A stretch of DNA of 64,000 bases from the NCBI GenBank assembly GCA_017625535.1, contig JAGAKR010000030.1, positions 1-64,000 on the forward strand, written 5' to 3'. Every line of letters begins with the position of its first letter. Positions within the stretch are counted from its first letter, which is position 1. The notes under the pieces were generated by a model. The model saw nothing but the letters and a program-made list of their open reading frames with translations. It searched no databases and had not been told where the DNA came from. The DNA comes from Bacteroidales bacterium (GTDB taxonomy: Bacteria > Bacteroidota > Bacteroidia > Bacteroidales > UBA932). The position numbers and the translations under genes are program-made. Shown in pieces: positions 1 through 64,000 of this stretch.

Positions 1-200
1 AGATCACTGAACTTTACAACAGTCCATCCTACTGGAATCTCTCCCATCTCTGATTCAACAAATTCACCATCCTTAAAAGGTTCAAAATCTACAAACCAGG
101 ATTTGTAAAGAACTTGAGCCTGCTGCTCTAAATTATCATTTCCACGTCTGTTTCGACGAGAAAAACAAGAATATCCATATGTTTGATTATAATTCAGCAT
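1..200 (-). CDS. hsdS: Type I restriction specificity subunit HsdS, half gene, cut by window edge
   Basis: An open minus-strand frame starts at the ATG at 200 and runs off the window after 66 codons. It reads NDNLEQQAQ, then LYKSWFVDFEPFKDG, then GEIPVGW. This is the conserved central spacer of HsdS that ends the first target-recognition half and introduces the second. The first recognition domain is absent, so this is a half gene rather than a whole subunit. Its ATG overlaps the recombinase stop (TGATG at 202-198). HsdS sets the DNA target of the type I enzyme. A half-length cassette beside a recombinase is the usual arrangement of a donor or exchangeable specificity cassette. Whether it is translated as it stands is unknown. 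Its 3' part lies outside the window. Confidence 0.8.
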   Translation of the reverse strand, partial: MLNYNQTYGYSCFSRRNRRGNDNLEQQAQVLYKSWFVDFEPFKDGEFVESEMGEIPVGWTVVKFSD

Positions 201-1192
201 CAGCCTATAAATTTTCTATGTGATAATTTTACGTTTGTCTGATTTACCATTGCATAATGCATTGTAGTATCAATTTTTACATGTCCTAGCAGTTTCTGTA
301 CTTGTTCTACCGGCATTCCTTTATCAATTGCCATGGTTGCTAATGTCCTCCTGAATTTGTGTGGATGAACTCTAGGCAATTTAACCTTACGGCCCAGTTG
401 TCTCAACCTTATTTCAACTCCTGATATTTGTAACCTATTGTGAGGTTTTGCCAAGGATACAAACAATGCAGGATTTTTGTCTCTTCTTGACTTCAAGTAC
501 TCTTGCAAATGGATTTTCGCTCTAGCATTGAAGTAAACAATCCTTTCTTTATTTCCTTTACCAAAGACAAGACACTCACGTTCGACAAAGTTTATATCAT
601 TCCTGTTAAGTTTAACTAATTCACCAACCCTAATACCGGTGGATGTCAGGAAATCTATTATAGCAAGATCTCTTATTGTCTTGCAATTATCTCTAAGTAG
701 CTCCAGATTCTCATCTGTAAGCACTTCTTTAACTTGAGTTCCTGTTTTTACTTTATGTATTCTCCTTACAGGACTCTTTACTATAAAATCTTCTTCCTCT
801 AGCCATGCAAAGAACGAAGAAAATATCCGTCGGATGTTATCTATCGTTACTTTGCTGGACTTATGCCTTCTCTGAAATACTGCCAAATATGCTCTTATGT
901 CTTCTGTCGTATACTCTGATACTTTCTTCGGCATCTTTTTATACAACTGCTTGACAGTAGATTCGTAGTATTTGATTGTCTTTATTGAGCATCCTTCTAC
1001 CTGTTTAGCAGAGAGGAAGATTTCCAGGACTCTATTATTGCTCTTTACATCTTCTCTAACAGTCTCTGTGTTATCGACAATTTCATACTTACTTACTACC
1101 TGAAGAAGCACATTGTTCAGTTCAGTCATTTGCTCAAAATTGAGCGATTCGGACATAGCATCCGTAATCTCATTGATAAAATGTTCTTTCAT
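200..1192 (-). CDS. Tyrosine recombinase (XerC/D-like), probable HsdS shuffling invertase
   Basis: A 330-residue tyrosine recombinase with an N-terminal SAM-like core-binding domain (about residues 50-140) and a C-terminal catalytic domain. Catalytic residues are visible: Arg188 in STGIRVGEL, a Lys near 212-215 in GKGNKER, His278 and Arg281 in HPHKFRR, His304 in LLGH and the nucleophile Tyr313 in MHYAMV. It lies between hsdM (34 bp upstream) and a half hsdS gene (1 bp overlap), all on the same strand. That position matches recombinases that invert or exchange hsdS segments in Bacteroidales phase-variable type I systems. The substrate is inferred from position; no inverted-repeat partner is visible inside the window. 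The AT-rich composition differs from the core genes. Confidence 0.85.
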   Translation of the reverse strand: MKEHFINEITDAMSESLNFEQMTELNNVLLQVVSKYEIVDNTETVREDVKSNNRVLEIFLSAKQVEGCSIKTIKYYESTVKQLYKKMPKKVSEYTTEDIRAYLAVFQRRHKSSKVTIDNIRRIFSSFFAWLEEEDFIVKSPVRRIHKVKTGTQVKEVLTDENLELLRDNCKTIRDLAIIDFLTSTGIRVGELVKLNRNDINFVERECLVFGKGNKERIVYFNARAKIHLQEYLKSRRDKNPALFVSLAKPHNRLQISGVEIRLRQLGRKVKLPRVHPHKFRRTLATMAIDKGMPVEQVQKLLGHVKIDTTMHYAMVNQTNVKLSHRKFIG

Positions 1193-1226
1193 ATTCTATG
1201 GATTTAATTGCCATAGAATTAAAATA

Positions 1227-2732
1227 CTATTTTATCGTAAAGCCAATAGATGCCAACTGCTTTCTTATCTCATCCTCAAGTTCATGGGACTTTGCAAACA
1301 ATTCAGAAAGTTCTCCTGTCAGTCTTTCCATTTTATCCTGGAATGGTTCTCCATCATCTTCTGTTTCAGCAATACCAACGTATCTACCTGGTGTAAGTAT
1401 ATAATCTTGCTTCGCTATCTCTTCTATTCCAACTACAGCACAGAAACCTTTTTCATTTTCTAAAGTTCCTGATACATACTTATCATATACGCCAGCAATC
1501 TTCATCATATCATCCTCAGAAAGTTCTCTCAGCTTTCTTGTAACCATATTTCCCATATTTCTAGCATCGATAAATAGTACTTTGCCAGGCTGTTTCTTAT
1601 CTCTATTTAGGAACCAAAGACATACAGGGATTTGAGTTGAGTAGAATAATTGAGATGGCATTGCTACAATACATTCCACTAAATCAGCTTTTAGAATATT
1701 TTCCCTAATAGCTCCTTCACCACCACTTTGTGAAGATAAAGATCCATTAGCCAATACCATACCTATTTTCCCATTAGGAGACAGGTGATGAATCATGTGC
1801 TGCAGCCAAGCGAAGTTTGCATTTCCTGATGGTGGGATACCATATTTCCATCTTACATCATCTTGGAGTTTATCAGCACCCCAATTGCTTGCATTAAATG
1901 GTGGATTAGCCATGACAAAATCTGCCTTTAATGTTGGATGCACATCTTTAAAGAATGTATCTGCATTAAAATCACCTAAATTCGCATCAATGCCACGAAT
2001 TGCAAGATTCATTTGTGCCATTTTCCAAGTAGTGGGGTTTGATTCCTGACCATAAACAGAAATATCATTTATTTTTCCTTGATGTCTTTCAATAAATTTA
2101 GCTGACTGTACAAACATTCCACCAGATCCACATGCAGGGTCATAGACTCTACCATGATATGGTTTAAGGACTTCTACTAATGTTCGTACAATACACGCAG
2201 GTGTATAGAATTCACCAGCATTTTTACCTTCAGCAGATGCAAACATTGATAAGCAATACTCGTAAGTTCTTCCTAAGATATCCTTACTATCTCCTTGCTC
2301 TTTCATTTGAATGTTTGTGAATAAATCCACAACATCTCCCAATTTTTGTTTATCCAATTCTGGACGTGCAAAATTCTTGGGCAAAATACCTTTGAGCTTA
2401 TCATTTTCAAGCTCTATGGACCTCATTGCTTCATCTATTACAATCCCTATTTCCGGTTTATGAGCATTCTCCGCTATTACTGACCATCTAGCTTTTTGTG
2501 GTACATAAAATATATTATCTGCTGTGTATTCATCTTTATCTTCCTCCATACCATACCCCTCTTCAACAAGTTCTTTATAGCGTGTTTCAAATCTGTCTGA
2601 TATGTATTTTAGGAAAATTAGTCCCAGTACAACATGTTTATACTCCGCAGCATCCATACTGCCACGTAATACATCGGCCGCATTCCAGATTTGCTTCTCA
2701 AATCCTACATCGGCAGTGTTCACTTTTGCCAT
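1227..2732 (-). CDS. hsdM: Type I restriction-modification DNA methylase HsdM
   Basis: A 501-residue N6-adenine methyltransferase subunit of normal HsdM length. Residues 1-150 are the HsdM N-terminal helical domain (FEKQIWNAADVLRG, YKHVVLGLIFLKYISDRFE). The SAM-binding motif DPACGSGG is at 198-205 and the catalytic NPPF at 276-279. It works in a complex with HsdS, and with HsdR for cleavage. No hsdR gene is visible next to it in this window, so restriction activity cannot be judged. A TACCTTTG box 40 bp upstream suggests its own promoter. The downstream recombinase and half hsdS follow on the same strand and probably share the transcript. Confidence 0.95.
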   Translation of the reverse strand: MAKVNTADVGFEKQIWNAADVLRGSMDAAEYKHVVLGLIFLKYISDRFETRYKELVEEGYGMEEDKDEYTADNIFYVPQKARWSVIAENAHKPEIGIVIDEAMRSIELENDKLKGILPKNFARPELDKQKLGDVVDLFTNIQMKEQGDSKDILGRTYEYCLSMFASAEGKNAGEFYTPACIVRTLVEVLKPYHGRVYDPACGSGGMFVQSAKFIERHQGKINDISVYGQESNPTTWKMAQMNLAIRGIDANLGDFNADTFFKDVHPTLKADFVMANPPFNASNWGADKLQDDVRWKYGIPPSGNANFAWLQHMIHHLSPNGKIGMVLANGSLSSQSGGEGAIRENILKADLVECIVAMPSQLFYSTQIPVCLWFLNRDKKQPGKVLFIDARNMGNMVTRKLRELSEDDMMKIAGVYDKYVSGTLENEKGFCAVVGIEEIAKQDYILTPGRYVGIAETEDDGEPFQDKMERLTGELSELFAKSHELEDEIRKQLASIGFTIK

Positions 2733-2771
2733 ATATATAATTATTTGTAAATAATCTTGCTTGCTTCCTCA

Positions 2772-2779
2772 CAAAGGTA
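2772..2779 (-). promoter_or_regulatory. -7 box (TACCTTTG) of the hsdM promoter
   Basis: A match to the Bacteroidota -7 consensus TAnnTTTG on the minus strand, about 40 bp before the hsdM ATG. The rest of 2733-2878 is AT-rich and shows no other gene. Confidence 0.5.
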
Positions 2780-2878
2780 AGCAAAATAAGGATAGAGGAG
2801 GATAATAAAATCAAAAATTCAGATAAACAAGTATAATAACCACGTTATCAGTCATAATATAAAATAGAATGAGCACTT

Positions 2879-3402
2879 TTAAGTACTCACTCTTTTAATC
2901 CCCCTCCTAAACTCCCCATGACCTACTTTCTCAATCATTCCAACACTCACCCAACGGTTAATATACCTGTCGGCAGAAGGGACAGGGATACCCAAGGTTT
3001 CTGCAATCTGCAGATAGGTCTGTCGGGAAAATGTAGCATCGTCAGGCGGGGCGGTAAGGAACTGCTGCTGTCGGGAAGAAGAGAGGTGGACCGATGGGTT
3101 TTCTTCTACTTGAGGCAGGGTGCTGAAGATTTTGCCGGTGTGTACCATTAGGGTGTTGCAGATGGTGAGGGCGGTGGAAAAGTCTTCATTTGTGCAGGTG
3201 AGTTTGGTTGGGATCTCTCCGGTTTCCAGGATGCGGAGGGCAGAGAGAATGAGGATGATTCTGAAGGCTGAGAGCCCCAGGCGGCGTACGGATGCGATGA
3301 TGTATTCTCCGTGGGTGTTCATCTGGGAGGTTTGAATGGTGGAGAAGTAGTTGTTGAACTTGTTTTGCTGGGATGGGGTCTATGAGGTTACGGCATAGGG
3401 TA
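2879..3402 (-). pseudogene. DUF3987 family C-terminal remnant, frameshifted
   Basis: The longest open frame (147 codons, from 3322) reads like the C-terminus of Bacteroidales DUF3987 proteins: SVRRLGLSAFRIILILSALR, then a winged-helix-like tail (ATFSRQTYLQIAETLGIP). Similarity continues upstream of its first ATG as QQNKFNNYFSTIQTSQ. It then shifts frame near 3365-3373 to CRNLIDPIPA at about 3395-3366, and stops follow in every frame. Intact DUF3987 proteins are several hundred residues long and usually sit in mobilizable or integrated islands, often with VirE-type proteins. This is therefore a 5'-deleted, frameshifted relic. Together with the neighbouring truncated nuclease it suggests an eroded mobile element next to the restriction cassette. 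The family call is from recalled motifs, not a search. Confidence 0.65.
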
Positions 3403-3467
3403 GATATAAATTAAAAATGTCCCGTTTTTTGTGTAAAAAACGGGACATTCATTATAGCTTGTTGAGT

Positions 3468-4151
3468 TTAATTTTCGTTCTCTTCAAACTCTTCAATCCA
3501 TGCTTTGAGTTTGTTTTGAAGCTCTGTTTTATCGGGAAGATACAGGGCATATTCTGCTGCATAGATATTGGCATTTTCTGGCAATGTGAGTTTGATGAGT
3601 GCATCTTTTTTCTCTTTACATAGCAGGATGCCTATGGTTGGCTTTTCAAACTCCTGTTTCACATAGCGGTCATAATAGTTGACGTACATTTGCATCTGGC
3701 CAAGATCCTGATGGGTAAGTTTGTCAATTTTCAGATCAATGAGAACATAGCACTGAAGCAGACGGTTGTAGAAGATAAGGTCTACATAGTAGTTGTCTTC
3801 ATCAAATGTGAATCGTCTTTGGCGTTTTTCAAACAGGAAGCCTTTTCCCATCTCTAGCAGGAACTCTTGCATTTTATCAATGATTGCAGACTCCAATTTG
3901 GTCTCAGAGTAAACTGCTTCAGGTTTCAAGCCAAGAAACTCCAGTGTTATTGGATTCTTGAGGATGTCTGTGGGTTTCTCAATTGTTTGTCCTTCTTGAG
4001 CAAGACGCAGCACCTCGCTTTTATCTTTACTAAGGGCCAATCTCTCATACAAGCTGCTGTTTACCTGACGCTGTAACCAACGTACACTCCAGTTCTGTTT
4101 TGCGCATTCTATTTCGTAGAAACTGCGGGCATTGGCATCGGGAATACGCAT
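3468..4151 (-). CDS. DUF1016 / YhcG-type PD-(D/E)XK nuclease domain, N-terminally truncated
   Basis: A 227-codon frame covering the C-terminal PDDEXK nuclease half of DUF1016 (YhcG) proteins. The core is visible as YYVDLIFYN (Asp124) and YVLIDLKI (Asp139, Lys141), followed by the helix HQDLGQMQMYVNYYD. Full-length members are about 330-370 residues and carry a DUF1016 N-terminal domain that is missing here. Family sequence runs past the first ATG in frame (FSLSWSHYLILMRI), and the frame stays open to 4241 with no ATG. The gene is therefore likely a 5'-deleted remnant, unless a non-ATG start is used. It sits among mobile-element relics; DUF1016 genes are common accessory nucleases near restriction systems. 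Expression is doubtful because the upstream DNA holds only a palindrome. Confidence 0.7.
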   Translation of the reverse strand: MRIPDANARSFYEIECAKQNWSVRWLQRQVNSSLYERLALSKDKSEVLRLAQEGQTIEKPTDILKNPITLEFLGLKPEAVYSETKLESAIIDKMQEFLLEMGKGFLFEKRQRRFTFDEDNYYVDLIFYNRLLQCYVLIDLKIDKLTHQDLGQMQMYVNYYDRYVKQEFEKPTIGILLCKEKKDALIKLTLPENANIYAAEYALYLPDKTELQNKLKAWIEEFEENEN

Positions 4152-4211
4152 AAGTATCAGATAATGAGACCAGGAGAGGGAAAATTTATGAGTTACAGGT
4201 GTAGTATCTTG

Positions 4212-4238
4212 AAAATCGTAAACAGTGTTTACGATTTT
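4212..4238. repeat. Perfect 13-bp inverted repeat with 1-base centre
   Basis: AAAATCGTAAACA, a single G, then TGTTTACGATTTT. It lies at the broken 5' edge of the DUF1016 remnant. Such a compact palindrome is typical of a repressor operator (for example of a toxin-antitoxin autoregulator) or a recombinase site. No matching regulator gene is next to it. Confidence 0.75.
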
Positions 4239-4345
4239 TGATCAATGAGGTTGGACACGCTTTCCAGTATCTGATGCATCAGCATCCAAGGGTTGTGTGC
4301 CCAATCTCTTCGGCAGGCAGGGCATACCACAAAACAATCCTCTCT

Positions 4346-4412
4346 CCAGTCCCAGTTGGAGAGGGGGTTACCAGTCCCAATTGAAGAGAGGTTTACCTAT
4401 CCCAGTTCCTGG
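4346..4412. repeat. 25-bp imperfect tandem repeat overlapping the maa 3' end
   Basis: Unit 1 is 4346-4370, unit 2 is 4371-4395, and a partial third unit from 4396 contains the last codons of the acetyltransferase gene. Each unit begins CC(A/T)(G/A)TCCCA. The copies look like slippage duplications of the gene's own 3' end. Outside this repeat, 4242-4345 contains no recognisable gene. Confidence 0.7.
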
Positions 4413-4980
4413 TTTTGTCAGCATCAGTGATGGGTCTGATTATACGGCAGGGATTGCCTGCGGCTACACAGTTGTCTGGGATGTCTTTTACAACCACACT
4501 TCCGCCACCTATTACTACATTAGAGCCTATGGTTACGCCCGGCATTACCTGTACTCCGGCTCCTATCCATACATTATCCCCTACTGTTATGGGGTAGGCA
4601 TATTCAAGGCCGGCATTGCGCCTTTCAAAGTCAATAGGGTGCCCTGCTGTATGGAAGCCGCAGTCCGGTGCAATGAATACATTGTTGCCGAATCTCACTT
4701 TTGCCCCATCAAGTATTACCAGATTATGGTTTGAGAAGAAATTCTCCCCTATCTCTATGTTGTAACCGTAGTCGCACCAGAAAGGGGCAACTATTGTAAA
4801 TGCAGAGCCTGTCTTGCCCAACAGTTGACACATGATTTTCTGCTGCCCCTGCTCATCCGACGGGCGCAGATTGTTATAATCAAAGCACAGTTCTTTTGCG
4901 CGGGCCCTCTCCGCCAGCAGTTCCTCATCATAATTGGCATCGTACAACTTCCCGGCCAACATTTTTTCTTTTTCTGTCAT
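4393..4980 (-). CDS. maa: Maltose/galactoside O-acetyltransferase family (LacA/Maa)
   Basis: A 195-residue left-handed beta-helix acetyltransferase that moves an acetyl group from acetyl-CoA to sugar hydroxyls. The N-terminal Maa cap is present (MTEKEKMLAGKLYDA). The hexapeptide repeats follow, with the catalytic His in GFHTAGHP near residue 114 and the C-terminal VVVKDIPDNCVAAGNPCRII segment that closes the CoA site. Length matches the family (185-205). The stop codon falls inside a 25-bp tandem repeat. It lies 29 bp downstream of a GNAT gene on the same strand, possibly co-transcribed. The true acceptor (maltose, glucose or another sugar) cannot be told from sequence. Confidence 0.9.
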   Translation of the reverse strand: MTEKEKMLAGKLYDANYDEELLAERARAKELCFDYNNLRPSDEQGQQKIMCQLLGKTGSAFTIVAPFWCDYGYNIEIGENFFSNHNLVILDGAKVRFGNNVFIAPDCGFHTAGHPIDFERRNAGLEYAYPITVGDNVWIGAGVQVMPGVTIGSNVVIGGGSVVVKDIPDNCVAAGNPCRIIRPITDADKTRNWDR

Positions 4981-5009
4981 AGGTACTATTTTTTCTGAGA
5001 CATCATCTG

Positions 5010-5573
5010 TCAGTACGCTATCAACTCAATCTGCATATGCCACATAGGGTGTCCCAGGAATTGTTTTGTTCCAATACGCCTGAAGCCCAGTAAGGTATAT
5101 AGTTTTTCCACCAAGGGACGCTCAACCTCAACTATGAGGCCAACCTTACTGCAACCGGCATCTGATGCAACGGAGCAGATGGCCCGGATAAGGGCAGAAG
5201 CAACTCCGCAGCCACGGAAGTGGGGCAGCACACCAAGGGAATCGAGGTAGAATTCTCCTTGCGAAGTTTCGTCGGGAAGATGGGGAACGGCAGGGTTGTA
5301 TTTCCCCACAATGGAGAGGGTCTTCTCCCTCAACGGGTAGAGCATTGCCCCGTCATACCCCACAATTGCTCCGGCAGGCTCCCCATCCACAAATGCCACA
5401 AGGGAATTGGCATAACTGTATTGTGTACCCTGGGTGCAGGCAATCTCTTCCAACACTGCAAGGTAATTTTCTCCGCAGTATTCCGCCACAGATTCCTCTC
5501 CTATTGCCATTGCAACTGCCCTGGCAATTATTGGGGCATCCTCCCGGCCGGCTTTCTTTATTGCAATCTCCAT
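5010..5573 (-). CDS. GNAT family N-acetyltransferase
   Basis: A single-domain GNAT protein of about 187 residues. The acetyl-CoA motif A is visible as GVLPHFRGCGVASALI and the later strand as KLYTLLGFRRIGTKQF. The start is placed at the ATG at 5573 (MEIAIKKAGRED). The upstream in-frame ATG at 5609 would overlap the preceding transporter gene and adds residues outside the fold. The acceptor is unknown. It is flanked on the same strand by the TauE-type transporter (upstream) and the sugar acetyltransferase (downstream), so the three may form one transcript from the promoter near 6371. Confidence 0.85.
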   Translation of the reverse strand: MEIAIKKAGREDAPIIARAVAMAIGEESVAEYCGENYLAVLEEIACTQGTQYSYANSLVAFVDGEPAGAIVGYDGAMLYPLREKTLSIVGKYNPAVPHLPDETSQGEFYLDSLGVLPHFRGCGVASALIRAICSVASDAGCSKVGLIVEVERPLVEKLYTLLGFRRIGTKQFLGHPMWHMQIELIAY

Positions 5574-5598
5574 AACTCCGTCTGAATTATAATGCAGG

Positions 5599-6354
5599 CT
5601 ACATTGCACTGCACAAAATTATCACTCCACTTATTCCTATATACCCGTATACCACATACGGGAACTTTTTGCCGGGTATGCGGTTGAAGGCCCAGGCTCC
5701 CAATGTGGAACCAATTGCCACCGCCCCAAGGCAGAACAGGTAGCATTTCCCAACAGCCGGGGTTACAAATCCGTTCCCCGCCCTGGCTATTGTCATCATT
5801 GCATTTGTAATTACAAAATAGGTCTGTATCATCCCCATATAATGCTCCTTGTCCTCCTCTGCCGAGATGAAATAGAGCACTGCCGGAGGGCCGTGCATTC
5901 CAAAGAAGCCCCCCATAAGGCCGCTCAAAGAGCCCGCCCCCAACTGGTATGGCAAAGTTGTGCCAAATTTTATCCTCTTGTTCAGGAATGCAAAATATAT
6001 GCTTACAAAAATGAGGATGAAACCCAGTATAAACCTTATTGTGGAATCCTGCATAACCTTAAGCAGGCAGATTGCCGCTGTGGAGGTAAGGAGGAAGATG
6101 GAGAGGATGGGAATGAGCCTTTTCCAGGTAATGAACCGCCTGTATTTTATTGCAGCAACAAGGGATGTTGTAAAGGCCAATAATCCCGACAGTGCCGTGG
6201 CTTCGCCGTATGAAGGCATAAGGAAAGGGAGCAGGGTCATTATGAAAATGCCGAACCCGAACCCTGTGGTCCTCTGCACAAAACTGGCCCCAACAGCCAG
6301 CAGGAATATCTGTATAATATTTTCTGTTAAAAATGACACAGGCACTGTTTCCAT
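5599..6354 (-). CDS. TauE/SafE family sulfite/anion exporter
   Basis: A 251-residue membrane protein with about eight hydrophobic helices. It carries the two short family repeats, including the TTGFGFGIFIMTLLPFLMPS segment near the N-terminus and GGFFGMHGPPAVLYF in the middle. TauE/SafE proteins export sulfite, sulfoacetate or related anions, or serve as uptake facilitators; the substrate is not predictable here. It is the first gene of a minus-strand run with the GNAT and Maa genes. A TAATTTTG promoter box lies 17 bp upstream and is divergent from the ElaA fusion gene. Confidence 0.88.
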   Translation of the reverse strand: METVPVSFLTENIIQIFLLAVGASFVQRTTGFGFGIFIMTLLPFLMPSYGEATALSGLLAFTTSLVAAIKYRRFITWKRLIPILSIFLLTSTAAICLLKVMQDSTIRFILGFILIFVSIYFAFLNKRIKFGTTLPYQLGAGSLSGLMGGFFGMHGPPAVLYFISAEEDKEHYMGMIQTYFVITNAMMTIARAGNGFVTPAVGKCYLFCLGAVAIGSTLGAWAFNRIPGKKFPYVVYGYIGISGVIILCSAM

Positions 6355-6370
6355 ATTGAATCTGTTGGCG

Positions 6371-6378
6371 CAAAATTA
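6371..6378 (-). promoter_or_regulatory. -7 box (TAATTTTG) for the tauE-type gene
   Basis: It matches TAnnTTTG on the minus strand, 17 bp before the ATG at 6354. Confidence 0.5.
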
Positions 6379-6399
6379 ATAAATTTGTGGCAGGAAGAT

Positions 6400-6407
6400 T
6401 ATTTTTG
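6400..6407 (+). promoter_or_regulatory. -7 box (TATTTTTG), near-leaderless promoter of the TIGR04076-ElaA gene
   Basis: The G of the box is only 6 bases before the ATG at 6413, so transcription would begin at or within a base or two of the start codon. Confidence 0.5.
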
Positions 6408-6412
6408 GAACC

Positions 6413-7174
6413 ATGAACATACGTATAACTGCGGTACGCCAGAGTGAGTATCCCGACCTTATGGCAAAATATGAGAACCCCATTGAGCACACCTGTGATA
6501 TAAAGGTGGGGCAGCAATGGATTTCAGAAGACGGAAAATGCCCGGAGGGGATGTGTCCCTCGGCCTGGTCTTCAATGAGGGAATTTGTGGAATCCCTTGC
6601 CAGAGGGGAAGGCAATTTCTATGACGGATGGATGAAGGACCCTATGAGCGCAATGATAAGTTGCAATGACGGCTTCCGCCCAATGAGCTTTTACATTGAG
6701 GCCCTGGATGCAAATTCAGAGAGGCAAGCCCCTAGAGTACACAAAAAACGGTTTTATGAACTTACCCTGGATGAACTTTATGAACTGCTCAGGCTCAGGA
6801 GTGAGGTGTTCTGCGTGGAGCAGAACTGTGTATACCAGGATCTTGACGGGGATGACAGGGAATCCGTACACGTATGGCTTACCGTGGGGGACAAGATTGT
6901 GGCAATGAGCCGTGTCTGCCCGGCCGGGACACATATGGAGGATATTTCCATCGGGAGGGTAATAAGTGATTTCTCCTGCAGGGGAAAGGGATATGGCAAG
7001 GAGGTTATGCTGCAATCCATTGAGGCTGCCAAGGAGTATTTTGGGGCAACCCTCATAGATATTGAGGCGCAGGAATATGCCAAGGGGTTCTACGAAGCCC
7101 TGGGATTTGTACAATCTTCAGAGCCTTTTATTCTTGACGGCATACCGCACATAAAGATGACCTGGAAGATTTGA
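6413..7174 (+). CDS. TIGR04076 domain fused to an ElaA-like GNAT acetyltransferase
   Basis: A 253-residue two-domain protein. Residues 1-100 match the small TIGR04076 family (HTCDIKVGQQW, CPEGMCPSAWSSM, then the acidic/aromatic tail with CNDGFRPMSF), whose function is unknown. Residues 106-253 are an ElaA-type GNAT domain: FYELTLDELYELLRLRSEVF, VEQNCVYQDLDGDD, then ISIGRVISDF with the CoA loop CRGKGYGKEVM. Both domains are normally separate proteins. A promoter box sits immediately before the ATG, and the gene is divergent from the tauE-type operon. The acceptor substrate is unknown. The cysteines in the N-terminal domain (HTCD, CPEGMC) could bind metal, but that is inference. Confidence 0.85.
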   Translation: MNIRITAVRQSEYPDLMAKYENPIEHTCDIKVGQQWISEDGKCPEGMCPSAWSSMREFVESLARGEGNFYDGWMKDPMSAMISCNDGFRPMSFYIEALDANSERQAPRVHKKRFYELTLDELYELLRLRSEVFCVEQNCVYQDLDGDDRESVHVWLTVGDKIVAMSRVCPAGTHMEDISIGRVISDFSCRGKGYGKEVMLQSIEAAKEYFGATLIDIEAQEYAKGFYEALGFVQSSEPFILDGIPHIKMTWKI

Positions 7175-7247
7175 ATATTTTCCAGGTTTTTTTGTAGTGA
7201 ATATGCAGAAACGGTGTCTTACGGGGTATAAGAAACAATAAAATTTT

Positions 7248-7733
7248 ATGAATCCTATTGAAAAAGAATTTACAGATATTGTAAGGGAACACAAAGGGAC
7301 CATATACACAGTGTGCTATATGTTCTCCAATAATTCCGACGAAGTTGCGGATCTGTTCCAGGAGATTCTCATAAACATCTGGAACGGACTCCCAAAATTC
7401 AGGGGTGAGAGTTCCCTGAACACCTGGATATGGAGAGTGAGTTTCAATACCTGTGTTTCATACACAAAGAAGAACTCCCGCAGGCCAAAAACCTCCCCTT
7501 TGTCTATGGACATAAACCTGTTTGATGAATCTCAGGAGGATGTACGCCAGATAAAGATGCTGCAGAAGAGGATAAAGAGACTGGGGCCTTTCGACAGGGC
7601 AATAGTGCTGCTTTGGCTTGAGGATATGAGCTATGCGGAGATTGGGGAGATAGTGGGCATCTCCGAGAAGAATGTATCCGTACGTCTGGTAAGGATAAGG
7701 GAACAATTGAAAAAGATGAACAACATTGAGTAA
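7248..7733 (+). CDS. ECF-type RNA polymerase sigma factor
   Basis: 161 residues, the normal size for an ECF sigma-70 factor. Region 2 includes DEVADLFQEILINIWNGLPKF and the promoter-melting NTWIWRVSFNTC. Region 4 has DRAIVLLWLEDMSYAEIGEI with the helix-turn-helix ISEKNVSVRLVRIREQL. It directs RNA polymerase to a small stress or envelope regulon. The next gene starts 12 bp downstream and encodes a four-helix membrane protein that is the likely membrane-bound partner. The 73-bp upstream gap has no TAnnTTTG box, so it may be transcribed by itself or another alternative sigma factor. Confidence 0.93.
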   Translation: MNPIEKEFTDIVREHKGTIYTVCYMFSNNSDEVADLFQEILINIWNGLPKFRGESSLNTWIWRVSFNTCVSYTKKNSRRPKTSPLSMDINLFDESQEDVRQIKMLQKRIKRLGPFDRAIVLLWLEDMSYAEIGEIVGISEKNVSVRLVRIREQLKKMNNIE

Positions 7734-7745
7734 AAACAAGGAGTT

Positions 7746-8336
7746 ATGATACAGGAAAACAACATACAGGAACTGGACCAGATGAAGCAGCAGCTGGAGA
7801 TGCTGAAAAAGAAACTGGAAACCCAGAATATTATAAATGAAAAGATTATCCGCAGTGCAATGAAAAGCAAACTGGGCAACATTAACCGGATGGGGAGATT
7901 CTTCTTCATTATGGGTATATTGGTTGCAATCTGGGCACCGGGGTTCTTCGCATATATGGGGTGCTCAATGTGGTTCTGCGGCGGCACATTTGTAATGCTC
8001 CTTTTCTGCGCACTAAAGACACTGCAATACCACAGGGAATTGTGGAGGCTTGATATAAACAGCAGCAATATTGTTGAAACCGGAAAGAAAGTGGCCAGAT
8101 TGAGGAACCGGTACAAGGATTGGAAAAGGATTGCCTACCCTATGATAGCCGTATGGCTCATCTGGACCTGCATTGAGATTTACATCATTTACGGACACGA
8201 TGCCATCTGGTTCTGCAGCGGAGGTATTTTTGGAGGGCTCATTGGAGGAATATGCGGCACCAGAATGAACAACAAGGTTATCCACACTGCAGATGAACTG
8301 CTCGGGCAGATAAAGGACTACGAAACCGAACTGTAA
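7746..8336 (+). CDS. Four-helix membrane protein co-transcribed with the ECF sigma factor
   Basis: 196 residues. A charged coiled-coil N-terminus (DQMKQQLEMLKKKLE) is followed by two closely spaced membrane helices (about 52-70 and 76-92). A soluble basic loop comes next, then two more helices (about 132-150 and 158-175, with glycine-rich GGIFGGLIGGICGT). It has no recognised enzymatic motif. Genes of this shape follow ECF sigma factors in many Bacteroidales and may act as the anti-sigma or signal-sensing partner. That role is inferred from the 12-bp spacing only. There is no zinc-finger (ZAS) motif. Confidence 0.75.
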   Translation: MIQENNIQELDQMKQQLEMLKKKLETQNIINEKIIRSAMKSKLGNINRMGRFFFIMGILVAIWAPGFFAYMGCSMWFCGGTFVMLLFCALKTLQYHRELWRLDINSSNIVETGKKVARLRNRYKDWKRIAYPMIAVWLIWTCIEIYIIYGHDAIWFCSGGIFGGLIGGICGTRMNNKVIHTADELLGQIKDYETEL

Positions 8337-8357
8337 CAGATTGTAATGCCCTAAGAC

Positions 8358-9047
8358 TTATCCCACCCCAAGGCCGGTGTTCTCCACAAGAATCTCCACC
8401 TTGGGGTGGTCTTTATATAATGGGTACACCTCTTCCATAAACCTGGCCACAATGGCTTCATCCCTGTGCAATGAGGTTGAATTGTTGCAGAAAAGGTTCA
8501 CGCTCAGATACTCAAAATGGTCCACAGCCGTTTGGATATCGGGAAGAATATGGCTGAAATCCTCCACATCCGTGCCGCACAGGAGACATACCCCCTGAAA
8601 ATATTCTGCAATCTCCCTGCACCCCGCAGTTTCAGGTACCCCCTTGTTCCACCTTTTCCGGAGCCCGGCATCAAAACTCTCCACCCCGCAACGGAACTTC
8701 ACCTGCACCCCAGGGAAAAGGGAGGCAAACTCCCCCAGCCTCTTGCGGTACATCCAATGTGCCTCAAACCATAAGGTATGGATCTTTTTCTTCCCGACAA
8801 CTTCCTGCAGCAGATCCACAGTCTGCCGGTCCAGTTCCAGGCAGGAGCCGGAATTTATCACATCCAGCACTCCGTGGCAACCGGTGACCTGTTCCAGCAC
8901 CGGGCGGTTGACAAGAAAAGGATCTTCACTTGTATCTGAATGGTAATCACAGAAAGTACATTTCCCCCACCGGCATCCTGTACCCTGCAGCAGCACAAAC
9001 TCCCTGGGGAATTTTTCATTTATTACAGAATACCTCTCCATAATCAT
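8358..9047 (-). CDS. Radical SAM enzyme next to a queuosine-precursor transporter (queuine lyase candidate)
   Basis: 229 residues with the radical SAM cysteines in GCRWGKCTFCDYH (spacing CX4CX2C, a variant of the usual CX3CX2C). The remainder is a short TIM-barrel-like region with FRCGVESFD. The start at 9047 overlaps the upstream transporter stop by 4 bases (ATGA), so the two are translationally coupled. Some gut bacteria salvage queuine with a transporter of this type plus a radical SAM lyase (QueL) that releases preQ1. This gene is a candidate for that role by context; it could also be an unrelated small radical SAM protein. No tgt, queA or queG is present in the window. Confidence 0.75.
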   Translation of the reverse strand: MIMERYSVINEKFPREFVLLQGTGCRWGKCTFCDYHSDTSEDPFLVNRPVLEQVTGCHGVLDVINSGSCLELDRQTVDLLQEVVGKKKIHTLWFEAHWMYRKRLGEFASLFPGVQVKFRCGVESFDAGLRKRWNKGVPETAGCREIAEYFQGVCLLCGTDVEDFSHILPDIQTAVDHFEYLSVNLFCNNSTSLHRDEAIVARFMEEVYPLYKDHPKVEILVENTGLGVG

Positions 9048-9775
9048 CTTCCCTGCAACTGGTTTTCAGGCTCCTCCAACTTCACATATTTGCGGATGAA
9101 CCTGATTGCAGCATAAGCCATAGGGGTGCCGAAAACAGCCTCAATGAGGAGTTTGCTGCAATACTGGAATGCAATCATAAGGAGAAGTTCCCTGGTTGTA
9201 ACTGTACCTGCAAAGGCAATGAGTACAAACGGAAGGCTGTCGAACACATATCCCACTGCGGAACTCCCAATTGTGCGTACCCACAGGTGCTTACCCTTGG
9301 TCTTCTCCCTTATCTTTACCATAAGCCAGGCATTTGAGAGTTCTCCAAGGAGGAAACCGGTTAGGGATGCCACCACAATACGGGGAACATAACTGAAAAT
9401 ATGGTCATACGCTGCAGCAGTCTCCCCCAGATGCTCCGGAGATGGAAGCCACACCCCTACCTGGGTACAGGCAACCATAAGGATATTGCAGAAAAAGGTT
9501 GTCCAAATTACACGCTTGGAGATACGGAATCCCCAAAGTTCTGTAAGTACATCCCCCAGCATATAGGCAAAAGGGAAGGTAATGGTTCCGGCGTCAAAAT
9601 AAAAGAGATTGAAAATGCCAATCACTTTTACCGCCATAGTATTTGAAATGAGATAAAGGCTCACAAAGAGCGCTGTAACCACCATAAGTGCAGTCTGGTT
9701 GCTTACAGACCTGCCACCGGCACGCAGATGTGCCTCTACTCGGTTTTTGAAAGGGTTTTCCGATACCTTGTGCAT
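9044..9775 (-). CDS. yhhQ: Queuosine precursor transporter (QPTR/YhhQ, VUT family)
   Basis: A membrane protein of about 243 residues with six predicted helices and the family segments FYFDAGTITFPFAYMLGDV, LTELWGFRISKRVIW and SAVGYVFDSLPFVLIAF. YhhQ imports preQ0/preQ1 or queuine. The start is taken as the ATG at 9775 (MHKVSENPFKN). A TATTTTTG promoter box at 9795-9802 lies between it and the earlier ATG at 9847, so the longer form would begin upstream of its own promoter. It is coupled to the downstream radical SAM gene by a 4-base overlap. Together they look like a queuine or preQ salvage module. Confidence 0.9.
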   Translation of the reverse strand: MHKVSENPFKNRVEAHLRAGGRSVSNQTALMVVTALFVSLYLISNTMAVKVIGIFNLFYFDAGTITFPFAYMLGDVLTELWGFRISKRVIWTTFFCNILMVACTQVGVWLPSPEHLGETAAAYDHIFSYVPRIVVASLTGFLLGELSNAWLMVKIREKTKGKHLWVRTIGSSAVGYVFDSLPFVLIAFAGTVTTRELLLMIAFQYCSKLLIEAVFGTPMAYAAIRFIRKYVKLEEPENQLQGR

Positions 9776-9794
9776 AATTGTTGTTTTTACCCCG

Positions 9795-9802
9795 CAAAAA
9801 TA
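9795..9802 (-). promoter_or_regulatory. -7 box (TATTTTTG) of the queuosine-salvage operon
   Basis: A minus-strand match to TAnnTTTG, 20 bp before the ATG at 9775. It decides in favour of that start over the one at 9847. Confidence 0.55.
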
Positions 9803-9889
9803 CAACAACTGTGAAATTTTCAAAAAAACAATGCAGTATTTGTACACTGGTCACGTTATATATGTAGACTTACACCAATATCTTTTGAA

Positions 9890-10396
9890 ATGAAACAACT
9901 TTTAACCGCAACTTTAATGCTGTGCATCCTTTTATGTACAGTTTCCTGCTCAAAAGAGAGCATTGATACCATCTCCATTGGAGAGGACATCCCTTTCACC
10001 TTCACAACCGGCAACGGAGAAATTATTGGATTCAGCAGAGCAACAATTTCTACAGACACTGCGGGAGACTTCTCCCAAATTTACGCCCATACGGACGGTT
10101 CTTCGGCTGAAGGACTGTTTACCCTCTCCATACAGACAGAAAACTGTACAGGAAAGGAAGAGGGGGAAAACATTAAGATAAAGGAGTTCTCATTCTGCAA
10201 ACCCCTCTCCAGCAATTCCAAGGATTACACAACAGAGTATTCGGGGAAAATACATTTCATACAACTCCAGGTCAGTTCTGTTTCCAGTATGAAAACCATA
10301 TTGCGTTTCTCAGAGATCAAATGCACACTCAATGGAGAGACATACAGTATGAATGGCGACCTTCATCTTGAAGTGATTGACCGGATGACAAACTGA
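9890..10396 (+). CDS. Hypothetical lipoprotein
   Basis: 168 residues with an N-terminal signal sequence and a lipobox ending at CSKES (Cys at residue 20), so it is probably anchored in the envelope. The mature part is rich in beta-strand-forming and Ser/Thr residues, with no motif I recognise. The two cysteines at TENCTG and FSFCKP could pair. It stands alone between the divergently read transporter operon and the serine hydrolase gene, which has its own promoter. I cannot assign a function. Confidence 0.7.
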   Translation: MKQLLTATLMLCILLCTVSCSKESIDTISIGEDIPFTFTTGNGEIIGFSRATISTDTAGDFSQIYAHTDGSSAEGLFTLSIQTENCTGKEEGENIKIKEFSFCKPLSSNSKDYTTEYSGKIHFIQLQVSSVSSMKTILRFSEIKCTLNGETYSMNGDLHLEVIDRMTN

Positions 10397-10455
10397 AAAC
10401 CCCTCCAACACCACTTTTCATAAGTGTATTTTGCAGATGGTACAATTGTTTGTGC

Positions 10456-10463
10456 TATATTTG
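10456..10463 (+). promoter_or_regulatory. -7 box (TATATTTG) of the serine hydrolase gene
   Basis: It matches the consensus exactly, with a TTTTG about 22 bp upstream as a possible -33 element. The transcript would have a leader of about 45 bases. Confidence 0.6.
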
Positions 10464-10514
10464 CAGTAACCGCATACCATTATAGCAGAATATAACCATT
10501 AAAAACATACACTT

Positions 10515-12059
10515 ATGAAAAACTATCTTAAAGCATTCAGCAGGCTTGTTGCAATGAGCCTTGTGGCGGTTGCTGTTTTTGCATCGTGCTGCAGCAATCC
10601 ATCTGCCAAGTATTACAAATCCATTCCCGACGGTTTTGACGCAATGTGCCAGCGCGCCATTGACGAGTGGAAAGTACCGGGAATGGCAGTAGCCGTAGTA
10701 AAGGACGGTGAGGTTGTATTTATGAAAGGTTACGGAAACGCACACCTTGGAGATTCCACTGCTGCACCGGTACCTGTAACCCCACAGACACAGTTTGTAA
10801 TTGCATCAACATCAAAAGCATTCACATCGGGCCTTCTGGCAAATGTGATGGACCAGTATCCCGAAATCAAATGGGATGCACCGGTTGTGGATTATCTTCC
10901 CGATTTCAAGATGTATGACCCTTGGGTAACAGAGAACTTCCAGGTAAGGGACATAATGTCGCACCACAGCGGATTCAATGCATACGCACTTGACGACCTT
11001 CCAACCTGGGGATACAACCGCGACGACCTTTACCGCATCTACTCTGTACTGCAGCCTACCTACAGCTTCCGTACAAAATATGCCTACAACAACAGTATGT
11101 ACACCATCTCTGCCAAAATCATTGAGAAATATACCGGAAAAAGTTGGGACGAGGCTCTTGTAGAGCGCATCTTCACCCCTCTTGGAATGAAGAACAGTAC
11201 CACCGGAAACCTTTCATTCTATACTGCAGAGAACCTTGCACAGGGTTACAGGATGAGAAAGGCAGAGGGAAAGAACGAGATTGAGGTTGTTCCACGCACA
11301 GACAAGGACGATGCATTTGCATGGCTTTCTGCCGTTGCCCCTGCAGGATTTGTAATCTCTACAGTAGAGGATATGGCAAACTGGGTTAAGATGCACCTGA
11401 ACCACGGTACATTTAATGGCAAAGAGATAATCTCACGCAAGAACCACGATATGCTCTTCTACCCCCAGACCATTACAGGCAGCGATTCAACCCGTCTTAC
11501 CAACTATGCACAGGGCTGGACAGTTGAGTACGGACTCCAGGGCCGCTATATAAGACATACAGGTCTTGCTTACGGCTACACTGCTCTTGTAGGACTTCAT
11601 CCTGAAATGAATCTTGGTTTCGTATTCCTTACAAACAACGGAAGTTCATCTGATCCTCAGTCTGCCCTTGGCCGCGACCTTATTGAGCTTTACAAAGGCA
11701 ATGCAGATGCCGGCCACTTTGACGAGTACCTTGCAGACTACCTTGAGGACCTTTACAGCGAAGAGGAAGATGAGAATAAACCTGAAGAGACTCCTGTAGA
11801 CCCTATGGCCAACAGCGTATACACCGGTTCTTACAAACTTGAACCTTTTGGCACAGCCAAAGTTTATGAGAAAGACGGCCAGCTTTACTTCAATCTTAAA
11901 GATGTTGACTCACCGCTCAAACACAAGAACGGCAACGTATTCAAATTCTACCAGCCAGGTTCTGGTACATTTGACCTTACCTTTACAGTTAAAGGGAACA
12001 AGGCACAGTCGCTTACATTTGATATTGTAGACCCTGTAGGTGAGTTCAAACGCATATGA
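10515..12059 (+). CDS. Serine hydrolase, class C beta-lactamase-like, with DUF3471 C-terminal domain
   Basis: A 514-residue exported lipoprotein: hydrophobic signal, then a lipobox at ASCCSNPS. The beta-lactamase/AmpC fold carries the catalytic STSK (SxxK, about residue 94), the YNN-type motif in KYAYNNSMY (about 193-198) and an HTG in place of KTG (RHTGLAYGY). After an acidic Glu-rich linker, residues from about 435 form a beta-sandwich (YTGSYKLEPFG, then FTVKGNKAQSLTFD) like DUF3471. Family members are peptidases or esterases acting on cell-wall fragments, peptides or esters; classical beta-lactamase activity is not implied. It is monocistronic, with a clear promoter and a hairpin terminator. 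Confidence 0.9.
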   Translation: MKNYLKAFSRLVAMSLVAVAVFASCCSNPSAKYYKSIPDGFDAMCQRAIDEWKVPGMAVAVVKDGEVVFMKGYGNAHLGDSTAAPVPVTPQTQFVIASTSKAFTSGLLANVMDQYPEIKWDAPVVDYLPDFKMYDPWVTENFQVRDIMSHHSGFNAYALDDLPTWGYNRDDLYRIYSVLQPTYSFRTKYAYNNSMYTISAKIIEKYTGKSWDEALVERIFTPLGMKNSTTGNLSFYTAENLAQGYRMRKAEGKNEIEVVPRTDKDDAFAWLSAVAPAGFVISTVEDMANWVKMHLNHGTFNGKEIISRKNHDMLFYPQTITGSDSTRLTNYAQGWTVEYGLQGRYIRHTGLAYGYTALVGLHPEMNLGFVFLTNNGSSSDPQSALGRDLIELYKGNADAGHFDEYLADYLEDLYSEEEDENKPEETPVDPMANSVYTGSYKLEPFGTAKVYEKDGQLYFNLKDVDSPLKHKNGNVFKFYQPGSGTFDLTFTVKGNKAQSLTFDIVDPVGEFKRI

Positions 12060-12079
12060 TGCTTTTGCATCTATTCTTA

Positions 12080-12108
12080 AAAAGGATGGCGGAGTGCCAT
12101 CCTTTTTT
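12080..12108 (+). terminator. Intrinsic terminator after the serine hydrolase gene
   Basis: Stem AAAGGATGGC / GCCATCCTTT, loop GGAGT, followed by a T run. It lies 20 bp after the stop codon. Confidence 0.85.
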
Positions 12109-12160
12109 TATTTTTTCAGCAATTTTCCACTTCCTCCCATACGAGGTTGAAGAGTAACTG

Positions 12161-14254
12161 TTATTCAGTTTCTGAAGTGACCTGGACATCACGTTTGTCC
12201 GGGCCTTTCTTTTTTGCAGGGTAGGCAATTCTGGCGTGGTAAATCTCCTGCAGGTGTTTCTTGAACACAGCCTTAACCACATTTATCTCCTTTATGGAGA
12301 TGTCTGCCATTTCCAGCTGTGAATCAGATATCCTCTGGCTGGTAATCCCTTCCACAAGTTTTGAGATGCTCTCTGCTGAGTAATCCTTAAGTGTACGCGA
12401 GGCTGCCTCCACTGCATCCGCCATCATTACAACCACCTGCTCTTTTGAGGTTGGAAGCGTTCCCTGATATGTGAATGCATCTATATCTGCAGGGTCTCCC
12501 CCATCGTTGCAGTATTGGGTATAGAAATATCCTGTCTGGGATCTTCCGTGGTGAGATGTGATGTAATCCACAACTATCTGCGGAAGGTTGTGCTTGCGGG
12601 CCAGTTCCACACCGGCTGCAACGTGCTTTATTATCTCCTGCGCACTCTCCTTTGGTGAAAGCCCCTTGTGGTAGTTCACTCCTGGAGCCTGGTTCTCTAT
12701 GAAACATTGCGGATTGCTTATCTTTCCAATATCGTGGTACATTGCCCCAACCTTTACAAGACGTGAATTGCCCCTTATGGCAAGCACCGCCCTCTCCGCC
12801 AGGTTGGCAACCTGCAGCGAGTGCTGGAAAGTGCCAGGAGCCTTGCGTGCAAGTTCCTGCAGAAGGGTATTATTTGTATCTGAAAGGTCCTTCAGGGTAG
12901 CAACGGAAACCAGTGAGAATATCTTCTCAAGCAGGAATACCAGAGGATATGCAGCAACCACAAGGAATGCATTAGCAAAGATGAACATTATTATAGTGTA
13001 GTTGACACCCTCAAATGTACCGCTCTCCATAAGCCTGAACGCCATATGCAATATGAACATCCCCACAAAAATAATGAGGGAGTTGAGGAACTGGAGCCAT
13101 CCCCTGTACAGAAATGAGAACGAAACCAGTGCAACACCTCCTGCCACCGCATTGAGCATATAGAGTTCCACTCCGTATTCAGAAACTATCAGTAGAGGCA
13201 TAAGCAATATCATATATATTGGGAATACCATCTTGTTCCTGAAGAATGCCATCATATAGAGTGCAAACACCGCATACGGCACCATAAACATAAAGTGGGC
13301 ATCCATCCTCCTGGCAACCATTGTAACCAAAAACGCCATAACCACAACCAGAAGAATGAAGTTGAAGCGGTTGCTCTCCCTTAGTATGTCAAAATTCACA
13401 AAATAGATTGTCACATACACCAGCAGAAGGATTACAAGGCATATTATTGAGTGGGCAAACAGCAGCTGCCACTCATTGCCCGAATATCCGAAACTTAGTT
13501 CATACTCCGCCTTATAGGAATCCAGCAGCTGTTCAATATCTGCTGTAATTGTTTCACCTTCAGTTACAATAAGCTGCCCCGCATAAACCATCCCTTTGGT
13601 TGGGGAGATATAGTTGATGGCTTCCTTGTGCAGGAGGTCTGTATTCTGTCTGCTGAATATGAGGTTGGGCTGTACAAGATCCTGCACTCCATATGCTGCC
13701 ACCAGGGAGTCTGTATTGTACTGCGGCATATTCAACTGCAGGTCCGATTTCAAATATTGCTGTGCAGCCGATACGGTAAATAGTGCAGACTGCAGTTCCT
13801 CCACGGTCTGCCTCTCCTTCTGCACCATAACATAACTGGTACGGGAGCCGTCAGTTTCAGAATTGTCGGGAATAACTCCTGTATTGTAAATGTACTGCAA
13901 GGCTGAAGCCATCTCCTTCTCCAGGTCTGCGGGTATTGAATGTTTCACCTGCAGGCGTGCCAATGCCGCAATGCCTGCCTGCCCTACTGCAGGATCATAG
14001 ATATAATACGGAATCACTTTTGCCGCTGCCGCATCTTTCTCCGCAAAAAGTTCTGCCTCTGTCTTCAGGATAGGAAAATCCATTGGGGCAACTAGGGTTT
14101 CATAAATCCAAGGACGTCCTTTATGGTATTCGTATTTGAATTTCCCTTCATTTGGGAAAAAGAGCATCATTACAATAAAAGCCACTGCCAGGCTTACATA
14201 CACAGACCTTTTCTTTAAGATGGCCTTTGTTTTGTGGGTATTTATAACTTCCAT
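12161..14254 (-). CDS. pgpH: PgpH-like c-di-AMP phosphodiesterase (7TM-HD family)
   Basis: 697 residues: one N-terminal membrane helix, an extracytoplasmic domain (about 40-275), a block of seven or eight membrane helices (about 285-480) and a cytosolic HD domain. The HD domain shows HSLQVANLAERAV and YHDIGK (the HD metal-binding pair), then HVAAGVELARKHNLP and the distal TSHHGRS. This is the 7TMR-HDED/PgpH architecture, which hydrolyses c-di-AMP to pApA. A YbbR/CdaR-like gene at 60926 in the same window belongs to the same signalling system; the cyclase itself is not here. The -7 box lies 5 bases before the ATG, suggesting a leaderless transcript. The promoter region is shared with the divergent esterase gene. 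Confidence 0.92.
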   Translation of the reverse strand: MEVINTHKTKAILKKRSVYVSLAVAFIVMMLFFPNEGKFKYEYHKGRPWIYETLVAPMDFPILKTEAELFAEKDAAAAKVIPYYIYDPAVGQAGIAALARLQVKHSIPADLEKEMASALQYIYNTGVIPDNSETDGSRTSYVMVQKERQTVEELQSALFTVSAAQQYLKSDLQLNMPQYNTDSLVAAYGVQDLVQPNLIFSRQNTDLLHKEAINYISPTKGMVYAGQLIVTEGETITADIEQLLDSYKAEYELSFGYSGNEWQLLFAHSIICLVILLLVYVTIYFVNFDILRESNRFNFILLVVVMAFLVTMVARRMDAHFMFMVPYAVFALYMMAFFRNKMVFPIYMILLMPLLIVSEYGVELYMLNAVAGGVALVSFSFLYRGWLQFLNSLIIFVGMFILHMAFRLMESGTFEGVNYTIIMFIFANAFLVVAAYPLVFLLEKIFSLVSVATLKDLSDTNNTLLQELARKAPGTFQHSLQVANLAERAVLAIRGNSRLVKVGAMYHDIGKISNPQCFIENQAPGVNYHKGLSPKESAQEIIKHVAAGVELARKHNLPQIVVDYITSHHGRSQTGYFYTQYCNDGGDPADIDAFTYQGTLPTSKEQVVVMMADAVEAASRTLKDYSAESISKLVEGITSQRISDSQLEMADISIKEINVVKAVFKKHLQEIYHARIAYPAKKKGPDKRDVQVTSETE

Positions 14255-14258
14255 ATCA

Positions 14259-14266
14259 CAAAATTA
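14259..14266 (-). promoter_or_regulatory. -7 box (TAATTTTG) of the pgpH-like gene
   Basis: The final G is 5 bases before the ATG at 14254. It is only 3 bp from the -7 box of the divergent esterase gene. Confidence 0.5.
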
Positions 14267-14269
14267 AAC

Positions 14270-14277
14270 TATTTTTG
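14270..14277 (+). promoter_or_regulatory. -7 box (TATTTTTG) of the esterase gene
   Basis: It matches TAnnTTTG, 28 bp before the ATG at 14306. It overlaps the footprint of the divergent promoter at 14259-14266. Confidence 0.5.
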
Positions 14278-14305
14278 CATTCCAAAACCAATAACTTATA
14301 AGATT

Positions 14306-15106
14306 ATGATCCGTTTTGCAGTTACACTGCTTGTATGCATCCTGGCACTTGGAAATGCAAATGCCCAGGAACTTATGGTACTTGAGAGCGATAACCTCAA
14401 ATGCAATGACTCAGTACTTGTATTCACACCAAAGAACCTGAATGAGAACACCCCTACCCTCTTCCTGCTTCACGGCTGGAGCGGATGCTACTCAAACTGG
14501 AGCCAGAAACACGACATCCAGGAGATAGCAGACAGGACCAATTTCAGAATCATATGCCCAGACGGCTTCTACAACAGCTGGTATCTTAACAACACAGATC
14601 CTGAGAAAATGCAGTGGAGGACCTTCTTCTGGAGCGAACTGTATCCAATGATTCAGAAGAAATACAACCTCACTCCCGACAAAACTTTCATTACAGGTCT
14701 GAGTATGGGTGGACACGGGGCGATGAATCTGTTCCTCGACAACCCCGATGCATTCAGATCTGCAGGAAGCATGAGCGGCGTGCTTGACCTACAGCTTACC
14801 CCGCTTGCTGAGAAGGAGATTTCAAAAGTTATAGGCGACAAGAGGAACAGACTCTACGAAGAGAGCGCAATAAACAGGGTACAGGTACTTGCAGGCAAGA
14901 ACAAGCCTATAATTGTAAGTTGCGGCTATGACGACTACTATGTAAGATGTACAGACCTCTTCACCCAGAAATGCCGCTATATGGGCATCCCTCACGTGGC
15001 ATTGCTTACCCCTGGAAAACACTCTTGGCAGTACTGGGGATTTGCCCTTGAAGAGCATCTTGCATTCTTCCAGAAACTCCTCAGAGGAGACAATCTGGGA
15101 TATTGA
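14306..15106 (+). CDS. Secreted alpha/beta-hydrolase (esterase D-like)
   Basis: 266 residues from the ATG at 14306. The N-terminal signal peptide ends near ANAQE, so the protein is exported. The alpha/beta-hydrolase fold shows the oxyanion segment LFLLHGWSGCYSNW, the nucleophile elbow GLSMGGHGA and the catalytic His in TPGKHSWQYW. An Asp in CGYDDYYV may complete the triad. The family includes feruloyl and acetyl esterases and S-formylglutathione hydrolase-like enzymes. The export signal points to a carbohydrate or peptide ester substrate, but none is identified. An ATG further upstream (14234) lies before the promoter box and was rejected as start. Confidence 0.88.
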   Translation: MIRFAVTLLVCILALGNANAQELMVLESDNLKCNDSVLVFTPKNLNENTPTLFLLHGWSGCYSNWSQKHDIQEIADRTNFRIICPDGFYNSWYLNNTDPEKMQWRTFFWSELYPMIQKKYNLTPDKTFITGLSMGGHGAMNLFLDNPDAFRSAGSMSGVLDLQLTPLAEKEISKVIGDKRNRLYEESAINRVQVLAGKNKPIIVSCGYDDYYVRCTDLFTQKCRYMGIPHVALLTPGKHSWQYWGFALEEHLAFFQKLLRGDNLGY

Positions 15107-15117
15107 TAACTTGATAT

Positions 15118-15226
15118 GCAGAATATTTTTTAACAGGGGACCTCATTCGACGGTTGCGAGTTATTGTACTTGTGCAATGACGAAGCAGAGGAGACTGCGT
15201 CGTCCCCTGTTAAAATAATATTCTGC
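15118..15226. repeat. Long hairpin element with 24-bp terminal inverted repeats (MITE- or ncRNA-like)
   Basis: The left arm 15118-15141 and right arm 15202-15226 pair over 24 bp with a single bulged base (GCAGAATATT...AACAGGGGAC). The inner 60 bases hold two further stems: ATTGTA/TGCAAT around a CTTG loop, and GACGAAGCAG/CTGCGTCGTC with one mismatch. The flanks carry TAT on both sides, as a short target duplication might. It contains no gene. It could be a miniature inverted-repeat element or a folded RNA. Confidence 0.6.
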
Positions 15227-15263
15227 TATAAAATGAATAAATTGTCGGGAAGAATTTTCATTG

Positions 15264-15321
15264 TGTCAAAAGTTGACAAAACACCAGGATACTTTTGTAC
15301 CGTAAACAATAACGGTACAAA
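15264..15321 (+). promoter_or_regulatory. Promoter with two palindromic operators before the small-peptide/MFS/MBL operon
   Basis: A TACTTTTG -7 box at 15290-15297 is flanked by two perfect palindromes. TGTCAA-AAG-TTGACA lies at 15264-15278 in the -33 region. TTTGTACCGT-(8)-ACGGTACAAA at 15294-15321 overlaps the -7 box and the start point. This is the layout of a repressed promoter. No regulator gene adjoins it. Confidence 0.6.
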
Positions 15322-15338
15322 CTTTAAAAACTGGTGTC

Positions 15339-15458
15339 ATGAGAGAATTTTTACTTAATGCAATGGGTTATGCAACAGTAGTTGCAATGATTGGTTCAAT
15401 GATTTATACCTGGGCAAAGATAAGTGCCGAGGTAAAGAAGATGGAGAAGGCAGGATGA
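15339..15458 (+). CDS. 39-residue single-helix membrane peptide
   Basis: A short open frame reading MREFLLNAMGYATVVAMIGS, then MIYTWAKISAEVKKMEKAG. It has one hydrophobic stretch (about residues 5-25) and a basic C-terminal tail, as in small membrane subunits. Its stop overlaps the MFS transporter start by 4 bases (ATGA), so the two are translationally coupled. It sits 18 bases after a palindromic promoter region. It could be an accessory or stabilising subunit of the transporter. That is inference from position. The family is not recognised. Confidence 0.7.
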   Translation: MREFLLNAMGYATVVAMIGSMIYTWAKISAEVKKMEKAG

Positions 15459-16621
15459 TGCTTTGGAACAGAAATTTCATATTGGTAAACTTGGGCAACT
15501 TCTTAATGTACAATGCGTTTTACATGTTGTTGCCCATTTTGCCACTATATCTGGCAAACCAGCTGCAGGCAAGTGAATCTGTAATAGGGACAATACTTTC
15601 GCTCTACACAATTGTCGCCCTCATCACACGCCCCATAGCGGGGTTCTGGCTTGATAAAGTTGCCCGCAAACCCCTTATGATGTGCTTCTATATGTTCTAT
15701 ATCTCAATGTGCGCAAGCTACACACTGGCAGCCTCATTGGGATTGTTCTTCATTATAAGGTTTGTGCACGGCATTGCGTTTGGAAGTGCAACTGTGGGGA
15801 TAAATACAATGGCAGTGGACATCATACCCGAAGAGAGGCGTGGCGAGGGACTGGGAATCTATACCTCATCCACCAGCCTTGCAATGGCAACCGGCCCGGT
15901 AATCTCACTGTTCATGCAAGAGAACGGCATCCCTTTTGACACAATTTTCATTGCTGTATTCTGCGTGGGACTTTCCGGCTTCCTGTGCGCCGCCAACATA
16001 AAGCCCCGCAAAGACATAGAACGCTCAACAAGGAAATTCTCCGTAAAGAACCTCCTTCTGAACGCCGGACTGCCGGAGGCTGCAGTAATGGTGCTCCTCA
16101 CATTCGGATACGGAATAATTACAGTATACCTTTCAATCTACGCAAAGGAGGAGGTAGGGCTCACCCAGGGTGTAGGATACTACTTCACCATTTTCTCCGC
16201 AGGTCTGGTGGCAGCACGCCTCTCATCTGCAATGATACTCCGCAGCGGACGGTTCATACTGGTATTTGCTCTTGGAATAATCTCCCTCATAATAGGGTTC
16301 TTCATAGTGGCATTCATCCATAATCCCGTGGCATTCTACTCATCCGCAATATGTATGGGCATAGGTTACGGACTCATCTCCCCTACCGCCCAGACAATGA
16401 TAATAAACCTGGGCAAGGATACCGAAAGGGGGGCCGCAAATGCCACATACCTCACCTTTTTTGACCTTGGAGTTGGTGCCGGAGTATTTTTTGGAGGCAT
16501 AATAGCCCAGTACTCCAACTACTCAACAGCATATGCAGTAGGGTTTGCATTTACAATAATAGGGCTCATATACCTGCTTACATTCATAAGGAAACACTTC
16601 AAGACCCACAGGTTAAGGTAA
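15455..16621 (+). CDS. Major facilitator superfamily transporter
   Basis: 388 residues with about 12 membrane helices. The MFS signature loop between helices 2 and 3 is visible (RPIAGFWLDKVARKPLM), as is the motif FGSATVGINTMAVDIIPEERRGEG at the helix 4-5 junction, typical of drug/sugar proton antiporters of the YfcJ/YajR type. It starts ATGATG within the stop of the preceding 39-residue gene and ends with a 1-base overlap (TAATG) with the metallo-beta-lactamase-fold gene. The three genes form a tight operon behind palindromic operators. The substrate is unknown. An exporter whose cargo is related to the MBL hydrolase is the simplest reading. Confidence 0.9.
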   Translation: MMLWNRNFILVNLGNFLMYNAFYMLLPILPLYLANQLQASESVIGTILSLYTIVALITRPIAGFWLDKVARKPLMMCFYMFYISMCASYTLAASLGLFFIIRFVHGIAFGSATVGINTMAVDIIPEERRGEGLGIYTSSTSLAMATGPVISLFMQENGIPFDTIFIAVFCVGLSGFLCAANIKPRKDIERSTRKFSVKNLLLNAGLPEAAVMVLLTFGYGIITVYLSIYAKEEVGLTQGVGYYFTIFSAGLVAARLSSAMILRSGRFILVFALGIISLIIGFFIVAFIHNPVAFYSSAICMGIGYGLISPTAQTMIINLGKDTERGAANATYLTFFDLGVGAGVFFGGIIAQYSNYSTAYAVGFAFTIIGLIYLLTFIRKHFKTHRLR

Positions 16622-17508
16622 TGGAACTGCACGTAATCATAGACAATCTGCCCTCTGGGAAGATGCCCCAACTGCACTCTGAGCACGGCTTGTGCCTTCA
16701 GTTTTCCATAGACGGGCAGAACTACCTGGTGGATTCCGGGGCAAGCGGAAAGGCCCTGGAAAATATGGATATGCTGCACAGCAACGGAACTGCAGTACCC
16801 CAACCAGAAGATATTGATGCCGTATTCATCTCCCACGGCCATAACGACCACACCGGAGGCCTGCGCAAATTCATTGGAAGGAATACGGCAGCCCCAATAT
16901 ACCTGCACAACTCTGTAAGAGGCAATTATTTCTTCTCGTGCCGTCCAAAAAACGGCATCCGTGAGGCCCGCAGCATTGGAATGGAGCAGGCCCTCTTTGC
17001 AGAGTATGAAGAGAGGTTCCGGGAAATTGAAGGGGCAACACGCATAACAGAAAAGATTGCCCTCATCCCCATAACCGGCTCAAAAGGGTTTGCAACCCCA
17101 ATGGGAAATGAATTCCTTTTCAAGAATGATCTTCCCGACAATTTTTCACACGAGGTTGCAATCCTTGTGGAACACACCCCAGGGGAATACACCGTAATAT
17201 CCCCCTGCACCCACAACGGCATCCTGAATGTACTGGAGTGCTGCAGGGAACATCCGGATTTATCGGGAAAAGGTGAGATAAAATACTTTGTGGGGGGATT
17301 GCACTATGTGGATTATCTGCAGGGGTGCGGGGAAAACAAAGAGGCCGCCCAGATAATTGGGACGGCCACCAAACTTAAGGAACTGTATCCTGCACTCAAA
17401 GTATTTTCCGGGCACTGCACCTGCTCCGCCGCAGGGGAACTGATGCAGAGTGTACTTGGGGAAAACTATTCAACCTTCTGCACAGGAGCCACAATTTCCT
17501 GCATATAA
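16621..17508 (+). CDS. Metallo-beta-lactamase-fold hydrolase
   Basis: 295 residues with the zinc motif SHGHNDHTGG (HxHxDH, about 76-81), a preceding LVDSGASGKALE strand and later metal His in SPCTHNGI and FSGHCTCS. The arrangement resembles the MBL subgroup annotated as dihydropterin ribofuranosyl-aminobenzene phosphate synthase-like, but no pterin genes are nearby. It has no signal peptide and is thus cytosolic. Its ATG overlaps the MFS stop by one base. It converges tail to tail, with zero gap, on the DUF3108-like gene (stop codons at 17506-17508 and 17511-17509). The actual substrate is unknown. Confidence 0.88.
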   Translation: MELHVIIDNLPSGKMPQLHSEHGLCLQFSIDGQNYLVDSGASGKALENMDMLHSNGTAVPQPEDIDAVFISHGHNDHTGGLRKFIGRNTAAPIYLHNSVRGNYFFSCRPKNGIREARSIGMEQALFAEYEERFREIEGATRITEKIALIPITGSKGFATPMGNEFLFKNDLPDNFSHEVAILVEHTPGEYTVISPCTHNGILNVLECCREHPDLSGKGEIKYFVGGLHYVDYLQGCGENKEAAQIIGTATKLKELYPALKVFSGHCTCSAAGELMQSVLGENYSTFCTGATISCI

Positions 17509-18183
17509 CTACTCTATTTTCTGAAGCACAAGTTCAGCGGAAACCATACCGCCCATTGCCTCAGTGGACTGTTTCACAAGTCCCACACCTTTGCCGTACC
17601 AGTAGGTGATGTTTGTAACCTGCTGCTGCCCCATTACCGTTACAGTCTGGTTCTCTGTAAACTTGAGGCACTCGAATGTACCTGCCGGAGTGGTGATGCT
17701 CTCCTCACCGGCGGCCTTGCGGTCCTGGATTGCAAGGTCCATCACAAGTCCCATCCCTTGCATAGATACCTTTATCTTCATTTTTGCCCCCTCCATCTCT
17801 GTTTCAGGGGTAAGTGCAATCGGGTAACCCAGCATTCCGGAAGATTCGATTATCTCAAAATTTCCGCCTAACTGAGCCAGATTTTCTGCCAGGGCATCCT
17901 GCAGGGAGATTACATAATTGTCCCCCTCTATATTGTATTTGATTGAAGATGTCTGCCCCTGGCCCCCCTCTGTAGAGGATGCGGTCATTGCCAGGGTAAC
18001 AGATGAAGCATCCGCCTCCTGTACCTTCTGGGTAACATACATTACTATCTCATTGCCCATTGCACTTGACACCACCTTATAAATCATATTCTTTCCCTGG
18101 TTTGGCATCATCTGATAATCCTGGGCACACAATGCGGCGCAAGAGAACATAAGCACCGCTGCAAGAACAAACAGTTTCTTCAT
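17509..18183 (-). CDS. Exported DUF3108/TapB-like protein
   Basis: 224 residues with a signal peptide (MKKLFVLAAVLMFSCAALCA, then QDY). The mature part is a beta-rich domain with repeated strands: GKNMIYKVVSSAMGNEIVMY, then TTPAGTFECLKFTENQTVTV and the end signature YWYGKGVGLVKQS. This strand order is seen in DUF3108 and TapB family lipid-binding-like periplasmic proteins, whose role is unclear. It lies 20 bp downstream of the nitroreductase gene on the same strand and may share its transcript. The family assignment is by pattern only. Confidence 0.65.
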   Translation of the reverse strand: MKKLFVLAAVLMFSCAALCAQDYQMMPNQGKNMIYKVVSSAMGNEIVMYVTQKVQEADASSVTLAMTASSTEGGQGQTSSIKYNIEGDNYVISLQDALAENLAQLGGNFEIIESSGMLGYPIALTPETEMEGAKMKIKVSMQGMGLVMDLAIQDRKAAGEESITTPAGTFECLKFTENQTVTVMGQQQVTNITYWYGKGVGLVKQSTEAMGGMVSAELVLQKIE

Positions 18184-18203
18184 ATATCCAATGTTTAAAA
18201 TGA

Positions 18204-18845
18204 TTAAATCAAAATGTCATCCAATCCCAATTTAGGGACAAAATGTACCCCGTCCTTGCGGTAATAGTTTCGGGAGTCATCGCCGCTTATGCGGGTAAGC
18301 TGTATATGTTCCGCCCCCTTTCCAATTGCCAGCAGCAGAACAGGCTCGTGCTGCAGATTGAACTCCTTCATTACCGAATCCTTGTTGAAAGCACCTATGC
18401 AGATTCCGTTCAACCCCATCTCAACTGCCTTAAGGAGTATGCTCTGGGATGCTATGCCCAAATCTATATCCACCCATTTGTTCTCAGGAACTGTAGAGCA
18501 GATTATGATCCAGGCACTCGGTTCAGTACCCGGATACGGGAGATTGAGTTCGGGAAGGGCACCCGCCCATTTTGTATATTGCTGCAATCTAGGAGCATCT
18601 TCGGGGAGAACCAGTTTGTATCTGAGCACCTGTCCGTTCCTGCCGCTTGGGACCTTGGTTACAACCTCAACCATTTTAAGGAGTTCCTCCTTGCTTACAA
18701 CGTATGAAGGGTCATATCCCCTGTAGCTTCTGTTCTTGAGGAGAAGTGAATCCAGGCTTGGAGCCGCAGCTGCCTTATGTTTTGGAGCAGCCCCCTTGTT
18801 GGAGCGGTACTCTTCAAATTTCTTTTCCAGATAATTGTCTGCCAT
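18204..18845 (-). CDS. Nitroreductase family FMN oxidoreductase
   Basis: About 213 residues. The nitroreductase features are RNRSYRGYD (FMN phosphate contact near residue 37), VVTKVPSGRNGQ, then DIDLGIASQSILLKAVEMGLNGICIGAF. The ATG at 18845 is chosen over 18923 because a TATATTTG promoter box lies at 18869-18876, between them. Residues 1-30 form a charged, Ala-rich extension before the fold. Substrates of the family range from nitroaromatics to flavins and quinones; the physiological one is unknown. The nearby palindrome at 18901-18918 could be a regulator site. Confidence 0.88.
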   Translation of the reverse strand: MADNYLEKKFEEYRSNKGAAPKHKAAAAPSLDSLLLKNRSYRGYDPSYVVSKEELLKMVEVVTKVPSGRNGQVLRYKLVLPEDAPRLQQYTKWAGALPELNLPYPGTEPSAWIIICSTVPENKWVDIDLGIASQSILLKAVEMGLNGICIGAFNKDSVMKEFNLQHEPVLLLAIGKGAEHIQLTRISGDDSRNYYRKDGVHFVPKLGLDDILI

Positions 18846-18868
18846 AACTCTATTTTCTAAGTGATTCC

Positions 18869-18918
18869 CAAATATAGACAAAAAAACCAACGTACGCACA
18901 GAGATCTTTGCAGATCTC
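18869..18918 (-). promoter_or_regulatory. Nitroreductase promoter with upstream GAGATCT palindrome
   Basis: The -7 box TATATTTG lies at 18876-18869 (minus strand). GAGATCT-TTGC-AGATCTC at 18901-18918 is a perfect 7-bp palindrome about 25 bp upstream of the box, where an activator or repressor could bind. Confidence 0.5.
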
Positions 18919-18942
18919 ACCACTTTCCTTACAAGAGAAATA

Positions 18943-18971
18943 AAGGAGCTGCCCCAAAAGGTCAGCTCCTT
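18943..18971 (-). terminator. Terminator after the DUF6850 gene
   Basis: Minus-strand stem AAGGAGCTG / CAGCTCCTT with an 11-base loop, followed by TTATTTC. It lies 9 bp beyond the stop codon at 18980. Confidence 0.7.
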
Positions 18972-18979
18972 GTCATTTG

Positions 18980-20539
18980 CTAGAATGTGATTCCTACCGA
19001 GAAATCTGTAAACAGCCTGTTGTCAAATCCTGAGCCGGAAGGGACAAAGTACTGGCATTTTGCCTCCACAAAGAACGATGTCCTTGGCCCCACAAGGGTT
19101 GAGAAGCAAGCCTGGGCCCCAAACTTCACATAATCTGAAGCCATAAAGAGTATGTCATTTGCATACATCTCCTTTACTACTTTTGATTCTGAATATGAAC
19201 CGGAGTAATTGTATTCACCCTCCAGATTGGCATTATACCCCACATTCACCCCTGTAAGCAGAGAACTCTTGCGGCAGAGGGCAAAATTCTTTTTGGCATA
19301 CATATTTATAAGTAGGTTCTCGGCCTTAAGGGTTGATGCAGGGAGATAATACTCATCAAACTTGTCTGAATACTCACCGTTAAATCCTGCCCTCCAGCTG
19401 TACCCGTCCTCATTTTTGGCATACAGCTCATAATCCACCGCCAAAGTTGTATATGAGTAACAGCTCCTTACATATTTGGCCTTGGTCACCCACTCAGAGA
19501 CCTCAAATGACTGGTCAAGCACCTGAATGTACTCTATGCCGTCTGTCTTCTTGTCTGCAAACGAAACGGTAACCTTATTGAGAAAAGAATCCCCGTCTGA
19601 GAGCAACTGCAATGAACCTTCCCACAAATTCTGCTTTACAGAACCCATCCTCTGCTTTTTTGTTGGGGTCTGCCAGGCATCCTCCACCTTGTATGAGTAT
19701 CCTGCATCCAGAAGGGCGGAGAAAGAGCCGTTGCTGCTATAGCCATATTGCAGAGCAGCACCCAGTTTGTTCCCCTTGTAGAAGAATGTGCCAACTCCAA
19801 CAGAGCCCGACACCACTCCTTGCGAATAATTGCCCAGTCCCCTCATAATATACACAGGGTAATCCACCTCTGTATCACTCCTGTTGAAAGTGCTCCTCTC
19901 GTACAGATACTCATAGTTGAGGCTCAGGCCCAGATGGTTGTTTTCAGACAATTCAAATACAAAAGAAGGGGTTGCAGCCACTGTCATATAATATGTTACA
20001 GAACGTGGGTCCCTCTGTTTTGCACCTGTATTGGTAAAATATCTGAGGTCACACCCTGCTGTAAGGAAATCCCACATCTGGGGGAATGCCACCTTAACGT
20101 TAAGGTCATAAGACTGCTTCTTCATCTTGCTTTGAACAGAATCAGCAACATAATAAGGCATATCCCTGAATGGATCAAAAATATTGGTAACAAACCTTGT
20201 ATCCTTCTGGGTAATATTGCCATATTCAAAACCGCCCCAAAGATATGTCTTCCCTATGTTTGTGGCACCATTGGTGCTGAAGCCCACAGTTTTCTCATTC
20301 TCCCCCTGCTGGGTCATCTTAAAGTCACCATCTGCGCTGGAATATCCCAGCCCCACAATGCTGTATTTGTTAAGAGGTGTGATACTCATTCCGGCAGCAT
20401 TGCTGCTCTCCATCCACAGTGCCCTTGCAGCATCAATCTCTATCCCGGCCTGTCTTACAAAACCTGCAGATTCCTGTGCAGAAGCCACCGCAGAGAGAGA
20501 CAAACCGATTGCAATCAAAATTATATTTCTCTTTTTCAT
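18980..20539 (-). CDS. DUF6850-family outer-membrane beta-barrel protein
   Basis: 519 residues from the ATG at 20539 (MKKRNIILIAIGLSLSAVAS signal, then AQES). The mature protein is made of alternating aromatic/polar strands (YSYTTLAVDYELYAKNEDGY, GYSWRAGFNGEYSD) and ends with the aromatic residue required for barrel insertion (SVGITF). This is the DUF6850 pattern that accompanies DUF4876 and a TonB-dependent receptor in Bacteroidales. It is the last gene of that run, 25 bp after the DUF4876 stop. It is presumably an outer-membrane partner of the receptor; its precise job is unknown. Confidence 0.78.
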   Translation of the reverse strand: MKKRNIILIAIGLSLSAVASAQESAGFVRQAGIEIDAARALWMESSNAAGMSITPLNKYSIVGLGYSSADGDFKMTQQGENEKTVGFSTNGATNIGKTYLWGGFEYGNITQKDTRFVTNIFDPFRDMPYYVADSVQSKMKKQSYDLNVKVAFPQMWDFLTAGCDLRYFTNTGAKQRDPRSVTYYMTVAATPSFVFELSENNHLGLSLNYEYLYERSTFNRSDTEVDYPVYIMRGLGNYSQGVVSGSVGVGTFFYKGNKLGAALQYGYSSNGSFSALLDAGYSYKVEDAWQTPTKKQRMGSVKQNLWEGSLQLLSDGDSFLNKVTVSFADKKTDGIEYIQVLDQSFEVSEWVTKAKYVRSCYSYTTLAVDYELYAKNEDGYSWRAGFNGEYSDKFDEYYLPASTLKAENLLINMYAKKNFALCRKSSLLTGVNVGYNANLEGEYNYSGSYSESKVVKEMYANDILFMASDYVKFGAQACFSTLVGPRTSFFVEAKCQYFVPSGSGFDNRLFTDFSVGITF

Positions 20540-20564
20540 ATCATCCAATATTAAAAATCCACAA

Positions 20565-21824
20565 TCAGTTTGCCCAGGTGTTCCAGGATGGTGTACCAAC
20601 GCCATCCCTTCTTACCATTGGAATATCATTAACCTGGAAATCCTCAAGGCTGTTGTTTGTATCCTGGTATATTATCCTGCCGTCCGGAGTTGTCTCCTTT
20701 ATCTTGCGGCTCACACTCTTGCCCAGATAAGTTCCCCCTACCCAAGTTGCACCTGCATCAAGAAGTGCAGGGACACGCTTCTGGGAAATTTTGGATTCAT
20801 TGAGCATCAGTTCCACAGCATCCAGGATATAATCCATATGTACATCCTTCCCTTTGTTTGTATACCCTACAGGTGAAACCCATTTGCCTGAGTATGCCAA
20901 TTCATAATCTGGCTGGTACATTATCTCCAGCATCTGTTCGTCGGGATAAAAGATTGCGTATGCACCTCCATTCACTGTAACAAGCCATTGTGGGGATGTG
21001 AGGGTCCAGAATGCAGGGAGCATATTCTCTGCAGCATTATCTGAAATGAGGGCAGTGGATTTTACATAAGTTTCAAATTCTGCTCCCGACAGATCAACCG
21101 GGCAATCGGGATTAAGGGCCTCCCTCTTGTGGTTGTCCGCCAGCTGTGCGATGATTACAGACTCACCGGGCTGGAGGGGATAAAGTTTGTTCTGGGGATT
21201 TTCCCTATCGAACGGTATCTGCCATATGGTCTGGAAATATGCATACTCCTCCTGGTTAGGCCTGTCCCATACGTATGTTATGGAAGAAGTTGTTGCAGGG
21301 AGCATATTTCCTATGCATAGGCCGTCGAGATACTGCACCTGGCTACTGTTGTTGTAAAGTTCATAGAACTGGTCCCTGAAATATGTGGTCTTGCCTTCTT
21401 TCCTGCTTCCGCAATAATAAATTTCTTTAAGAATTATGTTGCCGGATTTGGCCGCAGCCATCTCAAGCCCCATAACCTCACCGTCCTGGAGTATGTTCAC
21501 ATTGGAAAGGTTACCGTTGAACACATATGTGAAGCCGTTTGCCATTGACTCTCCCGAAACCGAGATTGTATAGATGCCCGGAAGGATATCCTCAACAGAA
21601 ATCATATCCCCTGCCGGTACCTCCTTAACCAGTTCAATATTCTCCGCATAGTTGTTCAATTTAACTTTATATGTTGCAGGGGCAGGCACATTGTCATGCT
21701 TCTTCAGCTGTACATTTATACCCATTGATATGTTGCCTACCATCTCCACATCCTTTACCTGGTCGAACTGCTCACAAGAGATGGCCGCAGACAGCAGGGC
21801 TGCAAATAATAATATCTTTTTCAT
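20565..21824 (-). CDS. DUF4876-family lipoprotein
   Basis: 419 residues: signal with lipobox AISCEQ (Cys17), then a transthyretin-like beta domain (about 25-130; PGIYTISVSGESMANGFTYV). A larger domain follows, starting GNIILKEIYYCGSRKEGKTTY and containing DQFYELYNNSSQVQYLDGL, typical of DUF4876. It lies between the TonB receptor (11 bp upstream) and the DUF6850 barrel. By analogy with surface lipoproteins paired with TonB receptors, it probably captures the ligand at the cell surface. The ligand is not known. Confidence 0.8.
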   Translation of the reverse strand: MKKILLFAALLSAAISCEQFDQVKDVEMVGNISMGINVQLKKHDNVPAPATYKVKLNNYAENIELVKEVPAGDMISVEDILPGIYTISVSGESMANGFTYVFNGNLSNVNILQDGEVMGLEMAAAKSGNIILKEIYYCGSRKEGKTTYFRDQFYELYNNSSQVQYLDGLCIGNMLPATTSSITYVWDRPNQEEYAYFQTIWQIPFDRENPQNKLYPLQPGESVIIAQLADNHKREALNPDCPVDLSGAEFETYVKSTALISDNAAENMLPAFWTLTSPQWLVTVNGGAYAIFYPDEQMLEIMYQPDYELAYSGKWVSPVGYTNKGKDVHMDYILDAVELMLNESKISQKRVPALLDAGATWVGGTYLGKSVSRKIKETTPDGRIIYQDTNNSLEDFQVNDIPMVRRDGVGTPSWNTWAN

Positions 21825-21835
21825 CCTTTCTCCTC

Positions 21836-24712
21836 CTATCTTATGTTAATCTTAAGGTCAAATCCAAAGAATGTAGGCATTCCAAGTTCGTAATATGAAC
21901 CGGGATACATCTTCCTCTCATACAAAGGCCTTGTATTGAAGATATTGTTTGCAAAGAAAGATGCTGTAAGGAAATCACCTATCTCTTTGGATACGTTAAG
22001 GTTGAATATCACGTACGGATCATATTTCTCCTTAATGAACCTGCGGTCGCTCTTGGTTTCAAACAACGATGCAAACTCAGGATCATCCTTCATTGCAGGA
22101 TCAAATTTGTGCACCTTGCCGTCCTTGTACGAGATATAATACTCAAACATTGTATCGTTGCCGTACTCTGTCCAGGTTTTGGTGAACCAGTTGGCCTGTG
22201 CAGCCAAGGTGATTACAAAACCTACCTGAGGGATATTGTGGGTGAAACGGAAAGTAGTGTTGAACACCTCATTCAAATTGCGCGAGACTCCCCTCTCGTA
22301 AACACCTATATGGTGCTCCAGATTGCTTCCGCTTGCAGATGAACTGTAAGAGTGGTTGTTATTCACCTTCTTTACGTGCATCCACGCACCGTTCACGTTT
22401 ATGCTGGTCCTTATGGCATCAATCCTTCCAAGGTTAAGCTCATACTCAATACCCTTGTTTATGGTTGAAAGGGAGTTCATAGGGGTGCTGTGGCTTACAA
22501 AAATGTTGCTTGTCTTATCCACCTCCACTGTATACCTTCCGTCAGCCTCTTTCTGCAGGTTCTTGTATGTTACATATGGGATAAGGTGATAACCTGTGTA
22601 GAGGTCTGTACCCATAGAGTATCCGTCCTTGAGTTCCTCGTAGAAACCGGTAACTGAAAGTCCCATCTTCCTCTCATTGAACTTGAAGTCGAAACCAACC
22701 TCGGATTTTGTATTCTTGGCAATCTTCAGATTCGGATTCTCAGTCTTGAATCGCCTTACTGTACCTATAAGGGCCTGGTTCTCCAATGCCACACTCTCAT
22801 TCCCCAGTGTGTTGTAATTTACAAACTCAAAGTATGCATCCTGCGGATACAGGTACAACGATGTAGGAGCCTTTGCCAATATACCCCAACCTCCTCGTAC
22901 AAACAGTTTCTCCGGAACAACCTCAAATGATGCATTGAAACGTGGTGTTACTGCTGTTTTGCTGTTTATGAAATCAAAACGGACACCACCGGTAAGTTTT
23001 AGTTCATGATTCCCGAATTCATATGAGAATACATCCTCCACATAACCGCTTATCTGGTTTATGAAAGGGATATCCTTGAATGCCCTTGGTCTGTATGCAG
23101 ATGCGCTGCTGGTGCTCTGTGGTGGGGTGGCAATGTCATACACTGTACCCTTGCCCAAGTTGCCGTCAAGCTTGTAGTCAAAACCTACAAGGATGCTGTT
23201 GCCGCTCTTCTCCCATCTCTTGTTGAAATGGGCCTTAAGGGAGCCCTGGAAGTTGAGTTCCTTGCCATAGATGTCATATCGGGAAAAATAGCTGTATGGC
23301 AGGTATGAGGCACGGTAGTGCTCCTCCCCTTCCGGTATATTTGTGATTTCCTCACCGGTGTTCCTGTCATATATGCGCACCCCCGGAACACTGGCAAGCA
23401 CTGCTCCGTCTGTACTTGACATAAGATATGGTGCATAAGCATTGGAAAGGATGCTCTCCCTGTAAGAATGTTTGTCTGCAAAGGAGAATGAAAGTGTATA
23501 ACTGAGCCTCTTCAACCAGCCGGCATCCGGTGTTGAAAGAGAACCGTTGCTGTTGAACCTGAACCCTATCTCATCCGCACCATATGCCATTTCTGAGCGG
23601 AGATCGTCGGGATTCTTCTCACGGGTATCCTTGCGGAACTTCAGGTCCAGTGAAGTATTTGTGGTAAGGCGGTCGAAGAAGGTCTTTGTCCACAAACCCC
23701 TTAAGGTAAACCTCTGGTAATACTGCTGGGCCATCTCCTGCTGGCGGGCATCATAAGCATAGTCTCCGCTTATGGAGAACGCACCGCCCTTCTCACCCAA
23801 CTGCATACCCTTTGATGCAGATACTGAGTATGTGTAAGGGTTAAGATTCACCTTCACCCTCAAAGGCTCGCGTCCAGCCTTGGTCTTTATGATTACCGCT
23901 CCGGAAGTAAGGTCTCCATACTGTGCCGAAGGGATACCTCTGATAACCTCAACACTCTCAATATTGTCCGTAGAGATGCCTCGCAGATCCACACCCGCAG
24001 CAGGAGTAGAACCCACACCCACATTTGCATTGCTGCCCTGCATTGTAGCAGAAAGCATCTGCATATTGGCATTATTTGAAAGAGCCGCACCATCCATAAT
24101 CACCGCCGTACCCAGGCTGTTCATATTGGCGTGGGCATCATCGGTAGCAGTTGTGGCACTTCTGGAAGTGCTTGTAGGGGCAATTGTCCTTATATAGATG
24201 TTGTTTGCCACAGACATATTGGAGTTCTGCAGAGTTGCACCGGGCAACAGCTGCATCACATCCTTTATTGTACTTGCCTGCAGGTGATCTATTGCCTGTT
24301 TTGAGATGTTTGAGGCGGTAGACTCGCCAGCCTTGCTCTGCTCTGCAAGCACCGTAACCTCTGCCAGGCGGAAGTTGGTCTCCTGCATCACAAAATTGAA
24401 ATGATACTCCTTCCCTGCCGAAAGGTTCACAAGGGTGTCTATTGTCTCCATCCCCACAAACTGTATGGAGATGTTGGTCTCACCCGGTTCCACATTCTTG
24501 AGGATGTATGTACCGTCAAGTTCCGTAGTTGTATACACATCCTGGGGCAACAGATGGATAGTGGCAAATCCCACAGGCTCCCCTTGGGTACCCTCCATTG
24601 TAACTGTTCCCTTTATTTGGGCATACTTTCCGGTACCGTTCCCCTGCTGCGCCATAAGGCAGAGAGGGAGCATAGCCAGAACGGACGCCACCAATATCTT
24701 AAGTTTCCGCAT
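21836..24712 (-). CDS. TonB-dependent receptor with carboxypeptidase-like regulatory domain
   Basis: 958 residues: signal peptide, then a CarboxypepD_reg-like beta-sandwich (about 28-115; VGFATIHLLPQDVYTTTELD). The plug domain (about 130-280) has IKDVMQLLPG and the plug-end signature SVEVIRGIPSAQYGDLTSGA. A 22-strand-type barrel follows, ending in FFGFDLKINIR. There is no SusD partner downstream. Instead a DUF4876 lipoprotein and a DUF6850 barrel follow, and a gingipain-like peptidase precedes it by 24 bp on the same strand. The substrate is unknown. Peptide, haem or metal-complex uptake fits the protease context better than glycan uptake, but this is inference. Confidence 0.92.
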   Translation of the reverse strand: MRKLKILVASVLAMLPLCLMAQQGNGTGKYAQIKGTVTMEGTQGEPVGFATIHLLPQDVYTTTELDGTYILKNVEPGETNISIQFVGMETIDTLVNLSAGKEYHFNFVMQETNFRLAEVTVLAEQSKAGESTASNISKQAIDHLQASTIKDVMQLLPGATLQNSNMSVANNIYIRTIAPTSTSRSATTATDDAHANMNSLGTAVIMDGAALSNNANMQMLSATMQGSNANVGVGSTPAAGVDLRGISTDNIESVEVIRGIPSAQYGDLTSGAVIIKTKAGREPLRVKVNLNPYTYSVSASKGMQLGEKGGAFSISGDYAYDARQQEMAQQYYQRFTLRGLWTKTFFDRLTTNTSLDLKFRKDTREKNPDDLRSEMAYGADEIGFRFNSNGSLSTPDAGWLKRLSYTLSFSFADKHSYRESILSNAYAPYLMSSTDGAVLASVPGVRIYDRNTGEEITNIPEGEEHYRASYLPYSYFSRYDIYGKELNFQGSLKAHFNKRWEKSGNSILVGFDYKLDGNLGKGTVYDIATPPQSTSSASAYRPRAFKDIPFINQISGYVEDVFSYEFGNHELKLTGGVRFDFINSKTAVTPRFNASFEVVPEKLFVRGGWGILAKAPTSLYLYPQDAYFEFVNYNTLGNESVALENQALIGTVRRFKTENPNLKIAKNTKSEVGFDFKFNERKMGLSVTGFYEELKDGYSMGTDLYTGYHLIPYVTYKNLQKEADGRYTVEVDKTSNIFVSHSTPMNSLSTINKGIEYELNLGRIDAIRTSINVNGAWMHVKKVNNNHSYSSSASGSNLEHHIGVYERGVSRNLNEVFNTTFRFTHNIPQVGFVITLAAQANWFTKTWTEYGNDTMFEYYISYKDGKVHKFDPAMKDDPEFASLFETKSDRRFIKEKYDPYVIFNLNVSKEIGDFLTASFFANNIFNTRPLYERKMYPGSYYELGMPTFFGFDLKINIR

Positions 24713-24736
24713 TGTATATAGTCTTTTAGGGTACTT

Positions 24737-26965
24737 CTATTTAAGCCTGTTTATTGTTTTAAGGAGTTCATCCTTTGCCGCCTGGTCCTTCTCCACTTTG
24801 TAGAGTTCCTCACACTGGGCAACAATACCATCCTTCACACTTGAATACATATACCAGCCCAACGCCTCAATGGCAATGAGCCTCAACTCCGCATCAGTTG
24901 AATTCTTTATCATATGTACAAGCGGTGCCACAGCCTGAGGCTCACATCCGTTCCTCCTTGCACGGGCAAAACTCCTCTGCTCCTTCACACTCATTGAGCC
25001 GTCCATAATTGCCGCCACATCCTTCTTGAAAGACTTGTCAGAATTTGCAACAATGCCCTTCAACACTTCAAATCCCTTCTCACCTTCCCAATAAGGATTC
25101 TCCTTGTGCAACTTCTCCAGTTCCGCTCCAAGCACCTGGGCATCATAACCTTTAAGATTACCCCTCAACTGGAACATAACCCTCTTGTGGGTCATTGGAT
25201 CCATACATCCCTTTGCAACCACAGGAACCAGTTCTGCAGAATAGTTCTTTCCTGCATACATTGCAGCCAAGCGCTGCATAAGTTCATAATCATCCTGCAG
25301 ACCAAGGGCAATGGCCTTTGGAAGGTTTGCATCTGCAATCTTCCTGCTGGTATTGAAAGCCTCAAGCCTCAAAACTTTGCTGTTGCTGTTCTTCTGTATC
25401 TCCAACAGTTCTGCAGAAGTAATTGCATTGTTGTTGTAGAGCATCTGTATTGCCAGAGACTTGAAATCACAAGCCAGTTCATCCTCCACAGGGGCATACA
25501 GCACACCCCTCCAATACTTCACATCACCCTTTCTGGTTGCAATCACCTCATTCACATCAAATCCCTTCTTCCCGACAAAATACGCCGGAATATCCTGTGC
25601 CCCAAACTCAAAAGTAGGGTCACCGATAAGGTGGGATTCAAGAGTCATCTGTCCTTTTGCCCAGTTTCCTGCACTTATTCCCCAGTTCAAAAGACCCATA
25701 AGTTCATTTGTCCAGGTATCCTGCAAAGTGTTCACGCTGTTTCCCTTTGCCACAACTGTATTTCCAGGGTTGAAGATATAATGGCAGGCAATGTAATCGT
25801 CATTATTGAACGCACCGTTATAACAGGCATCAAGGATCACCATTCTGGCACCGGACTCATAACCCTCAAGATCTGGGATAACTATATCCATAGATGCTGC
25901 GTGCAGGCTGTCCTCCTGCTTCTTCTGTGCATCAAGATAATCATCCAGCCAAGATGCAGGAACATCATAATTCTTCATGAACCTGGCTTTTGCAGCCTCC
26001 TTGTCTTTTGCAGAACGCATCTTGCCCCTGAAATAATTTCTGGCAAGATCAATCCACCCCTGTGGGTCCGATACAAACGGAGAACCGTTCAGGTACTGGG
26101 TATCCTCGGCTCCGTGGTGGTGTAGGATCGCAAGATCAACCTCCTTATCTGCAACTGCAGCCATAAGGCGTTTCTTCACATATTTGTCAAAGGTGAAATC
26201 TATGTAATCGAGGTCCCCTTTGCTGGTATTCAGAAACTGGAACTGCTCAGAAAGTGCCACAGCCTCATCCACGCGGGCATTCATGCTCTCAGAGTTGTAG
26301 CCGTGTCCTCCAAAATGAAGTATCTTGTCCATTGGGGCACTTCCCTTCTTCTGGGCAACAGCCTTCTCCAGGAATGCTGCAACAAGATTATACTTCTCTT
26401 TCCCCTCCGGTGCCTTTATCCTTGCTGAATAAATGTCACAGCAAAGCTCCTGTGCACTGTCGGGAAGAAGAGAGTAGTAAAAATAGAGTTTCCTCTCCTT
26501 GTCCTGCCCAAGAGGCTTGAACTTGAGGTCAAAATCATCATAGAAGCGGTCTGAAGGGACTGATGAATCCTTCCAGTCTGCCTTCTGGTTCATCTTGAAC
26601 GCAGTTGTGAAATGCTGAGCATCCCTCACCATAGGAACCGGAATATCTCCAATGAACACCGCACCCTCAAGGCCCTGTGTTTTGTACATATTGTACAGAG
26701 AGTTCCTGATTGAATCGGGATTAAACCATTTGTCCACCACCAGCACACCTTTGCGGTAACTGTTGGCAACAGACGCAACATATGCATCCACCTGCTGAGG
26801 TATCTGACGGTAGGTCTCCTTGTCAACCACCACAGCCAGCGTTGTACCCTGTTTTTGTGAACCGTCTTTACCCCCTTTTGCATACATTTCTACAGGGAAA
26901 TTGAACGTAAACAGGCAGGCAAAAGCCACAGCCAAGCCCGCCATTTTCAAAGTCATTCTTCTCAT
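24737..26965 (-). CDS. Exported gingipain-like (clan CD, C25-type) cysteine peptidase with helical-repeat C-terminus
   Basis: 742 residues from the ATG at 26965; the earlier ATG at 27013 lies at the predicted transcription start. A signal sequence is followed by a caspase/gingipain-like domain. The candidate catalytic His is in AILHHHGAED (about residue 284) and the Cys in MVILDACYNGAF (about 381), with GNTVVAKGNSVN and a closing IGDPTFEF, as in C25 peptidases. About 90 residues rich in Lys/Glu/Ala separate His and Cys, longer than in gingipains. From about residue 500 on, alpha-helical repeats of HEAT type follow (LRLIAIEALGWYMYSS). It leads the TonB/DUF4876/DUF6850 run and lies near the pilus operon, where type V pilins need such a protease. 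Confidence 0.75.
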   Translation of the reverse strand: MRRMTLKMAGLAVAFACLFTFNFPVEMYAKGGKDGSQKQGTTLAVVVDKETYRQIPQQVDAYVASVANSYRKGVLVVDKWFNPDSIRNSLYNMYKTQGLEGAVFIGDIPVPMVRDAQHFTTAFKMNQKADWKDSSVPSDRFYDDFDLKFKPLGQDKERKLYFYYSLLPDSAQELCCDIYSARIKAPEGKEKYNLVAAFLEKAVAQKKGSAPMDKILHFGGHGYNSESMNARVDEAVALSEQFQFLNTSKGDLDYIDFTFDKYVKKRLMAAVADKEVDLAILHHHGAEDTQYLNGSPFVSDPQGWIDLARNYFRGKMRSAKDKEAAKARFMKNYDVPASWLDDYLDAQKKQEDSLHAASMDIVIPDLEGYESGARMVILDACYNGAFNNDDYIACHYIFNPGNTVVAKGNSVNTLQDTWTNELMGLLNWGISAGNWAKGQMTLESHLIGDPTFEFGAQDIPAYFVGKKGFDVNEVIATRKGDVKYWRGVLYAPVEDELACDFKSLAIQMLYNNNAITSAELLEIQKNSNSKVLRLEAFNTSRKIADANLPKAIALGLQDDYELMQRLAAMYAGKNYSAELVPVVAKGCMDPMTHKRVMFQLRGNLKGYDAQVLGAELEKLHKENPYWEGEKGFEVLKGIVANSDKSFKKDVAAIMDGSMSVKEQRSFARARRNGCEPQAVAPLVHMIKNSTDAELRLIAIEALGWYMYSSVKDGIVAQCEELYKVEKDQAAKDELLKTINRLK

Positions 26966-27010
26966 ATACAGATTATTAAATATTAAAGTCAAGAAAATAA
27001 AAAGCGAGGG

Positions 27011-27042
27011 CAAAACTACTTAAAGTTTCATGCCCCCGCAAA
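27011..27042 (-). promoter_or_regulatory. Complete Bacteroidota promoter for the peptidase/TonB receptor operon
   Basis: TTTG at 27042-27039 and TAGTTTTG at 27018-27011 with a 20-base spacer, a textbook match to the housekeeping promoter. It overlaps a 9-bp inverted repeat (GCGAGGGCA / TGCCCCCGC, one mismatch, 27004-27038) that could form a hairpin at the very 5' end of the transcript or bind a regulator. Confidence 0.7.
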
Positions 27043-27076
27043 TTGCCGGACTAACCAATTTTAGTGAAAATAAACA

Positions 27077-27104
27077 AAAAAGGCCTCCGTTTCCGAAGGC
27101 CTTT
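27077..27104 (-). terminator. Terminator of tRNA-Lys
   Basis: Stem AAAAGGCCT / AGGCCTTTT with an inner CG pair, immediately 5 bases beyond the tRNA 3' end, followed by a T-rich run on the minus strand. Confidence 0.85.
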
Positions 27105-27108
27105 TCTG

Positions 27109-27181
27109 TGATCCGTCTGGGGCTCGAACCCAGGACCCCAACATTAAAAGTGTTGTGCTCTACCTGCTGAGCTAACGAATC
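27109..27181 (-). tRNA. tRNA-Lys (anticodon UUU)
   Basis: A 73-base cloverleaf. The acceptor stem GATTCGT pairs with ACGGATC (one G-U) and A is the discriminator base. The D arm has TAGCTCAGCAGGTAGAGC, the anticodon loop CTTTTAA contains UUU, and the T arm has GGTTCGAGCC. CCA is not encoded. A TACTTTTG promoter box lies 17 bp upstream and a terminator follows directly, so it is transcribed alone. Confidence 0.97.
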
Positions 27182-27197
27182 TCCCGTTTTGGGACTG

Positions 27198-27205
27198 CAA
27201 AAGTA
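27198..27205 (-). promoter_or_regulatory. -7 box (TACTTTTG) of tRNA-Lys
   Basis: A minus-strand match to TAnnTTTG, 17 bp before the mature tRNA 5' end. Confidence 0.6.
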
Positions 27206-27247
27206 GAACAATTTTTTGAATAAACAAATCTATCGGCCCCAAAAAAT

Positions 27248-28123
27248 TCAAATCTCTTCATCCATCTTATAGGTGGCCTCCCAATCGGCTGCCTTTATCA
27301 CAAATTTATTGAAAGAGTAATCCACCTCCATAACAATGTCTTCCAGGGATTTTTTCTGCATATCATATCCGTTTTCCTGCAGATATTCCCCTATAGGTAT
27401 CTCTTTGTCTACCGCTACCCGTCCAAGGGTACCGTCTGCCAGCAGATCCCTTATATAGAGATTGAGCACCATATTCTCGGTATCCTGCTGCCGGAGCATC
27501 CTGCACTGGAAACGGGTGTAATAATTGCCTATGCCGGCCACCTGTGCATTTATGAATGAGCGCCCTCTTAGGAATTCCTTTCCCACATAAAAGCCGTCAC
27601 TTGCACACTCCAGAACCATATCAGCCTCAAAATCGCTTCCAACCCATCCGTTCACATATATATCTACAGTGGCAAATTCCTTATCGGGAACCACTTTAAG
27701 ATAGGAATCCTCTCCTGCGGTGGTTATGGTATCTGTAAAGAAATAGATGGAATCTGCAGAGATGTCGGCTGCCTTTGTAAAATTGGTACCGTATGAATAG
27801 TTCTCCACCACCCTGGTGGCACCCCTCATATTTCCCCACATAAGACATCTCACCTCGGAAGCCCGTGGGACCTCAACCTTGTAGGGGGAAGAATATGACC
27901 TGCGGTATATGGTATCCTTGAAAAGAAGTTTCCCTTCTCCATTGAAAAGCCACATCTGCCACTCCTTTATCCCTTTTTCCACCCCCTGCAGGTCTACTGT
28001 AAGGGTATTGGTGCACCCGTCCCTCTCTTCAAGCACAGTGCAGCAGCACAACAGAAGGCCAAACAGGCCGCACAGCAGGGTGCAGAGGAGCCTGATCCTG
28101 CTAAAAACATCCTTTTTTTCCAT
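27248..28123 (-). CDS. Type V pilus anchor/usher-like lipoprotein (FimB/Mfa2 family)
   Basis: 291 residues from the ATG at 28123. The signal sequence ends at LLLCCCTVLEERDGC, with the lipid-modified Cys followed by the family's conserved second Cys. A transthyretin-like N-terminal domain (NTLTVDLQGVEKGIKEWQMW) comes next, then WGNMRGATRV and a second beta domain. FimB/Mfa2 proteins anchor the pilus to the outer membrane and limit its length. It is the last gene of the pilus run, 11 bp after the fimbrillin gene. The earlier ATG at 28171 lies inside the fimbrillin gene and was rejected. Confidence 0.82.
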   Translation of the reverse strand: MEKKDVFSRIRLLCTLLCGLFGLLLCCCTVLEERDGCTNTLTVDLQGVEKGIKEWQMWLFNGEGKLLFKDTIYRRSYSSPYKVEVPRASEVRCLMWGNMRGATRVVENYSYGTNFTKAADISADSIYFFTDTITTAGEDSYLKVVPDKEFATVDIYVNGWVGSDFEADMVLECASDGFYVGKEFLRGRSFINAQVAGIGNYYTRFQCRMLRQQDTENMVLNLYIRDLLADGTLGRVAVDKEIPIGEYLQENGYDMQKKSLEDIVMEVDYSFNKFVIKAADWEATYKMDEEI

Positions 28124-28134
28124 ACGCCTCCATT

Positions 28135-29163
28135 TTAGAATTCTACAGTACTGCCGGGCAGTGTATTCCAACCCAGAACCTCAAGGGTAAGGTCCATTAC
28201 CCCAATCTCCACTTCCTTGTCGGGATCAAGTGAACCGGGCCTCTGTATCTTTACATCAATTGAGTAGCAGCAGTTCCTCTCCAGCCCCTTTATTGCAATG
28301 GGATAATAATAGGTGGTACCGTTAAGTTCTCCCTCAATAACAAGCCTTGTAAAGCGGTCTGTATCCGTTTCCTCCAGAATATTGTTTGAGTAACAATAAA
28401 AATAGTGCGCTTCCCTGTAGCCGGAATCATCTATGCTGGCAGCAAGTTCATCATAAAGCATCCCCGGCATAGTGCACCCCTGCATATCCGCTGCAACATA
28501 TCTTTTGTAATTGAGCACCTTAAGGTCCTTGCCGCTTCCGTCAAAGAGGTATTTGGCCCCCTGCACATTTGTAAGGTAGGCCTTCACATCCTTAAGGGTG
28601 CACCCCTGGTAAGGTGTCCCGTCAAAGGCTGTAACCACAGAGTTCACCTGTACCCTTGCCACCATTCGCCTTATTGTAAATGAAACCGATGAAGCCAGTT
28701 GCAGGGTCTCCTCCAGACTCCCCACCATTACAAATTCCCTTACATCATCATTGAAAAGTTCCGCCACCTGCTGTTCAAAGAGAGTGCGGGTCATATTTCC
28801 GGCCCAATTCTCCATATGGGAGTTGGCCACGGCATAAATCATCTTGCGTCCGGTTGTGGTCTTCACCTCCAGATTGGTAAGGGTTGCAAGTTCATTGCCG
28901 GTAAATTTCCTGTAGCCGTCAAGCATACCGTTGTCATCCTCACCCTCATTCACTCTGAATATGAACACCTCCAGGGTCTTTATATTGTTGTCATCTGCCT
29001 GAACCCCATGTCCGGCACCGGTAGCCTTTGTCCCATTCTCATGCTTGAGTGAAATGTAAACTGTACTCTCCAAAGGTTCTTCAATTGTTTCAACAACACT
29101 CTCTTTTGCACAACTGCAGGCAACAGCAGCAACCATTGCCACCAAAAATAATCTCTTCTTCAT
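28135..29163 (-). CDS. Type V major fimbrillin (FimA/Mfa1-like)
   Basis: 342 residues. The lipoprotein signal ends at ACSCAKES and is followed by a linker. The pilin N-terminal domain shows KTLEVFIFRVNEG and KMIYAVANSHMENW, then SSVSFTIRRMVARVQV. The C-terminal domain ends in LTLEVLGWNTLPGSTVEF, the conserved final strand that acts in donor-strand exchange after proteolytic maturation. In Porphyromonas, an Arg/Lys-specific gingipain cuts the pro-pilin in the N-terminal domain; a C25-like peptidase gene lies 1.2 kb further along. It lies between DUF3868-like and FimB/Mfa2-like genes. Confidence 0.85.
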   Translation of the reverse strand: MKKRLFLVAMVAAVACSCAKESVVETIEEPLESTVYISLKHENGTKATGAGHGVQADDNNIKTLEVFIFRVNEGEDDNGMLDGYRKFTGNELATLTNLEVKTTTGRKMIYAVANSHMENWAGNMTRTLFEQQVAELFNDDVREFVMVGSLEETLQLASSVSFTIRRMVARVQVNSVVTAFDGTPYQGCTLKDVKAYLTNVQGAKYLFDGSGKDLKVLNYKRYVAADMQGCTMPGMLYDELAASIDDSGYREAHYFYCYSNNILEETDTDRFTRLVIEGELNGTTYYYPIAIKGLERNCCYSIDVKIQRPGSLDPDKEVEIGVMDLTLEVLGWNTLPGSTVEF

Positions 29164-29176
29164 AATAATACCTGTT

Positions 29177-31105
29177 TTATTTTTCAGTTAAAATTCCATA
29201 TCTCTTTATAAGGGCACTTATCTCAGGGTCCAGATTCCCCCTCAGCCTCATTGCCTCATCCTGTTCCACCGAGTTGAGGAAGTACTGCACTGCAAGCCTC
29301 CCCTCCCCAAGACGGCTGTATACCACAGCCAGCATATAATCCCTGCGGGCATCACGCGGAAGCCCCTGCAGAATCTCCAGAGCAGACCGGTTGTAATCCA
29401 TACACACATATGCCACCGCCGTATTGTAGCAGTTGTACGGCCTCAACAGCGTTACCGCCAGTTTGTAATCCCTCTCCCTGAGGGCCTCCACACCCCTCAT
29501 ATAAACCGTATCAAGTTCTGTAGTATGCACCGTATCCTTTAGCATCCCCTTCCTGTGCAGCATAAAATTGAACTTCACCCTCCTGAGTTTGGGATAGAGG
29601 TTCTCCAGAATGTACCCGAACCCCTCATTCCGCCTTAAGGCATCCTCCCTTGCGTCCAAATCTGCAATTGCATATAACGCCATAATATCCTCTTTTCCGG
29701 CCAAAAGGGTATCCCGCTCCAGAAAGCCATACAGGGCATCCCAATCCTCCGGCACACTTGCAACACTTATATTCCCCACATCAAAACTCTCATTTTTCTC
29801 TTCTTCCCGATAATCTGCATCTTCATTTATCTCCCATACGCTCCTTGCTGCAGAATCCCTGAAGAACTCCACATAATCCGAAACATACCGCCTAATGGAT
29901 TCCCCCCTCCTTTCGGAAATCTTCTCATTCACATGCAGTTTTCCGTCGGGAGAACCGCTGGCCTCTATATGTATTGAATCCATCACATAATCCTCATTCT
30001 CCATTATCTGCGCTATGTTCCTCCTTATGGCGGAGAGTTCCTTGCCGTTGAGGGAGAATTCAGGGTCTATGCCCCACTCCCCCTTTCTGAACTCTATGTT
30101 GTAGGAGGTGCTGAGGTGCAGGTCTCTGTACACCACCTTCTTCATATACCTCTCTGTATCGTCAGCAAACGAGGAGATGGAACTTATATAGAATGATATG
30201 GGTTCTGTCCCCTGCAGATTGCAAAGTTTCTTTCCGTTGGTATATATCTCCCCCTGCATTACCATATCCACCCTCTTCAATCCGGGCCTTGTCTTTATGC
30301 TCTGTACATAATAGTATCTTAGACCATCTATGGATCTGTCATATACAACTGAATCAAGCCGCACCCCTCCATCGGGAAAAGGATCCACTACAAAGCGGTT
30401 GAATATATCCATCCTGGCATCCGCCCTGTTTATGTTCATCTTCTCCATAAGCCTTTTTCTGTAATGTCTGGAAGCCCTCCTTTCCACCTCTTCCCTTGTA
30501 TCTCCATAGGTTTCCCAGGCACCCCTCTCCATAAATCTGCCAAAGAGTTTCCTGCGTGAATAGAGGGTATCCGCCACCTTATCGGGAACAATTTTTCGGG
30601 CATAGTTTCCATACATCGCATATTCCCAGTTCTGCACCCTGCGGAACCTTTCACCTGTTATGAATATCCTCTCTGCCTTTAAGGTATCTTCCAGGACAAA
30701 ATACTGTGGGGTAAAGCGTACCTGCCACCTCTTCTGCTGCAGTTCCATTGGAACTGCGAGTTCAAACACAAGGTCCACTGCCCCATTCCGCTCTGCAACA
30801 TGCTTGAATTTGGCCACAACCACAATCTCGTCCAACTGTTCAAGGGCCACCATCTCACCGCTCTCTTCATCCTTTACGGCATTCATCACTATGCTGTTCC
30901 CCTGCAGATCAGAAACCTCTACTATTTCCGGTACGGATGATGTATCAACCGCATAGGATTCTGAATCCACATCCTCCAGACTCCCAGCGGCAACCTGGGC
31001 GGTTATCTTCTCCTTTTCAACCAGAGAGAGCCTTTTTCCCCCGGCACATCCCGCCACCGCAAACACAACCGGCAACAGGAACAGACCAATAAAAACTCTT
31101 CCCAT
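29177..31105 (-). CDS. DUF3868-like outer-membrane protein with OmpA-type domain (pilus locus)
   Basis: 642-residue lipoprotein (AGCAGGKR lipobox). An N-terminal region of about 300 residues contains LVFELAVPMELQQKRWQVRF and PQYFVLEDTLK, as in DUF3868 proteins of type V pilus loci. The middle holds an OmpA-like peptidoglycan-binding segment (IHIEASGSPDG, then NEKISERRGESIRRYVSDY, about 378-408). The C-terminus is helical with tetratricopeptide-like repeats (VEALRERDYKLAVTLLRPYN, AVVYSRLGEGRLAVQYF). It likely links the pilus assembly machinery to the cell wall. It lies 3 bp after the DUF3575 gene and 13 bp before the fimbrillin gene. Confidence 0.78.
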   Translation of the reverse strand: MGRVFIGLFLLPVVFAVAGCAGGKRLSLVEKEKITAQVAAGSLEDVDSESYAVDTSSVPEIVEVSDLQGNSIVMNAVKDEESGEMVALEQLDEIVVVAKFKHVAERNGAVDLVFELAVPMELQQKRWQVRFTPQYFVLEDTLKAERIFITGERFRRVQNWEYAMYGNYARKIVPDKVADTLYSRRKLFGRFMERGAWETYGDTREEVERRASRHYRKRLMEKMNINRADARMDIFNRFVVDPFPDGGVRLDSVVYDRSIDGLRYYYVQSIKTRPGLKRVDMVMQGEIYTNGKKLCNLQGTEPISFYISSISSFADDTERYMKKVVYRDLHLSTSYNIEFRKGEWGIDPEFSLNGKELSAIRRNIAQIMENEDYVMDSIHIEASGSPDGKLHVNEKISERRGESIRRYVSDYVEFFRDSAARSVWEINEDADYREEEKNESFDVGNISVASVPEDWDALYGFLERDTLLAGKEDIMALYAIADLDAREDALRRNEGFGYILENLYPKLRRVKFNFMLHRKGMLKDTVHTTELDTVYMRGVEALRERDYKLAVTLLRPYNCYNTAVAYVCMDYNRSALEILQGLPRDARRDYMLAVVYSRLGEGRLAVQYFLNSVEQDEAMRLRGNLDPEISALIKRYGILTEK

Positions 31106-31108
31106 ACC

Positions 31109-31663
31109 CTAAAGCATTAAAGTAAGTTGTACAAGGATATTTGAAGGGGCCACATAAATCTTCTTCCCCTTATCTGTAACCTTTCCGCATTTGGGGCAGG
31201 CATATTTAGTATAGGAAGTATACCCTCCCTGCACCCCAAGTGCAAAATCCAGGTTCCACCTTTCATTCAGCATAAGTGAATATCCCCCTCCGGCAGAAAT
31301 CCCCACAGCCTCCCCTTCGTAGGCATATTTGTTCCATATTCCTGCTGTATTATATACCGAGTAACCCAGATGGGCATCCGCAAACCACCCGCTCCCCCAA
31401 TACCAGAACCAGTATTTTGCACCAAGGGCACCCCCTGCCACCCGGTTCTGTACCTGTTTGTCCAATTTGAGTGTAAACGGATTGTACCTTGCACGTGCAT
31501 AAAAAGACCAGTTGGGCCACGGACTTAAACCAAACTCACCATTGATTGTTCCTATATTCAGATAATCCAGCAGATTTGTAGAGACATAAATGTTCTGTGC
31601 ATCTGCAGGAGTGCTGTAAAGGAGCGCCCCCAGGGCAACCATAAGAATGTAGATTTTTTTCAT
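31109..31663 (-). CDS. DUF3575 outer-membrane protein (pilus locus)
   Basis: 184 residues from the ATG at 31663: signal peptide (MKKIYILMVALGALLYS, then TPADAQN) and a barrel-like body. The family signature is NIYVSTNLLDYLNIGTINGE, followed by WPNWSFYARARYNPF and GAKYWFWYWGSGWFADAH. A CPKCGK knuckle near the C-terminus is unusual for an exported barrel and may bind metal or form a disulfide. DUF3575 genes precede DUF3868 genes in Bacteroidales type V pilus clusters, as here. The 45 codons upstream of 31663 are not typical of a signal and were excluded. Confidence 0.82.
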   Translation of the reverse strand: MKKIYILMVALGALLYSTPADAQNIYVSTNLLDYLNIGTINGEFGLSPWPNWSFYARARYNPFTLKLDKQVQNRVAGGALGAKYWFWYWGSGWFADAHLGYSVYNTAGIWNKYAYEGEAVGISAGGGYSLMLNERWNLDFALGVQGGYTSYTKYACPKCGKVTDKGKKIYVAPSNILVQLTLML

Positions 31664-31838
31664 CGCAATTTTTTTTCTGCGAAAATATCCCCAACATTCT
31701 GCGGAGCGCACCTGAAAAAGATAAATCTGAGGGTTCTTTGAAAAACTTTTCTTTTTCCCGATTTCTGTTGCTCTTTTTAAGAAAAGCAAAAACAAATCAA
31801 ACGTTTAACACGCATTTTTAACTGTAAAAATCACTGCT

Positions 31839-32366
31839 ATGGAAAAAAGACACTGGTGGGTTTCCCTTATTCTGGGAATCATTATCCTTGCTTTGGGTGC
31901 TGCGGTGCTGCTGTTCCCTCAGGCAAGCTATCTTACAATGACATTCACATTCGGGGCTGTCATAATTTTGTCGGGAGTAATGTACCTTGGAATGGCAATG
32001 TCCAAGGGGGTAAGAGGGCGCGGTTGGCTCATTGCATCCGGTATAATTGAGATCATCCTTGGTATCATACTTACCGCAATGCCTGCCGTTTCTGCAATAT
32101 CACTCCCTTTGTGCCTTGGATTCTGGCTCCTCTTCAAAGGTTCCTCCCTAATTGGCATAGGGTATGAAATGAGCAAGATAAAAGGGAGCGGATGGGGCTG
32201 GACCCTCTTCTCTGCCATACTGCTCATAATCTGCGGCATAATTATTCTGGTGCAGCCGCTGCTCTATGGAATGGAGGCGGTAATCTGGTGGGTAGGCATC
32301 TCCTTCATAATTGGAGGATGCACCCTAATGAATTACGGATTTAAAGTAAAAGGTGATGAAAATTGA
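31839..32366 (+). CDS. HdeD/DUF308 family membrane protein
   Basis: 175 residues with six hydrophobic helices arranged as three DUF308 repeats. Recurrent elements are GIIILALGAAVLLFP, SGIIEIILGIILTAMP and SAILLIICGIIILVQP. HdeD of enterobacteria is linked to acid resistance; the role in Bacteroidales is unknown. It is monocistronic on the plus strand, divergent from the pilus operon, and ends in a terminator hairpin that overlaps its stop codon. Confidence 0.87.
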   Translation: MEKRHWWVSLILGIIILALGAAVLLFPQASYLTMTFTFGAVIILSGVMYLGMAMSKGVRGRGWLIASGIIEIILGIILTAMPAVSAISLPLCLGFWLLFKGSSLIGIGYEMSKIKGSGWGWTLFSAILLIICGIIILVQPLLYGMEAVIWWVGISFIIGGCTLMNYGFKVKGDEN

Positions 32367-32384
32367 TTTCATCACCTTTTTTTG
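32348..32384 (+). terminator. Terminator overlapping the hdeD-like stop codon
   Basis: Stem AAAGGTGATGAAA / TTTCATCACCTTT with a short loop, then a T run. The TGA stop (32364-32366) lies within the hairpin loop. Confidence 0.9.
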
Positions 32385-32398
32385 TGCATCCTGTCCTC

Positions 32399-33628
32399 CT
32401 AGAAGTTCACCCTCAACGACATCTGTATCCTGTTGTCCTGTCTGAACGTATCATCAATGTTCCTCCTGCTGCCCCACAGGTATTCAATGCCTGTAGTAAG
32501 CACCGGTGACACCCGGTAGATCACATTTGACACAAAATAGATTGCATTCTTGTATACATCACCGCCAATATCCACAGCATCATCCGGCATAAAGCATTTC
32601 ACCTCACTGAATGTGGCCGAAGTTGATATTTTCTCATTTATCCTGTACTGAAGCCCGATATACGAACCCACAATATCAACACCCTTGAGGCCTCCCCCCT
32701 CAACCGGCACCATATCCATACCCAGCCCCTGCAGGTCCTGCACATAAGAGGCAATCCCCCTGCCATAAACACTCTGGCTGAAAAGGGTGAATTTCTTCCC
32801 GAAAGGGCTGGCGCCGCTCAGTTTGAATCCCAGCCCTGTCTCGTGGGAATCTTTCCCCGCAGTTTCATTGTAATAATACATATTCCTCATAAGGGCAGAG
32901 AACCTCAGCCATCCGGTTCCGTCCTTCCAACTGTACTGTACATAGAGGGGGATATCGGGAAGACGCTGGTTCACCCCTCTTCCATTCTCCCCGTATGTGG
33001 CACTTACAGAAGGGTACTCCGCTCCTATGCCCACCTTCCAGTGTTTTGAGAGTGCCGCCTGATAGTCTACCACTGTATTGAAGAGGAATGTCATTGCATT
33101 TGGGCCCTGCTGGTCTATAGTCTGGGCAGCAGCGGCTCCATCTGTAAAGAGGCTTGTGGTATATCCCACAATCCAGTTGCGGTATGTGAGATATGCCGCC
33201 TTGAGGGAGAATCCGTAACTTTTCATCCCCTCACCAAAACCAAAATCAACATATGCACCCACCTTGTCCTGGGTCTGCGGCAGTGCCACAAAGTTGAAGA
33301 AAATGTTGGAAGATGCAGCGCTCATCTGGAACAGGGAACTGTTGCCCGACGGGTTGTCCATTGGAATTGCACTTGTAATGAAATACATAGGGCTCTCTAT
33401 AGGATTCCCAAGGTCATAGGACATTGTCCCCCTTATGTATCCGCCAATACCCAGATAAAACTCCTGATCCTTGCCTATTACCGAGAATCTTGGCATCCCC
33501 GGAGCATTGAAGTATTTTGGAGCATTCTCCTCCAGTACCTTAAGTACAACTGTATCCTGCCCTTGTACCTTAAGGACAGAAATGGTGGCCGCAAAAATGC
33601 AGGCCACCATAATTTTAATTGTTTTCAT
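32399..33628 (-). CDS. Outer-membrane porin (DcaP-like)
   Basis: 409 residues. The signal peptide ends near VQGQ. A conserved first strand, PRFSVIGKDQEFYLGIGGYI, leads into a 16-18-strand barrel rich in alternating aromatic residues and ending in IQMSLRVNF, with the terminal Phe needed for barrel assembly. The N-terminal GKDQEFYLGIGGYIRGT resembles DcaP-type porins, which pass small anionic solutes such as dicarboxylates. It lies 7 bp downstream of the OmpA gene on the same strand, so the two are probably co-transcribed. Confidence 0.75.
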   Translation of the reverse strand: MKTIKIMVACIFAATISVLKVQGQDTVVLKVLEENAPKYFNAPGMPRFSVIGKDQEFYLGIGGYIRGTMSYDLGNPIESPMYFITSAIPMDNPSGNSSLFQMSAASSNIFFNFVALPQTQDKVGAYVDFGFGEGMKSYGFSLKAAYLTYRNWIVGYTTSLFTDGAAAAQTIDQQGPNAMTFLFNTVVDYQAALSKHWKVGIGAEYPSVSATYGENGRGVNQRLPDIPLYVQYSWKDGTGWLRFSALMRNMYYYNETAGKDSHETGLGFKLSGASPFGKKFTLFSQSVYGRGIASYVQDLQGLGMDMVPVEGGGLKGVDIVGSYIGLQYRINEKISTSATFSEVKCFMPDDAVDIGGDVYKNAIYFVSNVIYRVSPVLTTGIEYLWGSRRNIDDTFRQDNRIQMSLRVNF

Positions 33629-33635
33629 ATCTGTT

Positions 33636-34829
33636 CTATTCCTGGTCTTCTATAACTACAACCCTGTTTAGAGGTGCGCCGTTGAATTTCTGCTGGGTTG
33701 AGCCTACAGCCTCTATCCTAAGTTGGTCTGGCGAAACTCCAAATTTCTCCACCATAACCTTGTACACTGCATCACCCCTCTTCTTGCTCAATTCCATATT
33801 GAACTCCGGTGTTCCTGTCTCCTTGTCTGCTGAGGCAAACAATACATATCTCTTTTCAGGGAACTGTTTGAGCATATCTGCCAGATAGCCAATATTTATC
33901 ATAGCCTTCTCATTGAGGTCTGCCTTGCCTATCTCAAAGAAGATTGCCAGGTCCGGCATTACCGGTACCGGTTCCTCCTCGCTCATCTCATTGTTGAGTT
34001 CCATCTGCTGGTTCTCTATCTGCTGCATCAACTGAAGCCTCTTCTGCTCCGCTTTTGCAAGCATCCCCTCAAGGGCCGCAATCTGCTCAACATATTGGGT
34101 ATTGTCCTCTATTACCACAAGATCAGAAGCCCTCTGGAAACCTCTCTTGCCAAACTTGTAGGTAAGTCCTACTGTAACTGAGCCCAATGCGTTCACCCCT
34201 TTGCTTCCATCTGTAAATGCAAACCTCTGGTTTACAAACATGCTCTTCATCTCTATATTCATATCAAGGGCATCAGAAAGCCTCCAGTTGTGGAGCATGC
34301 CCACTGTAACTGCCAGTTCATTCTTGTCAAATCCGTTGCCGCTGGATCTGGCAAGTCCCATACCTACATAAGGGGAGATGTTCCAGAACCTGTCTGTCCT
34401 CTCACCTCCTATTGCATTTGAGATGTTCCACAAGAAATCGGCGTGAAGGTTCATTGTATTGAACTTCTCTTTAAAATAACCTTGTGAATCCGCTGTTCCT
34501 GTAGAATAAGGGAGTTTGCCGTGGGTCCAACCCTTTGCCTTAAGGCCTGAATACTGGAACCTCACACCTACTGAAGGGGTTATCCATTTGCCCAAAGAGA
34601 TATCGAGTGCAGGGGCAAGCCTCTTTCCAAAGTCTCCGTAAGTGTCGCTTTGTCCAAAATAAATCTGGGCACCGCCACCGGCAGACAAGAACCAATTGTC
34701 CCAAAAACCGTTTGTAACATACGGGCCCTTCTGGCCCTGTACCTCTATTATAGTCTCATCCTGTGCATAAGCACCAATGCCCATAAGTGAGACCAACAAA
34801 ACTAAAAATACTTTTTTCATAACATTCAA
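33636..34829 (-). CDS. OmpA family outer-membrane protein
   Basis: 397 residues (or three fewer if the ATG at 34820 is used; MKKVFLVLLVSLMGIGAYA is the signal). An eight-strand-type beta-barrel occupies about 40-230. A Gln/Glu-rich coiled-coil linker (ALEGMLAKAEQKRLQLMQQI) leads to a C-terminal OmpA domain (about 295-395; FFEIGKADLNEKAMINIGYL, then KKRGDAVYKVMVEKFGV) that binds peptidoglycan. It is an abundant structural porin type in Bacteroidales. It heads a two-gene run with the downstream porin and diverges from the DUF4251 gene. Confidence 0.92.
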   Translation of the reverse strand: MNVMKKVFLVLLVSLMGIGAYAQDETIIEVQGQKGPYVTNGFWDNWFLSAGGGAQIYFGQSDTYGDFGKRLAPALDISLGKWITPSVGVRFQYSGLKAKGWTHGKLPYSTGTADSQGYFKEKFNTMNLHADFLWNISNAIGGERTDRFWNISPYVGMGLARSSGNGFDKNELAVTVGMLHNWRLSDALDMNIEMKSMFVNQRFAFTDGSKGVNALGSVTVGLTYKFGKRGFQRASDLVVIEDNTQYVEQIAALEGMLAKAEQKRLQLMQQIENQQMELNNEMSEEEPVPVMPDLAIFFEIGKADLNEKAMINIGYLADMLKQFPEKRYVLFASADKETGTPEFNMELSKKRGDAVYKVMVEKFGVSPDQLRIEAVGSTQQKFNGAPLNRVVVIEDQE

Positions 34830-34962
34830 TTTTAAATTAATGCTCTTACCCTACACAACACACATTGCTGAGTTTTGTTTAAAATTCCCAAAGAGCACGC
34901 ATTTCAGAACATTCCGAAGAATTCTTTGTTTCTAAGGGGAAATGAACTATAAAAACAGAAAA

Positions 34963-35556
34963 ATGAAAAGAATTTATTTGTTGTCAATTACCCTACTTAC
35001 CCTACTTGGTTTCGGAACAACACTCAATGCGCAGGATTTCGGATCCGAGACAACAATGTCTAGACAAGAATCAAGGAAAGCGGCAAGAGCCGCCCACAAG
35101 AAAGCTCTTGCAGCAGAAAACCAACTTGAGTTTGAAAAGGCTGTGCAATGTCTCAAAGAGGGGAGTTTTGTAATTGAAGCAGACCAGCTGCTGTTCCCTC
35201 GAGGACTCACAAAATTTGTATCCGGTATCACCAATTTTGTCTCTATGAAGGATGGCAAGGCTGTAATACAGATTGCTACAAGCTACTTCAGGCCCGGTCC
35301 CAACGGTGTGGGTGGCATCACTGTAGAAGGCAATGCATCAAACATCACAATGAGTACCGGGAAAAAGGGTACAGTCTACTATAATTTTATGGACCAGGGT
35401 ATTGCTGTATCCGCCACTGTAAACATCCAGCTTACCGGTGACGGGAACAGGGCAACTGTAACTATCTACCCTAATTTCAACAGCAACAACCTTACAATGA
35501 CAGGAAGGCTTGTTCCTTACGAGGAGTCAGACATATTTCAAGGCCAGACATATTAG
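34963..35556 (+). CDS. DUF4251 exported protein
   Basis: 197 residues from the ATG at 34963 (MKRIYLLSITLLTLLGFG, then TTLNAQ). A short basic helix (SRQESRKAARAAHKKALAAE) is followed by the DUF4251 beta fold: GSFVIEADQLLFPRG, then GVGGITVEGNASNITMS and VSATVNIQLTGDGNRATVTI. The function of DUF4251 is unknown; members are exported and often lie near OmpA genes. The upstream ATG at 34942 would bury the signal and was not used. Its stop codon overlaps the AddA-like stop on the other strand by 3 bases (35553-35556). Confidence 0.83.
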   Translation: MKRIYLLSITLLTLLGFGTTLNAQDFGSETTMSRQESRKAARAAHKKALAAENQLEFEKAVQCLKEGSFVIEADQLLFPRGLTKFVSGITNFVSMKDGKAVIQIATSYFRPGPNGVGGITVEGNASNITMSTGKKGTVYYNFMDQGIAVSATVNIQLTGDGNRATVTIYPNFNSNNLTMTGRLVPYEESDIFQGQTY

Positions 35557-38500
35557 ACAGATATGACCTTGTCTGCCTGGAGGTACCACAGGTAACCCTT
35601 TACATTTGAGTACCCCATAGAGGTGAGCAGATCCTTGTATCTGCCCACCTGTTTTTTATATCTGCCCAATTGTGCTGTATCATCAGAAAATGCACCGAAC
35701 TTATAATCTATCACAATTGCCTCACCATCCTTTACAAGCACCCTGTCGGGACGCCTCTCTTCACCTGAAGGGGTAAGAATGCTGCACTCATTCATAACCT
35801 CATACCCTTTGCCGAACCATCCGTAACCGGCAACAGATTCCACCTTGGCATTCACCATAGCCAGCAACTCCTCCTCCGGACACGATGCCACCCCCTCCGC
35901 ACAAGCCCTCCTTACCGCAGCAGGGATGCTCTCCTTGTAATCAACCAAAGAAAATACATAGTGCATTGCAATACCGTGTTCCCTTATGCTCTCTCCCTCA
36001 CCTATTGTTCCACTTTGGGCAACGGTACGGGTTCTGGAGGCATCAACCGGCATCCCGAACACCCCTCTTGGAGCAAATTTTTCCACAGGTCCGGACTGTC
36101 CGGCCGCATTGCCGCACTCTCCAATCCTTATCCCTTCTGTCCAACCCCTCTCATCCTTGAATTTCAGATAATAGGCAAAAAGTATATCGGATACCGAAGA
36201 CGGGGTTGCATATCCGTTTCTGGTCTTTTTGGGTTCAGGCGCAAATATATGCAGTTCCTGCTTTGGCCTGGTAAATGCCACATAAACCGTATTGAGGCTG
36301 TCTATATATGCACAGAGTTTCTCCCTGCAGTATTCTTCAGCAAAAGAGGTCTCCATAAGCCCCTTCCCATACTTCACAGGTACCGGATACCCTTCATAAG
36401 TGCACCAGAGATCCGGTGCTGTGGAAGGGTGATGATCCAGACTCTCCTTAAGGAACGGCACAATCACAACCTCAAAACCAAGCCCTTTGGATTTATGTAT
36501 TGTAATCACCCTTATGGCATCCATATCCTCAGGTGCAGAGATGGTGCAGTTCACACCGCTCTCATTCCACCATTTCAGGAACTGTGATATTGAGGTGCCA
36601 CGGTTTGCTGTAAAATCTAGTACAAGATCGAGAAAAGCCTGAAGATATGCCACATCCCCTTTCTCCTGCGGTGAGAGTGTCTCCCTTATTATATTTTCGC
36701 ACAACTGGTACAGGGAGTGCCTCTCCATCTCCCCTGTCTGCGGTATGGTGCAGAAATTCCTAAGCACCCTCAGGGAATCACTCTCGGGAGCATCCATCTG
36801 CCTGAGCACATTCACCACCTTCTGCACAGATTCAGAAGAACAGACATACAATGAATCGCTTGAAATTATGTCATATCCTGCCCCAACCAATGCCTGGGCA
36901 ACTGCATTCCCCTGTTTTCCGGTCCTTACAAGCACAGCAATGTCCTTCTGGGAGTAACCCTTCCCAAGCAGTGCCTCCACCTTCTGCCGCAGCATCCCAA
37001 GCGCATTCTCCATAAAATCGCCATCCTCATTGGATAGGAAATCCACCTCCACACACCCGGGCTTCTCCTTCTTCTTGGGAGCCACCTTCTGGGCAAACCC
37101 CTCATATATCCCCTCTATTGTATTCTCTTCATCCCCATACAGTTGTCCTGCCGCCTTTGCACAATAATCAAAAAAACTGTTGTTGAACTCCACAATATTG
37201 GCCCCGCTCCTGTAATTGTATTCCATATTGTGGTCTGTTATCTCATCCTCCCTGAACTCCCCATAAATCTGTTCATTGAGAATATTCCAGTCTGACCCCC
37301 TCCATCGGTATATGCTCTGCTTCACATCCCCCACAATAAGGTTGCCGTACCCTTGCGAAAGGCTGTTGGCCAGAAGCGGATAAAAATTCCTCCACTGGAG
37401 CGAAGATGTGTCCTGGAACTCATCCAGCATAAAATTGTCCAGACGTGCCCCTATCTTCTCATAAATGAAAGGGGTATCATTGCCGTCAATTATCCTTCCA
37501 AGCAGTTCTGTAGACTCTGACAGCAGAATGATGTTCTTCTCCCTGCAATACTCCACAACCCTCGTATGGATGTCATTTATGATTCCCATCACATTCACAT
37601 TGGACAGAAGGGCCACAGCAGTGGCATATTCCCCATACCCCTCTTCAAAATGTGCAATTATCTTCCCGACAATTCCATCCAGCACCCCATATGCTGCCTC
37701 TATCCCTGCAGGGCACTTCTTCCCAGTATACCATTTCTCCAGATTCCCTTCAAGGGCAATGAAACCGTCTGCCGGAGGTGGCACCGCACTCCCCTTCTGC
37801 AGTGAAGCGAGCGTACGCAGATAATTGAAAGGAGTTCTGCTCCCCCCTTTGAAGTCTGAAAGTTCCAGCCCGCATCCGTGGATATATTGCAATCCCTCCC
37901 GGCCCAATGCCACAGCCTTGCCAAAGAATTTGTCCGCAACAGCCCCCAGTCTCTTCTTGAACTCCCACACTTCATCCACAGAGATTCCCTCTGCCCCTTT
38001 GCCACATTTCTCCCCCGCCAGCTTGAAATTCTCGGAGAACAGATGTCCCCCCAATTTGAGTATCTCCCCCTTCACATTCCAGGAGTTCCCCTTGTCAACG
38101 GCATCAAGCGAGTACTCAATGAGCCAGTCCAGCAGTTTCCTGTTCTTCGGATCATCAAGGTCTGCAAACATCCTGTCAACAGCCCTGGCCAGCACCTCAT
38201 CCTTGTCCAGTTCCACGTTATAGGTGGCCATTCTCCCCAGTTCCCTTGCAAAAGCCCTCATCACCAGCTGGAAGAACTTGTCTATTGTACTTACCCTGAA
38301 AGAGGTGTAATCGTGGAGTATGGAGATGAGTATGTTCCCCGCCTCTTCCCTCACCTGAGCCTCATCCTTGCCGGTAAGTTCCATTATCTGCCCAAGATAA
38401 TCCGATTTCACCCCAGGTTGCGACAACAGATGCAGTTCCTGCAGTATCCTCTGCTTCATCTCATCAGTTGCCTTGTTGGTGAATGTAACCGCAAGTATAT

Positions 38501-38600
38501 GCCTGAATGCATTTGGCCTGCCAAAGAGCAGTTTTATGTATTCTCCTGTAAGTTTGTGTGTCTTTCCGGCCCCCGCCGATGCCTTGTATATATCCAACAT
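35553..38600 (-). CDS. addA: AddA/RecB-like UvrD-family helicase-nuclease
   Basis: 1015 residues from the ATG at 38600, which has a strong purine-rich ribosome site (AGGAGAGG) just before it. The UvrD-type helicase motifs are Walker A in YKASAGAGKTHKLTG, motif II in NFMLDEFQDTSSLQW and motif III-IV near GDVKQSIYRWRGSDW. Motif VI appears as NTVYVAFTRPKQELHIF. The C-terminal PD-(D/E)XK nuclease is visible as PDRVLVKDGEAIVIDYKFG. It forms the helicase-nuclease complex that resects double-strand breaks with the AddB-like protein encoded 11 bp upstream. The complex pauses at species-specific Chi sites in other bacteria, which gives context to the over-represented 9-mer in this window. Confidence 0.9.
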   Translation of the reverse strand: MLDIYKASAGAGKTHKLTGEYIKLLFGRPNAFRHILAVTFTNKATDEMKQRILQELHLLSQPGVKSDYLGQIMELTGKDEAQVREEAGNILISILHDYTSFRVSTIDKFFQLVMRAFARELGRMATYNVELDKDEVLARAVDRMFADLDDPKNRKLLDWLIEYSLDAVDKGNSWNVKGEILKLGGHLFSENFKLAGEKCGKGAEGISVDEVWEFKKRLGAVADKFFGKAVALGREGLQYIHGCGLELSDFKGGSRTPFNYLRTLASLQKGSAVPPPADGFIALEGNLEKWYTGKKCPAGIEAAYGVLDGIVGKIIAHFEEGYGEYATAVALLSNVNVMGIINDIHTRVVEYCREKNIILLSESTELLGRIIDGNDTPFIYEKIGARLDNFMLDEFQDTSSLQWRNFYPLLANSLSQGYGNLIVGDVKQSIYRWRGSDWNILNEQIYGEFREDEITDHNMEYNYRSGANIVEFNNSFFDYCAKAAGQLYGDEENTIEGIYEGFAQKVAPKKKEKPGCVEVDFLSNEDGDFMENALGMLRQKVEALLGKGYSQKDIAVLVRTGKQGNAVAQALVGAGYDIISSDSLYVCSSESVQKVVNVLRQMDAPESDSLRVLRNFCTIPQTGEMERHSLYQLCENIIRETLSPQEKGDVAYLQAFLDLVLDFTANRGTSISQFLKWWNESGVNCTISAPEDMDAIRVITIHKSKGLGFEVVIVPFLKESLDHHPSTAPDLWCTYEGYPVPVKYGKGLMETSFAEEYCREKLCAYIDSLNTVYVAFTRPKQELHIFAPEPKKTRNGYATPSSVSDILFAYYLKFKDERGWTEGIRIGECGNAAGQSGPVEKFAPRGVFGMPVDASRTRTVAQSGTIGEGESIREHGIAMHYVFSLVDYKESIPAAVRRACAEGVASCPEEELLAMVNAKVESVAGYGWFGKGYEVMNECSILTPSGEERRPDRVLVKDGEAIVIDYKFGAFSDDTAQLGRYKKQVGRYKDLLTSMGYSNVKGYLWYLQADKVISV

Positions 38601-38611
38601 ATCCTCTCCTC

Positions 38612-41449
38612 CTATTTTCCGCATATGGCGGCAAGTGAACAATAACTGCAGTGCTTTTCCTGCGGATTTGCAAAGAACGGCACATCGGGATTGAAAATCT
38701 CCTCCACACACTCTGTGAGGAGCCTCTTGAACTCCACAAGGGCATCGTGTTCAAGCAGTACCTGCATCAGATGCTCCTTTGCTATCTTCTTGAGGGGATA
38801 AATTGAGAGTACCGCATCATCAACCCTCTCCCCCCTCTTCAGCTTGTCTGCAAAATATATTGCCGCATAGAGGTACAACTGCAGCACCGCCTTGTATCTG
38901 CCGTCCCCCTCCTTGTCAAAAAGTTGTGGCAATTCAAATCTGCTGTCGGGAGGAGTGACACTTCCTGTCTTGTAGTCCGATATTCTTGTATGGTTCCCCT
39001 CCACCAGCACATCTATTCTGTCTATGATTGCCTTGAAGTTCACCTCAAGTGCCCCTTCCCTTATAGGGAGCCTGTATTTCAGACGCCTCTCCCCGGCCAC
39101 ATATCTGAACGGGGCAAGTGCCTCATCCTCCTTAAGTGCCAGTGCCACATACTTCCTTATAAGTGCCTCCACAATCCTGTGCTGCCCCCCAAGTTCCTCA
39201 AGGTGCATATATTCCACAAACCCTTCAAGAATTAGTTTCCCGATAGTTTCATTCTGATTTGCCAGCCCCTTTATATCCTCCTTCCCCATAACCTTCCCTT
39301 CACAAGGTGCATACAGCCCCTCCATAACGTGGTGGAAGATGCTGCCGAACACATTGCTCTCCACACTCTCCGACACCTCTTCCTCCTCTTTGAGCCCCTC
39401 CACATACTCCACATAGAACTTGAGCGGACAGGCAATGTAGGTGTTTATTGCACTTGCCGAGAGATACCTCCCCCCGTCTCCGGTATACAATGAGAGGAGT
39501 TTCTCCATAACCTCCCCCCTTTTGGCAACCTCAAGTGCACTTCCTGCCGCTGCAGGGGCAGGGGCAAGTGAAACCGCAACCTCCTCTACCGCAACTCCAA
39601 AATGATATTCCAACTGCTTCACATACCTGCTCACCTCACCTGTACCAAGACCGTCATTGCGGGTGTCATACACCATAAACACATTCCTGGCCCTGCATAT
39701 GCTCCTGTAGAAATGGTATGCCGCTATTCCGTCCTGCAGTTCATAGGTAGGGAGTCCGAATCCCACCCTAAGGTTATACGGCACAATGGAGTGTTCCACA
39801 TTTGAAGAAGGGAACTTCCCCTCGTTGGCCGATATTATTATCACATTCTCAAAATCCAGAGCCCTGGTCTCAAGTGTTCCCATAACCTGCAGACCTGCAA
39901 GCGGCTCCCCCTTGAACGGCACAATTATACCCCTGCACAACCTCTCTGCAAGCCTGTAATATGTGGACGCCTCCATAGGTATATCCAATTTTGAAAGGGA
40001 ATTTATCCTAAGGTAATACTGGTAGATGAACTCCCTGTCCCAACTTCCAAGAAGGGTATCCAGCCTCTCAAGCACCTCCATCTGCCAGGCGGCAATCTCC
40101 CTTGGTTCACGCACCACCTTAAGCAGCATTGAGATGAATCCGTCCCCTTCCAGCACTCCGCTCTCCTGAGGGATGTAAATCATATTGCCCTCTATAACCT
40201 TCCTCCTTATTGCCGACTGCGCCTGAGGTGCAAGCTGTTTCAGATACTCGTGTGAAAGGAGCGCCAGAAGTGATTTATGGTAAAAGCACCACTTGCCACC
40301 CCTGCATCTTACATCCTCCTGCAACTGCTGCAGCAACTGCATGAAAGAGATGAGGGATGTGGTGGTTATGGGGTAACCCATTGTAACATTTATGGACCTG
40401 AATTTTTCCGGTATTGAATCCAGCACCGGCAGGAGGAGGTTTTCATCGGGAAGAACTACTGCAGTGGAAAAAGCCTCATCGGGATGCACCTCTTCACCCG
40501 GATACAGATCTTCCAGTATCTGCTGCACCACAAATGCCTGTCCCACTCCCGACGGGGTGGCATATACCTTAACCTTCTGCTCCCCAACCGGAACTGCCCC
40601 CCCTTCTATGGTGTAGAGTGAAGGGTATTCCCTTGCAAAGCGGCTTATTATTTCAGATGCACTGTTCTGCCGGTCTGTAAGCATTGTACCGTAGAAATCC
40701 CAGTAGAAATCACCTTTCCCGGAATCCCTCAGATACTGCATAACCCTCCTCTCGCATCTGTTGGGGGCGTTGAACCCTATGAACACCACCCTTTGCGGAA
40801 ACTCAGCATCCTCCACAGATTCTGCAACCTTCCTGTATATCTGCCCCTCATATCCAACCCCTTTAGCCTCAAGAGCCTCCTTGAAGTTTCTGTAGAGGGG
40901 ATACATCAACCCCCAGATTGAACTGAAGAACTCCTTCTTACCGGAGAACTTGCCACCCTTCAGGTAGTTGGTCCAGAAGCACCTCACCGCCTCCATCTGC
41001 CTTGGGGAGAGGAATGAAAAATCACTCTCCAGTTCCTTAAGTTCCTTTATGTTTGTAAAGAGCTGGCGGGCATCCACCATATATTTGTCCACATCATTGA
41101 AATCCTTAAGAAGGGTATCGCCCCAATGGACAAACTCATCAAAAGTCTCCTTTGCACACCCTTTTTCAAAACCTTCTGCCGCATATTTCAATGAGATGTA
41201 TTCCCTGTAGAGGATATACAGCTGCTCCACGCTGTCTGCCGGAGCAATTCCTCCCAAGCGTGTAAAGAAATCGTTTATGGTTATTATTTGTGGAGAGAAG
41301 AGCGGCTTCCCGTATGCTGCACCGTATTCCTGTCCCAGATACATCTGGAAAAATTTCAGCGAACGTCTGTTGGGCAGCACAAACACACTTCCAAGTGCAC
41401 CGTTCTGCACATATGCCCTTGCCACACTCCTTAAAAAACTGTTCTCCAT
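38612..41449 (-). CDS. addB: AddB-like nuclease subunit with Fe-S cluster cysteines
   Basis: 945 residues. A degenerate helicase-like N-terminal region (FVLPNRRSLKFFQMYLGQEYG) is followed by a C-terminal PD-(D/E)XK nuclease with the active segment HTRISDYKTGSVTPP. The four cysteines that hold the AddB 4Fe-4S cluster are visible: one in YIACPLKFYVEYVEG and three at the extreme C-terminus (KHCSYCSLAAICGK). This is the AddB/RexB pattern seen in Bacteroidota. It lies immediately upstream of the AddA-like gene on the same strand, and 6 bp after the antiporter stop. The tight packing suggests one operon. Confidence 0.87.
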   Translation of the reverse strand: MENSFLRSVARAYVQNGALGSVFVLPNRRSLKFFQMYLGQEYGAAYGKPLFSPQIITINDFFTRLGGIAPADSVEQLYILYREYISLKYAAEGFEKGCAKETFDEFVHWGDTLLKDFNDVDKYMVDARQLFTNIKELKELESDFSFLSPRQMEAVRCFWTNYLKGGKFSGKKEFFSSIWGLMYPLYRNFKEALEAKGVGYEGQIYRKVAESVEDAEFPQRVVFIGFNAPNRCERRVMQYLRDSGKGDFYWDFYGTMLTDRQNSASEIISRFAREYPSLYTIEGGAVPVGEQKVKVYATPSGVGQAFVVQQILEDLYPGEEVHPDEAFSTAVVLPDENLLLPVLDSIPEKFRSINVTMGYPITTTSLISFMQLLQQLQEDVRCRGGKWCFYHKSLLALLSHEYLKQLAPQAQSAIRRKVIEGNMIYIPQESGVLEGDGFISMLLKVVREPREIAAWQMEVLERLDTLLGSWDREFIYQYYLRINSLSKLDIPMEASTYYRLAERLCRGIIVPFKGEPLAGLQVMGTLETRALDFENVIIISANEGKFPSSNVEHSIVPYNLRVGFGLPTYELQDGIAAYHFYRSICRARNVFMVYDTRNDGLGTGEVSRYVKQLEYHFGVAVEEVAVSLAPAPAAAGSALEVAKRGEVMEKLLSLYTGDGGRYLSASAINTYIACPLKFYVEYVEGLKEEEEVSESVESNVFGSIFHHVMEGLYAPCEGKVMGKEDIKGLANQNETIGKLILEGFVEYMHLEELGGQHRIVEALIRKYVALALKEDEALAPFRYVAGERRLKYRLPIREGALEVNFKAIIDRIDVLVEGNHTRISDYKTGSVTPPDSRFELPQLFDKEGDGRYKAVLQLYLYAAIYFADKLKRGERVDDAVLSIYPLKKIAKEHLMQVLLEHDALVEFKRLLTECVEEIFNPDVPFFANPQEKHCSYCSLAAICGK

Positions 41450-41455
41450 AACCTG

Positions 41456-43663
41456 TTACCTCAAATCCTTTACCCTGTTTTTCTCTCCTACAACCCAAAC
41501 CGTATCTCCGCCCTTTATTATTGTGGCAGATGTTGTCCTTATGAAAGTGTTGCTCTCCTCCCCCTCAAGTCCAACCATAAGTACCCCAAACTTCTCCCTT
41601 ATGTGGGTAATGTTGCCATTCTCCCCTACCAATGGAGAAGAATTCTGCAATGTAATCTGGAACAGCTCCAGATCCGCCCCACCTGCAACAGGTTTATGAT
41701 GCTCCTCCGCTGCCTCCTTAAAGTCCATTATCTGTTTGTCGGTACCAAGGATTATGAGTATATCCATCGGGAAGATTATCTCTGTATTCGGCGGCAGGTC
41801 CAGTATTTCCATACCCCTTACAATCTGTATCACCAGGGCTCCTGTCTTCTTTGAGTGGTGTATCTGGGAAATGCTTTTTCCTTGCAATGACGAATTCGGT
41901 TCCACCTCCACCTTCTCTATATGTATCTCATCCGCCAGTTCACGTGGAAGTACAAGTGATCTTCTCCCCCCCTCACTGTTCAGATTGGTAAGGAAGCGGT
42001 CCTCAATCCTTGCATAATACTCCTTTATCTTCTTTGATGCCAGTACTGCGGCTATAATTATGGCACAAAGTGTAAGACCTGCACCAAATCCCATTGAAAT
42101 GTACCTCGATGATGTGATTGAGATTGCAATTATTGCAATGATATACTTCAGCATCGTCATGAACACCAGCGGCCCCCGTGCAAACTTCTGGTCCTGCCAT
42201 ATCTTGTCAAATGCGCCGTCACTGTCCTTACGCTTGAGCAGACCCCAGAGGAACGGCATCATTGCCAGAAGGTTTGCCACAAAAGAGAGTATCCTTATGT
42301 GTGTTGCCTCGCCAAACCACTTCACTATCTGCGGATAAAGTATCTGCGTAAACAATATGCCCACAAACAGCAGCCAGCCCACATAAATGAAAAGCCTCAA
42401 GGCATATGACTTAAGCAGTTTGTTCCATTCCCCCTCCTGGTTCAGCGTTTTCCTTCCGGTTCCCAGCCTCTCAATCACAACCCGCCACTGCGGTTTCACA
42501 CTCCTGTATATGAAATTATAGAGAGGCTCTCCCATCTTAATCCAATACGGGGTAATGAATGTGGTAAGTATGGAAACCGTAACAATAACCGGATAAAGAT
42601 GTTTTGGCACAACATTGTGGTCCAGCCCCATCTGCACAATAATGAAGGAGAACTCACCAATCTGGCACAGGCATACTCCCGACAAAATTGCATTCTTGAG
42701 TGTCTGCCCGGAGAAAAGGAGTCCCAATGTGGCACCCAAAGGCTTGGCAACAATTATCACCACAGAAATCAGGATTACCTGAGGCCAATACTCCAGAATT
42801 GCAGAAGGGTCAACCAGCATACCTACAGATACAAAGAAAATTGCCCCAAAGAAATCCTTTATGGGTTTTGTAACCTTTACTATTTTGTCGCTCTGTATTG
42901 TGCCGCTGAGGATGGATCCCATTACAAATGCTCCAAGCGCCTCTGAAATGCCGGCATTTACAGTAATCACCACCATCATAAGGCAAAGGCCCAGGGAAAC
43001 TACAATAAGGGTTTCATCAGAAAGGAACTGCTTGAGTTTCTTGAATATGGTAGGAATGAAGAATACACCGCCTGTAAACCACAGCAGCAGGAACAATGCC
43101 AGGTTTGCCACCTTGTCTGCCAGTTCCACCCCATTGAAACTCTTGCTCAGCACAAGGGCCGGAAGCAGCACCAGAATGAGTATGGCAACCAGATCCTCAA
43201 CCACAAGGGCTCCAAAAACCATCTGCGTGAACTTCTTGTTCTTCACCCCCATATCATCAAATGCCTTTATGATTATGGAAGTTGATGAGATGCTCAACAT
43301 TCCCCCAAGGAAAATTGAAGCCACCCAAGACCAGTCAAGCACCCTTCCCACAAGGATACCCATACAGAACATCATCACCACCTCCGTAAATACAGTTATG
43401 AATCCGGGACCACCAACTTTCTTCAGTTTCTTGAAACTGAACTCAAGTCCAAGTCCGAACAGCAGGAAGATTACACCAATCTTCCCCCAGAAATCCACAC
43501 TCTCTATATTGCCTACAGTAGGAATGAAAGAGATGTACGGGCCCGTAAGGACACCGGCAACAATATACCCCAGCACAAGCGGCTGCTTCAGTTTTTTGAA
43601 CAATACGGTTACAATACCTGCCACAATAAGGATAAGGGCAAGGTCAGACAACAAATGATTCAT
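41456..43663 (-). CDS. KefB-type cation:proton antiporter with C-terminal TrkA-C domains
   Basis: 735 residues: a 12-13-helix Na+/H+-exchanger domain (about 1-390; LGYIVAGVLTGPYISF, FLLFGLGLEFSFKKLKK, GGMLSISSTSIIIKAFDDMG). A second small helical block follows, then cytosolic TrkA-C (RCK_C) domains (about 580-735; SLQGKSISQIHHSKKTGALV and SPLVGENGNITHIREKFGVL). The transporter exchanges K+ or Na+ for protons under ligand control. No TrkA-N NAD-binding domain is evident, unlike E. coli KefB. It is followed 6 bp later by the AddB-like gene and preceded 18 bp by the MgtC-like gene. Confidence 0.9.
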   Translation of the reverse strand: MNHLLSDLALILIVAGIVTVLFKKLKQPLVLGYIVAGVLTGPYISFIPTVGNIESVDFWGKIGVIFLLFGLGLEFSFKKLKKVGGPGFITVFTEVVMMFCMGILVGRVLDWSWVASIFLGGMLSISSTSIIIKAFDDMGVKNKKFTQMVFGALVVEDLVAILILVLLPALVLSKSFNGVELADKVANLALFLLLWFTGGVFFIPTIFKKLKQFLSDETLIVVSLGLCLMMVVITVNAGISEALGAFVMGSILSGTIQSDKIVKVTKPIKDFFGAIFFVSVGMLVDPSAILEYWPQVILISVVIIVAKPLGATLGLLFSGQTLKNAILSGVCLCQIGEFSFIIVQMGLDHNVVPKHLYPVIVTVSILTTFITPYWIKMGEPLYNFIYRSVKPQWRVVIERLGTGRKTLNQEGEWNKLLKSYALRLFIYVGWLLFVGILFTQILYPQIVKWFGEATHIRILSFVANLLAMMPFLWGLLKRKDSDGAFDKIWQDQKFARGPLVFMTMLKYIIAIIAISITSSRYISMGFGAGLTLCAIIIAAVLASKKIKEYYARIEDRFLTNLNSEGGRRSLVLPRELADEIHIEKVEVEPNSSLQGKSISQIHHSKKTGALVIQIVRGMEILDLPPNTEIIFPMDILIILGTDKQIMDFKEAAEEHHKPVAGGADLELFQITLQNSSPLVGENGNITHIREKFGVLMVGLEGEESNTFIRTTSATIIKGGDTVWVVGEKNRVKDLR

Positions 43664-43681
43664 ATTATGTGCTGGTTATTT

Positions 43682-44344
43682 CTATTCTACCTTAAGGTGT
43701 GAAACATCTTTAAGGGATTGGATATATACAAAAAGGGAATTCTGCTCCCTGTGTCCCCTCACTTTCATAACAATCTCTGCCTTGTAGACAAGCACCCCTC
43801 CGTGAGCCTCTTCCATTGAATTATAAGACACAAGATGATATTTCTTACTGTGGATCTCTTCTACAACCTTTTCAAGATTTGCCCTGTCTGATGTATAGAA
43901 TACAATTGAAACAGAACTCAAGCCTATTTTGCCAAATGCAAGTGTAAGGGCCTCCAGCCCTATTAGCACCAGAATTGTTGCTGCAACCCCAATGAAATAC
44001 ATCCCCCCTCCTACAGCCATACCTATACCGGCAGTAGCCCACAAACCGGCGGCAGTGGTAAGTCCCCTTATGAACTGCTTGTGGAAGATAATGGTTCCGG
44101 CTCCAAGGAAGCCTATTCCGCTTACAATCTGGGCTGCCACCCTTGCACCGTCATAATTGGCGCCATTGGCCTTTGTCACCTCCTCAAAACCATATTGGGA
44201 AATTATCATAAAAAGGGCACTTCCAAGACTCACCAGAAAATGTGTCCTGAACCCCGCCTCCTTGGCCCTGTACTCCCTGTCCAGACCTATGATTGCGCCA
44301 AGCACCCCTGCCACCAGCAATCTCAAAACCAATGTCCACTCCAT
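43682..44344 (-). CDS. MgtC/SapB family membrane protein
   Basis: 220 residues: an N-terminal membrane domain of four or five helices with the MgtC core (GAIIGLDREYRAKEAGFRTH, then GIGFLGAGTIIFHK and LTTAAGLWATAGIGMAVGGG). A small C-terminal ACT-like domain follows (SVSIVFYTSDRANLEKVVEE). MgtC proteins help growth in low magnesium or low pH and affect membrane ATP synthase. It lies just upstream of the cation antiporter on the same strand, giving a cation-homeostasis pair. Confidence 0.92.
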   Translation of the reverse strand: MEWTLVLRLLVAGVLGAIIGLDREYRAKEAGFRTHFLVSLGSALFMIISQYGFEEVTKANGANYDGARVAAQIVSGIGFLGAGTIIFHKQFIRGLTTAAGLWATAGIGMAVGGGMYFIGVAATILVLIGLEALTLAFGKIGLSSVSIVFYTSDRANLEKVVEEIHSKKYHLVSYNSMEEAHGGVLVYKAEIVMKVRGHREQNSLFVYIQSLKDVSHLKVE

Positions 44345-44373
44345 TCTTTACCTACTTTATAATTATATCCGCA

Positions 44374-44401
44374 AAGGGGGTAACTTTCCAGCTACCCCCT
44401 T
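44374..44401 (-). terminator. Hairpin after pgi
   Basis: Stem AAGGGGGTA / TACCCCCTT with a 10-base loop, 27 bp beyond the pgi stop codon on the minus strand. The following T tract is short (TTTGCGG), so it may be a weak terminator. Confidence 0.6.
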
Positions 44402-44427
44402 ACATATACTGAATAATCTTTAAAATA

Positions 44428-45756
44428 TTACAGTCTTGCCCTGATAGCTTTTGAAGCCTCCTCGTATCCCGGCTTGTCGAGCAATGCAAACATATTCTTC
44501 TTGTAGTCCTCAACACCAGGCTGGTTGAAAGGATTTACTCCAAGCATATATCCGCTTATACCGCAGGCAATCTCAAACATATAGAACAACTCGCCCAAGT
44601 TGTACTCATCTATCTGATCTATCTCTATCTCAAAGTTAGGGACACCGCCGTCTGTATGTGCAAGGCGTGTACCCAACTGTGCCATCTTGTTCACATCCTC
44701 AACACGTTTACCTGCAAGGAAGTTCAAACCGTCAAGGTTCTGCTCATCCTTCTCAATTTTAACTGTATGGAAAGCTTTCTTTACAAGAACGTTTGTCTCA
44801 AACAATGTCCTCTCGCCATCCTGGATATACTGGCCCATAGAGTGGAGGTCTGTAGAGAAATTCACAGATGCAGGGAAAATGCCCTTGCCGTCCTTGCCCT
44901 CGCTCTCACCATACAACTGTTTCCACCACTCTCCAAGATACTGGAGTTTTGGATTGTAGTTTACAAGAATCTCTATCTTCTTGCCCAATGAATATGCTGC
45001 ATTACGGGCAGCTGCATAAAGGATTGCAGGGTTTACAGCCTCTTTCTTGCTGCATACCTCCTGCATATGTCTTGCACCCTCAACCAATGCCTTTATATCA
45101 AAACCAGCCACTGCAATAGGAAGAAGTCCTACAGGGGTAAGTACAGAGAAACGGCCTCCCACATTGTCGGGAATTACAAAAGTTGTATATCCTTCCTGGG
45201 TTGCCAAAGTCCTCAAAGCTCCTTTTGAAGCATCTGTAATTGCCACTATCCTCTCTTTGCATATCTCTTTGCCGAATCTCTTCTCCATATCCTCCTTAAG
45301 GATTCTGAAGGCAATTGCAGGCTCGGTTGTTGTACCGGATTTTGAGATTACAATTGTAGCATATGTCCTGTGCGAAAGGAACTCAAGAAGTTCTGCAGTA
45401 TAGTCTTCTGAAATGTTGTGACCTGCAAATACAATCTGGGGATGTGTATTTGGCATACTTGCGGCAAATGTGTGCGACAGTGCCTCAATTGCACATTTGG
45501 CACCAAGGTATGAACCGCCTATACCTACAACCACAACTGCATCAACCTTACCTATCCATCTTTTCACTATGCTGTTACAAGCATCTATAAGTGTACCGTC
45601 TATCTCTGACGGAAGATTTACCCAACCAAGGAAATCATTGCCTGCACCGTTTCCTGCAAGCACTGTATCCAAACCGGCATAAGCCTTCTCTATCTGCTCA
45701 TTGAGCAGTGACTCTGAAATAAAGCCTTCAGCAGCTTTCAAATTGATTGAAACCAT
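44428..45756 (-). CDS. pgi: Glucose-6-phosphate isomerase
   Basis: 442 residues, the short bacterial form. It interconverts glucose-6-phosphate and fructose-6-phosphate in glycolysis. Visible signatures are [39 protein letters not shown] (phosphate-binding SIS segment) and [16 protein letters not shown]. The catalytic Glu is expected in [17 protein letters not shown], the His in [10 protein letters not shown] and the late Lys in [14 protein letters not shown]. It stands alone between gpsA and mgtC-like genes, with 58-83 bp gaps. Confidence 0.97.
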
Positions 45757-45814
45757 TATATAGTGTTTTTAATATTTATATACCTTATATTTTCCCTTAA
45801 AAACTTAAAAAACA

Positions 45815-46828
45815 TCAGAACAGTTCTTCGGTGAGTTGTTTTATTACAAACGGCGGATAACGCTCCTCATAAAGGATACGGTAAACAGCATCCGCTATAG
45901 GCATATCTATCCTGTATTCCTTGTTTATCTCGTGTATGCACTTGCTGGCATAATACCCCTCGGCAACCATACTCATCTCCACCTGTGCACTCTTAACGGA
46001 ATACCCCTTTCCTATCATGTTTCCGAATGTCCTGTTGCGGCTGAACTGCGAGTATCCTGTTACCAGAAGATCGCCCAGATATGCCGCAGACTTCACAACA
46101 CGCTTCTCATCGGGATGGGTAGCATTGAGGAATAGGGCAAGTTCATGGAATGCATTTGTCATGAGCACTGCCATAAAGTTGTCTCCATAACCCAGTCCGT
46201 GGCAGATGCCGGCTGCAATCGCATAAATGTTCTTGAGGGCTGCTGCATACTCCACTCCATAGATGTCCGTACTTGGAGTTGTCTTTATATATCGGCAGGC
46301 AAAGACATCACACAGTGCCCTTGCAACTTCTATATGCTTGCTGGTAAGGGTAAGGTATGAGAGACGTTCCATTGAAACCTCCTCTGCGTGGCAAGGTCCG
46401 CTGATGATTCCTATCCTGTCGAACGGAACATCATACTCCTTGTGGAAGTACTCCGCAATGGTGAGGTTCATCTCACCCACAAATCCCTTTATGGCTGAAA
46501 TAATGAATTTGTTGTCAAGAGAACCTGTAAAGTTCTTCATTACATTAAGGAAATATGCCGAAGGGACACAGAATACAAGTACATCCGCACTCTCTATAAC
46601 CTCGTTTATATCTGTACTCATATTGAGTCTGGTAGGGTCCAGAAGAACAGACTGCAGATACGAACGGCTATGGTGGTTCTCCCTTATGTTGTCTATATTC
46701 TTTTGATTCCTCATGAACCACGATATGCTCTGCTGATGGTTGAGCAGCAGTTTCACCAATGCAGTTGCCCAACTTCCACTGCCTATCATAGCATATCTGA
46801 GGTTCTCATTCTCAAAAAATGTAATCAT
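45815..46828 (-). CDS. gpsA: Glycerol-3-phosphate dehydrogenase [NAD(P)+]
   Basis: 337 residues from the ATG at 46828, which follows a TATATTTG promoter box. A longer frame reaches upstream through a non-coding region and is not real. The N-terminal Rossmann motif is YAMIGSGSWATALVKLLLNH, followed by DVLVFCVPSAYF and GIISGPCHAEEV. The catalytic Lys is expected in EYAAALKNIYAIAAGICHGL, and NRTFGNMIGKGYSV follows. It reduces dihydroxyacetone phosphate to sn-glycerol-3-phosphate for phospholipids. It is monocistronic. Confidence 0.95.
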   Translation of the reverse strand: MITFFENENLRYAMIGSGSWATALVKLLLNHQQSISWFMRNQKNIDNIRENHHSRSYLQSVLLDPTRLNMSTDINEVIESADVLVFCVPSAYFLNVMKNFTGSLDNKFIISAIKGFVGEMNLTIAEYFHKEYDVPFDRIGIISGPCHAEEVSMERLSYLTLTSKHIEVARALCDVFACRYIKTTPSTDIYGVEYAAALKNIYAIAAGICHGLGYGDNFMAVLMTNAFHELALFLNATHPDEKRVVKSAAYLGDLLVTGYSQFSRNRTFGNMIGKGYSVKSAQVEMSMVAEGYYASKCIHEINKEYRIDMPIADAVYRILYEERYPPFVIKQLTEELF

Positions 46829-46852
46829 AAAAAAGCAGGTTAGTACGAAGTA

Positions 46853-46860
46853 CAAATATA
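46853..46860 (-). promoter_or_regulatory. -7 box (TATATTTG) of gpsA
   Basis: A minus-strand consensus match 25 bp before the gpsA ATG. It lies downstream of the structured region at 46913-47055, so that region is probably not part of the gpsA leader. Confidence 0.6.
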
Positions 46861-46912
46861 ACCTTTTTGCCTGAGTATTAAAAACATTTTGTCCGGAAAC
46901 TTGCCTGCACGT

Positions 46913-46943
46913 AAAAAAGCCGGCTGCAGTAACTGCAGCCGGC
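46913..46943 (-). terminator. Strong intrinsic terminator of the candidate RNA upstream of gpsA
   Basis: Perfect 11-bp stem GCCGGCTGCAG / CTGCAGCCGGC with a 3-base loop, followed by six T on the minus strand. Confidence 0.9.
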
Positions 46944-47055
46944 CACCCCACCAAGTGGGACCAACAATATAAACCAATTGGACCAGAAAAAGAAAACCGG
47001 ACCAAACCCCCTATATAGCGGTTGGGGAACCCCACAGCCGCTAAAAAGTCCGGAG
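46913..47055 (-). ncRNA. Candidate structured small RNA between rnhA and gpsA
   Basis: About 140 bases on the minus strand lie between the rnhA terminator and the terminator at 46919-46943. An outer stem CCGGAC / GTCCGG (47053-47048 with 47002-46997) encloses TAGCGG / CCGCTA (47043-47038 with 47021-47016) and an inner GGGG/CCCC. Downstream come the palindrome CCAATTGG and a CCCAC/GTGGG hairpin, then the terminator. GGTCC recurs three times. There is no open frame of note. No promoter box was clearly found, so it may be a processed 3' region. This accounts for most of the 317-bp gap 46829-47145. Confidence 0.5.
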
Positions 47056-47058
47056 ATC

Positions 47059-47119
47059 AAAAAAAACCTTCGGTCCTATCAAGTCCGTATTATTAGACCT
47101 GCATATAGACCGAAGGTTT
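47059..47119 (-). terminator. Long hairpin terminator after rnhA
   Basis: Perfect 12-bp arms AAACCTTCGGTC (47064-47075 on the plus strand) and GACCGAAGGTTT (47108-47119). The 32-base loop can form a further small stem (AGGTC with GGACTT). Eight T follow on the minus strand, 27 bp or more beyond the rnhA stop. Confidence 0.75.
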
Positions 47120-47145
47120 AAATCTCCCGTATATTATTTTGCATT

Positions 47146-47628
47146 TTATTGGAACAATTCCCCATTGCCCTGCTCCTGTAGCATATAGCCTGTGTCTTCA
47201 GCCAGGTTCCCACCCGTTGCAGCATCAACTGCAAGTTTGTCACACCTTTCATTTTCAGGATGCCCCGCATGCCCTTTTATCCAGAAGAACCTCAACTGAT
47301 GCTTGCTTGATATTTTCAGGAACCTCTCCCACAAATCTGCATTTTTCTGTTTGTGCAGTCCTTTTTTCACCCAATTGGGGAGCCACCCCTCGTTTATGGC
47401 CTTCACCACATATGAAGAATCTGAATAGATATTGACCTGGGCATTGGGACGCTTTATGGCTTCCAGCCCCACTATTACAGCAAGCAGTTCCATCCTGTTG
47501 TTGGTTGTGCAGGCAAATCCACCGCTCAACTCTTTCCTGTGCGGGCCACAGGTAAGCACTACCCCATACCCGCCGGGTCCGGGATTGCCCCTTGATGCGC
47601 CGTCTGTATACAGGTTAATCGGCTCCAT
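47146..47628 (-). CDS. rnhA: Ribonuclease HI
   Basis: 160 residues. The RNase H active site is complete: Asp in INLYTDGASRGNPGPGGYG, Glu in NRMELLAVIVGLEAI, Asp in VNIYSDSSYVVKAI and the last Asp in HPENERCDKLAV. It degrades RNA in RNA-DNA hybrids. The ATG overlaps the pdxA stop (TAATG at 47630-47626), so translation is coupled to pdxA. A long hairpin terminator follows. Confidence 0.96.
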   Translation of the reverse strand: MEPINLYTDGASRGNPGPGGYGVVLTCGPHRKELSGGFACTTNNRMELLAVIVGLEAIKRPNAQVNIYSDSSYVVKAINEGWLPNWVKKGLHKQKNADLWERFLKISSKHQLRFFWIKGHAGHPENERCDKLAVDAATGGNLAEDTGYMLQEQGNGELFQ

Positions 47629-48713
47629 TATGCTATTACAGGCTTGCCCGGCCTCTCTTTCTGAGGCGTTTCAAACTCCTTTATCTGAAGCGGGTTCTCG
47701 TGCATCTTGTCGTAACGCTCCCTGTTCCTGAATACATCTATTGCAAGATATATTGCACTTATCATTGATTGTGGATTGGCCTTGTTCTCACCTGCAAGGT
47801 CAAATGCTGTTCCGTGGTCAGGGGAAGTGCGGACAACCGGGAGTCCTGCAGTAAAGTTCACTCCGCTGTCAAATGCAAGTGATTTGAACGGAATGAGCCC
47901 CTGGTCGTGGTACATTGCAAGCACTGCATCAAATTTGTACTGCATGTTCACGCTGAAGAATCCGTCGGGAGGATAAGGTCCGAATGCCAGAATGCCCTCC
48001 TGGTTTGCCTGCTCAATTGCAGGGGCAATTATCCTGAGTTCCTCATCACCCATAAGCCCTTTGTCTCCGGAATGAGGATTGAGGCCCAACACCGCCAATT
48101 TTGGCTTCACTATATTGAAATCCCTCAACAGGGATTCGTTCATGATCTTTAGTTTGCTTACAATGAGTTCAGGTGTGAGGGCTTCCGAAACTTTTGACAA
48201 GGCCACATGTCCTGTTGCCACTCCCACCCTCATCTGATCTGAGCAGAGGAACATAAGGCCGTCCTTGGCCTCAAATTCATTCACAAGGTACTCTGTATGT
48301 CCTGCATATTTGAATGTCTCCTCTGTTACCGACCTTTTGTTGAAAGGTGCTGTGATTATTGCATCAAGATATCCCTCCTTAATCTCCTCCACAGCCTTCT
48401 CCAATGCTATGATTGCTGCTTTCGCCCCCTCGTGGGTGCACTGCCCGGGATCAATCTGAAGGTTGTCGGGAAGACAATTCACTATATTCACCCTTTTTGG
48501 ATGTGCATCCTTTGCCGATGTTATTACATTTGTGTTTATATTCTCTGTTTCAGGGATATTCTTCCTGTAGAACCCGAAAGCCTTTGACGAACCGTACACC
48601 ACCGGAGTGCACATCTCCAGAATCCTGGCATCCGACAATGCCTTTATAATCACCTCATATCCAATACCATTGGTATCTCCCTGCGTAATACCTACAACTA
48701 TTTTGCGTGTCAT
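47628..48713 (-). CDS. pdxA: 4-hydroxythreonine-4-phosphate dehydrogenase
   Basis: 361 residues from the ATG at 48713 (MTRKIVVGITQGDTNGIGYE). It makes the C3 skeleton of pyridoxine in the DXP-dependent vitamin B6 pathway. Metal-ligand and family motifs are ITAPFNKRSVTEETFKYAGHTEYL, LNPHSGDKGLMG and AMYHDQGLIPFKSLAFDSGVN. The longer upstream frame to 49190 is antisense to recG and is not coding. It diverges from recG across an 81-bp gap and is coupled to rnhA downstream. No other pdx gene is in the window. Confidence 0.96.
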   Translation of the reverse strand: MTRKIVVGITQGDTNGIGYEVIIKALSDARILEMCTPVVYGSSKAFGFYRKNIPETENINTNVITSAKDAHPKRVNIVNCLPDNLQIDPGQCTHEGAKAAIIALEKAVEEIKEGYLDAIITAPFNKRSVTEETFKYAGHTEYLVNEFEAKDGLMFLCSDQMRVGVATGHVALSKVSEALTPELIVSKLKIMNESLLRDFNIVKPKLAVLGLNPHSGDKGLMGDEELRIIAPAIEQANQEGILAFGPYPPDGFFSVNMQYKFDAVLAMYHDQGLIPFKSLAFDSGVNFTAGLPVVRTSPDHGTAFDLAGENKANPQSMISAIYLAIDVFRNRERYDKMHENPLQIKEFETPQKERPGKPVIA

Positions 48714-48781
48714 ATAAAATTCAGTTAAAACTTTGCAATTTAATAAAAATTTCAGAAATACAATCCTCTTCACTTTTTTAG

Positions 48782-48789
48782 TATCTTTG
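48782..48789 (+). promoter_or_regulatory. -7 box (TATCTTTG), near-leaderless promoter of recG
   Basis: The G of the box is 6 bases before the recG ATG (48795), so the mRNA would start at or next to the initiation codon. Confidence 0.55.
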
Positions 48790-48794
48790 TATCC

Positions 48795-50909
48795 ATGCCA
48801 AACATCCTTGATACTGAAATAAAATACCTTCCGGGCATAGGGCCCAAAAGGGCGGAGCTTCTGGGCAAGGAGCTTGGGATTTTCACGTTCAGGGATATGC
48901 TCTATTTTTTCCCTTTCCGCTACATAGACCGCAGCAAGGTGTACACCATAAGGGAGTTGCAGCCAACAATGGCATACATACAGGTAAGGGGAAAGATTAC
49001 CTCCACAGCCACAGTTGGGGATTCTCCACGGAGCAAACGTTTTGTGGCAACGCTGCAGGATCCTACGGGAAGGATAGATCTGGTGTTTTTCAAAGGGGTT
49101 AAATGGATTCAGGAGAAGATAAAAATAGGGCAGGAATACATTGCCTTTGGAAAGCCCTCCGAATTCAACGGTATGCTGAATATGGTGCATCCTGAACTCA
49201 ACCTCCCTACAGATGAGATACTTTATGGGGGAAGTTCAATGATGGGTGTATATTCAAGCACAGAAAAAATCAAGAACAGCGGAATGGGGAACAAGCAGAT
49301 TTCAAAATTCCAGCTCACAATCCTGGAAAAATATCTTGATCTTATTCCCGACACTCTTCCACCCTACCTGCTTGAGAAGAAAAAGCTGTGCTCACTGAAG
49401 GAGGCCCTCAAGAACATACATTTCCCTACCGACAATGCCACTCTTGCCCGTGCCCAGTTGCGCCTCAAATATGAGGAACTGTTCTACCTGCAGCTTGGAC
49501 TTCTGAAACAAAAAAGCATCCGAATGCGCCAGGACGGGGGAATCCTTATGCCGAAGGTTGGGGAGAGTTTCAACAAATGTTATGCTGCACTGCCATACCC
49601 CCTTACAGGGGCCCAGAAAAGGGTAATAAAGGAGATGCACGCAGATATGAAGAGCGGAAAACAGATGAACCGCCTGCTGCAGGGGGATGTGGGGAGCGGA
49701 AAAACACTTGTGGCAGTATTGTGTTCCCTCCTGGCCGTAGACAACGGCTACCAGGCCTGCATAATGGCCCCTACTGAGGTGCTTGCGCAGCAGCATTATA
49801 AAGGGATTTCCGAACTCCTTGCCCCTACCGGGGTATCTGTAGCACTGCTTACCGGAAGCACCAAGACAAAAGAGAGAAAAGAATTGCTTCCGGCTTTGGA
49901 GGCAGGTGAAATAAAAGTGCTGGTAGGAACCCACGCATTGATTGAGGATGGTGTAATTTTCAACAAGCTTGGCCTTGCTGTAATTGACGAGCAGCACCGT
50001 TTTGGAGTGGAGCAGCGCTCCCGCCTGTGGGACAAATCGGCAGTTCCTCCACACGTTCTGGTAATGACGGCAACCCCTATCCCACGCACATTGGCAATGA
50101 CCCTTTACGGTGACCTTGATGTTTCGGTACTGGATGAACTCCCTCCGGGAAGAAAGCCCGTACAGACAATTCACGCCACCGAAACCCAGAGGGGACGGAT
50201 ATTCTCTTTTATGAAAGAGCAGATAGCCGCCGGAAGGCAGATATTTGTAGTGTACCCGCTCATTAAGGAGAGCGAAAAGATGGACTACAAGAACCTGCAG
50301 GAGGGATATGAGGCAATAATACAGGAATTCCCGGCACCGCAATATGTTACTGCAGTGGTTCACGGCAAACAGAAAAATGAAGACAAGCAGCACGATATGG
50401 ACCTCTTTGCCAACGGCCGTGCCCATATCCTTGTTGCCACCTCTGTAATTGAGGTGGGTGTGAATGTCCCCAATGCCTCAGTAATGATTATAGAGAGCGC
50501 TGAGCGTTTTGGATTAAGCCAGCTGCACCAGCTGAGAGGGCGTGTTGGCCGCGGCTCCGAGAAATCCTACTGTATCCTTATGACCGGCTACAAACTTAGC
50601 AAAGAGAGCCGCCAGAGGATTGAACTCATGTGCCAGACATCAGACGGCTTTGAACTGGCAGAGGCAGACCTGAGGATGCGCGGCCCCGGAGACCTTGAAG
50701 GGACCCTGCAGAGCGGCCTGGCAATGGACCTGCACATCTCAAACCTGGCAAAGGACTCCCAGATTCTGGAAGACTCCCGACAGCTTGCCCTCTCTGTCCT
50801 TGAAGCCGACCCATTGCTGGAGCACCCGGCAAATGCCCTGCTCCGCACCAATCTTGCAGCCCTGAAAAAAGCCGGCAAGACACCGGCCGATTATTCGCAG
50901 ATAAGTTAA
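48795..50909 (+). CDS. recG: ATP-dependent DNA helicase RecG
   Basis: 704 residues, normal for RecG. The N-terminal wedge/OB domain is about 50-180 (YIQVRGKITSTATVGDSPRS). The two helicase domains carry Walker A LLQGDVGSGKTLVAVL, TAPTEVLA-like MAPTEVLAQQH, the DEQH box IDEQHRFGVEQR, MTATPIPRTLAMTLYGDLDV, and the late QLHQLRGRVGRGSEKSYC. It remodels stalled replication forks and Holliday junctions. Followed 49 bp later by nfo on the same strand, making a small repair pair. Confidence 0.97.
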   Translation: MPNILDTEIKYLPGIGPKRAELLGKELGIFTFRDMLYFFPFRYIDRSKVYTIRELQPTMAYIQVRGKITSTATVGDSPRSKRFVATLQDPTGRIDLVFFKGVKWIQEKIKIGQEYIAFGKPSEFNGMLNMVHPELNLPTDEILYGGSSMMGVYSSTEKIKNSGMGNKQISKFQLTILEKYLDLIPDTLPPYLLEKKKLCSLKEALKNIHFPTDNATLARAQLRLKYEELFYLQLGLLKQKSIRMRQDGGILMPKVGESFNKCYAALPYPLTGAQKRVIKEMHADMKSGKQMNRLLQGDVGSGKTLVAVLCSLLAVDNGYQACIMAPTEVLAQQHYKGISELLAPTGVSVALLTGSTKTKERKELLPALEAGEIKVLVGTHALIEDGVIFNKLGLAVIDEQHRFGVEQRSRLWDKSAVPPHVLVMTATPIPRTLAMTLYGDLDVSVLDELPPGRKPVQTIHATETQRGRIFSFMKEQIAAGRQIFVVYPLIKESEKMDYKNLQEGYEAIIQEFPAPQYVTAVVHGKQKNEDKQHDMDLFANGRAHILVATSVIEVGVNVPNASVMIIESAERFGLSQLHQLRGRVGRGSEKSYCILMTGYKLSKESRQRIELMCQTSDGFELAEADLRMRGPGDLEGTLQSGLAMDLHISNLAKDSQILEDSRQLALSVLEADPLLEHPANALLRTNLAALKKAGKTPADYSQIS

Positions 50910-50958
50910 AAAGAAAGAAATTTTTATAACTTAGCAGAAATAAAAAATTGAAACAGAG

Positions 50959-51798
50959 ATGAAATATATAGGAGCACACGTAAGTGCAAGCGGAGGAGTT
51001 TATAACGCTCCGGTAAATGCACACAACATAGGGGCAACAGCATTTGCCCTCTTTACAAAAAACCAGAAACAGTGGGTTGCAAAACCACTCACAGATGAAG
51101 AAATTGGCTTGTTCAAAGACAATTGCGCAAAATATGGCTTTTCAGCAGCACAGATTCTTCCTCACGACAGTTACCTGATAAATCTTGGGAGCCCGCGCGA
51201 AGAAGGGCTGCAGAAATCCCGTGCCGCATTCATTGATGAAATGCGCCGCTGTGAACAATTGGGGCTTGACCGTCTGAACTTCCACCCCGGAAGCCATCTT
51301 AAAGAGATTTCTGTAGACGAGTGCCTTAAAACTATTGCCCATTCAATAAATCTGGCTCTTGACAAGACACAGGGTGTTACAGCCGTTATTGAAAATACCG
51401 CAGGACAGGGGAGCAATCTGGGTTACACATTTGAACAGATTGCCCAAATTATAGACCAGGTTGAGGATAAGAGCCGTGTAGGAGTATGCATTGACACCTG
51501 CCACAGCTTTGCCGCAGGTTACGACCTCTCAACTGAGTTGGGCTTTACCCAGGTATTTGAGCACTTTGAAAATGTAATTGGATTCAAGTATCTACGTGGA
51601 ATGCACCTGAATGATGCAATGAAACCCCTGTCAAGCAAAGTTGACCGCCATAGCACCCTTGGCAACGGAGTGCTTGGAATGGTGCCGTTCCAGATGATTA
51701 TGAAAGACCCGCGCTTTGATGGAATCCCACTCATCCTTGAAACCCCGGATCCCGACATCTGGGCGCAGGAGCTGGATATGCTCAGAAGTTTCCAATAA
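50959..51798 (+). CDS. nfo: Endonuclease IV (AP endonuclease)
   Basis: 279 residues. The zinc ligands and signatures of the family are present: [81 protein letters not shown] and ILETPDPD. It cleaves DNA at abasic sites in base-excision repair. It follows recG and ends in a long bidirectional terminator shared with glnS. Confidence 0.97.
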
Positions 51799-51821
51799 CA
51801 AATACAAATATAATGGCATAA

Positions 51822-51857
51822 AAATCCCCGTTACAGCAAACGCCGTAACGGGGATTT
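51822..51857. terminator. Bidirectional terminator between nfo and glnS
   Basis: Perfect 13-bp stem AAATCCCCGTTAC / GTAACGGGGATTT with a 10-base loop. It sits between convergent stop codons (51798 and 51877). A copy of the TCGGGAAGA 9-mer follows at 51863. Confidence 0.9.
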
Positions 51858-51876
51858 ATTTATCGGGAAGAAGGAA

Positions 51877-53547
51877 CTATTTCTTGAATGTGTCCTTCAG
51901 TCCTGTGGTCTTGTTGAATACAAATTTCTCCGGTGTTGAGTCCTGGTCTTTTGCAAAGTAGCCAAGGCGCTCAAACTGAACTGCAATACCACTGTTGTCC
52001 TCAAGCAATGCAGGCTCTGCATAACCTGTAACAATGTTCATTGAATCTGGGTTCAGGTACTCCTTGTAGTCTGTTCCCTCAGGAATCTGGTCCATATACG
52101 GCTCTGTGAACAGACGGTCTACAAGTCTTACCTCAATCTCCTTGGCCTCGCTGCAGGCAACCCAGTGGATTGTACCCTTAACTGAACGCCACTCACCTGC
52201 GCCAGGTTTGCTGGTAGGATCGTATGTACAGCGGATCTCCACAATATTGCCGTTCTCATCTTTAACAACCTCCTCACATTTGATGATGTAAGTGTATTTC
52301 AGACGAACCTCTCCACCCGGTTTCAGACGGAAATATTTCTTAGGCGGCTCCTCCATAAAGTCATCACGCTCTATGTAAAGCTCTCCGCCAAATTTTACTG
52401 TACGTTTTGGACCGTCAGGGTCTGCAGGGTTCAAAGGTGCCTGGAACTCCTCAATCTTCCCTTTCTCCCAGTTGGTGATTACCAGTTTAACAGGATTGAG
52501 TACGGTCATATATCTGTTTGAACGTTTGTTCAAATCCTCACGCACGCACCACTCCAACAATGAGAGGTCTATTGTATTGTCACGTTTTGCAACACCCACC
52601 TTCTCTGCAAACAGACGGATGCTCTCAGGTGTATATCCCCTTCTGCGGATACCGCAGATGGTTGGCATACGGGGGTCATCCCAGCCGCGTACATAATTGT
52701 TCTTCACAAGCTCAAGAAGTTTTCTCTTGCTCATTACAGTATATGTAAGGTTCAGGCGGGCAAACTCATACTGGTGTGAAGGGAAAATCTCAAGTTTCTC
52801 AATGAACCAGTCATACAAAGGCCTGTGCACATCAAACTCAAGGGTACAGATTGAGTGTGTGATACCCTCAATTGAATCGCTCTGGCCGTGTGCATAGTCA
52901 TACATAGGATAGATGCACCATTTGTCACCTGTACGGTGGTGATGCGAGTAGTTTATCCTGTACATAAGGGGATCCCTGAACATCATGTTAGGGTGTGCCA
53001 TATCAATCTTTGCACGCAACACCTTCTCTCCCTCTTTGTACTTGCCCTGGCGCATCTCCTCAAACAGCCTAAGGTTCTCCTCAACGCTGCGGTCCCTGTA
53101 AGGGCTGTTTATGCCAGGCTGGTTAACTGTACCTCGGGTAGCCCTTATCTCCTCCTGGCTCTGGTCATCAACATAAGCCAAGCCTTTCTTTATAAGTTCC
53201 TGTGCCCATACATACAGCTGCTCAAAATAATCTGAAGCATAAAACTCATTGGCCCACTCAAAGCCCAGCCATTTTACATCCTCCTTTATTGAATCAACAT
53301 ACTCCACATCCTCTTTTGTAGGGTTTGTATCATCAAAACGGATATTTGTCTTTCCGCCGTATTTCTTTGCAGTGCCAAAGTTCAGGCAGATGCTCTTTGC
53401 GTGTCCTATATGCAGATAACCGTTAGGCTCCGGTGGAAAACGGGTAAGTACAGTCTTATGTTTTCCTGTAGCCAGGTCATTCTCAATGATCTCTTCAATA
53501 AAGTTCAACTGGCGCTCCTGCGCAACCTCATTTTTAACTTCTTCCAT
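51877..53547 (-). CDS. glnS: Glutaminyl-tRNA synthetase
   Basis: 556 residues from the ATG at 53547 (MEEVKNEVAQERQLNFIEEI). The class I synthetase motifs are HIGH in PPEPNGYLHIGHAKSIC and the KMSKS equivalent in TVMSKRKLLELV. The acceptor-binding domain contains TIDLSLLEWCVREDLN and the C-terminal beta-barrel anticodon domains run from about 345. It charges tRNA-Gln with glutamine directly. The frame upstream to 53622 overlaps the yicC promoter and was excluded. It diverges from yicC. Confidence 0.97.
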   Translation of the reverse strand: MEEVKNEVAQERQLNFIEEIIENDLATGKHKTVLTRFPPEPNGYLHIGHAKSICLNFGTAKKYGGKTNIRFDDTNPTKEDVEYVDSIKEDVKWLGFEWANEFYASDYFEQLYVWAQELIKKGLAYVDDQSQEEIRATRGTVNQPGINSPYRDRSVEENLRLFEEMRQGKYKEGEKVLRAKIDMAHPNMMFRDPLMYRINYSHHHRTGDKWCIYPMYDYAHGQSDSIEGITHSICTLEFDVHRPLYDWFIEKLEIFPSHQYEFARLNLTYTVMSKRKLLELVKNNYVRGWDDPRMPTICGIRRRGYTPESIRLFAEKVGVAKRDNTIDLSLLEWCVREDLNKRSNRYMTVLNPVKLVITNWEKGKIEEFQAPLNPADPDGPKRTVKFGGELYIERDDFMEEPPKKYFRLKPGGEVRLKYTYIIKCEEVVKDENGNIVEIRCTYDPTSKPGAGEWRSVKGTIHWVACSEAKEIEVRLVDRLFTEPYMDQIPEGTDYKEYLNPDSMNIVTGYAEPALLEDNSGIAVQFERLGYFAKDQDSTPEKFVFNKTTGLKDTFKK

Positions 53548-53584
53548 TTCAGTAAAAATTAACGTGCGAATATACAAAAAAGTG

Positions 53585-53592
53585 TACCTTTG
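53585..53592 (+). promoter_or_regulatory. -7 box (TACCTTTG) of yicC
   Basis: A consensus match 18 bp before the ATG at 53610, giving a leader of about 10 bases. Confidence 0.55.
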
Positions 53593-53609
53593 TCCAAAAT
53601 AAAGCAAGA

Positions 53610-54470
53610 ATGATAAAATCAATGACAGGCTACGGCAAGGCTGAATGCAACCTTCCGGGCGGCAAAATAACCATAGAGATACGCTCCCTCAACGGCAAGA
53701 ATGCAGACATAAGCATAAAATCATCCCTCATTCCAAGGGAAAAGGAGATGGAGGTAAGGCAGTACATTGCAAAAGAGCTGCACAGGGGCAACATAGACCT
53801 CTTTGCCACAATTGAGCAGAATGCGGCCGAGCAGGCAAAACAGATAAACAAAGAGATTTTTGGAAGCTACTTCAAACAGATACAGGAACTTGGCTTCAAC
53901 ACCTGCACAGACACAATCCTCCAGACAATCCTCCGTCTTCCCGACGTAATTGAAACCCAGAAACAGGAGATTACAGAAGAGGCCTGGGAACAGATGGAGA
54001 CCGCAGTGCACAATGCAGTTGCAGCCCTCAATGAGTTCCGCAGCCAGGAGGGTGAAATCCTCTACAAAGATGTAACAGGCAGGGTTGCCCTCATAGAATC
54101 GTTTGTGGAAGAGGTGGAAAAATACGAGCAGGAAAGGGTGCAGGCAGTAAAGGAGAGAATCCACAACCGCATTGCGGAACTTGGCATTAATCCCGACGAA
54201 AACCGCCTTGAGCAGGAAATAGTCTTCTACGTGGAGAAACTGGACATAAACGAAGAAAAAGTGCGTCTGCGCCAGCACTGCCGCTACTTTATGGAAACCA
54301 TCAACAACGAACCCAACCCCGGCAAGAAACTCGGCTTCATAGCCCAGGAAATGGGACGCGAAATAAACACAATGGGTTCAAAAGCCAACCACGCCCAAAT
54401 CCAGCAATGGGTGGTAAAAATGAAAGACGAACTTGAAAAGATAAAGGAACAAAGTTTGAATATCTTATAA
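53610..54470 (+). CDS. yicC: YicC/YloC family endoribonuclease
   Basis: 286 residues. The N-terminal YicC domain begins MIKSMTGYGKAE and continues IEIRSLNGKNADISIKSSLI. The C-terminal DUF1732 domain ends with LGFIAQEMGREINTMGSKAN and the final KDELEKIKEQSLNI, both hallmarks of the family. Members are RNases that act on small RNAs and mRNA. It has its own short-leader promoter and a strong terminator. Confidence 0.95.
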   Translation: MIKSMTGYGKAECNLPGGKITIEIRSLNGKNADISIKSSLIPREKEMEVRQYIAKELHRGNIDLFATIEQNAAEQAKQINKEIFGSYFKQIQELGFNTCTDTILQTILRLPDVIETQKQEITEEAWEQMETAVHNAVAALNEFRSQEGEILYKDVTGRVALIESFVEEVEKYEQERVQAVKERIHNRIAELGINPDENRLEQEIVFYVEKLDINEEKVRLRQHCRYFMETINNEPNPGKKLGFIAQEMGREINTMGSKANHAQIQQWVVKMKDELEKIKEQSLNIL

Positions 54471-54473
54471 CTG

Positions 54474-54498
54474 AAAAGAGGCCGTTGGGCCTCTTTTT
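54474..54498 (+). terminator. Terminator after yicC
   Basis: Stem AAAAGAGGCC / GGCCTCTTTT with a GTTG loop and a following T run, 4 bp after the stop codon. It reads in both directions, so it can also end the DUF6340 transcript. Confidence 0.92.
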
Positions 54499-55423
54499 AT
54501 TTTCTTTTAAGATATTCCACCAGTTCCGCATTCTCCCGGAACCTGTATTTCTTTACGGAAAATTCCGCCCATTCACGGGCCAGGGCAAACTGCTCCATCA
54601 TCTCGCATCCAACCGCAATATTGTATGCAGCATAGGCTGCAATACGGGCATTCCGGCTCGCTGTCATAGGCATCCAGAAGGCAACCGCCTCGTTCCACTT
54701 GAAATCAAGTGCCTTTGCAAGGGGTTTCTCCCACTGTTCATCCTCAGGATAATTCACAAGCATCCTCTCCTGCCTCTCCCACTGATGGGTAAGGCTGGAA
54801 GCCAACGACTCTCCAACCACAGAAGAGACCTCTGCCAACTTGTTGACAATAAAGCCGCTGTACTCACGTGGCTTTGTATCTGCAAGAAGCTGCATATACA
54901 CAGTATCCTTTACAGCAGTTGCAAATACAACTGAATCTTCAAGGGCATCATAGATATGCATATCTACGGTATACGGCAACGAAACAATATTTGTACTGTA
55001 ATCCGCGGCATAATTGAGGGAAGACTCAATCTTGTAGGGGCTGAACTTCAGATTCTCCACAAACACCTGCAGGTCTGCACCGGTAGAGAACATAAGTTCC
55101 TTCAGATACTCTTTATCCAGTCCCATTGGGGAATTGAACCCGGCAAAATCCAGGTCAGAAACAAAAAAGACAGGCAGAGGATTCTCAAATCCCCTGTCCT
55201 GCCTCAATTTTTCCTGCAATGCAAGAGCCGCATTGGCAACCCTTGTGCTGTCCAGAACATTTTTTCCCGACAACGGGAACACTGCAATCTGTTTCCCCTC
55301 CATATCAACATTCTTACCCTGCACATCCTTCACATCCACCTGGAACAAGGCAGCCTGGGGTCCGCAGGAAAACAACACAAATGCCGCTATGGCCAACAGG
55401 AACAGATTCTTCATAGGCTGCAA
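54497..55423 (-). CDS. DUF6340-like exported lipoprotein
   Basis: 308 residues with a lipobox (VLFSCGPQ, Cys at about 20). The mature domain carries IAVFPLSGKNVLDSTRVAN, then GADLQVFVENLKFSPYKIES and VVFATAVKDTVYMQ. A helical tail repeats the tetratricopeptide style (RIAAYAAYNIAVGCEMMEQF, LAREWAEFSVKKYRF). This matches the DUF6340 lipoproteins of Bacteroidales, whose function is unknown. It lies 3 bp downstream of glmM on the same strand, so the two are probably co-transcribed. A peptidoglycan or envelope role fits that position but is not proved. Confidence 0.78.
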   Translation of the reverse strand: MQPMKNLFLLAIAAFVLFSCGPQAALFQVDVKDVQGKNVDMEGKQIAVFPLSGKNVLDSTRVANAALALQEKLRQDRGFENPLPVFFVSDLDFAGFNSPMGLDKEYLKELMFSTGADLQVFVENLKFSPYKIESSLNYAADYSTNIVSLPYTVDMHIYDALEDSVVFATAVKDTVYMQLLADTKPREYSGFIVNKLAEVSSVVGESLASSLTHQWERQERMLVNYPEDEQWEKPLAKALDFKWNEAVAFWMPMTASRNARIAAYAAYNIAVGCEMMEQFALAREWAEFSVKKYRFRENAELVEYLKRK

Positions 55424-55426
55424 TTA

Positions 55427-56815
55427 TTATAGACCGCAAATCTCCTTAATCTCACCCACAATCTTCTGCGCAAGTGCATTTGCGCTCTCCTCATCCTTGC
55501 TCTCACTGTAGATGCGGATGATAGGTTCGGTATTTGATTTGCGCAAGTGAACCCACTCTGCAGGGAAATCAATCTTTACACCATCTATATCTGTAACTTT
55601 CTCAGAAGCATATTTCTCCTTCATCTTAACAAGAACCTCATCCACATTGATGTCTGGAGTAAGCTCAATCTTGTTCTTTGAGATGAAGTAACTTGGATAC
55701 TCCTTCTTAAGCTCGCTCACTTTGCATCCCTTCTTTGCCAGATGGGTAAGGAACAATGCTACACCTACAAGAGCATCCCTTCCGTAGTGGAGAGCAGGGT
55801 AAATAACACCACCGTTGCCCTCGCCACCAATGACTGCATCGGTAGCCTTCATAAGTGTGGTAACGTTAACCTCACCAACTGCAGAGGCATTATACTGCAT
55901 TCCGTATTTCTCTGTAATATCCCTCAAAGCCCTTGAAGAACTCAAATTTGAAACAGTGTTTCCAGGGGTCTGTGAAAGCACGTAATCTGCAACTGCAACA
56001 AGGGTGTACTCCTCACCGAACAACTCGCCGGTCTCACTTACAAGTGCCAGACGGTCCACATCAGGGTCTACTATAACACCCAAATCTGCACCACTCTCCT
56101 TCACAACCTTGCATATCTCTGTAAGGTTTTCAGGAACAGGCTCAGGATTGTGCGAGAAGTTTCCGGTAGGCTCGCAGTAAAGTTTCACAACCTCGCAACC
56201 AAGTCTCTCAAGCAATGCAGGGATAACCACACCGCCCACAGAGTTTACGGCATCAACAGCCACCTTAAAGTTCTGTTTCTTTACAAGTTCAACATCTACA
56301 AGAGGCAATGCAAGAACTGCATCAATATGCTCAACATCATAAGGCTCACGGCTGAGAACCTTTCCAATCTCATCTATCTCCACAAAATCAAACTCCTCCT
56401 TAACTGCATAATCAAGGATCTGCGCACCCTCTGCAGCATTCAGGAACTCTCCCCTCTCATTAAGGAGTTTCAAAGCGTTCCACTGCTTTGGATTGTGGCT
56501 GGCAGTAAGAATGATTCCGCCGTCCGCCTTTCTGGCTACAACTGCCATTTCAACTCCAGGAGTAGTGCACAGGCCCACATTAATTACATTCACACCACAA
56601 CCAAGCAAAGTTCCCTCAACAAGGTCATTAACCATTTCTCCCGACAATCTTGCATCCCTTCCCACTACAACGGTAAGTTTGCGGCCAGGATTTTTCCCTA
56701 CAAGCCATTTTGCATACGATGCGGTGAATTTCACAGCATCAAGCGGGGTAAGGTTGTCACCAATTGCACCACCAATTGTACCCCTGATTCCTGAAATTGA
56801 TTTAATCAGTGTCAT
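55427..56815 (-). CDS. glmM: Phosphoglucosamine mutase
   Basis: 462 residues of the alpha-D-phosphohexomutase family. It shows SISGIRGTIGGAIGDNLTP, the phospho-serine loop LTASHNPKQWNALKLL, metal-binding IVDPDVDRLALVSE, sugar-binding GEGNGGVIYPALHYGRDA and the phosphate loop HLRKSNTEPIIRIYSES. It converts glucosamine-6-phosphate to glucosamine-1-phosphate for UDP-GlcNAc. The family can be hard to split from phosphomannomutases; the GlmM-like start and single-copy setting favour GlmM. It precedes the DUF6340 lipoprotein gene by 3 bp. Confidence 0.88.
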   Translation of the reverse strand: MTLIKSISGIRGTIGGAIGDNLTPLDAVKFTASYAKWLVGKNPGRKLTVVVGRDARLSGEMVNDLVEGTLLGCGVNVINVGLCTTPGVEMAVVARKADGGIILTASHNPKQWNALKLLNERGEFLNAAEGAQILDYAVKEEFDFVEIDEIGKVLSREPYDVEHIDAVLALPLVDVELVKKQNFKVAVDAVNSVGGVVIPALLERLGCEVVKLYCEPTGNFSHNPEPVPENLTEICKVVKESGADLGVIVDPDVDRLALVSETGELFGEEYTLVAVADYVLSQTPGNTVSNLSSSRALRDITEKYGMQYNASAVGEVNVTTLMKATDAVIGGEGNGGVIYPALHYGRDALVGVALFLTHLAKKGCKVSELKKEYPSYFISKNKIELTPDINVDEVLVKMKEKYASEKVTDIDGVKIDFPAEWVHLRKSNTEPIIRIYSESKDEESANALAQKIVGEIKEICGL

Positions 56816-56852
56816 ATATTTCTTTTATTACTAAGTCTGAATTATTTATTAT

Positions 56853-56966
56853 GGATGCTTAAAAGGTGGAAATTCAAGGCTTGCGAAGGCGAGGGAACCG
56901 GAGTTTACTCTGGTAAATGAGGATTCCCGAGCCGAGCATAACGCAGAATTTACCCTTTTAAGCGCC
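56853..56966 (+). ncRNA. Compact structured element (candidate RNA or repeat) between fabG and glmM
   Basis: The element is enclosed by GCTTAAAAGG (56857-56866) and CCTTTTAAGC (56954-56963). Inside, AAATTC pairs with GAATTT, TGCG with CGCA, GGC with GCC and GGGAA with TTCCC. A tandem GA/GA step separates the last two, which favours the plus strand as RNA. A hairpin CCGGAG-TTTA-CTCTGG sits at the tip. It fills almost the whole 155-bp gap and contains no gene. It could be a dispersed repeat or a functional RNA. The strand call is tentative. Confidence 0.6.
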
Positions 56967-56970
56967 ATAA

Positions 56971-57717
56971 TTACATTTGCATGCCGCCGCAAACTGAAAT
57001 TACCTGTCCTGTTACATAGCTGCTCAAGTCACTTGCAAGGAATGTTGCAACATTTGCAATATCCTCCGGTGTACCGCCACGGCGGAGAGGAATCTTTGCA
57101 TTCCAACTCTCGCGTACCTCTTCAGGAAGTTTTGCAGTCATCTCGGTGATGATGAAGCCAGGGGCAATTGCATTTGCCCTTACGCCTCTTGAACCCAACT
57201 CCTGTGCAATTGATTTTGCAAGGCCAATCATACCGGCTTTTGAAGCCGAGTAGTTGCACTGTCCTGCGTTTCCGTGAACACCTACAACAGAACTCATATT
57301 GATGATTGAACCGCTTCTCTGGCGCATCATTACAGGAGTTACAGCGTGTACAAAGTTGAATGCGGATTTCAGGTTCACTGCAATTACAGCATCCCACTGA
57401 GCCTCAGACATCCTCATCATCAGGCCGTCTTTGGTGATTCCGGCGTTGTTCACAAGGATATCAAGACGTCCGAACTCTTTTACAACCTGCTCAACTGTAG
57501 CGTGGGCCTCCTCAAAATTTGCAGCATTTGAAGCAATTGCAAGCACTTTTACTCCGTATGCCTCTATCTCTTTCTTTGTATTCTCTCCGTTCTCGTCAAT
57601 TACAAGATCTGTAAATGCTATGTTTGCACCTTCCTGTGCATATTTCAAGGCAATTGCCTTGCCAATACCTCTGGCTGCTCCTGTTACAAGGGCAACTTTT
57701 CCCTCCAATAATTTCAT
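56971..57717 (-). CDS. fabG: 3-oxoacyl-[acyl-carrier-protein] reductase
   Basis: 248 residues of the short-chain dehydrogenase family. The NADPH motif is ALVTGAARGIGKAIAL, followed by NNAG in DILVNNAGITKDGLMMRMSE, the catalytic Ser-Tyr-Lys in IINMSSVVGVHGNAGQCNY and SASKAGMIG, and the FabG tail LASDLSSYVTGQVISVCGGM. It carries out the first reduction of fatty-acid elongation. It follows rimO-like gene order on the minus strand with a 29-bp gap; no other fab gene is adjacent. Confidence 0.95.
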   Translation of the reverse strand: MKLLEGKVALVTGAARGIGKAIALKYAQEGANIAFTDLVIDENGENTKKEIEAYGVKVLAIASNAANFEEAHATVEQVVKEFGRLDILVNNAGITKDGLMMRMSEAQWDAVIAVNLKSAFNFVHAVTPVMMRQRSGSIINMSSVVGVHGNAGQCNYSASKAGMIGLAKSIAQELGSRGVRANAIAPGFIITEMTAKLPEEVRESWNAKIPLRRGGTPEDIANVATFLASDLSSYVTGQVISVCGGMQM

Positions 57718-57746
57718 ATATTCAAAATTTTTAGGTTAGTACTCAA

Positions 57747-59099
57747 TTATTCAACTGCAACAATCTCCGCCATAAGGTCATACTCATTTGCGGCCGTTAT
57801 TTTTGCAGTTACAAATTTACCAATTAATTGCTCAGGTGCAAATTCCCCAAGATCCCCAATGAGGATTTCCCCGTCAACTTCAGGGCTTTCCCCTTGTGAA
57901 CGGCATACCAGCACTCCATCTGTATAACTGTCCGCAATCACCCTCTCAACGGTTCCTACCCTGGACTGGTTAGCCTCAAGCGATATTCCGCTCTGCAGTT
58001 CCATCAATTCCTCATATCTCCCCTGTTTGGTACTTTCACGTACAGAATCCTTGAAGTGCAGGGCACCGTACGTACCCTCCTCCTCAGAATAGGTGAATGC
58101 ACCAAGCCTGTCAAACATGTTGCGCTCCACAAACCTGAGCAGTTTCTCAAATTCACGTCTGTCCTCACCCGGATGCCCTACAATGAGGGTTGTCCTCAGA
58201 ACCACACCCGGCACCTTTGCCTTTATGCGGTCTATCACCTCCTGGGTCTGCGGACCATCTATTGAGCGGCGCATCATACCAAGCACCTTGGATGATGAGT
58301 GCTGCAGGGGTATATCAAGGTATTTGCATATTTTTGGGTTGGATGCCATAATCTCCAGAACATCGTCGGGAAACTGGTCGGGATATGAATAATGCACCCT
58401 TATCCACTCAATCCCATCTATCTGGGAGAGTTTCTCCAGCAATTCCCCAAGTGCCCTCCTCTTGTAGAGGTCAAGGCCGTAATATGTTGTATCCTGGGCA
58501 ACTACAATAAGTTCACGGACCCCATCCGCAGCAAGATTGCGTGCCTCTTCAAGGAGTTCCTCCATAGGTACGGAGATGTGTTTGCCCCTTATCTTTGGAA
58601 TTGCACAATAAGAGCAGGTACGGTCGCACCCCTCGGAAATTTTAAGGTATGCATAATGTTTTGGGGTTGTTGTGTACCTCTGCTGCAGCAGGGCCGGATT
58701 CTTCTCCACCCCAACTGCCTCAAGCACCTTGTCCCAGTCAAAAGCCCCAAAGAAACCGTCAACTTCCGGAATCTCTTCAATGAGTTCATCCATATACCTC
58801 TGTGAAAGGCAGCCGAACACAAATATCTGTCCTACATATCCGCGCTCCTTTGCATCCACAGCCGCAAGGATTGCCTCAACAGATTCCTCCTTGGCATCCT
58901 TTATGAACCCGCAGGTATTGAGAATCACCGCGTCCACCTTGCTTGATGCAGAGAGTTCATATCCGGGTTCAACTATCTCAATCCCGGCACTCTCCATCTG
59001 TTTGAGCAGATGCTCGGAATCCACCCTGTTCTTGGAACAGCCCAAGGTTACAAGCTGGATTTTCCTTACACGGCAATATCTTAAATCCCCTCCAGTCAT
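57747..59099 (-). CDS. rimO: Ribosomal protein uS12 methylthiotransferase RimO
   Basis: 450 residues from the ATG at 59099, 5 bp after the DUF5606 stop. The UPF0004 domain has IQLVTLGCSKNRVDSEHLL and the Fe-S cysteines in LNTCGFI and FVFGCLSQRY. The radical SAM motif is ISEGCDRTCSYCAIPKIRG (CX3CX2C), and PLQHSSSKVLGMMRR and a C-terminal TRAM domain follow. It adds a methylthio group to an Asp of ribosomal protein S12. The longer frame to 59177 overlaps the DUF5606 gene and was rejected. Confidence 0.95.
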   Translation of the reverse strand: MTGGDLRYCRVRKIQLVTLGCSKNRVDSEHLLKQMESAGIEIVEPGYELSASSKVDAVILNTCGFIKDAKEESVEAILAAVDAKERGYVGQIFVFGCLSQRYMDELIEEIPEVDGFFGAFDWDKVLEAVGVEKNPALLQQRYTTTPKHYAYLKISEGCDRTCSYCAIPKIRGKHISVPMEELLEEARNLAADGVRELIVVAQDTTYYGLDLYKRRALGELLEKLSQIDGIEWIRVHYSYPDQFPDDVLEIMASNPKICKYLDIPLQHSSSKVLGMMRRSIDGPQTQEVIDRIKAKVPGVVLRTTLIVGHPGEDRREFEKLLRFVERNMFDRLGAFTYSEEEGTYGALHFKDSVRESTKQGRYEELMELQSGISLEANQSRVGTVERVIADSYTDGVLVCRSQGESPEVDGEILIGDLGEFAPEQLIGKFVTAKITAANEYDLMAEIVAVE

Positions 59100-59103
59100 C
59101 AGA

Positions 59104-59520
59104 CTATTCCTCCTCCTGGGCGTCAAGGTTCTCAAAATCAAGTGAAGCGTGGTTCTTAAGGATGTTGTACCACTCAACCACCTTCTTCATATGGGATACA
59201 TAGAACCTGTCCCTGTCGTATGTAGGGAGAGCCTCCTCAAACAAAGCCTTCAGCACTTTTGCATCGCTCTTTGCAGAAGGTGCATCATTCTCTCCAAGAT
59301 GTGCGTGCATCTTCTCAAAAACATCCTGCAGTTTAACCTCCTCCTCATCTGTATAGATAGAAATATCTGCCAACGAAGTCATTCTTGCATTCATTGGGCA
59401 ACAGCTCCTCTTCTTTGTCTGCAGCGCCTCTACAATTGCGCCCTGTGTTGCCTGTGAAACATATAGGAACAAACCGGATTGTCCGCTGATGGACAATACT
59501 TTTCTCAAATCTGTTTTCAT
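59104..59520 (-). CDS. DUF5606 family protein
   Basis: 138 residues. It begins TDLRKVLSISGQSGLFLYVS, continues with AIVEALQTKKRSCCPMNARM and ends in an acidic tail with FENLDAQEEE. This is the Bacteroidota-only DUF5606 family, which has an SH3-like N-terminal part and is usually encoded near coaE, nusB and yajC. The function is unknown; lack of a signal peptide makes it cytosolic. It sits between the TerB-DnaJ gene (15 bp) and rimO (5 bp). Confidence 0.85.
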   Translation of the reverse strand: MKTDLRKVLSISGQSGLFLYVSQATQGAIVEALQTKKRSCCPMNARMTSLADISIYTDEEEVKLQDVFEKMHAHLGENDAPSAKSDAKVLKALFEEALPTYDRDRFYVSHMKKVVEWYNILKNHASLDFENLDAQEEE

Positions 59521-59535
59521 CTTTTATTCTTTATG

Positions 59536-60273
59536 TTAATTGAATCCTCTCTCTTTCTTTATTGTTTCATATGCTGCCACAATGGATTTGAATTTCTCCT
59601 CCGCAGCCTTCTTCACATCCTCTCCAAGTGTCTCAACTTTGTCGGGATGATGCTTTATTGCCATCTTCTTGTATGCCCTCTTAACCTCTTCATCTGTTGC
59701 AGACGGTTCAATTTCAAGCACTTTATATGCAGAATCCACATCATTGCCGCCAAACATTGCAAGTATTGAACTTGCCTCAGCCGCCGGAATGCCAAGATAC
59801 GCAGCTATATTCTTAAGGTCATTTATCTCCACCTGGCTCACGTGCCCGTCTGCATTCGCAATCCCCACCAGATAGTGGAACAGCTGCAGCCTCTGGGGCT
59901 GGTCCATATGGAGCTTTATCTGGGCGCAGATTTCCGGAAGGTTTATCTGTTTCTCCAGGGCAGCCTTAAGTATCTGGAGGGCCTGAGGAAGTGCAGCCTC
60001 CCCAAAATTCCTCCTTATGAAATCCTTCACATACTCCAGTTCAGACCTCAGAACCTTGCCGTCAGATTTCATCACAGCAGCAGAGAGCACAAGCAGCGAC
60101 ACCAGGAAACTGTTCCTCTGCTCATTGGCAGAAAATCCCCCTCCCGACGGGTAAACGCGCTGTGCCTGCTGGTCACCGTCAAAGAGCGACCCCAGCAGAT
60201 AACCTACAAGTCCGCCAAGAGGCCCCCCAAGAGCCCACCCTATTGCACCTGTTATCCATTTTCCTATACCCAT
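59536..60273 (-). CDS. DjlA-like co-chaperone with TerB and DnaJ domains
   Basis: 245 residues. A glycine-rich hydrophobic N-terminus (GAIGWALGGPLGGLVGYLLG) may touch the membrane. A TerB-like helical domain (about 50-165; VLSAAVMKSDGKVLRSELEY, VGIANADGHVSQVEINDLKN) is followed by a C-terminal J domain (about 178-245) with the HPD motif in MAIKHHPDKVETLG. This is the DjlA arrangement, a J-protein that works with DnaK at the membrane. It lies 30 bp downstream of coaE and 15 bp upstream of the DUF5606 gene. Confidence 0.9.
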   Translation of the reverse strand: MGIGKWITGAIGWALGGPLGGLVGYLLGSLFDGDQQAQRVYPSGGGFSANEQRNSFLVSLLVLSAAVMKSDGKVLRSELEYVKDFIRRNFGEAALPQALQILKAALEKQINLPEICAQIKLHMDQPQRLQLFHYLVGIANADGHVSQVEINDLKNIAAYLGIPAAEASSILAMFGGNDVDSAYKVLEIEPSATDEEVKRAYKKMAIKHHPDKVETLGEDVKKAAEEKFKSIVAAYETIKKERGFN

Positions 60274-60303
60274 ATCAAATCAAATGTATAAAAATTCCAA
60301 TAC

Positions 60304-60921
60304 TCACACTCCCATCCCGGCAATCACCCCAGCAATCTGGGGCAGCAGAGCCCTCTTTGAATCTGCAAATATAACAAAATCTGACATTGAATCCCGCTCT
60401 GCATCACGCCATTGTCTGGAGATCCTCTCCTCAACCTGCCCCCTGGTGGCTGCATCCCGCTTCATCACCCTCTCTATCCTCAGTTCATATGGAGCCTTTA
60501 CGTGCAGCACCTTGTCAGCACACCCCATAACCAGTTTTGATTCAAGGAGAATTGCACTCTCAAACACTACAAAAGCCGGCTTTCTCCCCTTTTTGGCAAG
60601 TTCTACACACACCTCTTCCTTCCAGTTCCGGAAATCCCTCAGGACTGCCGGATGTACAAACCCCTCAACCTGCCTCAGCAGAGTTTCATTGCCAAAAATC
60701 TTTCCGGCCATAACCCTGCGGTTTATCCTCCCATCTTCAAGCACTTCCTCCCCAAGCAGATCCACAATCTGCCCAAGGAGTACCGGATCTTTGTCATAGA
60801 GCATCTTTGCCCTGTCATCAGAGAAATATACAGGATAGCCCAGCCTTGCAAAAATTCTGGAAACATAACTTTTGCCGCTCCCTATACCTCCGGTACATCC
60901 CAATGTAAGAACTTTCTCCAT
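60304..60921 (-). CDS. coaE: Dephospho-CoA kinase
   Basis: 205 residues from the ATG at 60921, 4 bp after the YbbR-like stop. The P loop is LGCTGGIGSGKSYVSRIF. PVYFSDDRAKMLYD, the VVFESAILLESKLV strand and the lid region with RDAATRGQVEERISRQW follow. It phosphorylates the 3'-OH of dephospho-CoA in the last step of CoA synthesis. The order nusB-yajC-ybbR-coaE is common in Bacteroidales. Confidence 0.96.
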   Translation of the reverse strand: MEKVLTLGCTGGIGSGKSYVSRIFARLGYPVYFSDDRAKMLYDKDPVLLGQIVDLLGEEVLEDGRINRRVMAGKIFGNETLLRQVEGFVHPAVLRDFRNWKEEVCVELAKKGRKPAFVVFESAILLESKLVMGCADKVLHVKAPYELRIERVMKRDAATRGQVEERISRQWRDAERDSMSDFVIFADSKRALLPQIAGVIAGMGV

Positions 60922-60925
60922 AGCA

Positions 60926-61894
60926 CTACAATACGCATTCCACAAATTTGGGTTCTATCTCATACTCAAGAATTCCTTCAGGCACCTTTACGGCCCTGGG
61001 CTTCACCACATCCTTGAGCATTATCTCATCATATCCAACCTCCACAGCAAAATCCTGCGGGGAGAGCGATACGGACTTGCCGAACTGCTGTCTGTACCTG
61101 ATTGTAACCTCCTGCGGTATAACTGCCACATTTGCATAAGAAGGGGCATCCCCTATTGTTACCGGCACCTTTACGGTATTCTCCACATAGCGCCCTATTT
61201 CCTGTGAATAGAACACCTCCTCCACAGAGAACCTCACCCCATCCATTGGGGCCAGTTCCACAATGCCGCTTATTGAGCCTGAAACATTTTTGTTCCTGAT
61301 GGCCTGCGTATAAACCCTGTCTATGCCTGAAATGACACCGGCATCTCCATAAATGAATACAGAATCGGGCTTCAGCAGCAGTTTGGAGTACGGCATATGC
61401 TGCTTTCCGTATGTGATTATGCTTTTGGGCTCTACAGGCACTTTACGGCCTCCCTGTTCGGGAAAAATGAAGAAAAGGGTATCTGTGGCCAGTGTCTCCA
61501 CTTTTATATCGGCCCCAAGGGCATCCTGTATCTTCTGCCTTATGTTGTCGGGAATAAGATAGAACATATCACCCTCCTGTCCGTATTTGTGGAGATGCTT
61601 GTGGTCAACCCCCTCTACAAGGAGAGTGAGGGCCTCTTTGTCCTGCAGGTTCTGGATTATCCTGAAACCAGTTGATTTTGCACCAATTACAAGCACGTCA
61701 CCAGACTCCGCAATATTCTTGCGCCCAGGTATGTCTGTTGTAACCGTAAGCCTGTACCTCACATATGAAGAGTAATTGGCCGACAGTTTCATTATGCTCC
61801 ACATAAAAAAAGCCAGGAGAAGGGAAAAAACCAGAATTATCCAGTTTCTCCCTCCTCCAAACATCTTCAATTTTCCTTTTACAGGCAAAACCAT
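60926..61894 (-). CDS. YbbR/CdaR-like membrane-anchored protein
   Basis: 322 residues: a single N-terminal membrane helix (IILVFSLLLAFFMWSIMKLS) followed by YbbR-type extracytoplasmic beta domains (RVYTQAIRNKNVSGSISGIV, then VEVGYDEIMLKDVVKPR). YbbR (CdaR) regulates the c-di-AMP cyclase CdaA in Firmicutes. In Bacteroidales the ybbR-like gene often stands apart from the cyclase, as here, between yajC and coaE. The link to c-di-AMP in this organism is inferred, supported by the PgpH-like hydrolase at 12161. Confidence 0.82.
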   Translation of the reverse strand: MVLPVKGKLKMFGGGRNWIILVFSLLLAFFMWSIMKLSANYSSYVRYRLTVTTDIPGRKNIAESGDVLVIGAKSTGFRIIQNLQDKEALTLLVEGVDHKHLHKYGQEGDMFYLIPDNIRQKIQDALGADIKVETLATDTLFFIFPEQGGRKVPVEPKSIITYGKQHMPYSKLLLKPDSVFIYGDAGVISGIDRVYTQAIRNKNVSGSISGIVELAPMDGVRFSVEEVFYSQEIGRYVENTVKVPVTIGDAPSYANVAVIPQEVTIRYRQQFGKSVSLSPQDFAVEVGYDEIMLKDVVKPRAVKVPEGILEYEIEPKFVECVL

Positions 61895-61923
61895 ACCGCT
61901 TTGAAAGTTTGGTTGTACCCGAA

Positions 61924-62235
61924 TTATTTTACAGGAATATCAGTAACGTCCTTTACAATGGAACCTTTGTCTACCCTAATCTTTACGTTTGCATCAACCT
62001 CCATAAGTATGTATGTAGGCTTTACCTCTGCCACAACACCGTAAATGCCGCCAACTGTAACCACTTTGTCCCCTTTCTGGATAGACTCCCTCCATTTCAT
62101 AATCTCTTTCTGCTTCTTCTGCTGAGGACGGATCATAAAGAAATACATTACAGCAAAAATAAGTACCATCATAATAAGGAAACTCATGTTTCCACCTGCC
62201 TGGGCAGTCTGTTGCAAAATAACCAATGTCTTCAT
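61924..62235 (-). CDS. yajC: Preprotein translocase subunit YajC
   Basis: 103 residues: one membrane helix (MSFLIMMVLIFAVMYFFMI) followed by RPQQKKQKEIMKWRESIQKG and GDKVVTVGGIYGVVAEVK, the YajC signature. YajC is the small SecDF-associated subunit of the Sec machinery. It lies 31 bp after nusB and 29 bp before the ybbR-like gene on the same strand. Confidence 0.96.
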   Translation of the reverse strand: MKTLVILQQTAQAGGNMSFLIMMVLIFAVMYFFMIRPQQKKQKEIMKWRESIQKGDKVVTVGGIYGVVAEVKPTYILMEVDANVKIRVDKGSIVKDVTDIPVK

Positions 62236-62266
62236 ATTCTCTTGCTTTTTTAACTATTCATAAAAA

Positions 62267-63205
62267 TCAGCCTACAAGTCCCCTTCCGCTCTTTACTATC
62301 TTGCCCTCCTTAACCATCTGCTGGAGGATGCGGTCAAGCATACCGTTCACAAACACCTTGCTGTTTGGGGTACTGTAGTATTTTGAGATATCCACAAACT
62401 CATTGATAGTAACCTTCAAAGGTATTGACTCAAAGGTTACGGCCTCGGTGATTCCCATAACTATGAGAGCCAGGTCTGTAGCAACAAGCCTGTCAAGGTC
62501 CCAGTTGGAAACCATCCCGGATACAAGTTCTGTATACTCATCATAATTAACCATAGATTTGGTGAGAAGTTTAAGGGCATACTCCCTGTCATCTTCCTTA
62601 AGGAAAGCTCCCGGAACCTCAACTGCACCTTTTTTGGCTATTGAAGGGATATTCTTCAGCACCACATTTATTGTGTATGCCAAATCATCCATCCAATAGA
62701 GGCTCATCTCCTCAAGGATATCCTCAAGTATCACATTGTCCTCAAGTTCCTCCTCATATATCCTCTTAACAAAGGCAACATCCCCTGCAAGTGATATTTC
62801 AGGGTTCTCCATATACTCCTTGTAGTAGTCAGATGCAACAACTGAGGCATACACTTTCCTTACAAAAGAGTCATAATCGCCCCAGGTGAGCCCTTTCTTG
62901 CGGCACATTGCATTAAATGCATCGTCCCCTTCCAATATGTCAATGAATTTGTTCTCCACAAACTTCCTGTTCGGATTTGCCTCCTCCTCTGTAGGATGGA
63001 ATTTGCTCAAGCCTGCCTCTATCTTTGCCTGTGCAACTTTTCTGAGAGCCTGGGGCAACTGCAGCAACAGACAGTACAGTTCAACGGTCTTGTTGCACGA
63101 AGCAATGAGTTCCTTTTCCGCCTGCATAAGGGAATCCGCTCCCGATGCCACTTTGCCGAACAGTTCTTTGAATACCTTAACTCTAATCAGTCTTCTGGTT
63201 AGCAT
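62267..63205 (-). CDS. nusB: Transcription antitermination factor NusB, long Bacteroidota form
   Basis: 312 residues, about twice the size of E. coli NusB, as is usual in Bacteroidota. It starts MLTRRLIRVKVFKELF; the conserved NusB core is in the C-terminal half (WDLDRLVATDLALIVMGITE, then ESIPLKVTINEFVDISKYYS). NusB joins NusE at boxA to prevent premature termination of rRNA transcription. A TATATTTG promoter box lies 25 bp upstream, divergent from the DUF3276 gene. It heads the nusB-yajC-ybbR-coaE run. Confidence 0.95.
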   Translation of the reverse strand: MLTRRLIRVKVFKELFGKVASGADSLMQAEKELIASCNKTVELYCLLLQLPQALRKVAQAKIEAGLSKFHPTEEEANPNRKFVENKFIDILEGDDAFNAMCRKKGLTWGDYDSFVRKVYASVVASDYYKEYMENPEISLAGDVAFVKRIYEEELEDNVILEDILEEMSLYWMDDLAYTINVVLKNIPSIAKKGAVEVPGAFLKEDDREYALKLLTKSMVNYDEYTELVSGMVSNWDLDRLVATDLALIVMGITEAVTFESIPLKVTINEFVDISKYYSTPNSKVFVNGMLDRILQQMVKEGKIVKSGRGLVG

Positions 63206-63229
63206 AAAAGTGATTTTTTAAATATTTTG

Positions 63230-63237
63230 CAAATATA
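63230..63237 (-). promoter_or_regulatory. -7 box (TATATTTG) of nusB
   Basis: An exact consensus on the minus strand, 25 bp before the nusB ATG. Confidence 0.6.
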
Positions 63238-63262
63238 GTCCATTACCATCAAAAATTTATTT

Positions 63263-63270
63263 TATATTTG
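63263..63270 (+). promoter_or_regulatory. -7 box (TATATTTG) of the DUF3276 gene
   Basis: An exact consensus 33 bp before the ATG at 63303. It overlaps the region of the divergent nusB promoter. Confidence 0.6.
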
Positions 63271-63302
63271 TAAAACTTTTTAAAATTAACAGTAAAAAAA
63301 TT

Positions 63303-63653
63303 ATGTATTTCGAGGATTTTGATAATGCGGGAGCGCAAGAGCGTAATGGTGATGATGTTTACTCTAAACCAGTAAGGGCAGGTAAAAGAACCTACTTCTT
63401 TGATGTTAAAGCAACCAAAGGTAACGACTATTACCTCACTGTTACAGAAAGTAAAAGGAGAGTGGATAAGGACGGAAGATTTGTTTATGACAAGCACAAA
63501 ATTTTCCTATACAAAGAGGACTTTGAGAAGTTTACAGAGGGATTGGAGGAAGTGATCAAATTCATTAAGGAGAAATGCCCTGTAACAGAAAGAGTCTACA
63601 CAGAAGGATCTGACGAGAAGAATTTTTCAGATGTTGATTTTGACCAGCTATAA
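63303..63653 (+). CDS. DUF3276 (PUR-alpha-like) nucleic-acid-binding protein
   Basis: 116 residues. VYSKPVRAGKRTYFFDVKAT is followed by NDYYLTVTESKRRVDKDG and IFLYKEDFEKFTEGLEEVI. This is the single PUR repeat of the DUF3276 family, in which a beta-sheet and helix bind DNA or RNA. It is nearly universal in Bacteroidota; a related Borrelia protein binds DNA and RNA. It is monocistronic with its own promoter. The exact target is unknown. Confidence 0.92.
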   Translation: MYFEDFDNAGAQERNGDDVYSKPVRAGKRTYFFDVKATKGNDYYLTVTESKRRVDKDGRFVYDKHKIFLYKEDFEKFTEGLEEVIKFIKEKCPVTERVYTEGSDEKNFSDVDFDQL

Positions 63654-63840
63654 GAGACAATTGAGTAATAACATATAACTTTTGTTGTATAAAGGTATAA
63701 TAATTTTGCAAATGCAGTTATTATGCCTTTGTTTTTTATCATTGGCCATTTAATTTCATTCACCAAGATTATAGAGCAAAAAAATACCCGAACGGTATAA
63801 ATACGCATTAGGGTATCAAGTGGATTTTGTCATCAATCAG
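63654..63840. other. Convergent intergenic gap with a promoter-like box and no confident gene
   Basis: It holds a plus-strand TAATTTTG (63701-63708) followed by a 26-codon open frame from 63723 (MPLFFIIGHL...) and the nested inverted repeats ATACC/GGTAT and ATACCC/GGGTAT near 63785-63817. Neither is strong enough to call a gene or terminator. Confidence 0.3.
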
Positions 63841-64000
63841 TTATCCAACTTTCTTTCCGCAATTACCGCAGAATGCCATTCCTGCCTTTAACGGTGTGCC
63901 GCATTCCGAGCAGAAGCGGGGTTTTACGCTCTCCTCAGCAGGAGCAGGAGCAGGAGCCGACTCGCTCTTTGCAAGCGGTTCAGATGCAGGCTCTGCTGCC
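63841..64000 (-). CDS. Zinc-ribbon protein, C-terminal part, cut by window edge
   Basis: A minus-strand frame of 52 codons entering from the window end. It has an Ala/Pro/Glu-rich linker (SESAPAPAPAEES) made by a GGAGCA-type DNA repeat. A C-terminal zinc ribbon follows, FCSECGTPLKAGMAFCGNCG (CX2C...CX2C), then KKVG and the stop at 63843-63841. Such ribbons end many cytosolic or membrane proteins with SPFH or unknown domains. The N-terminal domain lies outside the window, so the function cannot be told. Confidence 0.75.
   Translation of the reverse strand, partial: AAEPASEPLAKSESAPAPAPAEESVKPRFCSECGTPLKAGMAFCGNCGKKVG

Follow-up and report, generated by a model that had tools for sequence, protein, structure and literature searches.

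The window, a 64,000-nucleotide stretch of a Bacteroidales contig, encodes HsdM together with an AddA-like and an AddB-like protein, the latter two matched by Pfam and noticed as an AddAB-like enzyme in an earlier note on this DNA, and carries the short word TCGGGAAGA in 19 copies, 11 on the plus and 8 on the minus strand (Table 1), where dinucleotide shuffles of the window yield a mean of 0.33 and a maximum of 2. The earlier note, which had counted at least 18 copies (11 plus, 7 minus) from 3071 to 53944, was correct in its coordinates and plus-strand count and low on the minus strand. The broader forms RTCGGGA and YTGTCGGGA occur at 62 and 24 sites of the window, respectively. The flanks of the TCGGGAAGA copies are mutually unrelated, and the two described earlier as non-coding, at 15245 and 51863, do fall between the listed open reading frames (ORFs) of at least 120 aa. 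Coding copies occur in both orientations and in every frame, albeit with some frames favoured, and a single protein motif was rejected on this ground.

Table 1. Motif copies and genes in the window; every row labelled with a sequence is a motif copy.
Feature	Position	Strand	Remark
HsdM	1227-2732		in first 4 kb of window
YTGTCGGGA	3020..3028	+	
YTGTCGGGAAGA form	3068..3079	+	
TCGGGAAGA	3532..3540	+	
TCGGGAAGA	5272..5280	+	
YTGTCGGGA	6184..6192	-	
TCGGGAAGA	8539..8547	+	
YTGTCGGGAAGA form	8789..8800	-	
TCGGGAAGA	10895..10903	-	
YTGTCGGGA	13863..13871	+	
YTGTCGGGA	14674..14682	-	
YTGTCGGGAAGA form	15242..15253	+	between listed ORFs
YTGTCGGGAAGA form	17130..17141	-	
YTGTCGGGA	21084..21092	-	
YTGTCGGGAAGA form	25567..25578	-	
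YTGTCGGGAAGA form	26457..26468	+	
YTGTCGGGA	28217..28225	+	
TCGGGAAGA	29802..29810	-	
YTGTCGGGA	31968..31976	+	
TCGGGAAGA	32794..32802	-	
TCGGGAAGA	32955..32963	+	
AddA-like protein	35553..38711	-	UvrD helicase domains by Pfam; with AddB, motif reader only under the Chi reading
YTGTCGGGA	35743..35751	+	
YTGTCGGGAAGA form	37661..37672	-	RTCGGGA kept in L072, sole close relative aligned there
AddB-like protein	38612..41449	-	PDDEXK_1 by Pfam; relevant to the Chi reading
YTGTCGGGA	38943..38951	+	
TCGGGAAGA	40446..40454	+	preceding base A here, G in L071, L072, L073
TCGGGAAGA	41767..41775	+	
YTGTCGGGA	42677..42685	-	
YTGTCGGGA	45164..45172	+	
YTGTCGGGAAGA form	48463..48474	+	RTCGGGA kept in 5/5 close relatives L069-L073
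YTGTCGGGA	50775..50783	-	lost in relatives aligned there
TCGGGAAGA	51863..51871	+	between listed ORFs
TCGGGAAGA	53936..53944	-	
YTGTCGGGA	55265..55273	-	
YTGTCGGGA	56639..56647	-	
YTGTCGGGA	59639..59647	+	
YTGTCGGGA	61545..61553	+	

Genome-wide excess and conservation

Enrichment is not confined to the window: across the 2.18 Mb of the source genome TCGGGAAGA occurs 417 times against 15 for the reversed word, and YTGTCGGGA 697 times against 34. In fact TCGGGAAGA forms one end of a longer motif in which YTGTCGGGA is followed on its 3' side by A-rich DNA. The extension TRTCGGGAAGA suggested earlier holds at its 5' side, with T in 14 and R in 18 of the 19 window copies, whereas the strongest 8-mer over a 451-kb sample of the genome is TGTCGGGA and the AAGA end is weaker there than the core.

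The excess survives codon-preserving shuffling. In 350 mechanically chosen ORFs from the same 451-kb sample, shuffled 40 times, we observed 73 copies of TCGGGAAGA against a shuffled mean of 5.7, and 142 of YTGTCGGGA against a mean of 6.1 and a maximum of 14; the excess over the codon shuffle amounts to 23x in the source genome and to 37x in a single-contig relative, G003 (19x for the degenerate form of its motif). Furthermore, the motif is conserved in 40 of 76 site-by-relative comparisons, where matched 7-mers give a control mean of 0.195 and 0 of 2000 resamplings reach as high. Genome-wide counting, codon-matched shuffling and comparison with relatives were among the checks put forward in the earlier note, and together with the occurrence on both strands, the non-coding copies and the related dialects of the genus described below they uphold its view that the signal lies in DNA. 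That the excess is a chance product of codon usage, composition or repeats, a reading for which the uneven frame use of the coding copies might speak, is negligibly probable in view of the shuffles, which rule out codon usage and composition, the rarity of the reversed word, the unrelated flanks and the conserved sites.

Architecture and distribution of the motif

In the source genome the motif consists of YTGTCGGGA followed by A-rich DNA, and in G003 of A-rich DNA, CTRTCGSGA, two freer bases and approximately seven further A-rich positions; the A-rich 3' flank carries 1.86-1.98 bits of information over 12 positions. With local GC skew as the reference, copies on the locally G-rich strand and on the other are balanced in the source genome (87:82), and G003 leans to the G-rich strand for both its strict (86:60, P = 0.038) and its degenerate form (143:102, P = 0.010), a lean to which composition may contribute. 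Strong polarity is not seen, and an FtsK-orienting (KOPS) sequence, another possibility raised earlier, is therefore not supported.

Copies less than 150 bp apart tend to face opposite ways (15 of 15 pairs in G003, 21 of 29 for RTCGGGA and 3 of 5 for YTGTCGGGA in the source genome), and 7 of the 15 in G003 are overlapping palindromes, CTGTCGCGACAG, present as 6 exact copies and 1 variant in 420 kb. A reading of these palindromes as terminator pairs was rejected, since the 6 exact ones sit 13-64 bp from an ORF start and no T-run is evident by eye. Non-coding DNA is clearly preferred in G003 (73 of 229 copies in 18.9% of the sequence) and slightly so in the source genome (28 of 170 in 14.5%). 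Spacing may be somewhat more even than random by the index of dispersion (0.69-0.94 depending on bin and form, without a significance test), with gap lengths near random (CV 0.90-0.99), and low-GC DNA is poorer in copies, 1.78 against 4.61 per 5 kb, partly as an effect of composition.

The ratio of perfect to one-mismatch copies is 0.75-0.86 in the source genome, 0.95 in G003 and 0.48 for the second dialect introduced below, in all cases less than one. An apparent depletion of near-misses at the core was discarded, as the unmasked background is inflated by the motif itself; against a motif-masked background the counts are near expectation, with 63 observed versus about 55 at positions 3-8 in the source genome and 40 versus about 33 at positions 1, 4, 5, 6, 8 and 9 in G003. 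An SOS operator was likewise rejected, the Bacteroidetes SOS motifs given in the portion of PMC8565304 drawn on here (GGA-N5-TCC and CTAA-N5-TTAG) being different.

Dialects and comparison with DNA-uptake sequences

Among 39 genomes of the genus, 13 are strong for YTGTCGGGA (dialect A), 11 for RTCGCYGAG (dialect B), 0 for both and 15 for neither. Samples from three of these last 15 (G061, 157 kb; G130, 100 kb; G027, 90 kb) contained nothing as strong by way of another dialect, with a hint of ACTATCGC in G027. One short word, present in hundreds of copies per genome, therefore differs between related groups of gut Bacteroidales, and the two dialects provide matched natural controls whether the word serves DNA uptake or acts as Chi.

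By analogy, we propose that the motif is a putative clade-specific self-recognition sequence that acts as DNA-uptake sequences do in Neisseriaceae and Pasteurellaceae, a reading to which we give an even chance and which, of the alternatives listed in the earlier note, fits best, with the reservation that pilus parts were not found in 12 genomes of the genus. These Bacteroidales would possess a protein that binds the 9-bp core highly specifically, the A-rich flank serving it for bending or melting; word-bearing DNA would preferentially be taken up, or passed on to recombination, via a ComEC/DprA route; by recombining, such DNA would maintain the abundance of the word and allow it to change between clades as its reader changes. 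The DNA-transfer step that reads the motif, the identity of the reader and the drive that maintains the word are what we infer. The fuller proposition, of uptake or self-recognition with switching dialects in Bacteroidota, a reader other than a type IV pilus and a separate evolutionary origin, among gut bacteria, of DNA exchange guided by sequence, is plausible but somewhat less likely than not. If true, such exchange would have arisen again, pilus-free, in uncultured Bacteroidales of a dominant phylum of the animal gut.

Our comparison takes its list of uptake-sequence hallmarks from the sections of PMC1626085 consulted, in which the uptake signal sequences (USS) of Pasteurellaceae share with the motif a 9-bp core with an A/T-rich stretch directly 3' of it, a sharp consensus, closely spaced opposite-facing pairs, an orientation bias that is not strong and, in their Hin and Apl types, a counterpart of the two clade-specific words. 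The motif differs from them in its word, its phylum, its single rather than double A-rich 3' segment and its density, which at 0.32 per kb for the source-genome 9-mer and 0.78 per kb for RTCGGGA falls short of the one per kb at which classical uptake sequences occur; perfect copies are, moreover, slightly fewer than one-mismatch copies, a relation that true uptake sequences reverse. In the Neisseriaceae, core-sharing DUS dialects follow clades within the group and inverted pairs occur (PMC3630211, in the part used); unlike the motif, DUS come without a flanking motif according to the same sections of PMC1626085, and the close pairs of the motif either overlap as palindromes or stand some distance apart.

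Known uptake sequences accompany type IV pilus proteins (PMC1626085, same sections), and the DUS receptor is the pilin ComP (PMC3630211, same part). In the 12 genus genomes searched, by contrast, the type IV pilin domain N_methyl was found in 0 (controls positive in 8 of 14) and the secretion ATPase T2SSE in 0 above the Pfam cut-off, with weak sub-threshold matches in 9, and no receptor candidate was identified. ComEC and DprA are matched in all 12, the ComEC match spanning stop codons in 5, the source genome included; both also occur in tested genomes devoid of the motif, so that they do not explain its distribution. The open-access literature searched gave no uptake sequence for a Bacteroidetes species, and in 2006, as stated in the sections of PMC1626085 consulted, such sequences were known from no group beyond Pasteurellaceae and Neisseriaceae.

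Chi, chromosome organisation and DNA modification as alternatives

The foremost rival, and the headline guess of the earlier note, takes the motif as Chi for the AddAB enzyme of the window: as a DNA end is resected, AddB would recognise the word on the single strand, stop degradation and promote recombination, the dialects following AddB divergence. Like the Chi sites of RecBCD and AddAB, the motif is a short, asymmetric, G-rich word found in hundreds of copies in a genome with an enzyme of the cognate type, and its sharp consensus also speaks for this reading. AddB is present in 38 of 39 genus genomes and is highly divergent (approximately 29-77% identity to the source protein in 30 others, of which 3 are partial); on the AddB tree the dialect labels group together with few changes, and A and B are told apart by two AddB columns under the filter applied. 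G003's mild lean to the G-rich strand points the same way, as does a context effect reported for E. coli Chi in the part of the source used. We nevertheless consider this reading unlikely, because E. coli Chi behaves differently under the same scripts. In 300 kb of E. coli MG1655, a benchmark representing a single Chi system, Chi is enriched 2.9x over the codon shuffle, as opposed to 19-37x; it is biased 61:22 leading to lagging, against the near-balance and mild lean above; it shuns non-coding DNA (7 of 83 matches outside ORFs, in 20.8% of the sequence); and it has a flank information of 0.18 bits, an index of dispersion of 1.13 and, with its many one-mismatch copies, a perfect to one-mismatch ratio of 0.13, far below that of the motif. 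Not all Chi systems show such a leading-strand bias. AddB also occurs in genomes with neither dialect, and G166, an 80% complete genome whose AddB gene may lie in the missing sequence, lacks an AddB match yet is strong in dialect B (734 vs 50). Should the motif be Chi instead, its over-representation and its fast change would be unusual for a Chi, and AddAB-Chi coevolution would open to direct test. Within the AddB-like protein itself, cysteines C674, C934, C937 and C943 are invariant in 20 aligned sequences, a pattern that fits an iron-sulphur nuclease domain; a phmmer search against the PDB gave no match and a profile search a weak one to Cas4 only.

Unlikely too, and by a shade more so, is a binding site for an abundant chromosome-organising or segregation protein, HU/IHF-like or SMC-loading, that recognises the core plus A-tract. 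This architecture suggests bending of double-stranded DNA, the sites are conserved and spread along the sampled contigs, and G003 has its overlapping palindromic pairs. Motifs known to organise chromosomes (KOPS, matS, parS, SlmA and Noc sites) have polarity, palindromic symmetry or a regional distribution, and the samples show neither strong polarity nor regional clustering; dialect turnover within a genus, with 15 of 39 genomes having neither word, would also be unusual for a housekeeping protein. A modification or restriction target, abundant for that reason, is highly improbable despite the HsdM of the window: Type I systems recognise bipartite sites, genomes usually avoid restriction sites instead of accumulating them, neither the graded A-rich flank nor the series of dialects agrees with such a role, and GC content is only 38% in the first 4 kb, where HsdM lies.

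Abundance, coding control and conservation of the motif

The 9-mer TCGGGAAGA, of which the earlier note had counted at least 18 copies in the window (11 plus, 7 minus), is found there 19 times on recounting, the plus-strand figure standing and the minus-strand one rising to 8, as compared with 0.33 copies in dinucleotide shuffles. Its over-representation extends beyond the window, with 417 copies genome-wide versus 15 of the reversed word. In the same assembly (2,181,994 bases, 31 contigs, 88.6% complete), the longer motif YTGTCGGGA occurs 697 times and its reversal 34 times. In a 451-kb sample of this genome, comprising the window and 20 further stretches, the most extreme 8-mer is TGTCGGGA (177 observed, 4.8 expected), and the profile around the core reads Y-Y-R-TCGGGA-(A/G)-N-A with A-rich positions on either side. 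By RecG search, the nearest relatives are uncultured Bacteroidales, mostly from ruminant and rabbit gut as judged by titles.

In G003, a congeneric relative assembled as a single contig of 2.229 Mb, sites consist of an A-rich segment, CTRTCGSGA, two freer bases and then about seven A-rich positions. The variants with this A-rich 3′ flank are CTGTCGGGA (146 copies in 420 kb, 0.8 expected), CTGTCGCGA (42), whose flank is partly overlain by palindromes, and CTATCG[GCT]GA (61). At six G003 sites the exact palindrome CTGTCGCGACAG, flanked by A/T-rich DNA, lies 13–64 bp from where an ORF begins, and at five of these it sits in a gap of <90 bp separating co-directional ORFs; the palindromes may be either overlapping opposite-facing motif copies or regulator operators with the same half-site.

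Codons were permuted among synonymous positions inside each ORF in 40 shuffles, using for the window's genome 350 ORFs (≥100 aa) of the 451-kb sample, picked mechanically in place of annotated genes. YTGTCGGGA was observed 142 times in these ORFs versus a shuffled mean of 6.1–6.2 (maximum 14), and the G003 words CTGTCGGGA and CTRTCGSGA 96 and 156 times versus about 2.3–2.6 and 8.4, respectively, counts that rule out a coding effect as the source of the excess. Window sites were furthermore aligned to five close relatives (L069–L073; nucleotide identity 79–83%), where RTCGGGA is kept in 40 of 76 comparisons, which are not independent because sites and relatives are shared among them, versus 760 of 3885 for CpG-holding 7-mers of similar composition; a fraction as high as that observed arose in 0 of 2000 resamples, each of 25 sites. 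Of two relatives farther removed, L074 keeps RTCGGGA at 0 of 7 and L075 at 3 of 6 sites.

Mutually exclusive strong dialects within one genus

The word is a genuine genome-wide DNA motif, strongly selected or driven, and its strong dialects, defined by a copy number of ≥200 that is also ≥3.7 times that of the reversed control, are mutually exclusive within one genus. Among 39 genomes of the genus, YTGTCGGGA (dialect A) is strong in 13, RTCGCYGAG (dialect B, first spotted in G097 and G119) in 11, both in none and neither in 15. The dialect-B word ATCGCYGAG also exceeds its codon shuffle (30 versus 2.7 in G119; 28 versus 5.0 in G097). Sub-threshold signals of RTCGCYGAG (86 versus 8 reversed in G175, 96 versus 37 in G173, 94 versus 46 in the dialect-A G003) and of YTGTCGGGA (111 versus 21 in G168, 92 versus 40 in G061) may reflect relics, incomplete genomes or further dialects. 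In a 149-genome family sample, YTGTCGGGA is in milder surplus in genera g19 and g20, where it outnumbers the reversed word several-fold.

A midpoint-rooted tree of a single gene, AddB, from 28 genomes requires three changes for label A and two for label B. Two dialect-A genomes, G003 and G169, group with its B side, and dialect A may therefore be ancestral. In 90 kb of G027, ACTATCGC occurs 11 times with 0.5–0.9 expected (L060, L061, L120–L126), possibly a third dialect, and GTCTAT/ATAGAC words show a mild dispersed excess in stretches of G061, G108 and G074.

Likeness to uptake sequences and to Chi

Of the functions considered from these genomes, that of an uptake or self-recognition sequence may fit the motif best, a reading in which our confidence is evenly balanced; the serious rivals, both improbable in our estimate, are Chi and a chromosome-organising site. 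For comparison, most of the same measures were run on 300 kb of E. coli MG1655, so that the Chi side is measured, and the uptake side is taken from a published description (PMC1626085). That the motif is the Chi of AddAB appears doubtful. The window encodes AddA-like and AddB-like genes, AddB is matched in 38 of the 39 genomes and is highly variable (~29–77% identity to the window's copy), and AddAB-type enzymes respond to Chi according to PMC4824097; yet the sole genome with no AddB match, G166, only 80% complete, has a strong dialect B, and the motif's measured profile is unlike that of E. coli Chi. The latter is observed 76 times versus 26.2 after codon shuffling. Information in the 12 downstream positions is 0.18 bits for Chi, 1.98 for the window's genome, 1.86 for G003 and 0.74 for dialect B (G119 and G108 stretches), and 7 of 83 Chi hits fall outside ORFs (non-ORF sequence, 20.8%), versus 28 of 170 in the window's genome (14.5%) and 73 of 229 for CTRTCGSGA in G003 (18.9%). 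The perfect/one-mismatch ratio is 0.13 for Chi, 0.75–0.86 for the window's genome, 0.95 for G003 and 0.48 for dialect B; the motif does not attain the ratio >1 given for uptake sequences in PMC1626085. AddAB in this phylum may nevertheless have habits of its own, differing from the E. coli benchmark. The window's AddB varies more than RecG does in its nearest relatives (77–91%), the two genome sets being different.

E. coli Chi lies 61:22 on leading versus lagging strands; local GC skew splits the motif 87:82 in the window's genome and 86:60 in G003 (P = 0.038; degenerate form 143:102, P = 0.010), plus/minus totals of multi-contig genomes being uninformative because contig direction is arbitrary. 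The index of dispersion in 5-kb bins, given without a significance test, is 0.80–0.81 in the window's genome versus 1.13 for Chi, and gap lengths are near random (CV 0.90–0.99). Neighbours <150 bp apart point in opposite directions in 15 of 15 G003 cases, seven being overlapping palindromes, and in the window's genome in 21 of 29 (RTCGGGA) and 3 of 5 (YTGTCGGGA).

With regard to the uptake or self-recognition reading, four gene families were searched in 12 of the 39 genomes. ComEC and DprA were matched in all 12, with and without the motif alike, although stop codons are spanned by five ComEC matches, that of the window's genome included. For N_methyl, the type IV pilin signature, 0 of 12 genomes were positive (controls, 8 of 14), and the pilus/secretion ATPase family T2SSE exceeded the cut-off in 0 of 12 (controls, 13 of 14), with weak sub-threshold matches in nine. 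Judged from these matches, a transformation route seems to have its inner portion, and the searches in the 12 genomes turned up no known outer portion; motif presence was tied to no gene among the four families. Because the pilus machinery that accompanies the known DUS/USS systems was sought and not found, and because the perfect/one-mismatch ratio is <1, we do not claim membership in them.

Low-GC DNA and motif-poor stretches

Sites per 5-kb segment number 1.78 in the lowest-GC tenth versus 4.61 in the top quarter in the window's genome, and 0.67 versus 3.24 in G003, a shortage due in part to the motif's own G+C content. The second-longest motif-free stretch in the sample holds large ORFs whose starts, by eye, resemble a defence-type ATPase and partner proteins. 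The window's low-GC, island-like segment encodes an integrase, HsdM, a YhcG/DUF1016 nuclease and a weak sub-cut-off DUF3987 match, and nonetheless has motif copies at 3020, 3068 and 3532.

Coordinates of palindromes, AddAB genes and compositional features
Feature	Location	Remark
CTGTCGCGACAG palindrome	L093:6226	G003 stretch
CTGTCGCGACAG palindrome	L094:14465	G003 stretch
CTGTCGCGACAG palindrome	L095:16002	G003 stretch
CTGTCGCGACAG palindrome	L103:14298	G003 stretch
CTGTCGCGACAG palindrome	L108:17125	G003 stretch
CTGTCGCGACAG palindrome	L110:10473	G003 stretch
AddA-like gene	window 35553–38711 (−)	
AddB-like gene	window 38612–41449 (−)	
Longest motif-free stretch in sample	C9:94081–103185, window's genome	45.0% GC, near contig mean
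Second-longest motif-free stretch	C2:14432–21998 (L031–L032), window's genome	7.6 kb without RTCGGGA, 37.4% GC
Island-like segment	window 200–4151	38% GC over first 4 kb
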